A DNA stretch of 48,151 nucleotides. Origin: a virus. Below are positions 1-48,151 of the stretch, piece by piece (the stretch's first letter is position 1; every line of letters begins with the position of its first letter). Made by a program: the position numbers and the translations under genes. The stretch lies in IMG/VR virus record IMGVR_UViG_3300047476_000283, positions 1-48,151 of that record; one strand, given 5' to 3'. The notes under the pieces are model-generated. The model did not search any database and had not been told where the DNA came from. It was given only the letters and a program-made list of their open reading frames with translations.

Positions 1-416
1 AGAGGAGCCTTAACACCCTTGTCAAGAGGAAGCTTTACACCAGTCATTCCTTGCTCATCTAGTTTCTCAGCTTCAGCAACTTCAGCAACTAGTTGCTCTA
101 GTTCTTCTTCTGATAGAGAATTTAGATACTCTTCAACTTCTTCTTCAGTCAGTTCTTCTTCGGAGATGATTTCTTCATCTTCCTGAACTTCTTCCATAGC
201 CTGTACCTTGGCTGACTTTGCGTCACCCTTTGGAGTTGGCTTTGGTGCTTCAGATGCACTAGCAGAAGCTTTCTTTCCAATTGCATCTGGGCCTGATGTT
301 GGTGTTTGACCGCCAAGGTCTACTGGGTTAGCAGGACCCTTCTTCATTGGCTCTTTGTCCTTGCCGACTGTTGTGTTTAGAATATCAGCGGCAGATTCTA
401 GTAACGAATTACTCAT
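1..416 (-). CDS. gp22: Prohead scaffold core protein gp22 (partial, C-terminus outside window)
   Basis: The frame opens at an ATG at 416 and runs without a stop to base 1, giving 138 residues of the N-terminal part. A clear AGGAG ribosome site and an exact late promoter lie just upstream. The protein starts MSNSLLESAADIL, continues through a Lys/Pro/Ala-rich stretch (about residues 20-72), then becomes strongly acidic with Glu runs at about 75-120. That composition fits a T4-type scaffolding core, which fills the prohead and is later degraded by gp21. KLDE near residue 121 fits the L/I-x-E cleavage rule of gp21. Position directly after gp21 matches T4 order (21-22-23), and gp23 is expected just outside the window. 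The identification rests on position and composition rather than on a strongly conserved motif. Confidence 0.8.
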   Translation of the reverse strand, partial: MSNSLLESAADILNTTVGKDKEPMKKGPANPVDLGGQTPTSGPDAIGKKASASASEAPKPTPKGDAKSAKVQAMEEVQEDEEIISEEELTEEEVEEYLNSLSEEELEQLVAEVAEAEKLDEQGMTGVKLPLDKGVKAP

Positions 417-443
417 TTTGTTAAAACTCCTTGAGAGATATAT

Positions 444-451
444 TATTTATA
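444..451 (-). promoter_or_regulatory. T4-type late promoter, exact TATAAATA, upstream of gp22
   Basis: The minus strand reads TATAAATA in the gp21-gp22 gap, just after the gp21 stop and about 28 bases before the gp22 ATG. This is the full T4 late consensus recognised by the gp55 sigma factor with gp33 and the gp45 clamp. T4 also expresses its head genes from late promoters. It is the best placed of the late motifs in the window. Confidence 0.8.
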
Positions 452-455
452 CAAA

Positions 456-1100
456 TTATAGTTTTGACAAGAAATTCTCAAAGATTCTGAGAGAAACTTC
501 TTCCAATTGCTTTTGTTTGGCATTCTTAATTTCATCGTACATCTCAACGATGTTGATTTCCTTAATCATGCCGTTATCCCAGACCCATTCCTTGCCTTCC
601 ATGATGCCTTGTACAAATGCACCTGGAGCCGAAGGATCTGCTACGATATCTGCCGCTGTAGCAAGATAATAATCGTCCTGTACCATGTTAACGCCATTCA
701 CTTCTTTTAGCGAACCCATTCCTCTGGACGATACACCTAGAGTAGCGCCACCTTCCATAAGGGACTTGGCAATTTTGCCCATTGGTGTTTCGAGGATCTT
801 GGCCTTACCTACGAAAATATTTCCTTCTTGCTTCAAAGAAGTAATAAGGTGACTGACGCGGTCAAGGTTGATGCTTGGTGAATCAGGATGACCTAGTTCA
901 CCGAATGCTCTGTTCTTAGATACATATTCTTCATTGTATCTAGCAGCTTCTTTCTGGAGCACTTCTTTAGGATAGATGCGTCCATTGCGGTTCTTTGACT
1001 CACCTACTAGGAATGGACCTGTAATATACAGGCTCTTCACACCATTCTTTTCTTCGGTGACGTACTTAACTTCTTCGATGTGTTCTTTGATAAGTTTCAT
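456..1100 (-). CDS. gp21: Prohead core protein protease gp21
   Basis: This 214-residue serine protease processes the prohead scaffold and head proteins before DNA packaging, cutting after L/I-x-E in T4. The T4 gp21 (S80) catalytic surroundings are visible: GELGHP with His71 and LGVSSRGMG with Ser124/Ser125. The N-terminal stretch ITGPFLVGESKNRNGRIYP (about 26-44) is also typical. The length matches T4 gp21. It lies between the small core genes and gp22, as in T4, and starts three bases after the preceding stop codon. The acidic C-terminal helix may be the inhibitory or self-processed tail, which is inference. Confidence 0.95.
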   Translation of the reverse strand: MKLIKEHIEEVKYVTEEKNGVKSLYITGPFLVGESKNRNGRIYPKEVLQKEAARYNEEYVSKNRAFGELGHPDSPSINLDRVSHLITSLKQEGNIFVGKAKILETPMGKIAKSLMEGGATLGVSSRGMGSLKEVNGVNMVQDDYYLATAADIVADPSAPGAFVQGIMEGKEWVWDNGMIKEINIVEMYDEIKNAKQKQLEEVSLRIFENFLSKL

Positions 1101-1103
1101 CTC

Positions 1104-1424
1104 TTATAGTCCCATTGCTTTTCTTTTGGCTAGAGAACGCTTTCTCTTAATTAGTGCACGCGCTGCAGTTGCTTTGCGCTTTAGTTTTGCCTTACGAGCG
1201 CCGATCTTACGATCTAGTCTCTCTTTAGAAGACATACGCTTTAGCTTGCCACCGCGCAGAGTGTATCCCTTTACATTGGATACTTTTTTGCGACGCTGTA
1301 CCTTACCACCACGAATGCGAGCCTTGATTACCTTGACTCTTGCTTCCGAGACCATAATGTAATCTTTGAGAAGATTTAGCTTCTCAGAGAGTATTTCAGA
1401 TATTCTTTGTTCTACATCAAGCAT
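1104..1424 (-). CDS. Very basic small prohead core-type protein (gp68 position)
   Basis: This 106-residue protein begins with an amphipathic helix (about residues 1-35) and is then dominated by Lys and Arg, with clusters such as QRRKK, KERLDRKIGARKAKLKRKA and IKRKRSLAKRKA. There is no signal peptide and no Cys. In T4 the place between portal gp20 and protease gp21 holds the small prohead core genes 67 and 68, and gp68 is also basic, so a core or DNA-contacting head role is likely. Sequence identity with T4 gp68 cannot be claimed by eye. Its start overlaps the end of the 74-residue gene by eight bases, so the two are probably translationally coupled. Confidence 0.6.
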   Translation of the reverse strand: MLDVEQRISEILSEKLNLLKDYIMVSEARVKVIKARIRGGKVQRRKKVSNVKGYTLRGGKLKRMSSKERLDRKIGARKAKLKRKATAARALIKRKRSLAKRKAMGL

Positions 1425-1641
1425 TTTGCGATCCTACTATTGGCTGACCGACATTAGTTGGTATGCCTGGGCCAGCATATGGAACTGTAAACACTAGGTT
1501 ATACTTATCGTTCGTGTACAATGCAACATGGCTACCATCAGGAAAAATTCGAATTCCCTTTCTTCGAAGCACTAGCATAGGAGATGGGTAAACCTCATCT
1601 CCTAGTCTAGATATCTTTTCTCTGAGATGCTTGAACTTCAT
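1417..1641 (-). CDS. Small conserved-type protein of the prohead core cluster
   Basis: This 74-residue protein has a charged N-terminal helix, then a compact beta-type core, RRKGIRIFPDGSHVALYTNDK followed by FTVPY, and a Gly/Pro-rich tail. I recall similar RIFPDG..VALY proteins next to gp20/gp21 in other T4-like environmental phages but cannot name a function. It overlaps the previous gene by an ATGA junction and the next by eight bases, so it belongs to the head-assembly operon. It occupies the approximate position of T4 gp67 but lacks the acidic character expected of gp67. Confidence 0.65.
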   Translation of the reverse strand: MKFKHLREKISRLGDEVYPSPMLVLRRKGIRIFPDGSHVALYTNDKYNLVFTVPYAGPGIPTNVGQPIVGSQNA

Positions 1642-2603
1642 TGTGGCTTCAGTACTTTACGCTGAATTGAGTTGCCCAGCGAACCGATTCCACCAGCCTT
1701 TTCCAGATAGGAAGAAACTAGAGTTCTGTGACCAGGAGACAACTTGTTGATATCGCCAACTTTCTTATAGCGAGCAAGAGCTGCAAGAATCGGAGCCTTG
1801 TTCTTCTCTCCCATTGCAGATAGCTTGGCTGCGTCGGTCATATCTTCATCAATCTGCTCAGCCTCTTCTTTTCTGAGCATCTCACGACCTCTCTTCAGAG
1901 AATTCATTCCACTTTCTGCAGCGTTGGCGCCCATTTTGGCTGTTGGGTATCCAAGCTTTTTGGTTGCAGCATTCTTTTGGTACTTGTTCCAACGCTTGAG
2001 TGAAGTGTTCACCTTGGAGATTGCTTGAACTTCATCAATCTGCTCAGCTTCTTCGTTGGTCGCAGCAACTTTAGCTTTATCAGGTGAGTTCTTGTATTGA
2101 CCTGGAAATGACTTGGCTGATGCTAAATTAATACCAGCGGCTCTCTTATCAGCCTTTTCAGTATTGCCTGAAGATTTAGCAGCTAAATGCGCACGAACTG
2201 CCGCGCTGCCATAACGACCAAGTAGATTTTTGCTGACTTCGTCAACCTGCTCGACTTCTTCTTTGGCAAAACGATCCATGAATGCCTTTTTATCTGCATC
2301 TCGTTGCTTTTTGCCGCCAGGATACTTCCCGCTGTACTTGTTAGATAATCCATCATCTTCTGAATGCTTATATCCATCCGAAGTAGGCTTCAGAAGTTTG
2401 GCTGTTTCTATATTTTTGTAGCGGCCAACTGGGTTGCCATCTTTGTCGTGTACAACAACTGCTTCATCCATGATGCCAGAAGCAAGTTCGACTCTGCGAA
2501 CTTCTAGAGCATCTGCAATCTTTTCTGCCATAACAGCGTTGAACGACTCTACGATTGCGTCGGCATCGTCAACAACAATTGATTCTACTAATTCTTTTGA
2601 CAT
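1638..2603 (-). CDS. Probable internal head or prohead core protein with three gp21-type cleavage motifs
   Basis: This 321-residue protein is highly charged and has no recognised enzyme domain. It splits into segments separated by three near-identical acidic linkers: KEEVEQVDE (about 114-122), NEEAEQIDE (183-191) and KEEAEQIDE (245-253). Two carry I-x-E, the T4 gp21 cleavage consensus, and the third has Val in place of Ile. The segments between them are basic and alanine-rich, for example SKNLLGRYGSAAVRAHLAAK. Repeated E-E-x-E-Q-I-D-E linkers occur in other T4-like environmental phage proteins as I recall. Its place between portal and protease genes supports packaging in the head. Cleavage is inference. 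Its ATG follows a CGGAG ribosome site and it has its own late promoter. Confidence 0.65.
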   Translation of the reverse strand: MSKELVESIVVDDADAIVESFNAVMAEKIADALEVRRVELASGIMDEAVVVHDKDGNPVGRYKNIETAKLLKPTSDGYKHSEDDGLSNKYSGKYPGGKKQRDADKKAFMDRFAKEEVEQVDEVSKNLLGRYGSAAVRAHLAAKSSGNTEKADKRAAGINLASAKSFPGQYKNSPDKAKVAATNEEAEQIDEVQAISKVNTSLKRWNKYQKNAATKKLGYPTAKMGANAAESGMNSLKRGREMLRKEEAEQIDEDMTDAAKLSAMGEKNKAPILAALARYKKVGDINKLSPGHRTLVSSYLEKAGGIGSLGNSIQRKVLKPQ

Positions 2604-2634
2604 CTAAATCTCCGAGTGCGTTAAACGCTTCTTT

Positions 2635-2642
2635 TATTTATA
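2635..2642 (-). promoter_or_regulatory. Late promoter TATAAATA overlapping the gp20 stop codon
   Basis: The minus strand reads TATAAATA across the last Val codon and TAA stop of gp20 (GTA TAA ATA), 32 bases before the ATG of the 321-residue gene. It is an exact match to the T4 late consensus and is placed to drive the prohead core genes independently of the portal gene. Confidence 0.75.
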
Positions 2643-4215
2643 CAGGTGGTTGTTGCTGTTGCATTTGTTGCTGAGCCATACCAGCTTGAGACTGCGCAAT
2701 CTGAACTTGCGCAATTCTCATCATCTGATCTTGCTCTGAATTAATTTCTTTCTGCATAGTCTTAATTTCATCTTCGGTGAGATGAAGAACATTCTTGCGA
2801 ACCCAGTTCATCGAATAGTACTGACCGATATAAGGAACAAGGCTATTCAACAGAGTGACGCGAGAAGTCATCAACTCGGCGTCTTTCAACTCAGCGAAGT
2901 TATTGTCTTCTAGGAAGTCATAGTGAATGTACTCTTTGAGTTCATCCCACTCATCAATAGAAGCAATACCCTTGAGTGACAGCTGACGCTTCATCAGTTC
3001 ATCAAACAGTCCACTAAACTTGTTGCGAAGTCTTTCTGTAAATTTGCTAAACTTGAGTTCGTCTCTGGTGATCTCGTTAGAACGACCAAGGCTAAATCCC
3101 TGCTGTGGTTCTAATCTTGAAATAGGAACGTTGAGCGACTTATACAGCTTCTGCTCAAAATACTTGACGTCTGTCAGTTCGCCTAGATTCTGACCAGCTG
3201 GTAGAGTGGTGATCTCTGTAGACTTACCTTCGCCACGACGTGGAATCCAGAAGTCTTCGATCATGCTCATAAAGCGACGATCGTCTCGAACCTCACCAGT
3301 TCCTGAATCGTATGTAATCTTATTGCGGAACTTGGTCATAATATCACGTAGATATTGATCCGCCTTCAGCTTTGGCAGATTACCAACGTCGATGTAGAAC
3401 ACACGACGCTCTGGCGCTCTAGACAAACGATAGATAACAACTGCGTCTTCAATCATACGCAGCTGGTTGAGCGGCTTGATTGCCTTATGTAGATAAGACA
3501 ATACCATATTTCTGGACACATCCATCAGACCAGAATTAATGTTAACCACAGCATCTTCAGCGATCTTAACAGCTGCATCAACTGGGCTGGACATAACCAT
3601 AGTCCCACCAGCCGAAAGAGCCTTATCGTTGTAGATGTAGAATTCTTGAGTGCCCGTAACCATTTCTATACCAGTACGTGGGTCTTTTTGCTTTTGTACT
3701 GTACGAACCTTGCGAGTCTTACGAGGATCTAGATAGACTAGACCTGTAATACCACCACGAGGATTTTGTTCGTCAATCTGAACTTGATAGAATATACGAC
3801 CATCAACATACCAGCGTCTAAAGATATCAGCTCCTGAGTTAGAGAAATCTAACATACGAAGAACGTTCTTAAATTCTTCGCGGATCATTTCTTTAATATT
3901 ATCTGGCTGTTCTAGTTCATCAAGAACAATCTCAACAGACTTACCGTTCTCATCGTGCACAATGGCTTCGTTGACAATTTCGTCAACAGCCTGCTCAATT
4001 TCTGGTTGCATTGCCATAGTGCGATAACGAGAGATTAGCTCGTTCTCGTTCTTGAATGCAGTTTCTAGGTTGAGATATGTGCCATAATATCCACCTAGAC
4101 TACTTGAATTGATGGTATAGGCACCATCATCAGTCTGTGGTGGAGCAATAGACGGAGACTCTTGAATCTCAGTCTGTTTGCGTACGATCTCGAAACCGAA
4201 TAGATTTATTGCCAT
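2638..4215 (-). CDS. gp20: Portal vertex protein gp20
   Basis: The 525-residue protein forms the dodecameric portal at the head vertex through which gp17 pumps DNA and to which the neck binds. Typical T4-family portal segments are present: ELISRYRTMAMQPEIEQAVD (about 59-78), VYLDPRKTRKVR, RRFMSMIEDFWIPRR with the following GKSTEITTLPAGQNLGEL, and KLYKSLNVPISRLEPQ. The length matches T4 gp20 (524). The C-terminal 35 residues are Gln/Met-rich (QSQAGMAQQQMQQQQPPV), an extension I cannot assign. The start at 4215 follows a GGAG ribosome site. A strong terminator lies just upstream, so gp20 transcription must rely on readthrough or on a promoter I did not identify. Confidence 0.97.
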   Translation of the reverse strand: MAINLFGFEIVRKQTEIQESPSIAPPQTDDGAYTINSSSLGGYYGTYLNLETAFKNENELISRYRTMAMQPEIEQAVDEIVNEAIVHDENGKSVEIVLDELEQPDNIKEMIREEFKNVLRMLDFSNSGADIFRRWYVDGRIFYQVQIDEQNPRGGITGLVYLDPRKTRKVRTVQKQKDPRTGIEMVTGTQEFYIYNDKALSAGGTMVMSSPVDAAVKIAEDAVVNINSGLMDVSRNMVLSYLHKAIKPLNQLRMIEDAVVIYRLSRAPERRVFYIDVGNLPKLKADQYLRDIMTKFRNKITYDSGTGEVRDDRRFMSMIEDFWIPRRGEGKSTEITTLPAGQNLGELTDVKYFEQKLYKSLNVPISRLEPQQGFSLGRSNEITRDELKFSKFTERLRNKFSGLFDELMKRQLSLKGIASIDEWDELKEYIHYDFLEDNNFAELKDAELMTSRVTLLNSLVPYIGQYYSMNWVRKNVLHLTEDEIKTMQKEINSEQDQMMRIAQVQIAQSQAGMAQQQMQQQQPPV

Positions 4216-4229
4216 GCGAACTCCATATC

Positions 4230-4257
4230 AAAAGGAGGGAGGTTTTATCCTCCCTCC
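4230..4257 (-). terminator. Intrinsic terminator between gp19 and gp20
   Basis: A perfect 9-base GC-rich stem (GGAGGGAGG / CCTCCCTCC, 4234-4242 with 4249-4257) encloses a six-base loop and is followed on the minus strand by four T residues. This is the form of a rho-independent terminator for transcripts arriving from gp18-gp19. It is the only such structure I found in a gene gap in the window. Confidence 0.8.
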
Positions 4258-4268
4258 ATACCAATTAA

Positions 4269-4829
4269 TTAAGGTGCAGCTGCTGCTGTGTCAACTGATT
4301 CCCAGTACTGGTAGGTGAATGTTACTGAATATTCTTCAATAGTGTCATTCGAACCCCAGTCTAGGTCAATCGCTGCAATATCTGATGGCCATAGACCAAC
4401 AAACAGATATTCCTTCAATAGCGATCCACTCTTACCATACTGCCAAACCTGAGCATCTGCACCATATCCACCGAAGTTGGTGTTAACAGCTGCAGAGTTG
4501 CGAAGGTTCTGAGTATTTTCGTTAATACCACGATGCCATGCTTCAAACGCATTACGCAGTACGAAATCCTCATCGTTCAGTATAGTTACGCTCCACTCAG
4601 CGAACGTTCTGTTACCAGCGACTTTGATCTGTCTGCCAAAGTATGGTACTTCAACTGTACCGATTGTTGAACCAGGCAATTGAGCGGTCTTTACCTTGAA
4701 TCTAGCTTGACTGCCAGCCAATGCTCCCAGGGCAACAAACCCTGGGAACGTCAGGTTGACTTCAAATAGATTTGGTCGTGCGCCATCAAAGGCAAGATTT
4801 GTTCTAAATTCATCGACATTAAATGCCAT
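4269..4829 (-). CDS. gp19: Tail tube protein gp19
   Basis: This 186-residue protein polymerises into the inner tail tube through which DNA passes. The N-terminus MAFNVDEFRTNLAFDGARPNLFEVNL, the central VPYFGRQIKVAGNRTFAEWSVTILNDEDF and the C-terminal YSVTFTYQYWES are characteristic of T4-type tube proteins. Its length is close to T4 gp19 (163) and typical of the marine relatives. It directly follows the sheath gene as in T4. An AAAGGAG ribosome site precedes the ATG, and a near-consensus late promoter lies between it and gp18. It is followed by a strong terminator, which would isolate sheath-tube transcription from the portal gene. Confidence 0.96.
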   Translation of the reverse strand: MAFNVDEFRTNLAFDGARPNLFEVNLTFPGFVALGALAGSQARFKVKTAQLPGSTIGTVEVPYFGRQIKVAGNRTFAEWSVTILNDEDFVLRNAFEAWHRGINENTQNLRNSAAVNTNFGGYGADAQVWQYGKSGSLLKEYLFVGLWPSDIAAIDLDWGSNDTIEEYSVTFTYQYWESVDTAAAAP

Positions 4830-4854
4830 TTCCGTTACTCCTTTACCTTATTTG

Positions 4855-4862
4855 TATTTATC
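4855..4862 (-). promoter_or_regulatory. Near-consensus late promoter (GATAAATA) upstream of gp19
   Basis: The minus strand reads GATAAATA at the gp18-gp19 junction, one base off the T4 late consensus and overlapping the TGA stop of gp18. It lies 26 bases before the gp19 ATG. A separate promoter for the abundant tube protein would make sense. Confidence 0.55.
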
Positions 4863-6597
4863 AGAACTTACCAACGACTTCTTCGAAGGCAACACCAGTT
4901 CTAACAGCAACAAAATTCAACTGGATGTAATTGATGCTCTTTGCTGGCTTAATGTAGATATCACCAACAAACTCATTTCTGTCGATAACTTCTGGCGTAT
5001 TATTTGTAGTGTCGCAAACAACACGATAGTCATAGATACCACGACGACCTTGAACAGTTCTTAGGAAAGGTTCAACTAGATTTACGAATTGAGCGCGAGT
5101 AAACTCGTCGTTAAACTCGAACAGGCTAGAACGCGATGCCTTTGAAATGGCCTTTTCTAGGACAATAAACAGACGACGAACATTAATTCTGTCGAACGCT
5201 GATGGGCGGCCAAGCATTGTCTTATCGCCGAACAGCATATTTCCTTCTCCTGGGAAGGAGACTACAGGATTGATGTCATTCTTGTAGAGTTCGTCACGAT
5301 TAGCCTTTGTTGGAACATAGGCAAACTTAACGACATTCTTGATTTGACCTCTCGTCACACCTGCAGGCGAGAACCAAGGATCTCTGTCAGCATCTGTACG
5401 AGCGCATAGACCAGCGATATCGCCATTTAGTGGGACCCAACGATACACGTCGTTGTACTTGTCGTATTGATACTTCCAGTTACCATCCATAACCGCATAA
5501 GAAGAAGTCACGTTGTTTAGCGAATTCTTACGATAGGTGATGATATCTGAGGTTGGAGTCGCCGAAGTAATAAACGAACTCGATGGCGATACGAATGCTA
5601 CGCAATCTTTTCTGACGCCAGCCAGGTTATTGATTACATCAAGCTTGACTGCAGCTGGGTGATCCGAAGTCATTACTAGAGAAATATCCACTAGTTCTGA
5701 ATTCTTCAGCAGATCATATGCCGCAATCAAATCAGCACTGGTAACTGCAGCTGTAGATCCATATGACAACGAATATTCTGATCTAGTTGTTGCTAGGTCA
5801 GCGTATGGTGTCATTCCAGAAGATGCGTCCGTTCCCCACGACGTTCCTGTTGCAGGAGCTGTGTTTGGATGACCAGACCAGAATACATACTTGGACTTGC
5901 GGAACAGTACGTCCTTGTAGTAGATCGACTCGCCGTTTTCGTCTTTGGCGTTTGGAGCCTTAGACAAATTGTCATACTTCTCTAGGAGAGTGTTTGCAGT
6001 GCCAGTTATCTTACCATCTTCGTCCAGAACAACCAGATACATTTGATCGTTGGCTGTTGAAGAAAAGTTAGTAGCAATGTAATTTGACGTACCTGGAGCT
6101 TTATCAAAGTAAGACGAATATGCCCAGTTGCTAAAATTAGCAGCAGGAGTATTGGCCCACAAAGAAACCTTCAGAGAGCTTCCGAGTTCTCCGCCGCTGC
6201 GTGCCGCAAAAGATGTTAGCGATGTGCCTGAATAATAATTGTTCAGATAATCATCATCGTTCTTAATGAACGTGTTTTTTGCTGCAGCTAGAGTTGTGTT
6301 TCCAGTATTAGACGAGAACGCTGTGTTTCCGCTTACTGTATTTGCTGCTCTAACTATACGAATGTCGCCAGAATACGACAAGAAGTTAGCTGCAGTGAAG
6401 AAATCGTCGAACGTATTTGCGTCTGGTTTGCCGTATTGGTCAACCAACTCAATCTCATTCGTAATTTGACGAATTTCGTTTACAGGTCCCCACTGGAACT
6501 GGCCAGCTAGTGCTCCAGTTGCTGTTGACACTGCTGGAATAACTGTTGTCAGATCAATTTCTGATATAGCCACGCCTGGTGAAACTTGAAATGCCAT
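4861..6597 (-). CDS. gp18: Tail sheath protein gp18
   Basis: The 578-residue protein forms the contractile sheath. The N-terminus MAFQVSPGVAISEIDLTTVIPAVSTATGALAGQF with QWGPVNE is the standard opening of T4-family sheaths, followed by VDQYGKPDANTFDDFFTAANFLSY. The C-terminal third has KTMLGRPSAFDRINVRRLF and FEFNDEFTRAQFVNLVEPFLRTVQGRRGIYDY, the conserved core that builds the extended sheath. It is shorter than T4 gp18 (659), which suggests smaller protruding domains. A CAGGAG ribosome site lies before the ATG. An exact TATAAATA inside the gp17 gene, about 290 bases upstream, may drive it. Confidence 0.97.
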   Translation of the reverse strand: MAFQVSPGVAISEIDLTTVIPAVSTATGALAGQFQWGPVNEIRQITNEIELVDQYGKPDANTFDDFFTAANFLSYSGDIRIVRAANTVSGNTAFSSNTGNTTLAAAKNTFIKNDDDYLNNYYSGTSLTSFAARSGGELGSSLKVSLWANTPAANFSNWAYSSYFDKAPGTSNYIATNFSSTANDQMYLVVLDEDGKITGTANTLLEKYDNLSKAPNAKDENGESIYYKDVLFRKSKYVFWSGHPNTAPATGTSWGTDASSGMTPYADLATTRSEYSLSYGSTAAVTSADLIAAYDLLKNSELVDISLVMTSDHPAAVKLDVINNLAGVRKDCVAFVSPSSSFITSATPTSDIITYRKNSLNNVTSSYAVMDGNWKYQYDKYNDVYRWVPLNGDIAGLCARTDADRDPWFSPAGVTRGQIKNVVKFAYVPTKANRDELYKNDINPVVSFPGEGNMLFGDKTMLGRPSAFDRINVRRLFIVLEKAISKASRSSLFEFNDEFTRAQFVNLVEPFLRTVQGRRGIYDYRVVCDTTNNTPEVIDRNEFVGDIYIKPAKSINYIQLNFVAVRTGVAFEEVVGKF

Positions 6598-6638
6598 TTT
6601 GAATACTCCTGTTATAGGATTCTAAAAAGTTAATCTAT

Positions 6639-8267
6639 TTAGTTATTTACAATTTCCCATACCGAACCGTCTTCAATCAACATCTCATTACGAATTTCAT
6701 CACCAGACAATGGTAATGGTAACATATCTTCTTCAATTAGTCTCATTTGATCCCTGTACAACTTATCTTTGATATTAGTATTACAGAGATCAGAGAAAAA
6801 GGGTTGATTTGTCATCCACGAAAATAGAACCAAACACATGACTAGGTCATCGTGTGATCCAACATCAGCTTCATAACTGTTATTCTTATTTATAAAAGTA
6901 GACAGTTCTGCGATAATGTCAAAGTCTTCTACGATAAGCTTGTAACTCTCAATCAGACTCTTCATCAAAGAACAGCCTAGACGCTTGGTAGACTTCGTTG
7001 TTCTGATTCCACGAACAGCCCTACCGCCACCTGCCCAAGTTAGAGTGATCTTTTTATTTTGCTCAGCAGTAGAAAGAATGTTTTCATATTCAAAGTCGTC
7101 GAATAGGCTGTCTGAGATCTGCTGACCGTTGTCGTTGATCTCTACCAGAATGTATGCGTCGTTGTAGTATCTGCCGATCTTGGCCACAATTGAAGGATAA
7201 ACTACTGGTGAAATTTCATTGTCTTTGTACTTACAAACTATTTTGTATGGTATCTCGGTAACGTCAATGACCACAAAGGCAGAGTAGTCGAGACCCTTTC
7301 CTCTAGAGGTATCTACCGTGATCACATATTTGTGACCAGGAATCGGCTCTTGATGTATGGCCAGCCCATGTATTGTGTTCTGTACTTTAGGTAGCTTGAA
7401 CGTCAGGCTCTTTAGCACCATACCAGAAATAAGCGTGCCGACAGATCCTTGGAACTCACATTCCATTTCCTGCAGATACTTCTCGTCACCTAGAACTCTC
7501 TGTTGTTCTTTGGCCCATTCTTCGGTTCTACCTGGCACCTGACGCCAGTTAGCCTCAATGGTCACGAAGCCATTCTTGTTCTCAACAGCCTCATTCCACA
7601 TCTTATAGTAGTGGTTCATGCCATTAGGTGTTGATGAGATAAGAATCTTGGAACTAGTACCAGAAGTGATTGTTGGGTAAACTGAGGTGAAGAATTCTTC
7701 GGCGATGTTATTAGGAACGAACGCAAACTCGTCAAGATACAGAAGCGAGATGGAGAAACCACGAATCGCCGAGGAAGCTGTTGAGTCGGCCAGCACTCTA
7801 GAGTTGTTCTCTAGTTCAATGTCACCCTTATTCCAGGTTTTGACGCCTTGCTGAATCCAGTGAGGCAGTTCTTCGTATGCAATCTTGACGCGGGATAGAA
7901 TTTCTCTGGCGGTCTTCGCCTTGTTAGCCAGAATAGCCACCAGCTTATCTTGGTTGAATAGGATATACCAAAGGATATAGCCAACAACCATTGTAGTCTT
8001 GCCGACCTGACGACCAGCCTTCACGATTACCTGACGGTTCTTGTTTATCTTGTGTAAAGCTTCTTGCTGGAAAGGATACAGCTTAATGTTCTGTAAGCCA
8101 TGGTCAAGAGTAATAATCTTAACATATCGTTCGGCGAAATACGCAGGATCTTCAGAACACTTGACATACTCGTCAATCTGTTCCTGAGTCATGTTGAATG
8201 GAACTCCAACACGTTTGAGCTTTGGATTCCCCAAATATTTTTTTACTTGATCAGCTACTGCGTTCAT
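6639..8267 (-). CDS. gp17: Large terminase subunit gp17 (packaging ATPase and nuclease)
   Basis: The 542-residue motor packages DNA through the portal and cuts the concatemer. ATPase motifs: Walker A AGRQVGKT (84-91), Walker B LLYLDE (175-180) and coupling motif SSTPNG (211-216). Nuclease domain: VDTSRGKGLDYSAF with Asp320, VEIND with Glu377, and a late HDDLVMCL acidic pair. These fit the RNase H-like nuclease of T4 gp17. Length is slightly below T4 (610). The gene overlaps the end of gp16 by 17 bases, so translation is probably coupled. An exact late-promoter octamer sits within the C-terminal coding part at 6887-6894. Confidence 0.97.
   Translation of the reverse strand: MNAVADQVKKYLGNPKLKRVGVPFNMTQEQIDEYVKCSEDPAYFAERYVKIITLDHGLQNIKLYPFQQEALHKINKNRQVIVKAGRQVGKTTMVVGYILWYILFNQDKLVAILANKAKTAREILSRVKIAYEELPHWIQQGVKTWNKGDIELENNSRVLADSTASSAIRGFSISLLYLDEFAFVPNNIAEEFFTSVYPTITSGTSSKILISSTPNGMNHYYKMWNEAVENKNGFVTIEANWRQVPGRTEEWAKEQQRVLGDEKYLQEMECEFQGSVGTLISGMVLKSLTFKLPKVQNTIHGLAIHQEPIPGHKYVITVDTSRGKGLDYSAFVVIDVTEIPYKIVCKYKDNEISPVVYPSIVAKIGRYYNDAYILVEINDNGQQISDSLFDDFEYENILSTAEQNKKITLTWAGGGRAVRGIRTTKSTKRLGCSLMKSLIESYKLIVEDFDIIAELSTFINKNNSYEADVGSHDDLVMCLVLFSWMTNQPFFSDLCNTNIKDKLYRDQMRLIEEDMLPLPLSGDEIRNEMLIEDGSVWEIVNN
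6887..6894 (-). promoter_or_regulatory. Internal late promoter TATAAATA within the gp17 gene
   Basis: An exact TATAAATA lies on the coding strand inside gp17, over the Ile-Asn codons of FINKN, about 290 bases before the gp18 ATG. It could supply extra sheath mRNA. A single exact octamer inside a gene can be chance. Confidence 0.45.
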
Positions 8268-8661
8268 TCTTAATCTTCTTCAACAACTCAGCAGTAGAAC
8301 CAACAAACACAGCCTTATCAACAGTTACCTGAGTTGGTGCAGCCTGTTCCTTCGGCCCATCTAGTTCTCTCTTTTGCTTTTGTAGCACCATCAGCTTGTC
8401 TGTCATATCGCTGAGATTCTTGACAAGTGTGGCAGCAACTTCGTATGCTCTTGGGTGCTGCGACTCTTTAGCCACCTGAAGAATACCGTCTAATGCTTCG
8501 TTTCCTTTCTCGATTAGCTCATAGTGAGTCATGCGAGCATAGTCGAAGTCTTTATCAGCATCATTCTGAGTCATTACCTTGGCCACAGGTTTCTCAGCAA
8601 GTTCAGCTGGGATGTACTCTGTCTCTAGTATTTCGCTCAGGTTCTTATCAATTTCACTCAT
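8251..8661 (-). CDS. gp16: Small terminase subunit gp16
   Basis: This 136-residue protein is the DNA-recognition regulator of the packaging motor. The helical core DFDYARMTHYELIEKGNEALDGILQVAKES, then HPRAYEVAATLVKNLSDMTDKLMVLQKQKRELD (about 39-102), is the recognisable T4-family gp16 oligomerisation helix pair. The C-terminal VGSTAELLKKIKNE is also typical. It sits between gp15 and gp17 as in T4. No intron or insertion is seen. The start at 8661 is nine bases downstream of gp15 on the map, with no room for an independent promoter. Confidence 0.93.
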   Translation of the reverse strand: MSEIDKNLSEILETEYIPAELAEKPVAKVMTQNDADKDFDYARMTHYELIEKGNEALDGILQVAKESQHPRAYEVAATLVKNLSDMTDKLMVLQKQKRELDGPKEQAAPTQVTVDKAVFVGSTAELLKKIKNERSS

Positions 8662-8670
8662 AAATTATGC

Positions 8671-9663
8671 TTAATACTCAGTAATGATAGTAGAGAATCC
8701 ATACGCAGAGTTTGCATTTGCTGTGTTTGGAGAAGGTTCAGTCTCTATGGTTACGACTAAATTGTTATTCGCGCCATACGACATAACATTGTAACTGGTG
8801 TTTGAGACCGCGCCGATTAGGTAGGTGTTTGTGCTAAAACTACCTTGTGAGTCGTAAAGAACTATAGTCTCTGTCGATCTACTCCAAGCTCTCACATAGC
8901 CATATGCTGTAGCTTCATATAAAGATGGTCCTTGATACACCAACTCATCTATTAGATAGTTTTGATTGCCGATAGACCAAAACTCTATTGTTTTTTGAGG
9001 ATTACTATCTAATGCACTATTATATATGTTGGATATTGACTTACGAATTATGTCTGATTGGTCTATAGGTCCAAATATGTATGCTTTGACAGTAAAGTTC
9101 AATGTCCAAACTAGAGTTCTTGTTGACTCTTGGTCACCCTCGTAGGAATCATCATAGCTGATGCTGTTGAACACAATAGGAACGTCAAGCTTTAGATTGT
9201 CCAGAGAAAGAAAATCTATGGTAACTGAATAGTCTGGATTGAAGAATGGTAGAATCTGCTCAACTATTTGCATTCCATCTTCAGTATTTCTGACAAATAT
9301 ATGAAGATTGAAGTCAAAGTTATATGGCGTCATCTTAACTCGTTTGAGAGAAGATCCATTTGATCCATTAGCGAAGGTATCAATCTGAGAAGATATCTTT
9401 CTTAGCGGATCATAACTCAGCCCAGTCATCTCAAACGCCATGCGAGGCAAAACAATCTGAACTTCTTTGGTTAGATTGACGTCTTGAGTGATGCGCTTGT
9501 AGAACTTTTCCTTTGACGCATACATCAGAGGAACTGTTATTCTTTCTATCTCAATAGAGCCAGTGTTATCGTATCTAACCATCTTGAGGTTATTGAATAC
9601 GTTGCCGAAAGCTATCACCAACTTTCTTACTGTTCTGTGGTAGAATTGTTTATTAGATAACAT
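8671..9663 (-). CDS. gp15: Tail completion and sheath stabiliser protein gp15
   Basis: The 330-residue protein is assigned as the T4 gp15 type, which caps the tail and joins it to the neck. The N-terminal MLSNKQFYHRTVRKLVIAFGNVFNN and IEIERITVPLMYASKEKFYKR are recognisable, as are LPRMAFEMTGLSYDP and the VWTLNFTVKAYIFGP segment. The C-terminal about 90 residues (YQGPSLYEATAYGYVRAWS onwards) form an extra domain that resembles the end of gp14 next door (VYQGANLNSATARAIVASF). The gene starts with a TAATG overlap on the gp14 stop. Confidence 0.93.
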   Translation of the reverse strand: MLSNKQFYHRTVRKLVIAFGNVFNNLKMVRYDNTGSIEIERITVPLMYASKEKFYKRITQDVNLTKEVQIVLPRMAFEMTGLSYDPLRKISSQIDTFANGSNGSSLKRVKMTPYNFDFNLHIFVRNTEDGMQIVEQILPFFNPDYSVTIDFLSLDNLKLDVPIVFNSISYDDSYEGDQESTRTLVWTLNFTVKAYIFGPIDQSDIIRKSISNIYNSALDSNPQKTIEFWSIGNQNYLIDELVYQGPSLYEATAYGYVRAWSRSTETIVLYDSQGSFSTNTYLIGAVSNTSYNVMSYGANNNLVVTIETEPSPNTANANSAYGFSTIITEY

Positions 9664-10541
9664 TATGGCTCACCGAAAGGATTAGATTCCGTGAAATCTA
9701 GGATTGAATCGCCTTCAGTCTCGAAGAATACGTTCTCTGCAGCAGCATTAATAGTAGCGTCTTGCTGACCATCGTATGCATCTAGCTCATAAGAAGCACC
9801 AGTAGAAACTCCGATTATGTTGTTTCCAACAACAAAGTTTCCTTTAATATTTCTCAGGCGCAGAGTTGTAGTTGGCCTGTCGAATGACGCAACAATAGCA
9901 CGCGCTGTGGCGCTGTTTAGATTTGCGCCTTGGTAAACTATCTCATGTTTCTCATAGGAAACCGCCTGACCATCGTCTAGTAGCTCGTAGTTGACAGATT
10001 GCGCCAGTCTATCAGCCAAGTCGTCAATAATTTCAATACCAGTATCCAATAGCTCTCCATTATACTTGAGTGTTTCTAACGAAAGAACATACATATATGG
10101 ATTTATTGAATCTCGACCAAGCTGGAAGAAGTTACGTTCTTCTTCAACGAATCTGATCTCCATCAGTTTATACTGGACTGGGAGATATATTAAGTCGCCT
10201 TCTTTGGGCACATTTCTCAGGCTGTGTGGTATAATTCTCTCGAACGTTCTGCGAGCCATTGCTAGTTTAGCCGACTCGTCAATCTGTAGTCCGAACTTTG
10301 AGAAGAATTCTTTGTTACCACCGTAATCTTGGAACGTCTCAAGGTACATATCAATCTTATACGCTCTGTCGTAATATTTGACAGGATCATCTCCGAACAG
10401 CGTATCTAGTTCGTCGCGAGATGTTCTTGGTAAATAGTAGACATCAATTCCGTGATTACGAATTGATTCAATGATCAAATCTTCAACTAGAAACTGTTCT
10501 CTAGTTGCGTTCTGATTATTAAAGTACACTGACGTTGGCAT
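9663..10541 (-). CDS. gp14: Neck protein gp14
   Basis: This 292-residue head-completion protein binds gp13 at the portal to form the neck. MPTSVYFNNQNATREQFLVEDLIIESIRNHGIDVYYLPRT and DTLFGDDPVKYYDRAYKIDMYLE are typical openings of T4-family gp14. FSKFGLQIDESAKLAMARRTFE and PKEGDLIYLPVQYKLMEIRFVEEE follow. An added C-terminal segment (about residues 200-270, YQGANLNSATARAIVASFD to VGNNIIGVSTGASYELDAYD) looks like the segment near the gp15 end. It starts and ends with TAATG overlaps, so gp13, gp14 and gp15 are translationally coupled. Confidence 0.95.
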   Translation of the reverse strand: MPTSVYFNNQNATREQFLVEDLIIESIRNHGIDVYYLPRTSRDELDTLFGDDPVKYYDRAYKIDMYLETFQDYGGNKEFFSKFGLQIDESAKLAMARRTFERIIPHSLRNVPKEGDLIYLPVQYKLMEIRFVEEERNFFQLGRDSINPYMYVLSLETLKYNGELLDTGIEIIDDLADRLAQSVNYELLDDGQAVSYEKHEIVYQGANLNSATARAIVASFDRPTTTLRLRNIKGNFVVGNNIIGVSTGASYELDAYDGQQDATINAAAENVFFETEGDSILDFTESNPFGEP

Positions 10542-11305
10542 TATCCAACCTCAAACATTGATGGTTCCTCGAACTCATCACGCAGCTTAATTTCTAATCT
10601 CGCGATCTCAGTCGAAGCTTCATCATATATCTGCTGACCGTTAACAACTATACCACCAGGAAGCGTGTAGTTGCCATACTTCTTCATGTTCTCGCCCCAC
10701 TGACGCTTGATCAGCTGAGTAGTATATTCCTTGAGCCAAGAATCATTGTAGACTCTGGTGTACGTGTCTGGGTCTAGATACTTCCATGCCTCAATTATGA
10801 TGAACGTCCCAGCTGGCACTTCTGGTGCTGACCAGTTCATATCAATGTATAAACGATCCATCTTTCTGTTGAAGCGAATAGGATTCTCACCAACCAGAAT
10901 CATCTCAAGCATACGAATGTGGCTGCGAGCGATGTAGTAGTATGTGTACGAAGACGAAGTAAATTCATACAGTTCGTTGAGTCGAAGCTGATAGTTCAGA
11001 TCAAAAATGTTAAAATTAGATCCAGATCCAGAGTTGACTGTGTCAGTCGACAGAGGCAGAATTCTAGTAACACCTATGACTGAATCTGGCAGGTCAATGT
11101 ATTTGTTAGTGATGTCCTGCGCAGTCATCTGGTACGCAATGTACTCTTTATCAGTACCATCAAAATGATACTCGCCATATAATTGAATGGCGTCGTCGAT
11201 ACGATCATCAATCTGATCGTCGTCGACGTTGATGTCAATCACAGGAAAACCTAGTCTGCGTAGGCAATAATCTTTAAGTTGTTCTTTTGAAGCTGGTTTT
11301 GCCAT
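10541..11305 (-). CDS. gp13: Neck protein gp13
   Basis: The 254-residue protein is the T4 gp13 type that binds the portal after packaging and receives gp14. The N-terminal KEQLKDYCLRRLGFPVIDIN, then DDQIDDRIDDAIQLYGEYHFDG, is diagnostic. ARSHIRMLEMILVGENPIRFNRKMDRLYIDMNW and LKEYTTQLIKRQWGENMKKYG also match the family. T4 gp13 is slightly longer (309). It begins the neck-packaging block straight after the fibre region and has its own late-promoter-like motif at the junction, plus an AGGTG ribosome site. Confidence 0.96.
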   Translation of the reverse strand: MAKPASKEQLKDYCLRRLGFPVIDINVDDDQIDDRIDDAIQLYGEYHFDGTDKEYIAYQMTAQDITNKYIDLPDSVIGVTRILPLSTDTVNSGSGSNFNIFDLNYQLRLNELYEFTSSSYTYYYIARSHIRMLEMILVGENPIRFNRKMDRLYIDMNWSAPEVPAGTFIIIEAWKYLDPDTYTRVYNDSWLKEYTTQLIKRQWGENMKKYGNYTLPGGIVVNGQQIYDEASTEIARLEIKLRDEFEEPSMFEVG

Positions 11306-11328
11306 TGTAGCACCTGTAGAATATACTG

Positions 11329-11336
11329 TATTTATC
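11329..11336 (-). promoter_or_regulatory. Near-consensus late promoter (GATAAATA) upstream of gp13
   Basis: GATAAATA on the minus strand overlaps the TAA stop of the glycine-rich protein (AGA TAA ATA) and lies 24 bases before the gp13 ATG. It has one mismatch to the T4 late consensus. Placed here it would make neck and packaging genes independent of the fibre transcripts. Confidence 0.55.
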
Positions 11337-11967
11337 TAAATGTGATGATTACTAATCCAGAATATCCTGCTGCTGGTGGCACGTTTGGGGTTAGTAATTC
11401 AGCATCACCTGGAGTTCCACCACTACCACCTTGTCCGCGAGAAGAAGATGCCAATGGATTTGGAACACCACCTGTTGGTGTGCTACCAGAACCACCAGTT
11501 GTGTTAACGTCACCTCCGCTAGCAGTACCACCAGAACCACCAACTCCATCGCCGCCAGTAGTAGCGCCAGTTCCGCCACCACCACCATTACAAGTAATTG
11601 TAACAGAACCAAAAGAAAAGCTGGTTAATGTTGTGGTTGAGGCAGATCCTGCAGATCCTCCAGTTGCATCACCATTCAGAGAACCAGTTCCAGCAGCACC
11701 ACCAGTACTGCTAACAGTGTATGATACGGTTTTACCATAATCTGATGCTCCCAAATTGCGAGTCAATTTAGAATATCCACCAGCTCCCCCACCACCACCT
11801 GTGGTGGAATTAATTCTACTGGCGCCGCCACCACCGCCACCTGCACCCCACAACTCTATGACAACAGATTTGGCGCCAACTGGTACTGTGGTAGAACCAG
11901 TAACTGTAGCCGTTACAGTAACAGGATTAATTGATCTTCCGCCTGCGAATCTGCGCAAAAGACTCAT
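11332..11967 (-). CDS. Glycine-rich adhesin-like tail protein
   Basis: This 211-residue protein opens with a short basic leader and then TVPVGAKSVVIELWGAGGGGGGAS, the hallmark of phage glycine-rich domains. The central 150 residues are Gly/Ser/Thr blocks (GGGGGAGGYSKL, CNGGGGGTGATTGGDG, GGSGGTPGD), ending PPAAGYSGLVIITFR, a common terminal strand. Glycine-rich sandwiches occur in receptor-binding tips such as gp38-type adhesins of T4 relatives, so host recognition or fibre-tip assembly is a reasonable inference. It lies last in the fibre region, at the position of fibritin (wac) in T4, but shows no coiled coil. It overlaps the 1076-residue fibre gene by ATGA. Confidence 0.65.
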   Translation of the reverse strand: MSLLRRFAGGRSINPVTVTATVTGSTTVPVGAKSVVIELWGAGGGGGGASRINSTTGGGGGAGGYSKLTRNLGASDYGKTVSYTVSSTGGAAGTGSLNGDATGGSAGSASTTTLTSFSFGSVTITCNGGGGGTGATTGGDGVGGSGGTASGGDVNTTGGSGSTPTGGVPNPLASSSRGQGGSGGTPGDAELLTPNVPPAAGYSGLVIITFR

Positions 11968-14900
11968 GCCATATCACCAATTACAATAATCTCATTTGTC
12001 GCTGTGTATACAACTGTTGCTGCGCCATATCGACTGTAAATATTCCCAGTGATTTGATTTGTTGTGTTAAGTTTACTCAGCGCCGCAGTGTTCGATATGT
12101 ACACCTCACCAGCACCTTTTCTGATAACAGTTACAGCAAATCCTGACGTCGTGGCAACATCAAAGGTGCAGGTTGCTGTGGAAGCAGAATTAACCAACAC
12201 AATCTTACCAGCAACATTAGAACCATAGTTTGCGCTAGCAGTGACGGATACGATTGGAGTGTCAAATATATTACCAGTCAATACTGTGTTTTGACTAGAG
12301 AAAATTATATTCGCAATTAGATTGCCGCCACTGACAGATACGTTTTTGGTGACACCATTAGCGACTAACAAGCTTGTGTTGACAGCAAATGTATTTTGTG
12401 CAGCAATAAATGTTAACTGCGAAGAACCGTTAGATTGACCATTATTGTTAAACCAGATTTGATTTGTTGATGTGCCAAATGGTGGTGTTATTAGTTTCCA
12501 ATCCAACCAAGTGTTTGATGCCGCCGCAGTATCACTTCTTCTCAGCCAGATATTTGAAGTTTGTGTGAATCCTAACTGGTATGCAGGACCACCTGACCAG
12601 TCTGTTGTAGTGCCATATGGTCTGAACGTAATTAGACCAAAATATGTACCAGTGTCTAGAGTACTCATTGCTTCGTTGGAAGCATACTTAAAGTCTGCAC
12701 TAAACCTTGCATTGGCCATCGCTGGGCCAGTGTTTACATTTCTTTGGTCTGCAGATAAAATGTAATTTGTTATTGCACCAGAAGTACCAATTATTCCTTG
12801 AACGCCTTGAGAACCAGTTGCACCTTGCGAAGCAGCTGCACCAGCTATTCCTTGAGTGCCCTGAGTTGCTGTGCCAGTGGCGCCCTGAGTGGCAGTACCA
12901 GTTGTTCCCTGAACGCCCTGGGTTCCTGCACCAGTGGCTCCTTGAGCGCCTTGAGCGCCACCACCACCGCCACCAACTACTGTAAATGCAATATTAGCGT
13001 TACCAGCTTGACCAGCACCAACAGAAACTTGTACAGTTGCTGTATTGATAAAATTCAACCGAACATTTGTTTGGATTGATCCACTATTTGCAGAAACAGA
13101 AGATGTGTTCTGGTAATGACCGCCTTGATTGCCGTCAAGCAGATCTGCGTCTAGTCCTGATCCAGCCCCATCGTTATTATTGTGCCACACTGCATTCCAG
13201 CTTCGGTAGTATCCAGCGCCACCGACTTGAGCTGGGTTGCCGCCTCTAAAATACAGATTTGCTGTATTATATGGTATGACCAATTGCGCAATAGTATCAG
13301 ATCCTCTGGAAACTATTACTTGTTGATAGTTGTCAAAAACCGTACCAGTTGGTCCATTGGCCACGTCATTTGCTAACCTATAGAAACCAGATTGAACAAT
13401 CAGATCTAGATTAGCTCCAGTTCCTGGACCACTTCCTGCAAAATTGTATGTTAAATTTGACTTTAGTGGGTATGCGTCTAGTGAAGTTGTTGTTGCATAC
13501 CCAGTTACTATGGCGGAAGTGTTTGCGGTAAATGATACATTAGCGTTTCCAGTCGACCCAGCGCCGACCGTCACATTAATAGTTGCAGTGTTGTTGAAGT
13601 TAACATTAACTTTAGATTGAATCGACCCATTGTTTGCAGAAACCTGAACTCCATTTGCTGCACTATTAATCGCAGGAAGAATGTCAACCCCAGCAACAAT
13701 TAAGTTTGTTGTTACGTTTACGTTGCCCGTTACATGAAGATTAGATGTCGGAGCAGTTGTAAATATTCCAACATTTCCAGTGTGCGCTATTCTAAATCTT
13801 TCAGCATATGCTGGATTAGCAGTTCTATTACCAATAACAAATGGGGCTGTGTATGCACCAGCTGCTGATCCAGCATCTCCAAAATACCAAAGACTGCCAC
13901 TAGGAGCATCATATGCATTATATAAAGCAGGTCTCCCCGCAGTCGGTCCTGCATATGAGATACCCACTATTGTGTTTGGAGTATTTAATGCACCAGAGCT
14001 CGTGTATGATGTTGACAAATTATAGTCATATACGTCTAACGCATATTGAGCTACAGATGTGTTAACTCCTACTCTACGCAAAGATTGATTAACATAAATG
14101 AGGTTGTTCGCAACAGTAATTTGTTGGAAATTGCCGCCTTGCCGCAAATCAAACGAATCTATGACAACTCCACCACCAGCAGATAATGCACCTGAGAGTG
14201 GCGCCCAAGTCGTTTCATACCCAAATTGTCTAGCCCAAGAGTACATATTCGAAGCAATTGCTTGAGTAAAATATACTTCTAGATATTTTGTAGTATTACC
14301 AACATCAGAAGTTATTCTTATCGCTGACCAATAGCCAGCAGAACTAGTATCTGCTGACAATATTCTACTTCTATCAGACGCTGGATCTGCTCCATATGAT
14401 GCTGATAACCGCACATGCAACGTCACAGGTTCAACGATATTACCAGTTGTGTACAAGAAAAACTCAGCCCCACCTCTACCGTTTTCTAAACTATCTGTGG
14501 AACCGATCCTGTACCATCCAGCTGCAGCAACAGTTTGTGCAGTTACATTGCTTCTTTGTACAAATTGAGAACTGTCTAATCCATCTAGCGTGTTAGCTGT
14601 AGTCCAAGAAGCTTCACCAGTACCAACATTAAAAGTTTGGGTTGTTGTTGATGGTATTGTTATCTGACCAGGGATATACTTTAGAGATGCACTGCCAGTG
14701 TCGCTGTTACGAACTGCAAGCAAGATCCAACCTTTTGTTGCGACCCACTCGCTGTTCAAGTAATTGACTATTCTAAATCTAGATTGAGAAGATCCTGTAG
14801 TTGTTCCATCTGGAACAACATAGTACAATGCTTCCCAGGAAGCAAGAGGAACACCATCTGCAGTAACAGCTGCTGTACTAACTCCGCCACCAGAAGGGTA

Positions 14901-15194
14901 ATATACTATTGTTCCGCTGGTTGGACAATTAATGTCAAAATAACCAGAAGCAGCTAATTCTGGTCTTTCTGCAGGAATAACAATGATTCTATTAGACCAT
15001 TTAAGTCTACCAAGTCCTGGACTCCAGGTAACAGTGCCACCACCATTAATCAGCCATTGAGCGTTTGTTGTCTTGTTTGGATCTGGCGCAGCCAAAGTAT
15101 TGGCTTTCCAAGATGCACCATCCCACAACCAGATAGTTTCATCTGATCCCTTAAAATACTGGTTCAGTGTTGGGTTGTCTGGGAAATTAGCCAT
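11964..15194 (-). CDS. Modular tail fibre protein with collagen-like segment and knob-like domains (1076 aa)
   Basis: The N-terminus has FPDNPTLNQYFKGSDETIWLWDGASWKANT, an opening I know from marine phage fibres. Next come repeat-type beta domains including TLDGLDSSQFVQRSN, an intramolecular stretch ERFRIAHTGNVGI..TAPTSNLHVTG, and two copies of the 40-residue SAN..GS module (13524-13656 and 12979-13104). The classic fibre motif GSGLDADLLDGNQGGHY sits near residue 680. A short Gly-x-y collagen segment follows (about residues 740-805), then a pyocin-knob-like region (STLDTGTYFGLITF to NTWLDWKLI). The end is a beta domain (KIVLVNSASTATCTF) typical of trimeric fibre tips. Host-receptor binding is inferred. 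Confidence 0.85.
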   Translation of the reverse strand: MANFPDNPTLNQYFKGSDETIWLWDGASWKANTLAAPDPNKTTNAQWLINGGGTVTWSPGLGRLKWSNRIIVIPAERPELAASGYFDINCPTSGTIVYYPSGGGVSTAAVTADGVPLASWEALYYVVPDGTTTGSSQSRFRIVNYLNSEWVATKGWILLAVRNSDTGSASLKYIPGQITIPSTTTQTFNVGTGEASWTTANTLDGLDSSQFVQRSNVTAQTVAAAGWYRIGSTDSLENGRGGAEFFLYTTGNIVEPVTLHVRLSASYGADPASDRSRILSADTSSAGYWSAIRITSDVGNTTKYLEVYFTQAIASNMYSWARQFGYETTWAPLSGALSAGGGVVIDSFDLRQGGNFQQITVANNLIYVNQSLRRVGVNTSVAQYALDVYDYNLSTSYTSSGALNTPNTIVGISYAGPTAGRPALYNAYDAPSGSLWYFGDAGSAAGAYTAPFVIGNRTANPAYAERFRIAHTGNVGIFTTAPTSNLHVTGNVNVTTNLIVAGVDILPAINSAANGVQVSANNGSIQSKVNVNFNNTATINVTVGAGSTGNANVSFTANTSAIVTGYATTTSLDAYPLKSNLTYNFAGSGPGTGANLDLIVQSGFYRLANDVANGPTGTVFDNYQQVIVSRGSDTIAQLVIPYNTANLYFRGGNPAQVGGAGYYRSWNAVWHNNNDGAGSGLDADLLDGNQGGHYQNTSSVSANSGSIQTNVRLNFINTATVQVSVGAGQAGNANIAFTVVGGGGGGAQGAQGATGAGTQGVQGTTGTATQGATGTATQGTQGIAGAAASQGATGSQGVQGIIGTSGAITNYILSADQRNVNTGPAMANARFSADFKYASNEAMSTLDTGTYFGLITFRPYGTTTDWSGGPAYQLGFTQTSNIWLRRSDTAAASNTWLDWKLITPPFGTSTNQIWFNNNGQSNGSSQLTFIAAQNTFAVNTSLLVANGVTKNVSVSGGNLIANIIFSSQNTVLTGNIFDTPIVSVTASANYGSNVAGKIVLVNSASTATCTFDVATTSGFAVTVIRKGAGEVYISNTAALSKLNTTNQITGNIYSRYGAATVVYTATNEIIVIGDMA

Positions 15195-15202
15195 GTGTTA
15201 TC

Positions 15203-15511
15203 TCAATAATTAGTTGTCGTCCACGCCGACCCGTTCCAGTATTTGATTGGTTTCGTAGTCCATGCTGAACCGTTCCAGTATTTAACTGGCTTTGCTGTCC
15301 AAGCAGCACCATCCCAGTATTTAATTTGTCCAGTTGTTCCAACTATAGCAGCATCAAAAAACCAATCATTCCATATAGTTGGTTGTGCGTAGATTGTATC
15401 AGGATTTATAAATGATTTGTATAGGAGAGGAAACTTTCCTCTCCTACTTGTTCTGTTTCCTCCCAACCATGGAGATCTTAATGGGAAATTACCAAGCCCA
15501 GTAACGGCCAT
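15203..15511 (-). CDS. Small tail-associated protein with three YW(N/D)G-AW repeats
   Basis: The 102-residue protein has an Arg/Gly/Pro-rich N-terminal half (LRSPWLGGNRTSRRGKFPLL) and three tandem 13-residue repeats at the end: IKYWDGAAWTAKP, VKYWNGSAWTTKP, IKYWNGSAWTTTN. This repeat is known from fibre and minor tail proteins of many phages, often as a free C-terminal module. The first gene product residues of the neighbouring 1076-residue fibre carry a related WLWDGASW. The gene holds a perfect 12-base inverted repeat at 15422-15446. Function is not known; a virion surface or attachment role is inferred. Confidence 0.6.
   Translation of the reverse strand: MAVTGLGNFPLRSPWLGGNRTSRRGKFPLLYKSFINPDTIYAQPTIWNDWFFDAAIVGTTGQIKYWDGAAWTAKPVKYWNGSAWTTKPIKYWNGSAWTTTNY
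15422..15446. repeat. Perfect 12-base inverted repeat in the 102-aa gene
   Basis: The arms TAGGAGAGGAAA and TTTCCTCTCCTA are separated by one base, so a hairpin with a loop of about five bases is possible on either strand. It falls in coding sequence for SRRGKFPLL. No T-run follows on the coding strand. Confidence 0.7.
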
Positions 15512-15514
15512 CTT

Positions 15515-16330
15515 TTATCCTTGAGTTTCTACATAATTTCCAAAAAAGTTGGTTGCTGTTGTGGCGGAAGGAAACCAAAGCAACTGTAGCGTACTATTAT
15601 CGTATATTCTTGGCATACCAGAAGTCAATGCATCAATTGCGTTACCAATATTTGCAGCAGTAATTTCTATCTGAGCTATGGGCCTAAACAAAACTAGATG
15701 CATAGTGCCCGAGTTTCTTGTTGCTGATTGTTGAAACGATGTTGGCGCTCTAACACCAACATCTCCAGCTGCCATCGTAAATATTTCAAATGTACCAACT
15801 GCAGGTGAACCAACTCCAGTAAACGTGCCAGTCTGTCCAGTGGTTCCATCTTGGTCTGTGTATGTGAGAGTTACTGTTGGAGTTCCCGCGCCACCTGTGG
15901 CTGACCACTCAATTGCGGCCATAATCCCATCCCCGTTAGTTGAGCCATTTAAGTCTCTAGAGGGTATTGCTGCTGGTGTAATCGCTTGCGCAGCTGTTGA
16001 TGTCACCGACAAGCCACTATTCTGCCACACTCTATCAATTAACCAAAGAACGCCAGGGTTTGACGCGACAAAAGATAACCGACCCAGATGCGCATTTCCG
16101 CTGACTGGATTATTTCTTCTAATTCTGCCGTTAGTACTTGCTAAAGCAGGTGTTACTGCTTCGCCATTAATACCTATAGCAGTTGCAGTTGATGCGCCTG
16201 GATTGCCACCAGCATACCATGGTGTATAACCTCTCATGGCACCAACAGCGGCCATAGTAATCCCAACTTTAGTTATAGGCATAATTGGCTGGAATCCAGC
16301 AATCGCGCCATCAAGAGTAGTAATTGCCAT
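15515..16330 (-). CDS. Phage structural protein of the type found in siphophage tails (271 aa)
   Basis: No enzyme motif is visible. Segments such as VGAMRGYTPWYAGGNPGAST, RRNNPVSGNAHLGRLSFVASNPGVLWLIDRVWQNSGL, PSRDLNGSTNGDGIMAAIEWSATGGAGTPTVTLTYTDQDG and MAAGDVGVRAPTSF resemble, from memory, minor structural proteins of siphophages and prophages of Proteobacteria rather than T4 proteins. It may have been gained from an unrelated phage. The gene starts by TAATG overlap on the stop of the 53-residue gene, so it is part of the fibre operon. Virion location is inferred from context; exact role unknown. Confidence 0.55.
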   Translation of the reverse strand: MAITTLDGAIAGFQPIMPITKVGITMAAVGAMRGYTPWYAGGNPGASTATAIGINGEAVTPALASTNGRIRRNNPVSGNAHLGRLSFVASNPGVLWLIDRVWQNSGLSVTSTAAQAITPAAIPSRDLNGSTNGDGIMAAIEWSATGGAGTPTVTLTYTDQDGTTGQTGTFTGVGSPAVGTFEIFTMAAGDVGVRAPTSFQQSATRNSGTMHLVLFRPIAQIEITAANIGNAIDALTSGMPRIYDNSTLQLLWFPSATTATNFFGNYVETQG

Positions 16331-16491
16331 TATTCAATAACCTCATTCAAATTAGATTCGTGAAAGTCAATATCATCAGCAATTCGCCAAGAACCAGTAT
16401 CTGGATTTTGCGAATGTACGACCCACTCACCAGGATAAAATTCAGCAAATGGCTCTTTGCATGTTACTCTAGAACCGATTCCAATAGCCAT
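16330..16491 (-). CDS. Small hypothetical protein in the fibre region (53 aa)
   Basis: The frame reads MAIGIGSRVTCKEPF, then AEFYPGEWVVHSQNPDTGSWRIAD, and ends in an acidic tail NLNEVIE. It has a strong TTGGAGG ribosome site eight bases before the ATG, and its stop overlaps the next ATG as TAATG, which supports real translation. I do not recognise the family. It contains one Cys and a short beta-rich core with VxxGxW features. It sits between a 54-residue fibre-motif protein and the 271-residue structural protein, so it is likely a small virion or assembly factor. Confidence 0.6.
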   Translation of the reverse strand: MAIGIGSRVTCKEPFAEFYPGEWVVHSQNPDTGSWRIADDIDFHESNLNEVIE

Positions 16492-16505
16492 TATGATCCT
16501 CCAAA

Positions 16506-16670
16506 TTAATTAGTGTCTATCCAGAGATCGTTTACTCTGGGCGACGATGGTTGCGTTGTTCCGACTGTAATCTGAGGAATATTTGGTAATTGAGTTCCTG
16601 ATCTGGAAAAAGCAATGTTTCCAGTGACAACCAAATCTCCAGCGACATTTGTTGATAGTAACTGAGCCAT
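16506..16670 (-). CDS. Small fibre-fragment-like protein (54 aa)
   Basis: The translation is MAQLLSTNVAGDLVVTGNIAF, then SRSGTQLPNIPQITVGTTQ, then PSSPRVNDLWIDTN. The last part matches a motif seen inside many marine phage fibres, where P-S-S-P-x-x-N/G-D-L-W-x-D-T-N links domains, and GDLVVTGNIAF resembles fibre beta repeats. The gene has an ATG, a TAA stop, and only about 14 bases to the following ATG. It may be a stand-alone fibre adaptor or a remnant cut from a larger fibre. The 26-base gap before it contains no full late motif (only CTAAATA). Confidence 0.6.
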   Translation of the reverse strand: MAQLLSTNVAGDLVVTGNIAFSRSGTQLPNIPQITVGTTQPSSPRVNDLWIDTN

Positions 16671-16696
16671 GACCTTATTCCTATTCTATGGTATAT

Positions 16697-17557
16697 TTAG
16701 GCTTCAATGAACTGAGAAGAAACATATGTGCCATTAGCATATAGTTTAATTGCTGCTGTGCTGCCTTCAACAAAATTAGGGGAAGAATATGTTCCATTGG
16801 CATAAAGTTTATTTGTTGCCGAACCTGAAACTTCAACTAATCTGCCGACTTGAACCGCACCATTTGCATACAGCTTCATCTTAATTGATGGTGGTATACC
16901 AGCATCTGCTAATATCTTATATGTTGCTATCGCCAAACGACCATTTGTCGCAGTGGTCAGTGTCCAAGTTGCTGTTTGTGTTCCTATCGCAGATACAGTT
17001 TTATATACTGCCGCACCAAATACTGTTGGAGAAGCTCCGTCCAGATTATCATAAATCGTGGTATATCCAGAAGGAAAGGTTGTTGCCCCAGGATTACCCG
17101 TCGTGGTCAACACAGCAACAACAATTTCGTCTGCTTGGGTAGTTGTTCCAGAAGTAATCGTGTGATTAGTGGTGCTTGTTGCAAGAGCATTTGCGGTTTG
17201 ATCTACTGCACCAAGACCAGACCACTCTTGAATGTCTATCGCCGCACCAGTAACGGTAGGAGTGCTAGGGCTTGTGGAAAGATTCAATACAACTGTAGTA
17301 CTGCCAGAATTAACAACGTCAACGCTAAAGATATAACAGCTTCTGAATAAATCAGTTTCTCTAGATGCATCTTTGTTAGCTGTTGTCCCAGCAATTGTTG
17401 CAGATGTTACTGTTCCGCCGCCGCTACCAAGATTAATAGAAACAGTAACGATAACCTTATTGCCAACAATGAATGCAGAAGATGCATTAACTGTTATTGT
17501 AGACCCAGAGGCTGTTCCAGTAAGCTGACCTGAATCTTGTACAAGAGTGGCTGCCAT
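16697..17557 (-). CDS. Ig-like/beta-sandwich virion protein with three KLYANG repeats (286 aa)
   Basis: Residues 1-220 form a Ser/Thr/Val-rich beta-sandwich of the type found in phage and prophage structural proteins: SGSTITVNASSAFIVGNKVIVTVSI, IDIQEWSGLGAVDQTA, and ATWTLTTATNGRLAIATYKI. The C-terminal 60 residues carry three repeats starting KLYANG (about residues 227-286), each followed by a short variable strand ending in a branched residue plus E. Such tandem YANG repeats are a common C-terminal cassette in marine phage fibres. Glycan or surface binding is inferred. It follows the giant collagen-like fibre by three bases. Confidence 0.65.
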   Translation of the reverse strand: MAATLVQDSGQLTGTASGSTITVNASSAFIVGNKVIVTVSINLGSGGGTVTSATIAGTTANKDASRETDLFRSCYIFSVDVVNSGSTTVVLNLSTSPSTPTVTGAAIDIQEWSGLGAVDQTANALATSTTNHTITSGTTTQADEIVVAVLTTTGNPGATTFPSGYTTIYDNLDGASPTVFGAAVYKTVSAIGTQTATWTLTTATNGRLAIATYKILADAGIPPSIKMKLYANGAVQVGRLVEVSGSATNKLYANGTYSSPNFVEGSTAAIKLYANGTYVSSQFIEA

Positions 17558-17560
17558 AAA

Positions 17561-20500
17561 TTATGCCTGATACACAAAGTCCAGGGAAGTTGACGAAGCA
17601 TTCCAAGTAATATAGAACTTGGAGTTTGCTACTGTATTTGAGTGCTCGCCACCAAAGTATATAGAATTTGCGTTTGAAACTCTAACATTACCATCAACGC
17701 TAACCAACTTCGAAGTTGTGTTCCAAGTAAGTTGGGAGTCGCCAACAGCAGCTGAAGTCGCATTAGCATACAGTATCTGGGTATTTCCTGCGCTAACAGT
17801 CCCACCCCCACCACCAGATGGTCCTTGAACGCCTTGAGTTCCAGTACCAGTTGTTCCCTGAGTGCCGTCTGTTCCCTGTGTACCATTGGTTCCTTGAGTA
17901 CCTAGAATTCCTTGAGTACCGTCAGTTCCTTGCGTTCCTATAGTGCCTTGTGTTCCGTTAGTTCCCTGGGTTCCAAGAGTTCCTTGTGTACCTAGAGTTC
18001 CCTGGGTTCCATTGGTTCCTTGTGTACCAGTTCCACCTTGTGTACCATCTGTTCCCTGAGTTCCAAGAGTTCCCTGAGTTCCAAGAGTTCCTTGTGTGCC
18101 ATCAGCGCCTTGAGTGCCTAGAATTCCCTGAGTACCAAGAGTTCCTTGTGTACCATTGGTTCCTTGTGTACCAGTTCCACCTTGTGTTCCTAGAATTCCT
18201 TGTGCGCCGTCAGTACCTTGTGTTCCCAGAATTCCTTGAGTTCCCTGTGTACCGTCAGTTCCCTGTGTACCTAGAATTCCTTGAGTTCCCTGAGTTCCTA
18301 GAATTCCCTGAGTACCTTGCGTACCATTAGTTCCTTGAGTTCCTAGGACTCCTTGAGTTCCCTGCGTACCTAGAATTCCTTGCGTTCCCTGAGTTCCTAG
18401 AATTCCCTGAGTACCTTGCGTACCGTCAGTTCCCTGAGTTCCATTGGTTCCTTGAGTACCAGTTGTTCCCTGAGTACCGTCTGTTCCCTGAGTTCCTAGG
18501 ACTCCTTGCGTTCCCTGGGTTCCATTGGTTCCCTGGGTTCCTAGAATTCCTTGAGTTCCCTGAGTTCCTAGAATTCCCTGAGTACCTTGTGTTCCTAGAA
18601 TTCCCTGAGTACCTTGCGTACCGTCAGTTCCCTGAGTTCCATTGGTTCCTTGGGTTCCGTTAGTTCCCTGAGTTCCCAGAGTTCCCTGGGTTCCTAGAGT
18701 TCCTTGAGTGCCTAGAGTTCCCTGGGTTCCAGTGGAACCTTGAGTACCGTCAGTTCCTTGAGTACCATCTGTTCCCTGAGTTCCAACAACTCCCTGGGTT
18801 CCTAGAGTTCCCTGAGTTCCAAGAGTTCCCTGGGTTCCAGTGGAACCTTGAGTACCGTCAGTTCCTTGAGTACCATCTGTTCCCTGAGTGCCATTTGTTC
18901 CTTGCGTGCCATTGGTTCCCTGGGTTCCTAGAGTTCCTTGTGTACCTAGAGTTCCCTGTGTACCGTCTGTTCCCTGAGTTCCTAGGACTCCTTGAGTTCC
19001 CTGAGTTCCTAGGACTCCTTGAGTTCCCTGAGTTCCTAGAATTCCCTGAGTACCTTGCGTACCATTGGTTCCCTGAGTTCCTAGGATTCCCTGAGTACCT
19101 TGCGTACCATTGGTTCCTTGAGTTCCTAGGACTCCTTGAGTTCCCTGTGTACCGTCTGTTCCCTGTGTACCATTGGTTCCTTGAGTACCAGTTCCACCTT
19201 GGGTTCCTACAGTTCCCTGCGCGCCAGTAGCTCCAGTTAATCCTCTTGGCCCAGATCCACCCGATGGTGTGTCTACCAGTGCAATATAGTCGATATTTGT
19301 CTGATGCGATACGCTACCCGCATTTGAGTGGTTTAGTCGTAATAGAACTTTTCCAGAATTAATGTATGGGGCGGGTGAAAGTACTGCTAGTTCAAACTGA
19401 TAATAACCAACCAATCCGTTGTAATATCCAATAGAATCCCAAGACGAAGTGTTGTTGTTATACAGCAAGACATAGATTGTATGGCCAGAATTAGTTGTAT
19501 ACTGTATATTCAAGTCCACTCTAGTGAACGTAGTTACAGAAGTAAAGTCAACGTCGACGTTCCAAGCAGGAGTGACACCGCTACCGTCTGTGAAGATAAA
19601 TTGATTGCCGTCACCGAAAGTTTGTATATCAGACAAACCGCCTGAAACATATACACCACCAGTAAGAGCAACAGAGTTTGCGCTATATGTTGTAGTCGCA
19701 GGTGGAGGACCTTCAATTCCTTGTACACCTTGCGTTCCTTGTACACCTTGCGGGCCAATTAGTGCTGGATTACTATTATCTACTGTAAACGAAATATTCG
19801 CATTGCTGTCAATACCAGAACTGACTGAAACTATAATTGTATTGGTGTTGACAAAGTTTAGCTGTTTATTTGTTAGAGTAGATCCACTGTTAGCAGAAAC
19901 TTTAACAGTATTTCCTGCAGCAGGAATCTTATTGACTTCAGTCTCAAGTCCAGTAATCGCGCCGATTGGATGTTGGTCTGCTGAATCTCTACCCGTCAAT
20001 CCTCCGTGGGAGGCTGCTGAGACAATAGAGGCAGAAGATGCAACCTTACTCGTCACCTTACGAATGGCTGAGATAGCGACTTTAGGATAGTTGTTACTAT
20101 ACGACGAGCTCGTTTTGAGAACAATCTGATACATAAAGACTTGTTCAGCAAAATTCAATCCATATTCTTGGAATTCTTCTGCATAAGCATCATCGACACT
20201 GGCGTGCGATGCTCTACCCATCACAAGCTTGACTGGATAACGAATATCATTGGTCGCAATCAACCAGTAGGTGATGTATTCACCTTCATTGGCATCGACC
20301 AATGAACCGCTTCCTCCAGTAACAGAATTATATCTTGCTAGAGAAGTACCTGGAACCCAAGGAATTGTATTCGGCACAGTATTAGCATAATACTGACCGT
20401 CGAGATATAGTACTGGTAGATTTGCTGATGGCGAAAGAGTCTGATCATAGTCAACAGCAGCATTTGGTGTTGCCGCATTTGTTATTGTATGCAACAGATC

Positions 20501-22075
20501 TTCATCTGCAATCAACAGCGGAGTTCCGACCTCAACAGTTACGTTGTTATCGTCATTCGTTGTTACATTCGCAGCACCACCAGATCTCCAAATTGTACCA
20601 ACATTTAGATGCTGGTTGGTGTGCCAAGTGGTGTCGCGCTTGTGTCCATGGCGCTCATCGCCAACAATAAGACCCTGGCCAGTGGATGCGTTGTAATAGA
20701 TGTATGAGACGATGGTGTCTTCAGCAAAATTTGGAACTGATCCACCCTCAACGAGATTCTCAGTATCTGGATCAATTCTAATAAATCTTGCGCCAGAAGT
20801 ATTGTTTATTGTAATTGATTTGGAAGTCGTAATTGTGTGTAGAACACCATGGTGATAGTATGTCCAAGAAGAAGACGTTGGTGCGATAGTATATTCTCTT
20901 GTACTATCATTGAATACTATATTTGCTGCTGATCGATCAACAACACCATGCACATCTCCAGTAGTGTTGGCAATTTCAACTAGAGTTGTATACTGTGGGT
21001 GGGGATCTGACGCCGCTTCGTGGGCTGCTATATTTGCTTCAGAACCCTGAATACCTTGAACACCTTGCGTACCGTTAGTTCCCTGTGTTCCAGTGGTACC
21101 TTGAACACCTTGCGTACCATTAGTTCCCTGTGTTCCTAGAATTCCCTGAGTACCTTGCGTACCGTCAGTTCCCTGGGTTCCACCAACTCCCTGGGTTCCT
21201 TGGGTTCCGTTAGTTCCCTGCGTACCTAGAACTCCCTGAGTTCCCTGAGTGCCCAGAATTCCCTGAGTTCCTTGAGATCCTAGAATTCCCTGAGTTCCTT
21301 GGGTTCCGTTAGTTCCCTGCGTACCACCAAGTCCTTGTGTTCCTAGAACACCCTGAGTTCCTTGTGTGCCATCTGTTCCCTGAGTGCCGTCTGTTCCTTG
21401 AGTACCACTAACTCCTTGAGTACCAAGAGTTCCTTGTGTACCAAGAGTTCCTTGTGTGCCATCTGTTCCCTGAGTGCCAGTCCCACCCTGAGCGCCATCT
21501 GTTCCTTGAGTGCCACCAACTCCCTGAGTACCATCTGTTCCTTGAGTACCACTAACTCCTTGAGTACCAAGAGTTCCTTGTGTACCATTGGTTCCTTGAG
21601 TACCAGTTCCGCCCTGAGTACCATTGCTTCCTTGCGTACCAGTTCCACCCTGAGTGCCGTCTGTTCCCTGAGTACCATCTGTTCCCTGAGTTCCTACAAC
21701 TCCTTGGGTTCCTAGAGTTCCTTGAACGCCAGTTCCACCTTGAGTACCACCAACTCCCTGGGTTCCGTTGGTTCCCTGAGTACCAGTGCCAGTAGCGCCT
21801 TGAGTGCCGTTGGTTCCTTGGGTACCATCAATACCTTGAGTTCCGCTAGTTCCTTGTGTACCAGTGCCAGTAGTACCTTGGGTTCCGTTGGTTCCTTGTG
21901 TACCATCAGTACCTTGAGTTCCGCTAGTTCCTTGTGTACCAGTGCCAGTAGTACCTTGTGCACCAGTTGCACCTTGAGTGCCGCTGCCGCCTCCGCCGCC
22001 ACCAGCTGGCCCCTGCACTCCTTGAGCGCCAGGCGGAAGGCTACTTTGTAGTATATCTTGGAGTGTAATGGACAT
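17561..22075 (-). CDS. Giant collagen-like tail fibre protein (1504 aa)
   Basis: After a short N-terminal helix (MSITLQDILQSSLPPG) comes a first Gly-x-y tract of about 110 triplets (about residues 16-344). Next is a globular region (about 345-790) with the metal-type motif AHEAASDPHPQY, a beta-barrel, GGLTGRDSADQHPIGAITGLE, and one SAN..GS module (about 721-766). A beta-sandwich follows (about 790-940; TTFTRVDLNIQY, INSGKVLLRLNHSN). A second tract of about 160 triplets (about 942-1420) ends in GGGGG and a beta tail LTWNTTSKLVSVDGNVRVSN. Almost every other triplet is Gly-Thr-Gln and proline is nearly absent. This predicts a long trimeric rod with two heads. Receptor contact is inferred. Confidence 0.85.
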   Translation of the reverse strand: MSITLQDILQSSLPPGAQGVQGPAGGGGGGSGTQGATGAQGTTGTGTQGTSGTQGTDGTQGTNGTQGTTGTGTQGTSGTQGIDGTQGTNGTQGATGTGTQGTNGTQGVGGTQGGTGVQGTLGTQGVVGTQGTDGTQGTDGTQGGTGTQGSNGTQGGTGTQGTNGTQGTLGTQGVSGTQGTDGTQGVGGTQGTDGAQGGTGTQGTDGTQGTLGTQGTLGTQGVSGTQGTDGTQGTDGTQGTQGVLGTQGLGGTQGTNGTQGTQGILGSQGTQGILGTQGTQGVLGTQGTNGTQGTQGVGGTQGTDGTQGTQGILGTQGTNGTQGVQGTTGTQGTNGTQGVQGIQGSEANIAAHEAASDPHPQYTTLVEIANTTGDVHGVVDRSAANIVFNDSTREYTIAPTSSSWTYYHHGVLHTITTSKSITINNTSGARFIRIDPDTENLVEGGSVPNFAEDTIVSYIYYNASTGQGLIVGDERHGHKRDTTWHTNQHLNVGTIWRSGGAANVTTNDDNNVTVEVGTPLLIADEDLLHTITNAATPNAAVDYDQTLSPSANLPVLYLDGQYYANTVPNTIPWVPGTSLARYNSVTGGSGSLVDANEGEYITYWLIATNDIRYPVKLVMGRASHASVDDAYAEEFQEYGLNFAEQVFMYQIVLKTSSSYSNNYPKVAISAIRKVTSKVASSASIVSAASHGGLTGRDSADQHPIGAITGLETEVNKIPAAGNTVKVSANSGSTLTNKQLNFVNTNTIIVSVSSGIDSNANISFTVDNSNPALIGPQGVQGTQGVQGIEGPPPATTTYSANSVALTGGVYVSGGLSDIQTFGDGNQFIFTDGSGVTPAWNVDVDFTSVTTFTRVDLNIQYTTNSGHTIYVLLYNNNTSSWDSIGYYNGLVGYYQFELAVLSPAPYINSGKVLLRLNHSNAGSVSHQTNIDYIALVDTPSGGSGPRGLTGATGAQGTVGTQGGTGTQGTNGTQGTDGTQGTQGVLGTQGTNGTQGTQGILGTQGTNGTQGTQGILGTQGTQGVLGTQGTQGVLGTQGTDGTQGTLGTQGTLGTQGTNGTQGTNGTQGTDGTQGTDGTQGSTGTQGTLGTQGTLGTQGVVGTQGTDGTQGTDGTQGSTGTQGTLGTQGTLGTQGTLGTQGTNGTQGTNGTQGTDGTQGTQGILGTQGTQGILGTQGTQGILGTQGTNGTQGTQGVLGTQGTDGTQGTTGTQGTNGTQGTDGTQGTQGILGTQGTQGILGTQGTQGVLGTQGTNGTQGTQGILGTQGTQGILGTQGTDGTQGTQGILGTQGTDGAQGILGTQGGTGTQGTNGTQGTLGTQGILGTQGADGTQGTLGTQGTLGTQGTDGTQGGTGTQGTNGTQGTLGTQGTLGTQGTNGTQGTIGTQGTDGTQGILGTQGTNGTQGTDGTQGTTGTGTQGVQGPSGGGGGTVSAGNTQILYANATSAAVGDSQLTWNTTSKLVSVDGNVRVSNANSIYFGGEHSNTVANSKFYITWNASSTSLDFVYQA
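17815..19250 (-). repeat. Second Gly-Thr-Gln triplet tract of the 1504-residue fibre
   Basis: About 1.4 kb of imperfect 9-base and 18-base tandem repeats encode collagen-like triplets. GTQ alternates with a variable triplet (GTN, GTD, GTL, GIL, GVL, GST). Codons differ from copy to copy, so protein repeat is stronger than DNA repeat. Recombination between copies could alter rod length. Confidence 0.85.
21044..22030 (-). repeat. First Gly-Thr-Gln triplet tract of the 1504-residue fibre
   Basis: About 1 kb of collagen-like coding repeats with several register breaks of the form GTTGTGTQG near the start. It is separated from the second tract by about 1.8 kb of globular coding sequence. Confidence 0.85.
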
Positions 22076-22086
22076 CTATTTTATTT

Positions 22087-22242
22087 CTAGTCTTTTTGTT
22101 CTGGGAATTCTACTGCCACTTTAAGCTTTGTGAAGATTGGCAATGCAGCAGGAGCAACTTGTAATCCGCCAGCTTTAACGGCAAGATCTAATAGTTGGGC
22201 TAGATTTTGCGATTCTTCTTGAGTCAACACAAGCGTTACCAT
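22087..22242 (-). CDS. Small conserved-type phage protein (51 aa)
   Basis: The frame translates as MVTLVLTQEESQNLAQLLDL, then AVKAGGLQVAPAALPIFTKL, then KVAVEFPEQKD. A TAGGAGT ribosome site lies eight bases before the ATG, and the TAG stop falls eleven bases before the ATG of the giant fibre. The L-D-x-A-V-K-A-G-G-L-x-V-A core is one I have seen in small proteins next to phage tail genes; no function is known. It is alpha-helical and has no signal peptide. A near-consensus late promoter lies about 30 bases upstream. Confidence 0.75.
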   Translation of the reverse strand: MVTLVLTQEESQNLAQLLDLAVKAGGLQVAPAALPIFTKLKVAVEFPEQKD

Positions 22243-22270
22243 AAAAAACTCCTAATTAATACAAGCTTAC

Positions 22271-22278
22271 TATTTATT
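22271..22278 (-). promoter_or_regulatory. Near-consensus late promoter (AATAAATA) before the 51-aa gene and giant fibre
   Basis: AATAAATA overlaps the TAA stop of the 65-residue gene (GAA TAA ATA) and is 29 bases before the 51-residue ATG. It has one mismatch to the T4 late consensus. It could drive the giant fibre. Confidence 0.5.
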
Positions 22279-22471
22279 CTTCTGTCTGTGGAATGGTGGC
22301 ATTATACGCGAGTCTAGCCGCTGTAATTCCATCATCTTTACTTGCTGTACTATATTGGTTCATATAAGATTCAGCAGCACGAGAAAGAACAAACTGAAGG
22401 TACTCTTCATTTGTCGCGTAAACAACCTGTGGGTCTGGCACCGAGTAATCTGTATCTATTGTTACTATCAT
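22274..22471 (-). CDS. Small hypothetical protein in the fibre region (65 aa)
   Basis: The translation begins MIVTIDTDYSVPDPQVVYA and continues with a helix NEEYLQFVLSRAAESYMNQY and a polar end ITAARLAYNATIPQTEE. I do not recognise the family, though the composition looks like a small virion protein. It follows the 428-residue fibre by ten bases with a GAATTC-like weak ribosome site. Its stop codon overlaps a late-promoter motif. It lies between two fibre-type proteins and is probably co-expressed with the fibre. Confidence 0.6.
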   Translation of the reverse strand: MIVTIDTDYSVPDPQVVYATNEEYLQFVLSRAAESYMNQYSTASKDDGITAARLAYNATIPQTEE

Positions 22472-22481
22472 TTTGAATTCC

Positions 22482-23768
22482 TTATGCTAACAATCCTGTA
22501 TCTCTCAATGCTTTAACAACTTGCGCGAGCGTATATCCGTCGAAAGTCGATGCACTATTTACTGTCGTTCCGCTATTCTCAGTAAATGTAGCTGATGAAA
22601 TGCCTGTAGTTGGCTGCACAATTGGCGTAGCGTTCCAGAAAGCTAGTTTTTGGCTTGTCGCTGTGCCGATCTTTGAACCAGTAGATGAGCCAAATAGAAG
22701 ATTTCTTGCGTCAGCGATCTGTAGATTTCCGCGAGTATTTCCCAAAATAACATCACCAGCTGTTCCCGATCCAGTAGCCTCGCCGCCATCTAAATAAAGC
22801 GCACCACCATTATTGTTTCCAGCCGCGCCCTTTCCTGCCATGATGGACATACTGTGTCCATCACCTGTGTATCCACCATAAGCATCTTTTGCGCTAGGTC
22901 GCATAATGTGGGTGCGTGTCGTGCTAGTTCTTGCCTCTGGTCCAAATTCAACCGCGCCGTTAGGAGAGTTTTGCGTTGATATGCTTGCGCTGCTGCCACT
23001 TCCGAAGTTAACTCGCGCCCCTGCGCCGCAAATTAGGCTTGGTGATGTACTTCCTAAAACCAAACAAGATCTTAGAGTGGTTTCTGTAGATACCCACTGT
23101 TGCGAGCTTGTGGAAAACAACTTCACTGCGCTACCAGTTCCAGTTCCCGCCTTTTCCATACCAATCTCAAATACATTAGAATTCCAACGTAAAAAGCCAC
23201 GCCCATAGTTGCTGTCGTCTGAATATGTGTTGTAGACTCTAAAAGTCTGTGGATTAGTCCCAACGCGCTGCGCCAGTGTGTTGGCAGCATCAGCGTATAG
23301 TGCAACTTCGGTTCCATAACTGTTGGAAATACCAATATAAAAAGGTTGTTGAGCAATAACTGCTGCGCTAGTAACTCTTAGCCTACCATTTAATCCCAAT
23401 CCGTTGGTGTTAGTCGGAACGCTTATATCTAATTGCGGATAACCTGCACTAGTGCCGCGAGCAGTAGTGATGCTTGTGGGGGTGATAACTAGATTAGACC
23501 CATTATCTGCTCGACTGCCAACAGTTATGTTTCCATTTTTCGCAACGCCAAAAACACCTATATTGTTGACTTGAAAATCTGATATTAGTGAAGACCCACC
23601 ACTAGCAGTATCAGTTGCATTTAATTTTAGTCCAGTAAACGTCACGCCAGAATTGTTCCAAGTTTGAGAAAGGTCTAATACTGGCGATGATGTGTTCACT
23701 ATGCCGCTGTCAAGCTTCAGCTTTCCTATAGTAGAACTTGATCCTGGCCATCCAACTTGAGGATACAT
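22482..23768 (-). CDS. Tail fibre-like beta-repeat protein (428 aa)
   Basis: The protein is beta-rich with repeat-type stretches such as FGVAKNGNITVGSRADNGSN, FLRWNSNVFEIGMEKAGTG, ALYLDGGEATGSGTAGDVILGN and GNLQIADARNLLFGSSTGSKIG. The end, ATSQKLAFWNATPIVQPTTG followed by GYTLAQVVKALRDTGLLA, is a signature I know from marine phage structural proteins and metagenomic fibre genes. No collagen tract is present. The start overlaps the stop of the 129-residue gene (TAATG). It probably forms a rigid fibre or decoration rather than an enzyme; no catalytic motif is seen. Confidence 0.7.
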   Translation of the reverse strand: MYPQVGWPGSSSTIGKLKLDSGIVNTSSPVLDLSQTWNNSGVTFTGLKLNATDTASGGSSLISDFQVNNIGVFGVAKNGNITVGSRADNGSNLVITPTSITTARGTSAGYPQLDISVPTNTNGLGLNGRLRVTSAAVIAQQPFYIGISNSYGTEVALYADAANTLAQRVGTNPQTFRVYNTYSDDSNYGRGFLRWNSNVFEIGMEKAGTGTGSAVKLFSTSSQQWVSTETTLRSCLVLGSTSPSLICGAGARVNFGSGSSASISTQNSPNGAVEFGPEARTSTTRTHIMRPSAKDAYGGYTGDGHSMSIMAGKGAAGNNNGGALYLDGGEATGSGTAGDVILGNTRGNLQIADARNLLFGSSTGSKIGTATSQKLAFWNATPIVQPTTGISSATFTENSGTTVNSASTFDGYTLAQVVKALRDTGLLA

Positions 23769-24157
23769 TAGAAGTCTCCACCAAGAGCGTAAACATTAGT
23801 TGCCTGAGATATTGTTGTGGTCACACCTAAAACACAAGAAGTATTTGGCAGTATCAGATTTGAATACCCTGTTGAGTTTTTATTTGCCTTGACGGTTGCG
23901 CTACTTGTTGCTGCTGAAATAGAAATTTGATCGATCAACTTCCATGTAGATCCGCCATCAGTAGACAAGAAAATATTGACCAATGCTGCGGCTGATGTAG
24001 CAGCGCATTGTGCAACTATTTCTAGAACTCTGGTTCCAGTGCTCGCTCCAGTTATCAAGGAAGTGATTGTTCCAGATCCGTCCAGATTCAGGTTAGCTGT
24101 GCTCACTGTGACGATTTGAGCGCGAGGCGTATTGATAAATTGTGGTGCGCTTGACAT
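23768..24157 (-). CDS. Small virion structural protein (129 aa)
   Basis: The pattern SSAPQFINTPRAQIVTVSTANLNLDGSGTITSLIT, then GTRVLEIVAQCAATSAAALVNIFLSTDGGSTWKLIDQISI, and an ending VYALGGDF matches a small virion protein family I have seen in many unrelated tailed phages and prophages. The fold looks all-beta. It is coupled with the 428-residue fibre by a TAATG overlap and lies ten bases after the 699-residue fibre. The exact virion position is unknown. Confidence 0.65.
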   Translation of the reverse strand: MSSAPQFINTPRAQIVTVSTANLNLDGSGTITSLITGASTGTRVLEIVAQCAATSAAALVNIFLSTDGGSTWKLIDQISISAATSSATVKANKNSTGYSNLILPNTSCVLGVTTTISQATNVYALGGDF

Positions 24158-24167
24158 TTGTTAACCT

Positions 24168-26267
24168 TTAGAAATATAGAGAACTTAAATATAAGCTTGA
24201 TTGCGAAGAGGCAAAGCTCACATTCGCATTTCCGCTTATGCCCGATTCCACAGATACTGTTACTGTGGAAGTATTAACAAAATTGATTCCGTTAGCAGTA
24301 ATTGTCGAACCGCTATTCGCAGATACTGGGAATGTTACAATACCACCGCCGCCTGATGCGCCCTGAACACCTTGAACGCCTCTGGCGCCAGTTGTTGCAG
24401 TAACTTCCCACGTGCTTCCATCGTATATGAACTCTACAGTAATTCCTGCTAAATCCAATAATACATCGTCAGCATAACCATCTATTGTTGAGCCGTTTCT
24501 AGCAACTGTAAGATTAGTGATATACCAACTAGCACCATCAGATATTTGAACATAATCGCCAGCAGTTGGGGTTGCTGGTAATGTGATTGTGAAAGTGCCG
24601 CCTGATGTGTCAGCAATTAACCGATCGCCATCTACAGCTGTATAATTTGAAGTTTTTACTGCCCAGCGATTTAATGCACCAATAGCACCTTGAGTACCAG
24701 CACCAGTTGCGCCTTGGGTACCAGTGCCAGTAGCGCCTTGAGTACCAGTGCCAGTAGTGCCTTGATTGCCATTGGTTCCTTGGGTTCCATGCGTTCCTTG
24801 GGTTCCTAGAGTTCCCTGAGTACCATCAGTACCTTGAGTTCCTAAGATACCCTGCGTACCTAGAGTTCCTTGAGTACCATTGGTTCCTTGGGTTCCGTTA
24901 GTTCCTTGGGTTCCCAAAACACCCTGTGTACCTAGAGTTCCTTGTGTACCATTAGTACCCTGAGTACCATCAGTTCCTTGAGTTCCTAGAACTCCTTGAG
25001 AACCTATGGTGCCTTGAATGCCTACAGTTCCTTGTGTGCCGTCCGTCCCCTGAGTACCAGTTGCACCTTGAGTTCCAGCTCCTGTTGCACCTTGGGCGCT
25101 AGTTGATCCTTGAGATCCTTGAGTTCCTTGCGACCCCAGATCACCAGTTCTGGTGTTCATCAGAACATAATTAAGGCCAGAACTAAAATTACCATTAGGA
25201 TTTGATGACGTTACATAGGTGACGTCAATGTAATATACGCCACTAAAAGGACCTGTAACACTGTCTATTCTATAGGTCGCAAAATCACTATTATTCGATG
25301 CTGCGCCTTGAATGAAAAGGTAACCCTTAACAGTGCTTGTGCTATCGTCTAATGAAAGTAACCAATTACTCTGATTCACACCAAATGAATCTGTTGAGTT
25401 GAAGTAAAATCTTCCAATGTTGATCAGTTGAGAAAAGTTTGCGCCAAAGTTTCCAGAAGTTGGAGTAGAGCTACCACTAAAGGAATAATTAACACCCGCT
25501 CTGTCACCAGAAACACCAGTCTGCCCTGTGGTGCCTTGAACACCATTGGTTCCTTGGGTTCCGTTAGTTCCCTGGGTTCCTTGGGTTCCGACAGCACCTT
25601 GAGTTCCAGCACCTGTTGCACCTTGGCTTCCAGTTGGTCCTTGCGCTCCCTCGTTTCCCTGTGAACCAGCTGAACCAAGATCTCCAGTTCTGGTGAAGGT
25701 CACATCAAGTACAGCGTCTAAACTAAAAACTGTAATTGTGGAAATTAAATTATCAACTGGGATTATAAAATATCCCAAATCTTCATTAAGGTAATCAGTT
25801 ATAGAATATGTGGCTGTTTGCAGCGTATTGGCTGCATTTGTTAACTTGATAGTGCCTTTGATTTGAGATGTAGATTCGTCAGTATACCGAATGTACTGCG
25901 CCATGTCAGCCGAATAATAATCAAACGGACTCATGTACAATACTGTGGCGTCAGCTAATACAGAATTGTTGAGCTTGACTTTACCGTATCCAGGATCACT
26001 GTTGAGGGTATCTGTGGAGAATTGATATGTGTAATATTCTCCGCGAGATGCTCCTATAGTGCCTTGGGTTCCTTGAATTCCAAGAGTTCCCTGAACACCT
26101 TGAGTGCCAGTTGCACCTTGTGGTCCAGTTGTTCCTTGAATTCCTTGAGTTCCAGTAGAGCCTGCAGGTCCTGCGGCACCACTCTTAATGGAGACTTTAC
26201 CAACCTCTGGGTTGTTGTTTACATTAACAGAACCAACAGTATTTTTGTTTTTGATCTCAACTTTCAT
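24168..26267 (-). CDS. Modular collagen-like tail fibre (699 aa)
   Basis: The protein alternates collagen-like linkers with globular units. After a short beta start (MKVEIKNKNTVGSVNVNNNP) there is a triplet linker, then two copies of a roughly 125-residue domain ending (T)RTGDLGS (about 73-197 and 253-376). A longer triplet tract follows (about 377-535). The next domain WAVKTSNYTAVDGDRLIADTSGGTF to EFIYDGSTWEVTATTG is a common fibre tip or shaft domain in marine phages. The last 50 residues hold the SAN..GS module. The start overlaps the stop of the 110-residue gene by ATGA. Receptor binding is inferred. Confidence 0.85.
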   Translation of the reverse strand: MKVEIKNKNTVGSVNVNNNPEVGKVSIKSGAAGPAGSTGTQGIQGTTGPQGATGTQGVQGTLGIQGTQGTIGASRGEYYTYQFSTDTLNSDPGYGKVKLNNSVLADATVLYMSPFDYYSADMAQYIRYTDESTSQIKGTIKLTNAANTLQTATYSITDYLNEDLGYFIIPVDNLISTITVFSLDAVLDVTFTRTGDLGSAGSQGNEGAQGPTGSQGATGAGTQGAVGTQGTQGTNGTQGTNGVQGTTGQTGVSGDRAGVNYSFSGSSTPTSGNFGANFSQLINIGRFYFNSTDSFGVNQSNWLLSLDDSTSTVKGYLFIQGAASNNSDFATYRIDSVTGPFSGVYYIDVTYVTSSNPNGNFSSGLNYVLMNTRTGDLGSQGTQGSQGSTSAQGATGAGTQGATGTQGTDGTQGTVGIQGTIGSQGVLGTQGTDGTQGTNGTQGTLGTQGVLGTQGTNGTQGTNGTQGTLGTQGILGTQGTDGTQGTLGTQGTHGTQGTNGNQGTTGTGTQGATGTGTQGATGAGTQGAIGALNRWAVKTSNYTAVDGDRLIADTSGGTFTITLPATPTAGDYVQISDGASWYITNLTVARNGSTIDGYADDVLLDLAGITVEFIYDGSTWEVTATTGARGVQGVQGASGGGGIVTFPVSANSGSTITANGINFVNTSTVTVSVESGISGNANVSFASSQSSLYLSSLYF

Positions 26268-26596
26268 CTAGTAACCTGTGGTGTTACTGTGATAATACCT
26301 TCTATCACGCGTGTGGTCACCCCAGAGGCAGTGGTCATTTTGACGTCATAGAGGTATCTTCCAGCCTTTATGTTTGCCGTGTTGGCAGCAGTTACTGATA
26401 ACTTAACATTCCCATTAGGAGCATCAACTATTGTAGTTGTGATATTCGCTGTTACGTTTGTCGAATAATATGATTTTCTTATCTGAGAAGAAAACAAAAA
26501 GTTGGTGACATTAATAGCAGAACCATCATCATTTGTCAGGTCAATAGAAGTCTCGAATGTCGTGCCTTGGTCTAGTGTAAGTTCTGCGTATGCCAT
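26264..26596 (-). CDS. Ig-like small virion protein (110 aa)
   Basis: This 110-residue beta-sandwich begins MAYAELTLDQGTTFETSIDLTNDDGSAINVTN and has SVTAANTANIKAGRYLYDVKMTTASGVTTRVIEGIITVTP. The order (quasi-symmetric strands, then RYLYDV..T..G...RV.EG...V.P) is typical of small phage surface or baseplate-accessory proteins common in cyanophage genomes. A strong TTAGGAG ribosome site and a late-promoter-like motif lie upstream. It may bind the baseplate or fibre base. Exact role unknown. Confidence 0.7.
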   Translation of the reverse strand: MAYAELTLDQGTTFETSIDLTNDDGSAINVTNFLFSSQIRKSYYSTNVTANITTTIVDAPNGNVKLSVTAANTANIKAGRYLYDVKMTTASGVTTRVIEGIITVTPQVTR

Positions 26597-26621
26597 GACA
26601 GGCTCCTAATGTATTATACAG

Positions 26622-26629
26622 TATTTATT
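26622..26629 (-). promoter_or_regulatory. Near-consensus late promoter (AATAAATA) before the 110-aa gene
   Basis: AATAAATA lies in the 36-base gap between the 154-residue and 110-residue genes, 26 bases before the ATG. It has one mismatch to the T4 late consensus. Confidence 0.5.
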
Positions 26630-26632
26630 AGA

Positions 26633-27097
26633 TTATGCTGTGGCAGAAACAAAAAAGCTTATTGTTTTGGATGTCAAATCAACACCAGCAGAATTTCTTA
26701 TTCTCAATGTAGAATTCACAGTATCAGTTTGAGTGCCGTTTCCTGCGTTTGAGAATATGGTTAATGACCACGATTGTGAAGAGTTTAATTGAACAGCTGA
26801 CCCTGTAGTTCCAAAAGTAAATGTGCCAACACTAGGATTATCCATATAAGCATAGTAATTGGCAACAGAACCAGAACCAGTCAACCAATTAAATGTGTAT
26901 TCTTCCAAAGCGCCATTAAGGCGCTCTAGAATATATTTACCTGTTCCGTCTGCATAAAGTTCAACCGCTACTGTTGCTGAAGAAGAGCCTCCTGGAAAAC
27001 TATCTGTGGCTGACAGATTAATCTGGCCAGATCCACCATAGTCCAATAGAAATGCAGAACTAGAAGTCCCAAAAAGCATTTGTTGCATATTAGCCAT
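26633..27097 (-). CDS. Beta-rich small virion protein (154 aa)
   Basis: I place the start at 27097 (MANMQQMLFGTSSSAFLLD), two bases after the stop of the 724-residue fibre; an upstream in-frame ATG at 27148 would lie inside the fibre gene and add a Cys/His-rich leader unlike the rest. Features include SATVAVELYADGTGKYILERLNG, YTFNWLTGSGSVANYYAYMDN and an end RIRNSAGVDLTSKTISFFVSATA. This resembles, from memory, small tail proteins with a YE..WLTG core in other phages. Its role in the virion is not known. Confidence 0.65.
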   Translation of the reverse strand: MANMQQMLFGTSSSAFLLDYGGSGQINLSATDSFPGGSSSATVAVELYADGTGKYILERLNGALEEYTFNWLTGSGSVANYYAYMDNPSVGTFTFGTTGSAVQLNSSQSWSLTIFSNAGNGTQTDTVNSTLRIRNSAGVDLTSKTISFFVSATA

Positions 27098-27099
27098 AA

Positions 27100-29274
27100 T
27101 TAGGTCAATCCTGCTCCTGAAGCAACAAAGGTGTTGGTGGCAACGCAAAGTATTGTTGCCAACCCATTAGCAAACAGAGTTCTGTTACCAGTAGAGGCAG
27201 ATGCTGCCAACTTGAGAGTTACGCCAGTTCCCTGGGTTATTGTTTGATTCGAAGATGAGTTATTGAATATAGTAACAGCATCTCCAACAGCAAATACGCT
27301 TTGAGGAACAGTCACACCACCAGTTGTTATGCTAATGTGTTTTCCAGCATCAGATGCGATTAGCTGATAGGAACTGGTTTTGGCGTTTTGAGGAATTCCA
27401 AGATATCCAGCGCCTTGGATGCCTTGAGTTCCGTTTGTTCCTTGGACGCCTTGAGTTCCGTTTGTTCCTTGAACACCTTGAGTACCAGCACCAGTAGCAC
27501 CTTGAGTCGCTGTTCCAGTCGTGCCTTGAGTGCCTTGAGTTGCTGTTCCAGTTGCACCTTGGGTTGCTGTTCCAGTGATGCCTTGAGTACCTTGAGTACC
27601 AGTGCCAGTTGCACCTTGAGCACCAGTGCCAGTAGCGCCTTGTGTACCAGTGCCAGTTGCACCTTGAGTACCAATGTCACCAGTTCTTGTAAACTGTACA
27701 CTTAAAGAAGCAGCATTAAGAGGAACTGCTCCAGAAATAGCAGAAACTGGCACTCTATAGTGTGTCGTCTGATTGATTACTGCACCAGTGACAGCAAAAA
27801 TTGTACTGATACCAGTATCTAGATTGTATATTACCAAATATCCCTTTGATGAATTTGTGCTATCATCCCAGGTGGCAAACCAGCTAGTCAAAGAACTGCC
27901 GTTGGTGTCGACATTATCAATTTGGAGTTCGGTTACTGAGCCAAACGTGCCATTATTATATGTTATTTTACCGCTACCTGGGTCTGTTGTACCACCAGAA
28001 TTAACTGTTGAGTTGAACGAATATGGAACGCCACCGCGTTGTCCAACTGTTCCCTGGGTTCCTGTTGTACCTTGAGTTGCTGCACCAGTAGTACCCTGGT
28101 TACCAAGTATACCCTGAACACCTTGAGTTCCAGCACCAATTGTTCCTTGGGTTCCGTTGGTTCCTGTTGATCCTTGCGTTCCTTGAGTTCCAGTAGCGCC
28201 CTGAGCACCACCACCTCCACCACCAACTACTGTGAAAGCAACGTTCGCATTACCAGTTAAACCAGCAGCAACAGAAACTTGTACAGTTGCTGTATTGATG
28301 AAGTTTAGTTGCTTCGCTGTTTGCAACGAACCGTTATTTGCAGAAACAGCAACAGCATTGGCACCTGAGTTTGCTGCGGCATATGCCGCTGTCGCAGTAT
28401 CAAACGCCAACTTGACTGCAGTAGGTGTAGCAGCATTGATTGAGCTTGTTGTTACTACTGAATCTGATAGGTTAGCTGCTGTTATTAGTGTCGAATATGC
28501 AGTAGAAATATCATTAGCAGTGACTCTCCAAACACCAGGAGATGATGCGAAAGATAGTGACGCATTACCTGCTGGGCTTGTTGCGCCTCTAGCGACTTCT
28601 AGATAACCGTCGCCCAATCCAGCTAGACCAGCTCGTAGCAGATAAACATCTGACGCTGATGTTGATGGCGAGGAAATACCAGTCGTCACAACTAGAGAAT
28701 CAACAGTAAGTGCAGTGAAATTGGCTGTTGCGCTGGAGATTCTAGAAGCCGAGATGTTGCCGAATACTGTGATATTGCTGGTGACGTTGACGTTTTTAGA
28801 AGCCGATAGAGTCTGTATTGTCAGGACGTTTGCAATATTCAGTATCAGTCCGTTATTCGCATATGTGCCAGTGGTCTCAATATAGCCATTAGCGTTAATA
28901 TTGGCTGCAGAAATAAAGTTATTGTTGTATAACAATCTAGAGCGTAGGCTACCAGCCACAATAAACTGGCCTGTAGTATTTGAGAAGTTGACAGCGCCAC
29001 TGTTCGATCTGATATATGCATCGCCACCATCTTGATCTAGATTCTTGATGCTCATCACATCGCCGACACGAGCGTTCGCCGTAACGGTCAGCATAGTTCC
29101 ACTAGTGCATGATAATAACACATAACCAGAGGTGATGGTCACGTTTCCTTTTGGTTTCGTGAATTCGCCTCTAGCTATCTCATTAGTGTCATTAACTGTT
29201 AAGTTCGTCTGAACTCTCCAGTTGTCAAACGTATTGGCTGTGGTTACTTGCGATATGTTTGATAAGCTTGCCAT
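27100..29274 (-). CDS. Modular collagen-like tail fibre (724 aa)
   Basis: The first 130 residues (SNISQVTTANTFDNWRVQTNLTVNDTNEIARGEF and GDVMSIKNLDQDGGDAYIRSNSGAVNFSN) are typical of the virion-attaching end of T4-like marine fibres. A SAN..GS module (about 308-350) ends in poly-Gly, then a collagen linker, one RTGD domain (about 409-533) and a second collagen linker. The last hundred residues (PQNAKTSSYQLIASDAGKHISITTGGVTVP to GLATILCVATNTFVASGAGLT) are a very widespread fibre C-terminal domain. It starts four bases after the 78-residue gene. Likely a main tail fibre; ligand unknown. Confidence 0.88.
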   Translation of the reverse strand: MASLSNISQVTTANTFDNWRVQTNLTVNDTNEIARGEFTKPKGNVTITSGYVLLSCTSGTMLTVTANARVGDVMSIKNLDQDGGDAYIRSNSGAVNFSNTTGQFIVAGSLRSRLLYNNNFISAANINANGYIETTGTYANNGLILNIANVLTIQTLSASKNVNVTSNITVFGNISASRISSATANFTALTVDSLVVTTGISSPSTSASDVYLLRAGLAGLGDGYLEVARGATSPAGNASLSFASSPGVWRVTANDISTAYSTLITAANLSDSVVTTSSINAATPTAVKLAFDTATAAYAAANSGANAVAVSANNGSLQTAKQLNFINTATVQVSVAAGLTGNANVAFTVVGGGGGGAQGATGTQGTQGSTGTNGTQGTIGAGTQGVQGILGNQGTTGAATQGTTGTQGTVGQRGGVPYSFNSTVNSGGTTDPGSGKITYNNGTFGSVTELQIDNVDTNGSSLTSWFATWDDSTNSSKGYLVIYNLDTGISTIFAVTGAVINQTTHYRVPVSAISGAVPLNAASLSVQFTRTGDIGTQGATGTGTQGATGTGAQGATGTGTQGTQGITGTATQGATGTATQGTQGTTGTATQGATGAGTQGVQGTNGTQGVQGTNGTQGIQGAGYLGIPQNAKTSSYQLIASDAGKHISITTGGVTVPQSVFAVGDAVTIFNNSSSNQTITQGTGVTLKLAASASTGNRTLFANGLATILCVATNTFVASGAGLT

Positions 29275-29277
29275 AGA

Positions 29278-29514
29278 TTATATTCTCTTTAGTAGTTCTT
29301 GCATCAGAGATTTGATTTCTGAAATTTCCTGCTTCATACTATTTATCTCTAATTCTTGTGCTTTTTTCCTGTTCAAGTCAGCCATTTTAGCTTCATGGCG
29401 CTTTATGGCTGACCGATCTGTGTTCAAGATAGCAAAATTATCAGAGTCTCTAATGAGTTTCTCGTTTTCTCTAACTCGCATCTTCATCAGAATATCACCC
29501 AGCTGGAGTTGCAA
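29278..29514 (-). CDS. Small coiled-coil protein at the fibre cluster boundary (78 aa)
   Basis: The translation begins MQLQLGDILMKMRVRENEKLIRD and ends KKAQELEINSMKQEISEIKSLMQELLKRI, where a heptad pattern is clear over the last 30 residues. The gene overlaps the end of the 1054-residue structural gene by 20 bases, and the next ATG follows its stop after three bases. A near-consensus late promoter lies within it at 29340-29347. It may be a trimerising adaptor or fibre chaperone, but this is inference from the coil and position only. Confidence 0.65.
   Translation of the reverse strand: MQLQLGDILMKMRVRENEKLIRDSDNFAILNTDRSAIKRHEAKMADLNRKKAQELEINSMKQEISEIKSLMQELLKRI
29340..29347 (-). promoter_or_regulatory. 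Near-consensus late promoter (GATAAATA) before the 724-aa fibre
   Basis: GATAAATA lies inside the 78-residue gene, about 66 bases before the ATG of the 724-residue fibre. It has one mismatch to the T4 late consensus. Placement at the start of the fibre region supports function. Confidence 0.45.
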
Positions 29515-32500
29515 TAATTCTAAGATTCTTAACCAAAGGAATAACAGCTGGGTCTGAACTCAACAGTCCAACCTTGATGCTGAAAGTCTTGAACGTACCA
29601 CCGATTGGGTATTTAATACCACTCTCAGTATACTGCAGAATTCCTTCATCCATATTTTGGTCTGTATCTGGTTTGAACTCAAGCTCAACTATTTGTTTTT
29701 CGTCCTTCGACTTCTTATCAACTCGCTTGGTCATTCTAACCCAGTTCTTGTCAGACAATTTACCATTGTCATGAATGCCCAAAACCTTAAAGTAAACTTG
29801 AATGTCAGTACCATTAGGGCGAACGACGTCCATGAATACTCTCAGATCTCCAGACTCAAATCCATCTTCTAGGCTAAATTGTCTGGTGATGTAACGAGAA
29901 AGGAAGTTTCCGCCACTCTTACCAGTTTCTCCTTGAACAATAACAGAAGCATTAGCGTTTGATGATGTTAGTGTTGGTCTTGGGAGACTCACATTTGGCG
30001 TTTCAACATATCCGCTACCTGGGCTGTTGATGACTATAAAGCTGATTGTATTAGAACCATCAGTATTTGCTACAGCAAAGCCATCAGCACCAGATCCCAT
30101 ACCGCCACTGACTGCTAGATTGTAGAACCCAATGTTAGCATTGCTATTTAGATAAGTTGTTCTGTACGTTTGTGCTGCAGTATTTAACGTGGCGTTTGAC
30201 GATCCATATACTACTGAAGATGGCGAAGCATTATACCCAGCTCCTCTATTCACAATAGAAATGATATTGTTGGATAGCTCAGCGTTATTGATCAAATACT
30301 CTCCAGTCGCTAGAGTCAGCGACTCCATATTGAATATTGGAGAGATATCTGTATCTGATGTTGAGAACTCGGCTTGGATTATTATGCTGTCTGAATTGCC
30401 GTAGTTGATCTTTCTGCTGTTAGCAAAACTGACAGAATCAGCCTTGTTAGATGCATCTAGCAACGAACCATATCTAAACACCTTTTGTGGAGAGATATAG
30501 TTATATCCAGGTTCATAGCTAGAGTTAGATGCAAATACACCCTTAACCTTGTACTTCAAGTCTCCGACTGGGAATGTCAGTTCATTGGTGTGAAGGAATA
30601 GTCTATGCACATTTTGGTTGAATGTTGGTGAATCCTTTAGATTCATTGTAAGCGTTCCACTCGACTGGAATACTGCCTTATTAACAACAAACATCAAGTC
30701 TTCGTTATTATATGGCGCCCAAGTGGAGCTATTTTGAGCCTTGAAGAATGATCCAGCGTATGGCTGTTCCGATATTCTGCGTGGAGGATCAGCACCAAGA
30801 ACTTCTCCGCCAATCTCTGCTGTATACAACTCATATTCTGGCGAATCTGACATAACTATGAGCGCATACTCGCTGTCTGGCAGCAGATAAACTGGATCAG
30901 GGAACGTGAACTTTGTTAGCGTTGAAGAATCAGAAGCACTAGGCGTCGTTGATACCTTGACGTCCTTGCTCTGTATTGTCTTGGTCGCAACATAATTTTG
31001 AGTTGGGAACCCATTAACAACTGTAGCAATCTTAACAGTTATTGGTAACTGTAGAGAACCATTCGCTGTGCTTGGTTTCTTTGAGAAGAACAAATCAACA
31101 GAGGTGACGAAAATACCATTGTTGATTTTATTGCTAGTTGGTTTAGGTGTAAAGAATGTCTGAGCGATAGGATCTACGACATTTCTTCTTGGCGCCTCAA
31201 CAGTAGTTGGTTCGGTCGGAACTCTAATTCTGTCTGGGTTAAATGTTCTTTCTGATGGCGACACTGGCGCAATAGGATTGCTGGCCTCGAACTCAGGCAG
31301 AGGATTGCAACTTGGCGTTGTAACAATTCTTTGAGTTCTATTCAGTATTCCAGATGCGGTGAATTTAGAAGTTGCTCTCATAGAGTATTCGTTGTTCGAA
31401 ACTCTATCCGTATCTGTAATCGTAAATACTCTTTCGCCAGTCTTAAACTTAAACACTGGTTCTTCTGGTATATTAAAGACGCCAGTCAAGTTACCGTAGC
31501 TGTCTACGATATGGTTACCAACAGAGTATTTGGACAATTGCGTAACTGCGGTAGACAAAGCACCTGCTAGTTTAACACGCTTGCCGCTGACTTCAATTAC
31601 TCTCTTGAATTGTCCAAGACCAGTTCCTGACGTAATGTACAGAATATTACCGTTGCAGATACCAGTATTGCTTGAGTTCAGATACAGGTTAGCACCACCG
31701 CTATCTGCTGAGATGAAGGAAATGTTTGCGATGATACCAGAACTATGGTTATATGAAGTTACAACCAACGATTTTGAGAGATTGCTCACTGAACTGATAA
31801 CGTTGTTAGGAGTCAGGTCAACCAAAACTGGTGATCGCGCCTGTACGCCTTTAGATCCTGGTTGAGATGCGTTCCAGATTCTAGCCATAACATTAGACGT
31901 TGACTCGTTAATCATCAACGTGCCGTATGTTGGCGTTACTGCTAATCTTTCACCACCACTATCCTTATTAAAGTATTCAACTACACCACGGAAAATTGCT
32001 CGCGAGACGTCTGCAGCACCAGTTGTGGTTTGATAGACAATATCACCTTTGGCGTATTCGGTTGACGAATAGGTTGATAGGGTGTTTCCTGGGGTGGCGT
32101 CAATTCTCAGGTTGATATAGTTTTCGTTGACATACAAAGCGTTCTCACCAGAGGCGCCAATAACTGTCATGTACACATTATTGTTCTGGCAAATAACACC
32201 TTCGTTTTTATCGAATGTGTCAGAAGTTTTTTCATTGTAGAAACTGTTGATTGAGGCAGTGGCTTTTAGCGTAGAGCCTGTCAAGCAAGAAATATTTGCA
32301 GCCTCGTCAAAGTCTCCAGAAATTCTATACAGGGTAACAACTCTGTTAGAAGAATCATACGAGTAGACGTTCGCTCTAAATGTTGGGGAAGCACTAGAAG
32401 ATCCCTGATACACATAGTCGCCAGCGGTGAATATTCCTCCAGTATTAGGAGAAACAGTCAAGACCTTTCTGCTGTCGACAATGATCTGGTTTCCCTTTTG

Positions 32501-32659
32501 GCAAAATTGATTGATCACAACTTCATCGAAGAATATCTTTGCAATCTTGCCTGGTCTTAGATTCTCAGCCTCAAATACCACATCTTGCCTGCGCATGTAT
32601 GGGATAAATGAACTGTCTACAACAAATTTGCCTTGCTGCGTATAAATTGGTTCTGACAT
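29495..32659 (-). CDS. Large baseplate/fibre-network structural protein (1054 aa)
   Basis: The N-terminus MSEPIYTQQGKFVVDSSFIPYMRRQDVVFEAENLRPGKIAKIFFD is a recurrent opening of large T4-like marine structural proteins. A central Pro-rich hinge (PLPEFEASNPIAPVSPSERTFNPDRIRVP) leads into RRNVVDPIAQTFF, a motif that recurs in baseplate and fibre-connector proteins of this group, then a beta-sandwich with SVDLFFSKKPSTANGSLQLPITVKI. The C-terminal part has GxGY repeats (NRGAGYNASP, NSPGSGYVETP) and ends in a domain with YITRQFSLEDGFESGDLRVFMDVVRP. By position it corresponds to T4 gp9-gp11, but no direct identity is claimed. Confidence 0.75.
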   Translation of the reverse strand: MSEPIYTQQGKFVVDSSFIPYMRRQDVVFEAENLRPGKIAKIFFDEVVINQFCQKGNQIIVDSRKVLTVSPNTGGIFTAGDYVYQGSSSASPTFRANVYSYDSSNRVVTLYRISGDFDEAANISCLTGSTLKATASINSFYNEKTSDTFDKNEGVICQNNNVYMTVIGASGENALYVNENYINLRIDATPGNTLSTYSSTEYAKGDIVYQTTTGAADVSRAIFRGVVEYFNKDSGGERLAVTPTYGTLMINESTSNVMARIWNASQPGSKGVQARSPVLVDLTPNNVISSVSNLSKSLVVTSYNHSSGIIANISFISADSGGANLYLNSSNTGICNGNILYITSGTGLGQFKRVIEVSGKRVKLAGALSTAVTQLSKYSVGNHIVDSYGNLTGVFNIPEEPVFKFKTGERVFTITDTDRVSNNEYSMRATSKFTASGILNRTQRIVTTPSCNPLPEFEASNPIAPVSPSERTFNPDRIRVPTEPTTVEAPRRNVVDPIAQTFFTPKPTSNKINNGIFVTSVDLFFSKKPSTANGSLQLPITVKIATVVNGFPTQNYVATKTIQSKDVKVSTTPSASDSSTLTKFTFPDPVYLLPDSEYALIVMSDSPEYELYTAEIGGEVLGADPPRRISEQPYAGSFFKAQNSSTWAPYNNEDLMFVVNKAVFQSSGTLTMNLKDSPTFNQNVHRLFLHTNELTFPVGDLKYKVKGVFASNSSYEPGYNYISPQKVFRYGSLLDASNKADSVSFANSRKINYGNSDSIIIQAEFSTSDTDISPIFNMESLTLATGEYLINNAELSNNIISIVNRGAGYNASPSSVVYGSSNATLNTAAQTYRTTYLNSNANIGFYNLAVSGGMGSGADGFAVANTDGSNTISFIVINSPGSGYVETPNVSLPRPTLTSSNANASVIVQGETGKSGGNFLSRYITRQFSLEDGFESGDLRVFMDVVRPNGTDIQVYFKVLGIHDNGKLSDKNWVRMTKRVDKKSKDEKQIVELEFKPDTDQNMDEGILQYTESGIKYPIGGTFKTFSIKVGLLSSDPAVIPLVKNLRIIATPAG

Positions 32660-32675
32660 ATTATACTACCTTAAA

Positions 32676-35600
32676 TTAAGCTCTGTCGAAATTGAGTGCA
32701 GTTTCGAATTGATCAGTACCAAACCCACCACCATCAGCTCTACCTCTATTGGTACCAGAAATTGGAATAGTTGTAGTCGTTGATAGTGTTTCAGGATTTG
32801 ATGGAGTTACTGTGTATGAAACATCTGTTGTACCAGATCCCCAAAGGTCAGCCGCAACTGCTTCCGTTGTACCACCTGACGTTGTTGTTGCAGGCAAGTA
32901 CACAACTGGATCAATTATACTTACGGTTTGCGTCACATTCGCCTGCACAGTATCTGCCACAATAATAACTGGAGTATTTGCAGACTCAACTGGTCTTTGG
33001 TCTTCTGTTACTGGAGCAACAGGATCACTACCAACAGTTTCAACCACAACTGAGGTTGTGTTCACAACTGGAGTTGGGCAGGTTGTTATTGTTGGAAGTC
33101 TTTCTCTTTCGATGATAGTTTCTTTAACTGTAACTATTTCTCTGATAACTTCTGTTGTTTTAATTTCCTTAACATGGCGAGTTACTTCTGGGCCTCTGAT
33201 GACTTCTGGCGCCAATTCTTCAGAAACCCAACAATCTATATCAGGCGTCAGTTTCACGTCACCATTAAACGTAGCAAATAGGAATGGTTGCACCGTTACT
33301 ATCTTGTTGCTTGTTACGTTTTGAGAAATTGCTGGTACTTCAGTATACGATAGAGTATATGTTTTTTGATTCTTCTTCACATTACTCAAACCAGTATCCT
33401 TAATAGAATGGATCTTGTTCTGATTCATTGGTAACATCATACCAGGAGACATGCTAACCGTAAAGTCAGGATTCTTGTAGTCTGCGATGTTGTAGTTCTT
33501 GAATCCTTCTCCAACAATACCATACTTCTCTTTTTCTGTTGCATCAGTGTAAGAACTGTACTGCACAGAATCTTCTAATGCCTGATTCTCGACTGAGTTC
33601 AGAGAAGTATAATATTCGATCGCATCCACTCTCTTTTCGATTCTAGCGATATCGCGCATAGTATATCGTTTGTGGTCATGGAACTTCAGTCTAATATCAT
33701 TTGTGGAGTACACATATGGCGGTACATATATTGTGTACAGAGTCATCGCATCAGAAATATCAGCTGGTGGGGTTGGCGTTGGTGAAGACGCGCCCTTGAT
33801 CAGCTTAAATTCCTTGTTCTTCGTCAAGACTAGCTTGTCGATTCTTGGCAGATAATACGAGAAGTTCAATTCGGTTGATGCATCTGGCGCAGGAGTTTGT
33901 GGCACAAGAATATTGCCATTCGCTGTTCCTATCTGACGGATCGGTCTGAAGTCAAGGCAATCTCTCAGATAAAACACACCAGCCTTTGGCGAGATGTACA
34001 CTGGAATTTCTCCAGTATCGTACATAGACTGGGAGTAAGAATCAACTGAGAAGTATGTTCCACCAGCTGGTAGAGTATGCGTGAAGAAGTCTGCGTGAAT
34101 CGTCAAGTTAGCTGCAGGAGAAGGATATCCTTGTCTCAACACAAGCTTGGCATGATCATATAGCGCATCTCTCTGACCATAATCAATAGAGAAGTGGTCA
34201 GTAATATCTGTGTAGTTGGCTGATGTTGCTTCAGCTGTTGCTGTACCCTTCAGGATTTTTCTAATCTTGATCAGATCTGGAACATACAGATTTATTGTAT
34301 CACCTGGATCGACCTTGGTGAACCCAGGATCTGTAATGAAGATTAGTCCATTCGTGACGTTAATTTTTGCTACAGTATTTGAGTACTGTGTTACTGTATG
34401 ATCAATTCCAACTGTGGCAGAAGTTGGGTAGTTGAATGGGCTGGTTGTATATGCTGGATTGCTTCTTAGAGTCTTTTGTCTGATTCTAGAATCAGCATTA
34501 GATTCCTTGACATTGATATACAACTCAAGCTGTCCAACTGCAGAGCTCGTGGTAATTTGAATACCGCTTCCGCTAGCAACCACCTCAGCAGTAGAAAGTC
34601 TCAGAATAGAGCCATTTGGATATGCTGTTTGGTTGCTGCTGTTTCTTACAACGGCAACGATATTGTCTTCTATATTGGAATTGGTTATAGCCCATGGAAT
34701 TGATTCCCAAGAATCTAGACCATTTCCATTGTCAACGACAAAGACGCCGCTTGCGCCAGTCTTGACAAGATACTTTGTTGACATAAAGTCAATAGCAGAT
34801 AAGCTTCCACGGCGAACATGCTGGTTTGGTAGCTTGTACACTAACGTAGAATCTGATGGTTCGAACATATCAACGTAGCCAAGTTCACCACCAATCTTGG
34901 ACATAACAGAAACATTTGCGTATGCATTAGACGTTGCCGTAGTAGGATTTCCCTCTACGAACGACTCTAGATCTCTTATGTTATAGTTTAGCTGGACAAC
35001 AGTATTCTGTGCTGGCACAGAGAAATTGTCAAGGTCACTATCAAGAGTTGCTGTTCTGGTTGATCCAACATATGATCTTATGGTTCTAGTCTGATTAGAG
35101 ACATTAGATAATGCTGCTGTTTGCTTATACACATACAGAGGATTTGTTGACTGGTTTGTACCAATAATCGTCTCTGTAAATGGCGCATTTACGAACAAGA
35201 AGTTATTGCTTGAAACATCAATACCAACTACTCTGCGAACGTCGTTACCAACACGAATAATATCACCAACGGAAACATTTCCGTGACCGAATGTGTTAGT
35301 CACAGTACTATTTGCGTTTACTCTAGTAGAGCCAGCGAATACGTTTGCGGTTGTTACGTTTGGAACTGGAGTTAGTGATAGAGGCAAGAAGCTGAGTACA
35401 ACCCCAGAATATGCATTGTCTGTTGTTGAAGCCTCAAACCCAAGATTAATGGTCGATGATGTCGACCCAGTTCCTGTTCGCACAACTTTTGGTGTTATGC
35501 TTATGTCTGTAAAATAAACTCTATACAATCCGTTTCCGTCTAGCGTAGAGTCGGCGGTTTCAACAGAATAACTATCGCGCTGCACGCCTCTTACACCAGC

Positions 35601-36821
35601 AGTACCAATCTTGGAAGCTGAATATAGAATCGTGTTTGCTGTGGCAAGTTCTCCACCCACAGTAACGCTTGGCGCTTTAACGCAGTGTAGATCAACTCTC
35701 TCAATCGAGTTCAGATCTATGGCAGAATTTCCTCTGAAATTCTTAAACTTCAGATAATTACCATATGACGTATCAACGTCAATATCAACTAGAGACTTTG
35801 AGTCTGATTCAGAGCGAGGCTTTTGCGTCTCAAGCTTGTATGTTCCGATGGTCTCAAACTCAAATCCCTTGATATAGGCTTTACCTGGATCAATGTTTAT
35901 GATGTAATTATTTGCATTCGAAGAAGCAGAAACATAAGCTCTGAATGGCGTCACGGTGTAGTCGCCAGATTCATCATATGTTCTGCGCGCCAAGGTCTTT
36001 TCTATTTCTGAGTAGATTGGGTACTTAACCTGCTTCGTGACCACTCCATTCTCAAGCCGCATCAACTCGTAGAAGGCAGATTCATCAACTGCAGTGTCCA
36101 GAGGTCTTGTTGTCAGATTCAGATTAAATTGATATCTGTCAGCGCCTGGTGCTTGATAGTTAAACGACGACTGGGCTGGATCTAGTAGCGTCGAGTCGAT
36201 TGTGTAATCAACAACAGAGTCTGAGATTTCCAATCCGATCTTAACATTAGCATACTGGTCGTATGCAGATGCTACTGAGGTTTGCTCGTTTACAGTTACA
36301 AAAAACCCATTGACGTAAAAGATTCCGTCATTGATAGATACAGTTGTTCCTCTGCCAGACGCGGCGCTGTTAATGCAGCGAGCCTTGGTTGTTGTACCAG
36401 CGACTTTGATAACATCTCCGTCAGCAAACTGCGTTCCGCTCAGATACTTGATCATCAGCGTTGGTGTGCCGCCAGATGGATAATACACAGCCAAAACCTT
36501 GGCCTGTGTTATGCTGTTTGAATCTAGCACAATGATCTTGTTATTGAAATCATCAACCTCAATATCGACATTGTTATATGTGTCGTCAAGCTTGATGTAG
36601 TTAACTTTGTTGTCGACTGTGATATTTCCACCAATAACTGGGGAACCATCAGCAAAAATATGATCGCCAAATGCCTTAATCTGATTCTGCAAAATAGATT
36701 GCATTTGAGTCAGTTCACGTGCCTGGACAGAGAATCCAGGCTTGAACAGCACTCTTAGATAATTATTGTCTTTTGCATTTTGCTCAAAGTCGTCATAGTA
36801 TGGATTGATATTGAATTCCAT
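32676..36821 (-). CDS. DUF4815-type large virion structural protein (1381 aa)
   Basis: The opening MEFNINPYYDDFEQNAKDNNYLRVLFKPGFSVQARELTQMQSILQNQIKAFGDHIFADGSPVIGG is typical of the DUF4815 family of phage structural proteins, known in cyanophages and other T4-like phages. The body is beta-rich with DPGKAYIKGFEFETIGTYKLETQKPR and YISPKAGVFYLRDCLDFRPIRQIG; TMRDIARIEKRVDAIEYYTSLNSVENQAL is a helical segment after it. The last 200 residues change character: a charged coil (VKEIKTTEVIREIVTVKETIIERERL) then a Thr/Val/Pro-rich tail ending TDQFETALNFDRA. Likely a wedge or fibre-base protein; no catalytic site seen. Confidence 0.8.
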   Translation of the reverse strand: MEFNINPYYDDFEQNAKDNNYLRVLFKPGFSVQARELTQMQSILQNQIKAFGDHIFADGSPVIGGNITVDNKVNYIKLDDTYNNVDIEVDDFNNKIIVLDSNSITQAKVLAVYYPSGGTPTLMIKYLSGTQFADGDVIKVAGTTTKARCINSAASGRGTTVSINDGIFYVNGFFVTVNEQTSVASAYDQYANVKIGLEISDSVVDYTIDSTLLDPAQSSFNYQAPGADRYQFNLNLTTRPLDTAVDESAFYELMRLENGVVTKQVKYPIYSEIEKTLARRTYDESGDYTVTPFRAYVSASSNANNYIINIDPGKAYIKGFEFETIGTYKLETQKPRSESDSKSLVDIDVDTSYGNYLKFKNFRGNSAIDLNSIERVDLHCVKAPSVTVGGELATANTILYSASKIGTAGVRGVQRDSYSVETADSTLDGNGLYRVYFTDISITPKVVRTGTGSTSSTINLGFEASTTDNAYSGVVLSFLPLSLTPVPNVTTANVFAGSTRVNANSTVTNTFGHGNVSVGDIIRVGNDVRRVVGIDVSSNNFLFVNAPFTETIIGTNQSTNPLYVYKQTAALSNVSNQTRTIRSYVGSTRTATLDSDLDNFSVPAQNTVVQLNYNIRDLESFVEGNPTTATSNAYANVSVMSKIGGELGYVDMFEPSDSTLVYKLPNQHVRRGSLSAIDFMSTKYLVKTGASGVFVVDNGNGLDSWESIPWAITNSNIEDNIVAVVRNSSNQTAYPNGSILRLSTAEVVASGSGIQITTSSAVGQLELYINVKESNADSRIRQKTLRSNPAYTTSPFNYPTSATVGIDHTVTQYSNTVAKINVTNGLIFITDPGFTKVDPGDTINLYVPDLIKIRKILKGTATAEATSANYTDITDHFSIDYGQRDALYDHAKLVLRQGYPSPAANLTIHADFFTHTLPAGGTYFSVDSYSQSMYDTGEIPVYISPKAGVFYLRDCLDFRPIRQIGTANGNILVPQTPAPDASTELNFSYYLPRIDKLVLTKNKEFKLIKGASSPTPTPPADISDAMTLYTIYVPPYVYSTNDIRLKFHDHKRYTMRDIARIEKRVDAIEYYTSLNSVENQALEDSVQYSSYTDATEKEKYGIVGEGFKNYNIADYKNPDFTVSMSPGMMLPMNQNKIHSIKDTGLSNVKKNQKTYTLSYTEVPAISQNVTSNKIVTVQPFLFATFNGDVKLTPDIDCWVSEELAPEVIRGPEVTRHVKEIKTTEVIREIVTVKETIIERERLPTITTCPTPVVNTTSVVVETVGSDPVAPVTEDQRPVESANTPVIIVADTVQANVTQTVSIIDPVVYLPATTTSGGTTEAVAADLWGSGTTDVSYTVTPSNPETLSTTTTIPISGTNRGRADGGGFGTDQFETALNFDRA

Positions 36822-36831
36822 GTTTTACCCT

Positions 36832-38415
36832 TTAGAATGCAAGAACAACTCTAATTTGTTCAGATTGATTCGAGTTTCTAACAATTTTACTTCTATTGTC
36901 AACATAAAGAAGGTCGCCGCTATACAAAGTCACTTCTGGTGACACGATATCAACTACAGTTCCAACAGCAGCTGACGTCGCTCCAGTTAATTGATCTGTC
37001 GACTGAACAGTACCGTTCACATTATTTATATCAAGAATATTATTGGCAGAGTCCCAATTTACTGCAATCGCAGTGACAGCAGCTGATTGAATCACTTCGT
37101 CATGAACATACTCAGTAACGCCAGGATCGGTGAGGGTTACTTTGTATGTTGTTCTGTACACTGATTGATCAGCGAACAACCCATCAGAATCTAGTGGGTC
37201 TCTGATTAAAGAGATCTGTCTAAAATCAAACGGATTTGACGCAGAACCTATAGGTATTTTACCAGATTCCGTTCCATTCAAGTCGACGCTCACCATAACT
37301 GCGTAGCAACCTAATTCTTTAGGAGGATTTGATCCATGACCGCCTGGAGTTCCTATAACAGTATCAAAAGACGCCGCTTGTCCATCTGCAGTTTGATCAG
37401 GGTCGTTGATAGTTATGGTTGCTGTAGTATAACCAAGCCCACCATTAATTATATTGATATCTGTTATTACGCCGCTTTCTACCTGCGCAGTCATAAATGC
37501 ACCAGATCCATCTCCAGTGACAGTGACTATTGGTAGAGAGTTTGAATTTCCTGACTGGCCATCTAGATAATAACCACTTCCACCATCTAGTATGGTTACA
37601 ATGTCAATTCTACCATCAACAGCTGCGCTGGCTACTTGTTGTTCTGTTAACACTGGCATCCATCTGCTGTTGAAGAACTTTAGCTTTAAGCCTTGTGGAA
37701 TGGTGTACAAATACTTCCACTTATACCCATCTCCAGGGGAAACATATGGATTAGTTGGCAGCTGGCCGTTGACGTCAATCGTTGGTTCTACTGTAGATTC
37801 TGCACCATCATTGTTCCATAGGCACTTAAACACCTGATCTCTACCATTTCGCACATAGAAGTTGTTTGCGAAATATGGGTATCTGTTACTGATTTTGATC
37901 ATAGTATTCGAAGCATATGTGCTAGCAAATGCAGTGTTCACATTAATCTGACCAGAACCAAAAGAAACTATTTGCTTTGACTCTTGTTCTATTGTTACTA
38001 TGTCACCAGCTACAATAGATCCACTAGCGATGATATTATCAATCTCATACGCTGTGGTTTGACCCAAAGTTGTAGAAACATTACCGAGAATCAGCTTATC
38101 TTCGAAACTGAAGATTTCCTGATGATCTTGGTACATGTCAAAAACAGTATTAGATGTGTAATCAACTCTAGGCACAACAAAACATAAATCAGATGCAGTA
38201 ACCTTCTTAATCGCAACCATATCTCTGAAGACTTGGTTTCTATAGTTTGTTGTGTAAGTCACTTCCTCAATTTCTGATTGAGTTTCATTTGAATCAGATC
38301 CCCATCGAACTGGTCTTCCGATTCCAACATATGTGTTTGCATCACTTGGAAATAGATTGTTCTTCAGATGATCAACAATCATATACTTGAGTGCTGGTGT
38401 GGTAGTAGAAATCAT
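36832..38415 (-). CDS. gp8: Baseplate wedge protein gp8
   Basis: The 527-residue protein is assigned as gp8 of the wedge. The N-terminus has ALKYMIVDHLKNNLFPSDANTYVGIGRPVRWGSDSNETQSE, followed by YTTNYRNQVFRDMVAIKKVTASDLCFVVPRVDYTSNTVFDMY, a segment like T4 gp8 (YxxxGRxxPW... and the M-x-x-x-K helix). YPYFANNFYVRNGRDQVFKCLWNN and PYVSPGDGYKWKYLYTIPQGLKLKFF are also typical. A GxGY insertion (LDGGSGYYLDG, INGGLGYTTATI) lies in the second half. It is longer than T4 gp8 (334), as in marine relatives. It follows the 418-residue lectin-like gene. Confidence 0.9.
   Translation of the reverse strand: MISTTTPALKYMIVDHLKNNLFPSDANTYVGIGRPVRWGSDSNETQSEIEEVTYTTNYRNQVFRDMVAIKKVTASDLCFVVPRVDYTSNTVFDMYQDHQEIFSFEDKLILGNVSTTLGQTTAYEIDNIIASGSIVAGDIVTIEQESKQIVSFGSGQINVNTAFASTYASNTMIKISNRYPYFANNFYVRNGRDQVFKCLWNNDGAESTVEPTIDVNGQLPTNPYVSPGDGYKWKYLYTIPQGLKLKFFNSRWMPVLTEQQVASAAVDGRIDIVTILDGGSGYYLDGQSGNSNSLPIVTVTGDGSGAFMTAQVESGVITDINIINGGLGYTTATITINDPDQTADGQAASFDTVIGTPGGHGSNPPKELGCYAVMVSVDLNGTESGKIPIGSASNPFDFRQISLIRDPLDSDGLFADQSVYRTTYKVTLTDPGVTEYVHDEVIQSAAVTAIAVNWDSANNILDINNVNGTVQSTDQLTGATSAAVGTVVDIVSPEVTLYSGDLLYVDNRSKIVRNSNQSEQIRVVLAF
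37023..37030 (-). promoter_or_regulatory. Internal late promoter TATAAATA within the gp8 gene
   Basis: An exact TATAAATA lies near the end of gp8 (coding ILDINNVNG), about 200 bases before the ATG of the DUF4815-type gene. It may drive that gene. Chance cannot be ruled out from sequence alone. Confidence 0.4.
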
Positions 38416-38423
38416 GGAATTTC

Positions 38424-39680
38424 CTAATTATTAGCTCTGGTTGTAATCGCTCTCAACTGAGCGTCTGACAATTTGTACGGATAATATTGTATATCTTTTA
38501 TTATTATGCCTGGATATGGCGCACCACCTGTACCAGTTATTGACGCATTAGACGTGGCTACATTATAGCCAGCTACAAAGGTCGTGTTGGTGACCGCTAT
38601 ACCATTTGCAGTTATGAATCTGTGTGACGTATTATACGCAGATGCGGCAGTCTCAAACAAAGCACTGACGGCATTAACTCCACTAGTGGAAAGAACTGCT
38701 GTGCCATCATATGAGCCGAAAGAAGTAGTCGAGATGTATAAGTGCCTTTTCAAATTGTTGTTATCAAAATTCAGTAGATATGATGAATTTAGATTATCTA
38801 CTCCAGGTTCTGTTTTTCTGACAGTATAAACAAAAGTTCCCTGCTCAGAACTAAAGAAACCAGAATTCACATTAACTGCTAATCTGTCTTGAGCTCTTGT
38901 GACGTTATTATTACCTGTGATGATCAAAGAACTTGGACCAAATCTTTGAGGTTCTGATTGTACAGCATGCACTATTACGCTGGTTTGAGCAGATGTCTCT
39001 GGTAATGGGTCAGAACCACAAGGATATATGTAAACAGCTTTTGTGTTTGCTGAATTGGGCACATAACCACCTATGACAACAAGCTGATACACTTCTCCAC
39101 CATTTGGGCCAACATCTAATAATTTATTAGCATATGCTCTAGAATATGTACCGATTTGGTTCAACACAGTCACTACTTTAGTTTCCCAATTGAGCTTCGC
39201 TAAACAAATCCACCTACCAACTGTTTGATCTCTAATTCCAAGTGAAGTGGCAGCAGCATCAACATTTTCCACTATAGCAAAACTACAGTCAACATTAATA
39301 ACATTTGTTGCAGAAGTACCTAGTACTTGAGCTCTTCCATGCGTGAGATTGTCGTTTGCCAGAGTATGTTTCGTTGCAACTTGGCCTTCGATCAAAGACT
39401 CAGCCGTAGATAGAGTAAATAGTGCTCCAACAGCACCCCATGCTGATGTGGCCGCAAAATTGCAACTAGAATTAATATTATTGGTGCTCGTACCTTCTAG
39501 TAAAATACCTTCTTTTTCACCTGTCAATGTGTTGTAGTGGAATCGGGCTTCTTTGTTGTTGCTGGCTATATGAATTCTTTTATCAGGACCCCAATATGTT
39601 GCAGAGCTAGTACATGCGCCAGCACCGCCAGCTGGCAGTCGCTCAAAGTATAATATGTCGCTGAATGATTTGTTTTGCAT
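38424..39680 (-). CDS. Lectin-like adhesin gene inside the baseplate cluster (418 aa)
   Basis: The N-terminal part has ARFHYNTLTGEKEGILLEGTSTNNINSSCNF, the link typical of phage adhesins in which an E-G/S-x-x-T-N marker precedes a carbohydrate-binding-like domain. The C-terminal half is a concanavalin-type sandwich (FVYTVRKTEPGVDNLNSSYLLNFDN, LFETAASAYNTSHRFITANG) ending IIIKDIQYYPYKLSDAQLRAITT, the well-known terminal pattern of such adhesins. It has no T4 equivalent at this place. The start is a TAATG overlap on the wedge-like gene. Receptor binding is inferred. Confidence 0.7.
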   Translation of the reverse strand: MQNKSFSDILYFERLPAGGAGACTSSATYWGPDKRIHIASNNKEARFHYNTLTGEKEGILLEGTSTNNINSSCNFAATSAWGAVGALFTLSTAESLIEGQVATKHTLANDNLTHGRAQVLGTSATNVINVDCSFAIVENVDAAATSLGIRDQTVGRWICLAKLNWETKVVTVLNQIGTYSRAYANKLLDVGPNGGEVYQLVVIGGYVPNSANTKAVYIYPCGSDPLPETSAQTSVIVHAVQSEPQRFGPSSLIITGNNNVTRAQDRLAVNVNSGFFSSEQGTFVYTVRKTEPGVDNLNSSYLLNFDNNNLKRHLYISTTSFGSYDGTAVLSTSGVNAVSALFETAASAYNTSHRFITANGIAVTNTTFVAGYNVATSNASITGTGGAPYPGIIIKDIQYYPYKLSDAQLRAITTRANN

Positions 39681-42600
39681 TATCCTGCTCTAATGATTGA
39701 ATACTCAGAATTAGAATATTGCGGATAAACCATGTAAGGTATATCTGTGGCATCGCTGGTAATTCTTTCGCTCCATGTATTTATTTGTATTCTGTTACCC
39801 GAAACAGAAACTGCGTTAGCAGAAAATACGGTAGTTATTGGGGTGGTCGATGTAACAACCGTTGTGTCTGTTGCAATGTATGGACTTAATGTGTGCCCAT
39901 TTTCAGCCTGAGCACCCCAAATGTATACGCCAGAATCGACTGCGCCTGTATAATTGTATACTCCAGTTCCTGTTGATGGTGCCAGAAGAATAAAGAATGC
40001 TGATTCTGCATTAGGTAGAATCCCAGTCAACCATAGTCTCCACCAACCATCTCCAATATACTCTGACCCAACATCAAGAATAACTCCAATATTTGTTATT
40101 TTGTATATTGTTCCAGTAACAAGATCAACCTCAATTCTTGCTGAGGTCCCATTTGAAGGAACACTAGCCATGTAAAGGATAATATGTCTTCTTTCTGCAG
40201 CCTTGGCATGAACAGAAATAGTTATTGGTTGATCCTGGTGTCTACCCGAACTTATGCTGTGAATGATATAGTGATCGGCTAAGACTGCGCTATTTTCTCT
40301 TAGCTTATATGCTGAGTATGTCCCGTCGGGAGCTGTTGTTCCTGTTGAAATAGAAACATTAACAGAGGCAGGTGCGCCGCTATATCTAGACCAGTATGAT
40401 GTATTTGAGAACTCGTTAGACTTTCTAATCAAATTTGTTCTATAATCTGGCATCACAAATTCAATCGCATCAGTATCTGCTCGTAACAGAGGAGATATTG
40501 GTGATGAGTTTCCACTCACGACCAAAGTATTCGAACCATTTGTTGCAACAAGCGTTCCAGAACCAACATAGGCAGTGCTACCATCTAGTTCCGCAATTAC
40601 TGTGTTTGCTGGTGCCATGAAGTATACACCATCAACGAAGTTCAGTTGCAGGGAAGGCATAGCCTGCGTATTTGCAATAGACTTAATTGCTCTGACAGAA
40701 TATCGACCAGTTGATGTATTACCAGCAATCAGAATATCCCCAACATTAGCAACAGAAGAAGCATTTGTTGTACCTCTGAATGTGGCGTAGCCAGCAACTC
40801 CATACGGATCAATGGTGACGTTAGTTGTAGACTGACTTTGTGTGATAGAAACGACTTGCCCGTTTGAAGAAGTATCCAACTGATCTGTGCTATATGCTAT
40901 AGTCTTAGCCAACATCGATGTTCCAATAGGATGCACGATGTCTCTAATTGTGTTTCTATATTCTGTCAGCGATTTCTCTGATTCAATCACATACGAATAG
41001 TTGTGATAGAAGCTATCGTTCTGAATCTTCTTGTCTGCAGAAAGGAATCCATCAGTTCCCAGATAGAAACCAGGATATCTGATTAGTCCATTATAGAATT
41101 CTGCACGAGCACGCGCTTTACCGTTACCATAGAACATTGGATTAGACAACCCAGTTGATCTAATTTGCGCAGAATAGCTGCTAGGAGCATCCACTCGTTT
41201 AGTGGTGTCAATTGTAAAGACGACACCACCTTCGCTTGTAAATGGTAGGCTGCTGTTAAAGTTCGTGAATGAATTACCAGAGTAATTAAACAACCGCAGA
41301 TGATTATTCGATCTTTGGTATTTCTTGACCAGCCCAGTGAACACTGGATCTTCAAGACTATTTCCTTGATATACAAGCTCACCTTCAGATAGAGTCTCGG
41401 TAGCGCCAATCTCATTGATTACCATGTCAACAACCTTCAGAGAAACTGTTGGCGCCTCAACGTAATCAAATCCTCTAGATATTGTGTTTATGGTCTTAAC
41501 TTTACCGATAGCGCCAGTTTGCACCGAGTAACTCAATCCATCTCCAAATCCATATGCAGTTAGTGTCGCACCACTACCAGATCCCGTGACTGTGGCTTGT
41601 TTATCGTCATAATAACCTTCTCCGCGAGAAGTTATTGTGACATCTGATATACCACCAGAAGTATCAACGTTGATATATCCAGAGAATCCATAACCACGAC
41701 CAGTCACCTCGATGGTGTCTCCATTCGCATAACCAGAGCCAGGATTATCAATATAGATGTGCGCAATTTGTCCTGTAGCTCCCATTGGCTGCCGCCAAGT
41801 GGCTTTGCTTGAATATTGGCTATCATAGCTGTAGTTGATTGACTCTAGGGTGTCGTAGTATGAACCAACTTGGATTGGTGGAGTTGATCTAAACCCATAA
41901 CCACCATTAACCACAGTAAATCCGCGAATTGAGCCAGTGTCAAGGTAGTTGTAGATCATACCTTGTTCAATCACAGAATTAATATTTGCATGCAGTTGGC
42001 TATTAGCAACAGACGCCGCAGCGGTGAACACTTTACCAGTATATGCGCCAGTTACAGTCTGACTGAGCAAGAATCCTGCTGTTGTTAACGGAACAGTATT
42101 CGATACAGCATATATGATTACTGTATTTGTACAAGCAGCGCCGCCTAATCCAAATCCAGATACATTGTTTGCGTTTAGAATGTATCCCTTAAAATTGGCA
42201 GTAGCATAACTGGAGCCATTAGCGTAAACAGGCTCATTGTTTTGGTACTGTACAGCAGATGATGTTTCTGTTAGTCCAATCAGAATGTTTCTATTATTCG
42301 TCAGTGGAACCCAGTTTCCCTCACTCAACAAATAGTTTTTCAAGTGTTCAATTGGAGTTGTTCCAACTCTAATTGTTTCTAGAAATGATTCTTGCGAACT
42401 GGATACATTCGCATAGTCAATTGCGCTGACTCTGACAACAGCGCTAGTGTTCGCTCCTGGGTCGTCTCCTGCATTGCGCAGAACAAGAACTTCAGTGTCT
42501 GAGTATTCTGTAAACCCATATCCACCAAAGCTAGTGACCACACTCTCAATTGACCCCTGTTCAACATCTCCAACTACAGCTATAGCATCGGCTGCTGTTG

Positions 42601-43423
42601 CTGTTGAATCTAACCCACCATAAACAACTACTGGGTCGCCAATATTATATGATAAGCCTCTGCGCTTTTGTTGTGGATCTGTGTTGATGTTAGAGTCAAC
42701 AACGATGCTGGATATAGCGCCAGTGATCTTTTCTGCGAATAGCTGTTCAACTCCATCCTCATCAAGATAATAAATCTCAATGTTCTCACCATTGGTGAAT
42801 TCTTTTACCAGATTAGAGACATAAATCTCTAGAATTTGATTACCGAAAACGCTATCTACTGTTAGATACGCAGCTTCAATTGTACAGGTGGCCTTTGATT
42901 CAGCGCCAGTACCTTTTCGCTTACTCAATAGTGATGGGTTGATTCCTTGATTTGCTTCGCTCAGATTTAACTGGAACGCCAGTGGCCTCTTCCACTTTCC
43001 GTCTGAGGCGATTAGGATTTGCTTTTTGGGCAGCAGTATTTCTATTTCTTCATTATACAATACTCTAAACAGCCACTTGACAGATTCTTCTGTACCCTTT
43101 TTATTATAGAATTCTCGGGCACCTTTAACTATCTTGCGCAAATCTAGTGCGGTGCTTTCTGGAAAATATGGCAGAAGTTCTTGCTTGAACTTGCTGACGA
43201 ATGGATCTAGAGTCTCGTCAATATCGCGATACTTTTCTGCATTCTCAATATGATATACAGTATTTCCATAGTTGTATGACGATCCATTATATGTGAATGA
43301 ACCATTATCTTCAAGCCAAGCATAATACTTTTCTAGGAATGTCCTGAATTTAGGATGGTCGCCCTTGACGAAATCTGGTAACTGGTTACCAAGTAATCCT
43401 GATACGGTTTTTTCTGTTGCCAT
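39680..43423 (-). CDS. Baseplate wedge-like protein at gp7 position with a C-terminal carbohydrate-binding-like domain (1247 aa)
   Basis: The N-terminus TVSGLLGNQLPDFVKGDHPKFRTFLEKYYAWLEDNG, then YRDIDETLDPFVSKFKQELLPYFPE and FYNKKGTEESVKWLFRVLYNEEIEILLPKKQIL, is a conserved opening in T4-like marine baseplate proteins. By order (gp6 - this - gp8) it takes the gp7 position. The middle has beta GxGY repeats (NPGSGYANGDTIEVTG, SRGEGYYDDKQATVTG). Residues about 993-1188 are a jelly-roll-like cassette: TNLIRKSNEFSNTSYWSRYSG, APDGTYSAYKL, IISVHAKAAERRH-type and GVYIWGAQAENGHTLSPYI. The last 55 residues look like wedge sequence again. Binding role of the cassette is inferred. Confidence 0.75.
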   Translation of the reverse strand: MATEKTVSGLLGNQLPDFVKGDHPKFRTFLEKYYAWLEDNGSFTYNGSSYNYGNTVYHIENAEKYRDIDETLDPFVSKFKQELLPYFPESTALDLRKIVKGAREFYNKKGTEESVKWLFRVLYNEEIEILLPKKQILIASDGKWKRPLAFQLNLSEANQGINPSLLSKRKGTGAESKATCTIEAAYLTVDSVFGNQILEIYVSNLVKEFTNGENIEIYYLDEDGVEQLFAEKITGAISSIVVDSNINTDPQQKRRGLSYNIGDPVVVYGGLDSTATAADAIAVVGDVEQGSIESVVTSFGGYGFTEYSDTEVLVLRNAGDDPGANTSAVVRVSAIDYANVSSSQESFLETIRVGTTPIEHLKNYLLSEGNWVPLTNNRNILIGLTETSSAVQYQNNEPVYANGSSYATANFKGYILNANNVSGFGLGGAACTNTVIIYAVSNTVPLTTAGFLLSQTVTGAYTGKVFTAAASVANSQLHANINSVIEQGMIYNYLDTGSIRGFTVVNGGYGFRSTPPIQVGSYYDTLESINYSYDSQYSSKATWRQPMGATGQIAHIYIDNPGSGYANGDTIEVTGRGYGFSGYINVDTSGGISDVTITSRGEGYYDDKQATVTGSGSGATLTAYGFGDGLSYSVQTGAIGKVKTINTISRGFDYVEAPTVSLKVVDMVINEIGATETLSEGELVYQGNSLEDPVFTGLVKKYQRSNNHLRLFNYSGNSFTNFNSSLPFTSEGGVVFTIDTTKRVDAPSSYSAQIRSTGLSNPMFYGNGKARARAEFYNGLIRYPGFYLGTDGFLSADKKIQNDSFYHNYSYVIESEKSLTEYRNTIRDIVHPIGTSMLAKTIAYSTDQLDTSSNGQVVSITQSQSTTNVTIDPYGVAGYATFRGTTNASSVANVGDILIAGNTSTGRYSVRAIKSIANTQAMPSLQLNFVDGVYFMAPANTVIAELDGSTAYVGSGTLVATNGSNTLVVSGNSSPISPLLRADTDAIEFVMPDYRTNLIRKSNEFSNTSYWSRYSGAPASVNVSISTGTTAPDGTYSAYKLRENSAVLADHYIIHSISSGRHQDQPITISVHAKAAERRHIILYMASVPSNGTSARIEVDLVTGTIYKITNIGVILDVGSEYIGDGWWRLWLTGILPNAESAFFILLAPSTGTGVYNYTGAVDSGVYIWGAQAENGHTLSPYIATDTTVVTSTTPITTVFSANAVSVSGNRIQINTWSERITSDATDIPYMVYPQYSNSEYSIIRAG
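39778..39785 (-). promoter_or_regulatory. Near-consensus late promoter (AATAAATA) before the lectin-like gene
   Basis: AATAAATA lies at the end of the 1247-residue gene, about 100 bases before the ATG of the 418-residue adhesin gene. It has one mismatch to the T4 late consensus and lies inside coding sequence. Confidence 0.35.
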
Positions 43424-43424
43424 G

Positions 43425-45485
43425 TTAAATCACCAACGAAGAAACTCTAACGTCGATAGAAGATGGATCTGTATTATCTAGGGTTAGAATAGAATTGCGT
43501 TTTGTCGAAAACACCGTTGTTTCTGGCGAAGCTTTGAATGTCATAGTTCCATACGCATCATTCACTGTTATTGGTTGGAAGTTTGTGAGCGTTATGATAC
43601 CATCGTTGTAGTAGATCTCTCCGATTTGATCATTAATGGTCTTCTTAATGTTATTGTTATCGTAATAATACAGTCGCAGAGAGCCACGCTTGCCTTCTAG
43701 AACGACTTTAGCAGTAGCGCCACTCCCATTTCCACCAACAATTCTAGCGATAGCTGACGTGTAGTTTGATCCAGCGCTGATGACATTAATCGACTTGAGC
43801 TTGCCATTAACTATTATGGCTCTGGCTGTTGCACCAGTTCCGTCGCCTTCAATAACAACTTCTGGTAATTCGGTATAACCAGAACCAGCTTCTAGAATCT
43901 GAATCTCGTCAATACCAGAGAACGACTGAGGGACTTCTTCAATGAAGCATGTTCTCAGAGTTCCCAATTCGTCATAGTGCGTGAACGATGGGGAAGAGAA
44001 TACTTTCTCCAAGCTCGTGCCTTTCTTGATTGGTATGTTGTAGTTTAATGTGTAGCTGGCAGCAACGCCCAGCGCTGGTCTGAATCTCTTTTCCAGGACC
44101 AATTTTACTGAGTTGTTCTCGATTGATGGATCAGCGTCATCGATTGCTCTGATTAGTCTAGACAGCTTAAACGAACCATTAAATGCATTTAGATTGGTTT
44201 CCGCAAAATCTAAAATTGCATTATAGACTAGTGTCTTAATTTCGCCAGCAGTTTTGGTCGTCTTTCTTGGGTCGTAGATAACATCTGCGACACAGTTAAC
44301 ATAGTTGTAGTCAGCGGCGACATATTCTGGCGTCACCGTCAACATAGACATCGGCTGAATAACCGAATTCTTGACATACTCAACCTCAGACTCAGATATC
44401 TCATAGTTTCCGCGAGGCTTGGCTGAGAAGTATATCTTACCGTAGACAGGTGGTTCTTCCTCATCTCCACCCCAAACAATCACTGAATCGAAGTATGGAT
44501 ACTTCTTATTGATCATATTGATGTAGTCGTTTTTAGTCACTGCTCTATTTTGAGCAATAAACGACTTCGGAGCGTTGAACTTAATCTCCTCAATAGATTC
44601 TTCAAGTTTTCCAGAAGAAGATTCAGAGACTAGATCAATTGTTGGTGTGACGCCAGCCAACACAGTATTTTGTAACTTGAAAGTTCTAATACCGTTAGCC
44701 GCATCGCCAGAGGTTACGACATACGAAACAATAACGATATTGCCATCGGTCAACGACTTACCGATAATGTTATCACCAAAGTATATTTGGTACTTACCGT
44801 TGCGATTTTCTTCTAGATAATACACAGCGCTCGTACTAGAAACTGTTGTTGCGTCTTCAGCTAGAATATATGTCTCAAGGTTTGATGACTGCGCAGAAGT
44901 TTGAACCTGCACTAGAATTGTTGTGGTATCAATTCCAGCGTCGGGCAGTTCGAATACTTGTTTTGTGTTTACCTGAGCGTCATATGTAAATGTGTAGCCT
45001 ACTGGCTGACCTTCCTTTAGCTGCACATTATTGAATATAAAGTAACCATCTTCCTTGCTGGTGACTTTTTGATCAGTATTGACGAAAATATAGCTGACAC
45101 CATCCTTCGACTCAGAAACGAATCTGGTAAATCTTGGCAGAGTAAGAGCACTATTTGATCCACCAGAAACTTCTTGGAAGGAAAGATTAATTGTTGCCTG
45201 TGAAGCGACTCTAGATCTTGGTGCATAGCCTAGTAGTTTGGCGTGAGAAACTACAGAAGGTCTGGTCAGCGCCGTGTCCATAAACATCTCATTCGCCATC
45301 ATGTTCATATAGTATCCCATGTAATGGGTATTATATGCTAACACGTCAAGCAGAACAGATAGACCAGAACCCTCAAAGTTGTAATCAGAGAATTCGCTTT
45401 GACTCTTCAGAAAAGCTCTGAGATTAGTCTTTATAGTGTCAAAATCTAATTCTGTGACTCTTAGTTTAGCGTCTAAATTTGCCAT
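43425..45485 (-). CDS. gp6: Baseplate wedge protein gp6
   Basis: The 686-residue protein is the gp6 type that forms the wedge ring. The N-terminal helix-rich opening ELDFDTIKTNLRAFLKSQSEFSDYNFEGSGLSVLLDVLAYNTHYMGYYMNMMANEMFMDTALTRPSVVSHAKLLGY is diagnostic of gp6. FIAQNRAVTKNDYINMINKKYPYFDSVIVWGG and YNIPIKKGTSLEKVFSSPSF are typical of the central and C-terminal parts. Two GxGY or GxNY repeats (LEAGSGYTELPEVVIEGDG, ISAGSNYTSAIARIVGGNG) interrupt the C-terminal third, which T4 gp6 lacks to my knowledge. It starts directly after the gp25 stop (TAA ATG) as a coupled pair. Confidence 0.95.
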   Translation of the reverse strand: MANLDAKLRVTELDFDTIKTNLRAFLKSQSEFSDYNFEGSGLSVLLDVLAYNTHYMGYYMNMMANEMFMDTALTRPSVVSHAKLLGYAPRSRVASQATINLSFQEVSGGSNSALTLPRFTRFVSESKDGVSYIFVNTDQKVTSKEDGYFIFNNVQLKEGQPVGYTFTYDAQVNTKQVFELPDAGIDTTTILVQVQTSAQSSNLETYILAEDATTVSSTSAVYYLEENRNGKYQIYFGDNIIGKSLTDGNIVIVSYVVTSGDAANGIRTFKLQNTVLAGVTPTIDLVSESSSGKLEESIEEIKFNAPKSFIAQNRAVTKNDYINMINKKYPYFDSVIVWGGDEEEPPVYGKIYFSAKPRGNYEISESEVEYVKNSVIQPMSMLTVTPEYVAADYNYVNCVADVIYDPRKTTKTAGEIKTLVYNAILDFAETNLNAFNGSFKLSRLIRAIDDADPSIENNSVKLVLEKRFRPALGVAASYTLNYNIPIKKGTSLEKVFSSPSFTHYDELGTLRTCFIEEVPQSFSGIDEIQILEAGSGYTELPEVVIEGDGTGATARAIIVNGKLKSINVISAGSNYTSAIARIVGGNGSGATAKVVLEGKRGSLRLYYYDNNNIKKTINDQIGEIYYNDGIITLTNFQPITVNDAYGTMTFKASPETTVFSTKRNSILTLDNTDPSSIDVRVSSLVI

Positions 45486-45878
45486 TTATCGTACTCTTTC
45501 TAGGAAAAGGGTCACTGTTATCGGTTCAGCTGAGTTGACTAGGAAAAATGTTATCGTAACTTCATATTGTTGAGCGTCATAATCTGGATAAACATACACA
45601 CCTTCAATCTTAACTCTCGGCTCGAAGTTTCTTATGGTTAGTTCAATCTGATCCTTAATCTGGACAGCAACCAGATCGTCCATCTGTTCGAACAATAACC
45701 TATTTAGATCAGAGCCAATAGTTGGCTGAAATAGTCTTTCATAGGTATTCGTTTGAATCAAATTCTTCATAGAAGAAACTACAGCTTGCACATCTTTCTT
45801 CTTAGCAATGTCTTTAGTCACTGGGTGCATCTCAAAATCCAAATCAATATCAGTATAAGTTCTTGTTGCTAGTGACAT
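45486..45878 (-). CDS. gp25: Baseplate wedge protein gp25
   Basis: This 130-residue GPW/gp25-family protein joins wedge gp6 and starts sheath assembly. TYTDIDLDFEMHPVTKDIAKKKDVQAVVSSMKNLIQTNTYERLFQPTIGSDLNRLLFE and NFEPRVKI with the near-universal EPR motif (86-88) are clear. Length equals T4 gp25 (132). It precedes gp6 in the same transcript and overlaps the stop of the 577-residue gene as TAATG. An exact late-promoter octamer lies about 180 bases upstream, inside the previous gene. Confidence 0.96.
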   Translation of the reverse strand: MSLATRTYTDIDLDFEMHPVTKDIAKKKDVQAVVSSMKNLIQTNTYERLFQPTIGSDLNRLLFEQMDDLVAVQIKDQIELTIRNFEPRVKIEGVYVYPDYDAQQYEVTITFFLVNSAEPITVTLFLERVR

Positions 45879-47611
45879 TATTGTAGTTGCTCTATAACTG
45901 AAGTATTAAGTGTTTTGTCCAGCAAAGATTTAACGCTTGGGTCCTGATATCCTCTAGACCAATCGTACGCTAGTCTCATAGCCTCAGCGCGTTTTGATAA
46001 ATCTGCATATGCCTCATAATCAGAAGCCATGGCTGATTCAAGTGTCGCGCTGAAATTATTTATAGCAGCTGCCGCAGTTAGCAATTTTTGCTGTTTTTCT
46101 GCTGTGCTTCCTGATTGCATACCAGTAAACATTTCTTGTACAAATTCAGACAGGCTGGCTAGAATTGACTCTTGCCGTAAACCACTAGTTTGTTCAGAAA
46201 TATAGTCAGTGTTAGAAGAATCATGAGCGTTTAATATTTGATGATTCTCTATAATCTTATATTGGCTGATGTTGGTGTAGCTGGTAATTGGTTTAGCGAT
46301 CATTAGTCGTATACCATACACCACAAGACTTGTGTTTGGTATGCTGCTATTGGCAGTTACTGTAATTATCTTATTTGCTATGTTCGATGAGAATGAGATA
46401 AATGGATCAATGGTATAAGCTGTGTCCACTTCTCGACCAAAAACATATGTTCCGTCATGAATTACAGTATATTCTGACATCTGGTGTTCTATACCAGATG
46501 AACCTTGGATGTAATATTTTGCGCTTCTAAATTGATCAGAAGAAAACGATACTATGGAAGTTGCCACATTAGGAGGCAGTTCATTGTAGATAAAGTTATC
46601 TGTAGTTGACTGAGAAGTATTCCCTGCATTTTCGTTGGTCTTTTCCAACACTAACCCAGAAAGTCTATTAGTATGATCTAAAAACTCATTCAATACAGCA
46701 ACGGCGCCACCAACACCATCTCCACCACCCATGGATTCTTTTAATGCTTTATATTGTGATGTCAGCGCTGAGTCTGCAGAAACAGAAGCTAATGTTGAAC
46801 TTAATATAGTAAAATTGGAATTTGTATAGTAGAGTATTCTATCTCGAACATCTGTTATTAAATTGCCCAGAGGATTTTGGCAAAGCGCAGGTAAGTTTTC
46901 CTGCAAACTACCAGCATCACCAACATTAGCATTTATGATGTCCACTAATCCTTGTGGAATTAAGCTGGCGGATTCTTCACCAATAGTAGATAACGCCTCA
47001 TCGTCTTTGTAACTAGCTGCCGCCGCCGCAGCTAGTTCATCTAAAGTTGTGAAAGCAGAATCAACAGCTGTTTCTACTGTCAATTGAGCAACATTTGATG
47101 AACTCTCTGCAACAATAGCAGCGTTCAGTTCTGTTATTGATTCCTCTGTTGCTTGGGAAGCCCCTTCGGCAGTAGAACCAGCAGTACTACCAGCGACAGT
47201 AGAAGTCAAGCTTGGTTTTATCGTTGGCTGAGAGGCTGCATCTAAGATTTCAACAGGAACCATTTCGGTTCTTGGGTATAACTTCTTACCAAGAACCAGT
47301 TTACTCGTTTGCTTTACTGTTTCTTGTGGGTAGAAATCTGGGTTGAGAGACAATGTTAACCCAGTAGAATCTACTAACTGCTTAACTTCTAGACAATCAG
47401 CCTGAATCTCTGGGAATATTTCTTTATTGAGCTTGAGTATTCCGAGTAGAGGATTAATAGTATCCTCAAATTCAAGTATGGCTTGTGATTTAGTCTGATC
47501 CGTTGCAGTTTGAGTTATTTGCTGCTTGATCAGATTTATGGCCGATAGCGCCTCAGCGACCTCAGAGGAAGTCGTTGTACTCTGCGAATTTAATCCTCTA
47601 GAAAAACTCAT
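45878..47611 (-). CDS. Unknown baseplate-cluster protein between gp5 and gp25 (577 aa)
   Basis: I do not recognise the family. The N-terminal 110 residues are helical (EVAEALSAINLIKQQITQTATDQTKSQAILEFED, then LLGILKLNKEIFPEIQADCLEVKQLVD). A Ser/Thr/Ala-rich stretch follows (about 120-240), then a helix region, a beta part with SSGIEHQMSEYTVIHDGTYVFGREVDTAYTIDPFISF, and a helical end with TDYISEQTSGLRQESILASLSEFVQEMF. There is no signal peptide or membrane segment. Its place between spike and wedge genes and the ATGA overlap with gp5 suggest a baseplate or hub role. Confidence 0.7.
   Translation of the reverse strand: MSFSRGLNSQSTTTSSEVAEALSAINLIKQQITQTATDQTKSQAILEFEDTINPLLGILKLNKEIFPEIQADCLEVKQLVDSTGLTLSLNPDFYPQETVKQTSKLVLGKKLYPRTEMVPVEILDAASQPTIKPSLTSTVAGSTAGSTAEGASQATEESITELNAAIVAESSSNVAQLTVETAVDSAFTTLDELAAAAAASYKDDEALSTIGEESASLIPQGLVDIINANVGDAGSLQENLPALCQNPLGNLITDVRDRILYYTNSNFTILSSTLASVSADSALTSQYKALKESMGGGDGVGGAVAVLNEFLDHTNRLSGLVLEKTNENAGNTSQSTTDNFIYNELPPNVATSIVSFSSDQFRSAKYYIQGSSGIEHQMSEYTVIHDGTYVFGREVDTAYTIDPFISFSSNIANKIITVTANSSIPNTSLVVYGIRLMIAKPITSYTNISQYKIIENHQILNAHDSSNTDYISEQTSGLRQESILASLSEFVQEMFTGMQSGSTAEKQQKLLTAAAAINNFSATLESAMASDYEAYADLSKRAEAMRLAYDWSRGYQDPSVKSLLDKTLNTSVIEQLQ
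46057..46064 (-). promoter_or_regulatory. Internal late promoter TATAAATA upstream of gp25
   Basis: An exact TATAAATA lies in the 3' part of the 577-residue gene (coding AAINNFSAT), about 180 bases before the gp25 ATG. Same arrangement as the motifs inside gp17 and gp8. Chance cannot be ruled out. Confidence 0.4.
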
Positions 47612-48151
47612 TGTGGCGTCTCAAGTCCAGTTGCTGTTGGTGTTTCTGCAGAACCATTGGTAAGTATTTTACCAATTCCTCCACGCTTATCTGTTCCTGG
47701 TGGGATCTTGACTTTATTTGTTATCTTACCAGATAGCGAAAGGTTCGAACCTTGTAGAGTCGCATTACTTCCTTTCAGGCTCAGCTTTCCACCAGAACCT
47801 ATTTTCGCGGCTCCACCAGATTTGACATCGGTTGTTCCGCCAGATTCTAATTTAAGTTTGCCTGCGGCTTTGATCTTCACGTCTCCACCTGAGGACATAT
47901 TAATCTCTGATGCTTCTATGTTGAGCTTTCCAACAGACTTTAAGTTGCAGTTGCCACCAACTGTTATGTTGCAATTTCCCTCAACATAAACATAGTCCTC
48001 ACCCATTATTAGAGTGTAACCATTCTTGATAACTTTCTCAACTTTGTTACCGTCTTTGTCGATCTCAAAGAAAGTGCCAGCTTTATGGTAAAGAGCAACT
48101 CTCTCGTTGTTTTTAGTGTCGTCTAGCTCAAACGCATGCCCAGATTCTGTT
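47608..48151 (-). CDS. gp5: Baseplate hub/spike protein gp5, C-terminal part (partial, start outside window)
   Basis: The reading frame stays open to base 48151, beyond the internal Met at 48006, so this is the 3' part of a longer gene. The upstream residues ESGHAFELDDTKNNERVALYHK, then AGTFFEIDKDGNKVEKVIKNGYTLI, are the gp5/VgrG-type OB-to-needle junction. After it come octad repeats (YVEGNCNITVGGNCNLKS, GGDVKIKAAGKLKLESGG, GGTTDVKSGGAAKIGSGG) that form the triple-stranded beta-helix needle of the spike. A lysozyme domain, if present, would lie outside the window. No PAAR gene is visible downstream. It overlaps the 577-residue gene by ATGA. Confidence 0.85.
   Translation of the reverse strand, partial: TESGHAFELDDTKNNERVALYHKAGTFFEIDKDGNKVEKVIKNGYTLIMGEDYVYVEGNCNITVGGNCNLKSVGKLNIEASEINMSSGGDVKIKAAGKLKLESGGTTDVKSGGAAKIGSGGKLSLKGSNATLQGSNLSLSGKITNKVKIPPGTDKRGGIGKILTNGSAETPTATGLETPQ

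Follow-up and report, generated by a model that had tools for sequence, protein, structure and literature searches.

A recurrent module of about 41 residues in phage fibre proteins, probably a trimeric connector

What is the short module that recurs five times in the fibre genes of an uncultured phage, and what does it do there? The window that raises this question, by which we mean the whole stretch of DNA analysed, is an IMG/VR virus record of 48,151 bases. Its source is a T4-like aquatic phage, and its gene set is a T4-like structural block with the following landmarks.

43425-45485 and 36832-38415: baseplate wedge
9663-10541: neck protein (Hc2)
6639-8267: terminase
4861-6597: sheath
2638-4215: portal

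The protein encoded at 36832-38415 has its nearest relatives in Pelagibacter and cyanobacterial T4-like phages. The fibre genes of the window occupy the interval from the wedge genes to the neck genes, which in T4 holds genes 9-12 and wac. Among their neighbours, a small gene at 15203-15511 (minus strand) carries at its C-terminus three tandem repeats of an 11-residue, KYWNGSAWTTKP-like unit, with a Trp-rich tail, and the gene at 16697-17557 (minus strand) ends in three KLYANGTY(x)n units that recall the Trp-rich repeats next door. Two adjacent genes at 29495-36821 (minus strand) match separate parts of phrog_358 (2056 positions), 32676-36821 aligning with positions 6-1116 and 29495-32659 with positions 1319-1590, as though a protein that is one long chain elsewhere were split here.

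The first-pass annotation had described five copies of the pattern SAN-x-GS-x7-NF-x-NT-x-T-x2-V-x-V-x2-G-x2-[GS]NAN-x2-F in four fibre genes. All five match this pattern exactly, on the minus strand of fibre genes A (27100-29274), B (24168-26267), C (17561-22075) and D (11964-15194, two copies), and neither a six-frame pattern search nor a profile search returned a sixth copy in the window. The copies have 18 invariant columns, and the SAN module, about 41 residues long, is a genuine domain. The copies and their flanking elements are as follows, with the 37-residue core of each copy in brackets.

28366..28425, minus strand: predicted helix PTAVKLAFDTATAAYAAANS, directly upstream of copy A (AF2 helix 5-24, pLDDT up to 92)
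28231..28353, minus strand: module copy A, VAVSANNGSLQTAKQLNFINTATVQVSVAAGLTGNANVAFT, in fibre gene A; exact pattern, HMM 61 bits (core 28234-28344)
28207..28230, minus strand: VVGGGGGG hinge after copy A, from translation
28033..28209, minus strand: collagen-like tract after copy A (Pfam Collagen, residues 356-414, E=0.0011, below cut-off)
24327..24386, minus strand: collagen/poly-Gly tract ARGVQGVQGASGGGGIVTFP upstream of copy B, from translation
24213..24326, minus strand: module copy B, in fibre gene B; exact pattern, HMM 57 bits (core 24213-24323)
19784..19906, minus strand: module copy C, in fibre gene C; exact pattern, HMM 58 bits (core 19787-19897)
19709..19756, minus strand: short collagen tract GPQGVQGTQGVQGIEG after copy C, from translation
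13527..13649, minus strand: module copy D1, the first in fibre gene D; exact pattern, HMM (core 13530-13640)
12981..13097, minus strand: module copy D2, the second in fibre gene D; exact pattern, HMM, DNA alignment (core 12984-13094)
12957..12980, minus strand: VVGGGGGG hinge after copy D2, identical in protein to the copy A hinge, from translation

Copy B lies about 14 codons ahead of the gene B stop, in the position of a C-terminal cap. The gene C protein matches Pfam Collagen at E=7.7e-92, and no heptads or collagen adjoin copy D1.

A profile built from the five copies and then iterated found about 470 copies in 146 of 269 loci from two scans of viral contigs, with 1-20 copies per fibre-like ORF, mostly one or two. 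At E<0.01 there were 494 matches in real ORFs and none in reversed or shuffled ones. Across the family N37 is invariant and N6, N17, F18, N20 and F40 nearly so; T21 is a further fixed point, and V or I at positions 24, 26, 28 and 38 alternates with polar residues. The fibre ORFs of two loci (L039 and L059) run to at least 2,691 aa, with about 15-20 copies alternating with Phage_fiber_2-like and heptad segments. Module copies were present in all 38 contigs tested, 12 of which carry a T4-type portal, among them every one of the five that exceed 130 kb. Since the contigs lacking a portal are shorter fragments, the module is likely confined to T4-like phages, although this falls short of proof. 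Searches of 50,697 GenBank phages and 84,980 prokaryote genomes did not detect it: tblastn with four different module queries gave no match in the GenBank phages, and a genome scan with an alignment of seven module sequences gave none either. In a local tblastn test at the same database size, a good single query found about 230 of the roughly 255 known copies; low sensitivity is therefore not the main cause of the GenBank blank.

No named domain in the libraries searched covers these copies. Searches with isolated SAN modules returned no covering family from Pfam, NCBIfam or PHROG and no PDB sequence, and profiles of SAN, LNF and DEGT (the latter two families are described below) found only chance matches among PDB sequences. 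Phage_fiber_2 (PF03406) has a weak match in gene A (residues 269-301, E=0.0026, below cut-off) whose end overlaps the helix PTAVKLAFDTATAAYAAANS, but the module starts at residue 308, and this domain thus adjoins copy A rather than covering it. Matches to FloA, Big_7 and similar Pfam families were single, weak, scattered and below cut-off, and were set aside. In this respect the earlier description of a shared structural domain without a name is supported.

The module does not stand alone. On the evidence of profile comparison, the SAN module is a branch of a wider, unnamed hairpin family with the motif xGTLxGTRxxLNFIEGxNVTxTxxDDxANxRVNxTI (LNF). The lead was an LNFIEG... motif of phage fibres, and it was afterwards tested with profiles. 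LNF occurs in viral contigs, in the tail fibre gp047 of the cultured cyanophage S-CBS4 and in fibre-like proteins of Acidobacteria. An iterated LNF profile absorbed SAN copies, which made it circular, and the comparison was redone with LNF loci only. In hhalign the two families align over 41 nearly gapless columns with a probability of 65-82%, a score reached by none of 200 column shuffles. SAN copies make up 33 of the 40 outside matches of the LNF-only HMM at E<1; conversely, the SAN HMM finds LNF in register at E=0.003-0.08, whereas controls at E<1 gave none in reversed and at most two in shuffled sequences. SAN carries SANxGS, NT after NF, and GNAN, where LNF has GTR ahead of LNF and DDxAN-RVN in the last hairpin, and it therefore forms a separate branch. 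Modelled by AF2 from an alignment that contained some SAN rows, an LNF copy shows the last hairpin of the SAN model at matching positions, and its first hairpin is clear. In contig G039 (L172, L270, L272), LNF copies follow AxAN heptads through an ANTV-type junction and precede a poly-Gly tail, as SAN copies do. By eye, the middle part of gene C (17561-22075, minus strand) resembles a domain in an ORF of L293, where an LNF module stands further downstream.

A second unnamed motif of cyanophage fibres, DEGTxLTTxVxSINFVGxGVTATxxGxxVTVTI (DEGT), resembles SAN in length and strand-like pattern and occurs in the same fibres, but its profile comparison with the module was not significant (0.9%) and we rejected it as a relative. 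DEGT occurs in fibre proteins of four loci (L024, L025, L027, L067), has 266 relatives in viral contigs and no Pfam match, and is also present in GenBank cyanophages and Methylophilales phages.

The sequence context of the module points to its role. Its frequent adjacency to poly-Gly or collagen, as first described, is borne out for four of the five window copies, but not as a general rule: a Gly run or collagen follows 34% of copies family-wide, compared with 16% of random positions. Because copy B follows collagen rather than preceding it, a single fixed role at the start of collagen is ruled out. An upstream alanine-rich heptad repeat (AYxQANx) accompanies 63% of copies as against 31% of random positions; a recognisable heptad helix is absent from about a third of copies. 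Typically, alanine heptads lead in fixed phase through '..NTVxV' into the module, and behind it comes poly-Gly, collagen, a new set of heptads or a further domain. The heptad phase was examined in 72 sequences, picked by the presence of QAN-like motifs and clustered below 71% identity: it is held for 42 residues (six heptads), Ala occupying the a/d spacing (phases 0 and 4) while Tyr, Gln and Asn keep to one phase apiece. The chi-square for Tyr phase (434, 6 df) overstates independence, because sequences within one protein are related. Pfam Alanine_zipper weakly resembles 22 of 95 flanks. Given this fixed phase, the coiled coil appears to enter the module unbroken, and an alanine heptad core beside collagen points to trimers; together these make the strongest case that the module has a structural role in a threefold assembly.

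Structure prediction is consistent with such a role. An AF2 model of gene A residues 280-357, run as a single chain with 95 relatives, has a helix at 5-24 and a hairpin at 52-58/64-70 (mean pLDDT 82.6, pTM only 0.49). The predicted hairpin is amphipathic, with L16, F18, V24, V26, V28, V38 and F40 on a single hydrophobic face, and on so small a domain this suggests burial against other chains, as in an obligate oligomer. Foldseek searches with the module models, including a BFVD fold search, returned no significant structural match.

We therefore read the module as a trimeric beta collar or connector of homotrimeric phage fibres that keeps the three chains in register, at a probability of about two in three. 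The trimerisation or linker role first proposed is thus the best reading, in view of the phased alanine heptads, the collagen and Phage_fiber_2 neighbours and the amphipathic hairpin. Three chains would reach the module as an alanine-core coiled coil; every chain would contribute the strands of its module, and the hydrophobic faces would pack round the threefold axis as a beta collar. This collar may lock the register of the chains at helix-to-beta or helix-to-collagen transitions and hand them on to a poly-Gly hinge and collagen triple helix, to another coiled coil or to another beta domain; at a C-terminus it would act as a cap. Functional parallels exist. In E. coli prophage collagen-like fibres, coiled-coil (PCoil) and PfC domains flanking collagen, in the order coiled coil-hinge-collagen, have been shown to trimerise (PMC3368898), although no sequence relation between PfC/PCoil and the SAN module was found. 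The neck domains of trimeric autotransporter adhesins (YadA, Hia) are likewise short coiled coil-to-beta connectors (PMC2597055), but have no sequence or significant structural match to the module.

A sharper form of the same explanation would make the module a divergent Trp-ring domain of these adhesins, an interleaved three-chain beta-prism shared with phage fibres by common descent. The published Trp-ring structure is an interleaved prism with hairpin-strand-hairpin order, comprising a beta1-2 hairpin, beta3 and a beta4-5 hairpin (PMC2483945, PMC2597055). Trp-ring domains (PF22414; Hia, Hsf, BadA) resemble the module in having 37-50 residues, many copies per fibre and adjoining coiled coils, and may also have in common with it a hydrophobic-x-Phe in the middle strand and the order of elements: the LNF model has two predicted hairpins around LNF, while the SAN model has only short bridges for the first. 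The invariant V-x-F of Hia strand 3, with an aromatic residue 21 residues on (PMC2597055), parallels [LI]-N-F18 and F40, 22 residues on. All three PF22414 matches in 67 viral contigs fall on SAN or LNF modules, scoring 24.7 and 17 bits on LNF copies and 14 bits on a SAN copy (residues 501-539 of the L049 ORF), but every score lies under the 27-bit cut-off, loose matches occur in 7 of 14 control genomes and most SAN modules have no PF22414 match. Foldseek placed Trp-ring structures of Hsf, Hia and AtaA at or near the top of the PDB ranking (5lnl for SAN; 3emi, 5lnl and 1s7m for LNF), albeit at E of at least 0.5, and the module profiles matched no PDB sequence. The eponymous Trp is absent, neither module nor upstream heptads having a conserved Trp, and the SAN and LNF modules belong to phage fibres rather than outer-membrane adhesins. 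The absent Trp and the scores below cut-off argue against Trp-ring membership: a remote kinship between the SAN module and the adhesin domain is possible, but that the module is a divergent Trp-ring is less likely than not. We regard it as doubtful that SAN and LNF together represent the Trp-ring in phages, in which case phage fibres and adhesins would have inherited a single interleaved trimeric beta fold, along with alanine coiled coils, from a common ancestor.

Could the module instead be mainly a recombination joint, i.e. a stretch of DNA and protein conserved for the shuffling of fibre segments, with little structural role? Module copies do occur in many contexts, and in a DNA alignment copies A and D2 have in common a 31-nt identical run and the same poly-Gly/AQGA tail (VVGGGGGGAQGA), a sign of within-genome exchange, while their outer flanks differ. 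The remaining nine pairs, however, are only 50-68% identical in DNA, with different codons at most shared residues. Overall, the five copies are 51-76% identical in protein and 50-75% in DNA, and with codons mostly different outside the A-D2 pair they are not recent duplicates of each other. Moreover, invariant residues are kept across distant phages, which indicates selection at the protein level, and a joint of this kind is an unlikely account of the module. It is still less probable that the module serves to bind receptors or sugars: its location in fibre proteins, near the C-terminus in gene B, would suit binding, but it is tiny, conserved rather than hypervariable, present in up to 20 copies per chain and usually internal, with stalk segments following. 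Convergent, S/T/N/V-rich low-complexity beta sequence with no homologous domain behind it would account for the composition, which is biased to S, T, N, V and A, yet is barely credible given the absence of profile matches at E<0.01 in reversed or shuffled ORFs and the invariance or near-invariance of N17, F18 and N37.

Overall, this analysis names a recurrent building block in the fibres of abundant, uncultured T4-like phages, whose current annotation is 'tail fibre' or 'collagen-like' only. A profile of the module would supply domain boundaries within these very long, repetitive proteins. If the module does set register as proposed, designers of coiled coils or collagens would also gain a compact trimerising tag of 41 residues. 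Should the likeness to the Trp-ring prove true, it would become possible to test whether phage fibres and bacterial adhesins descend from a common source.
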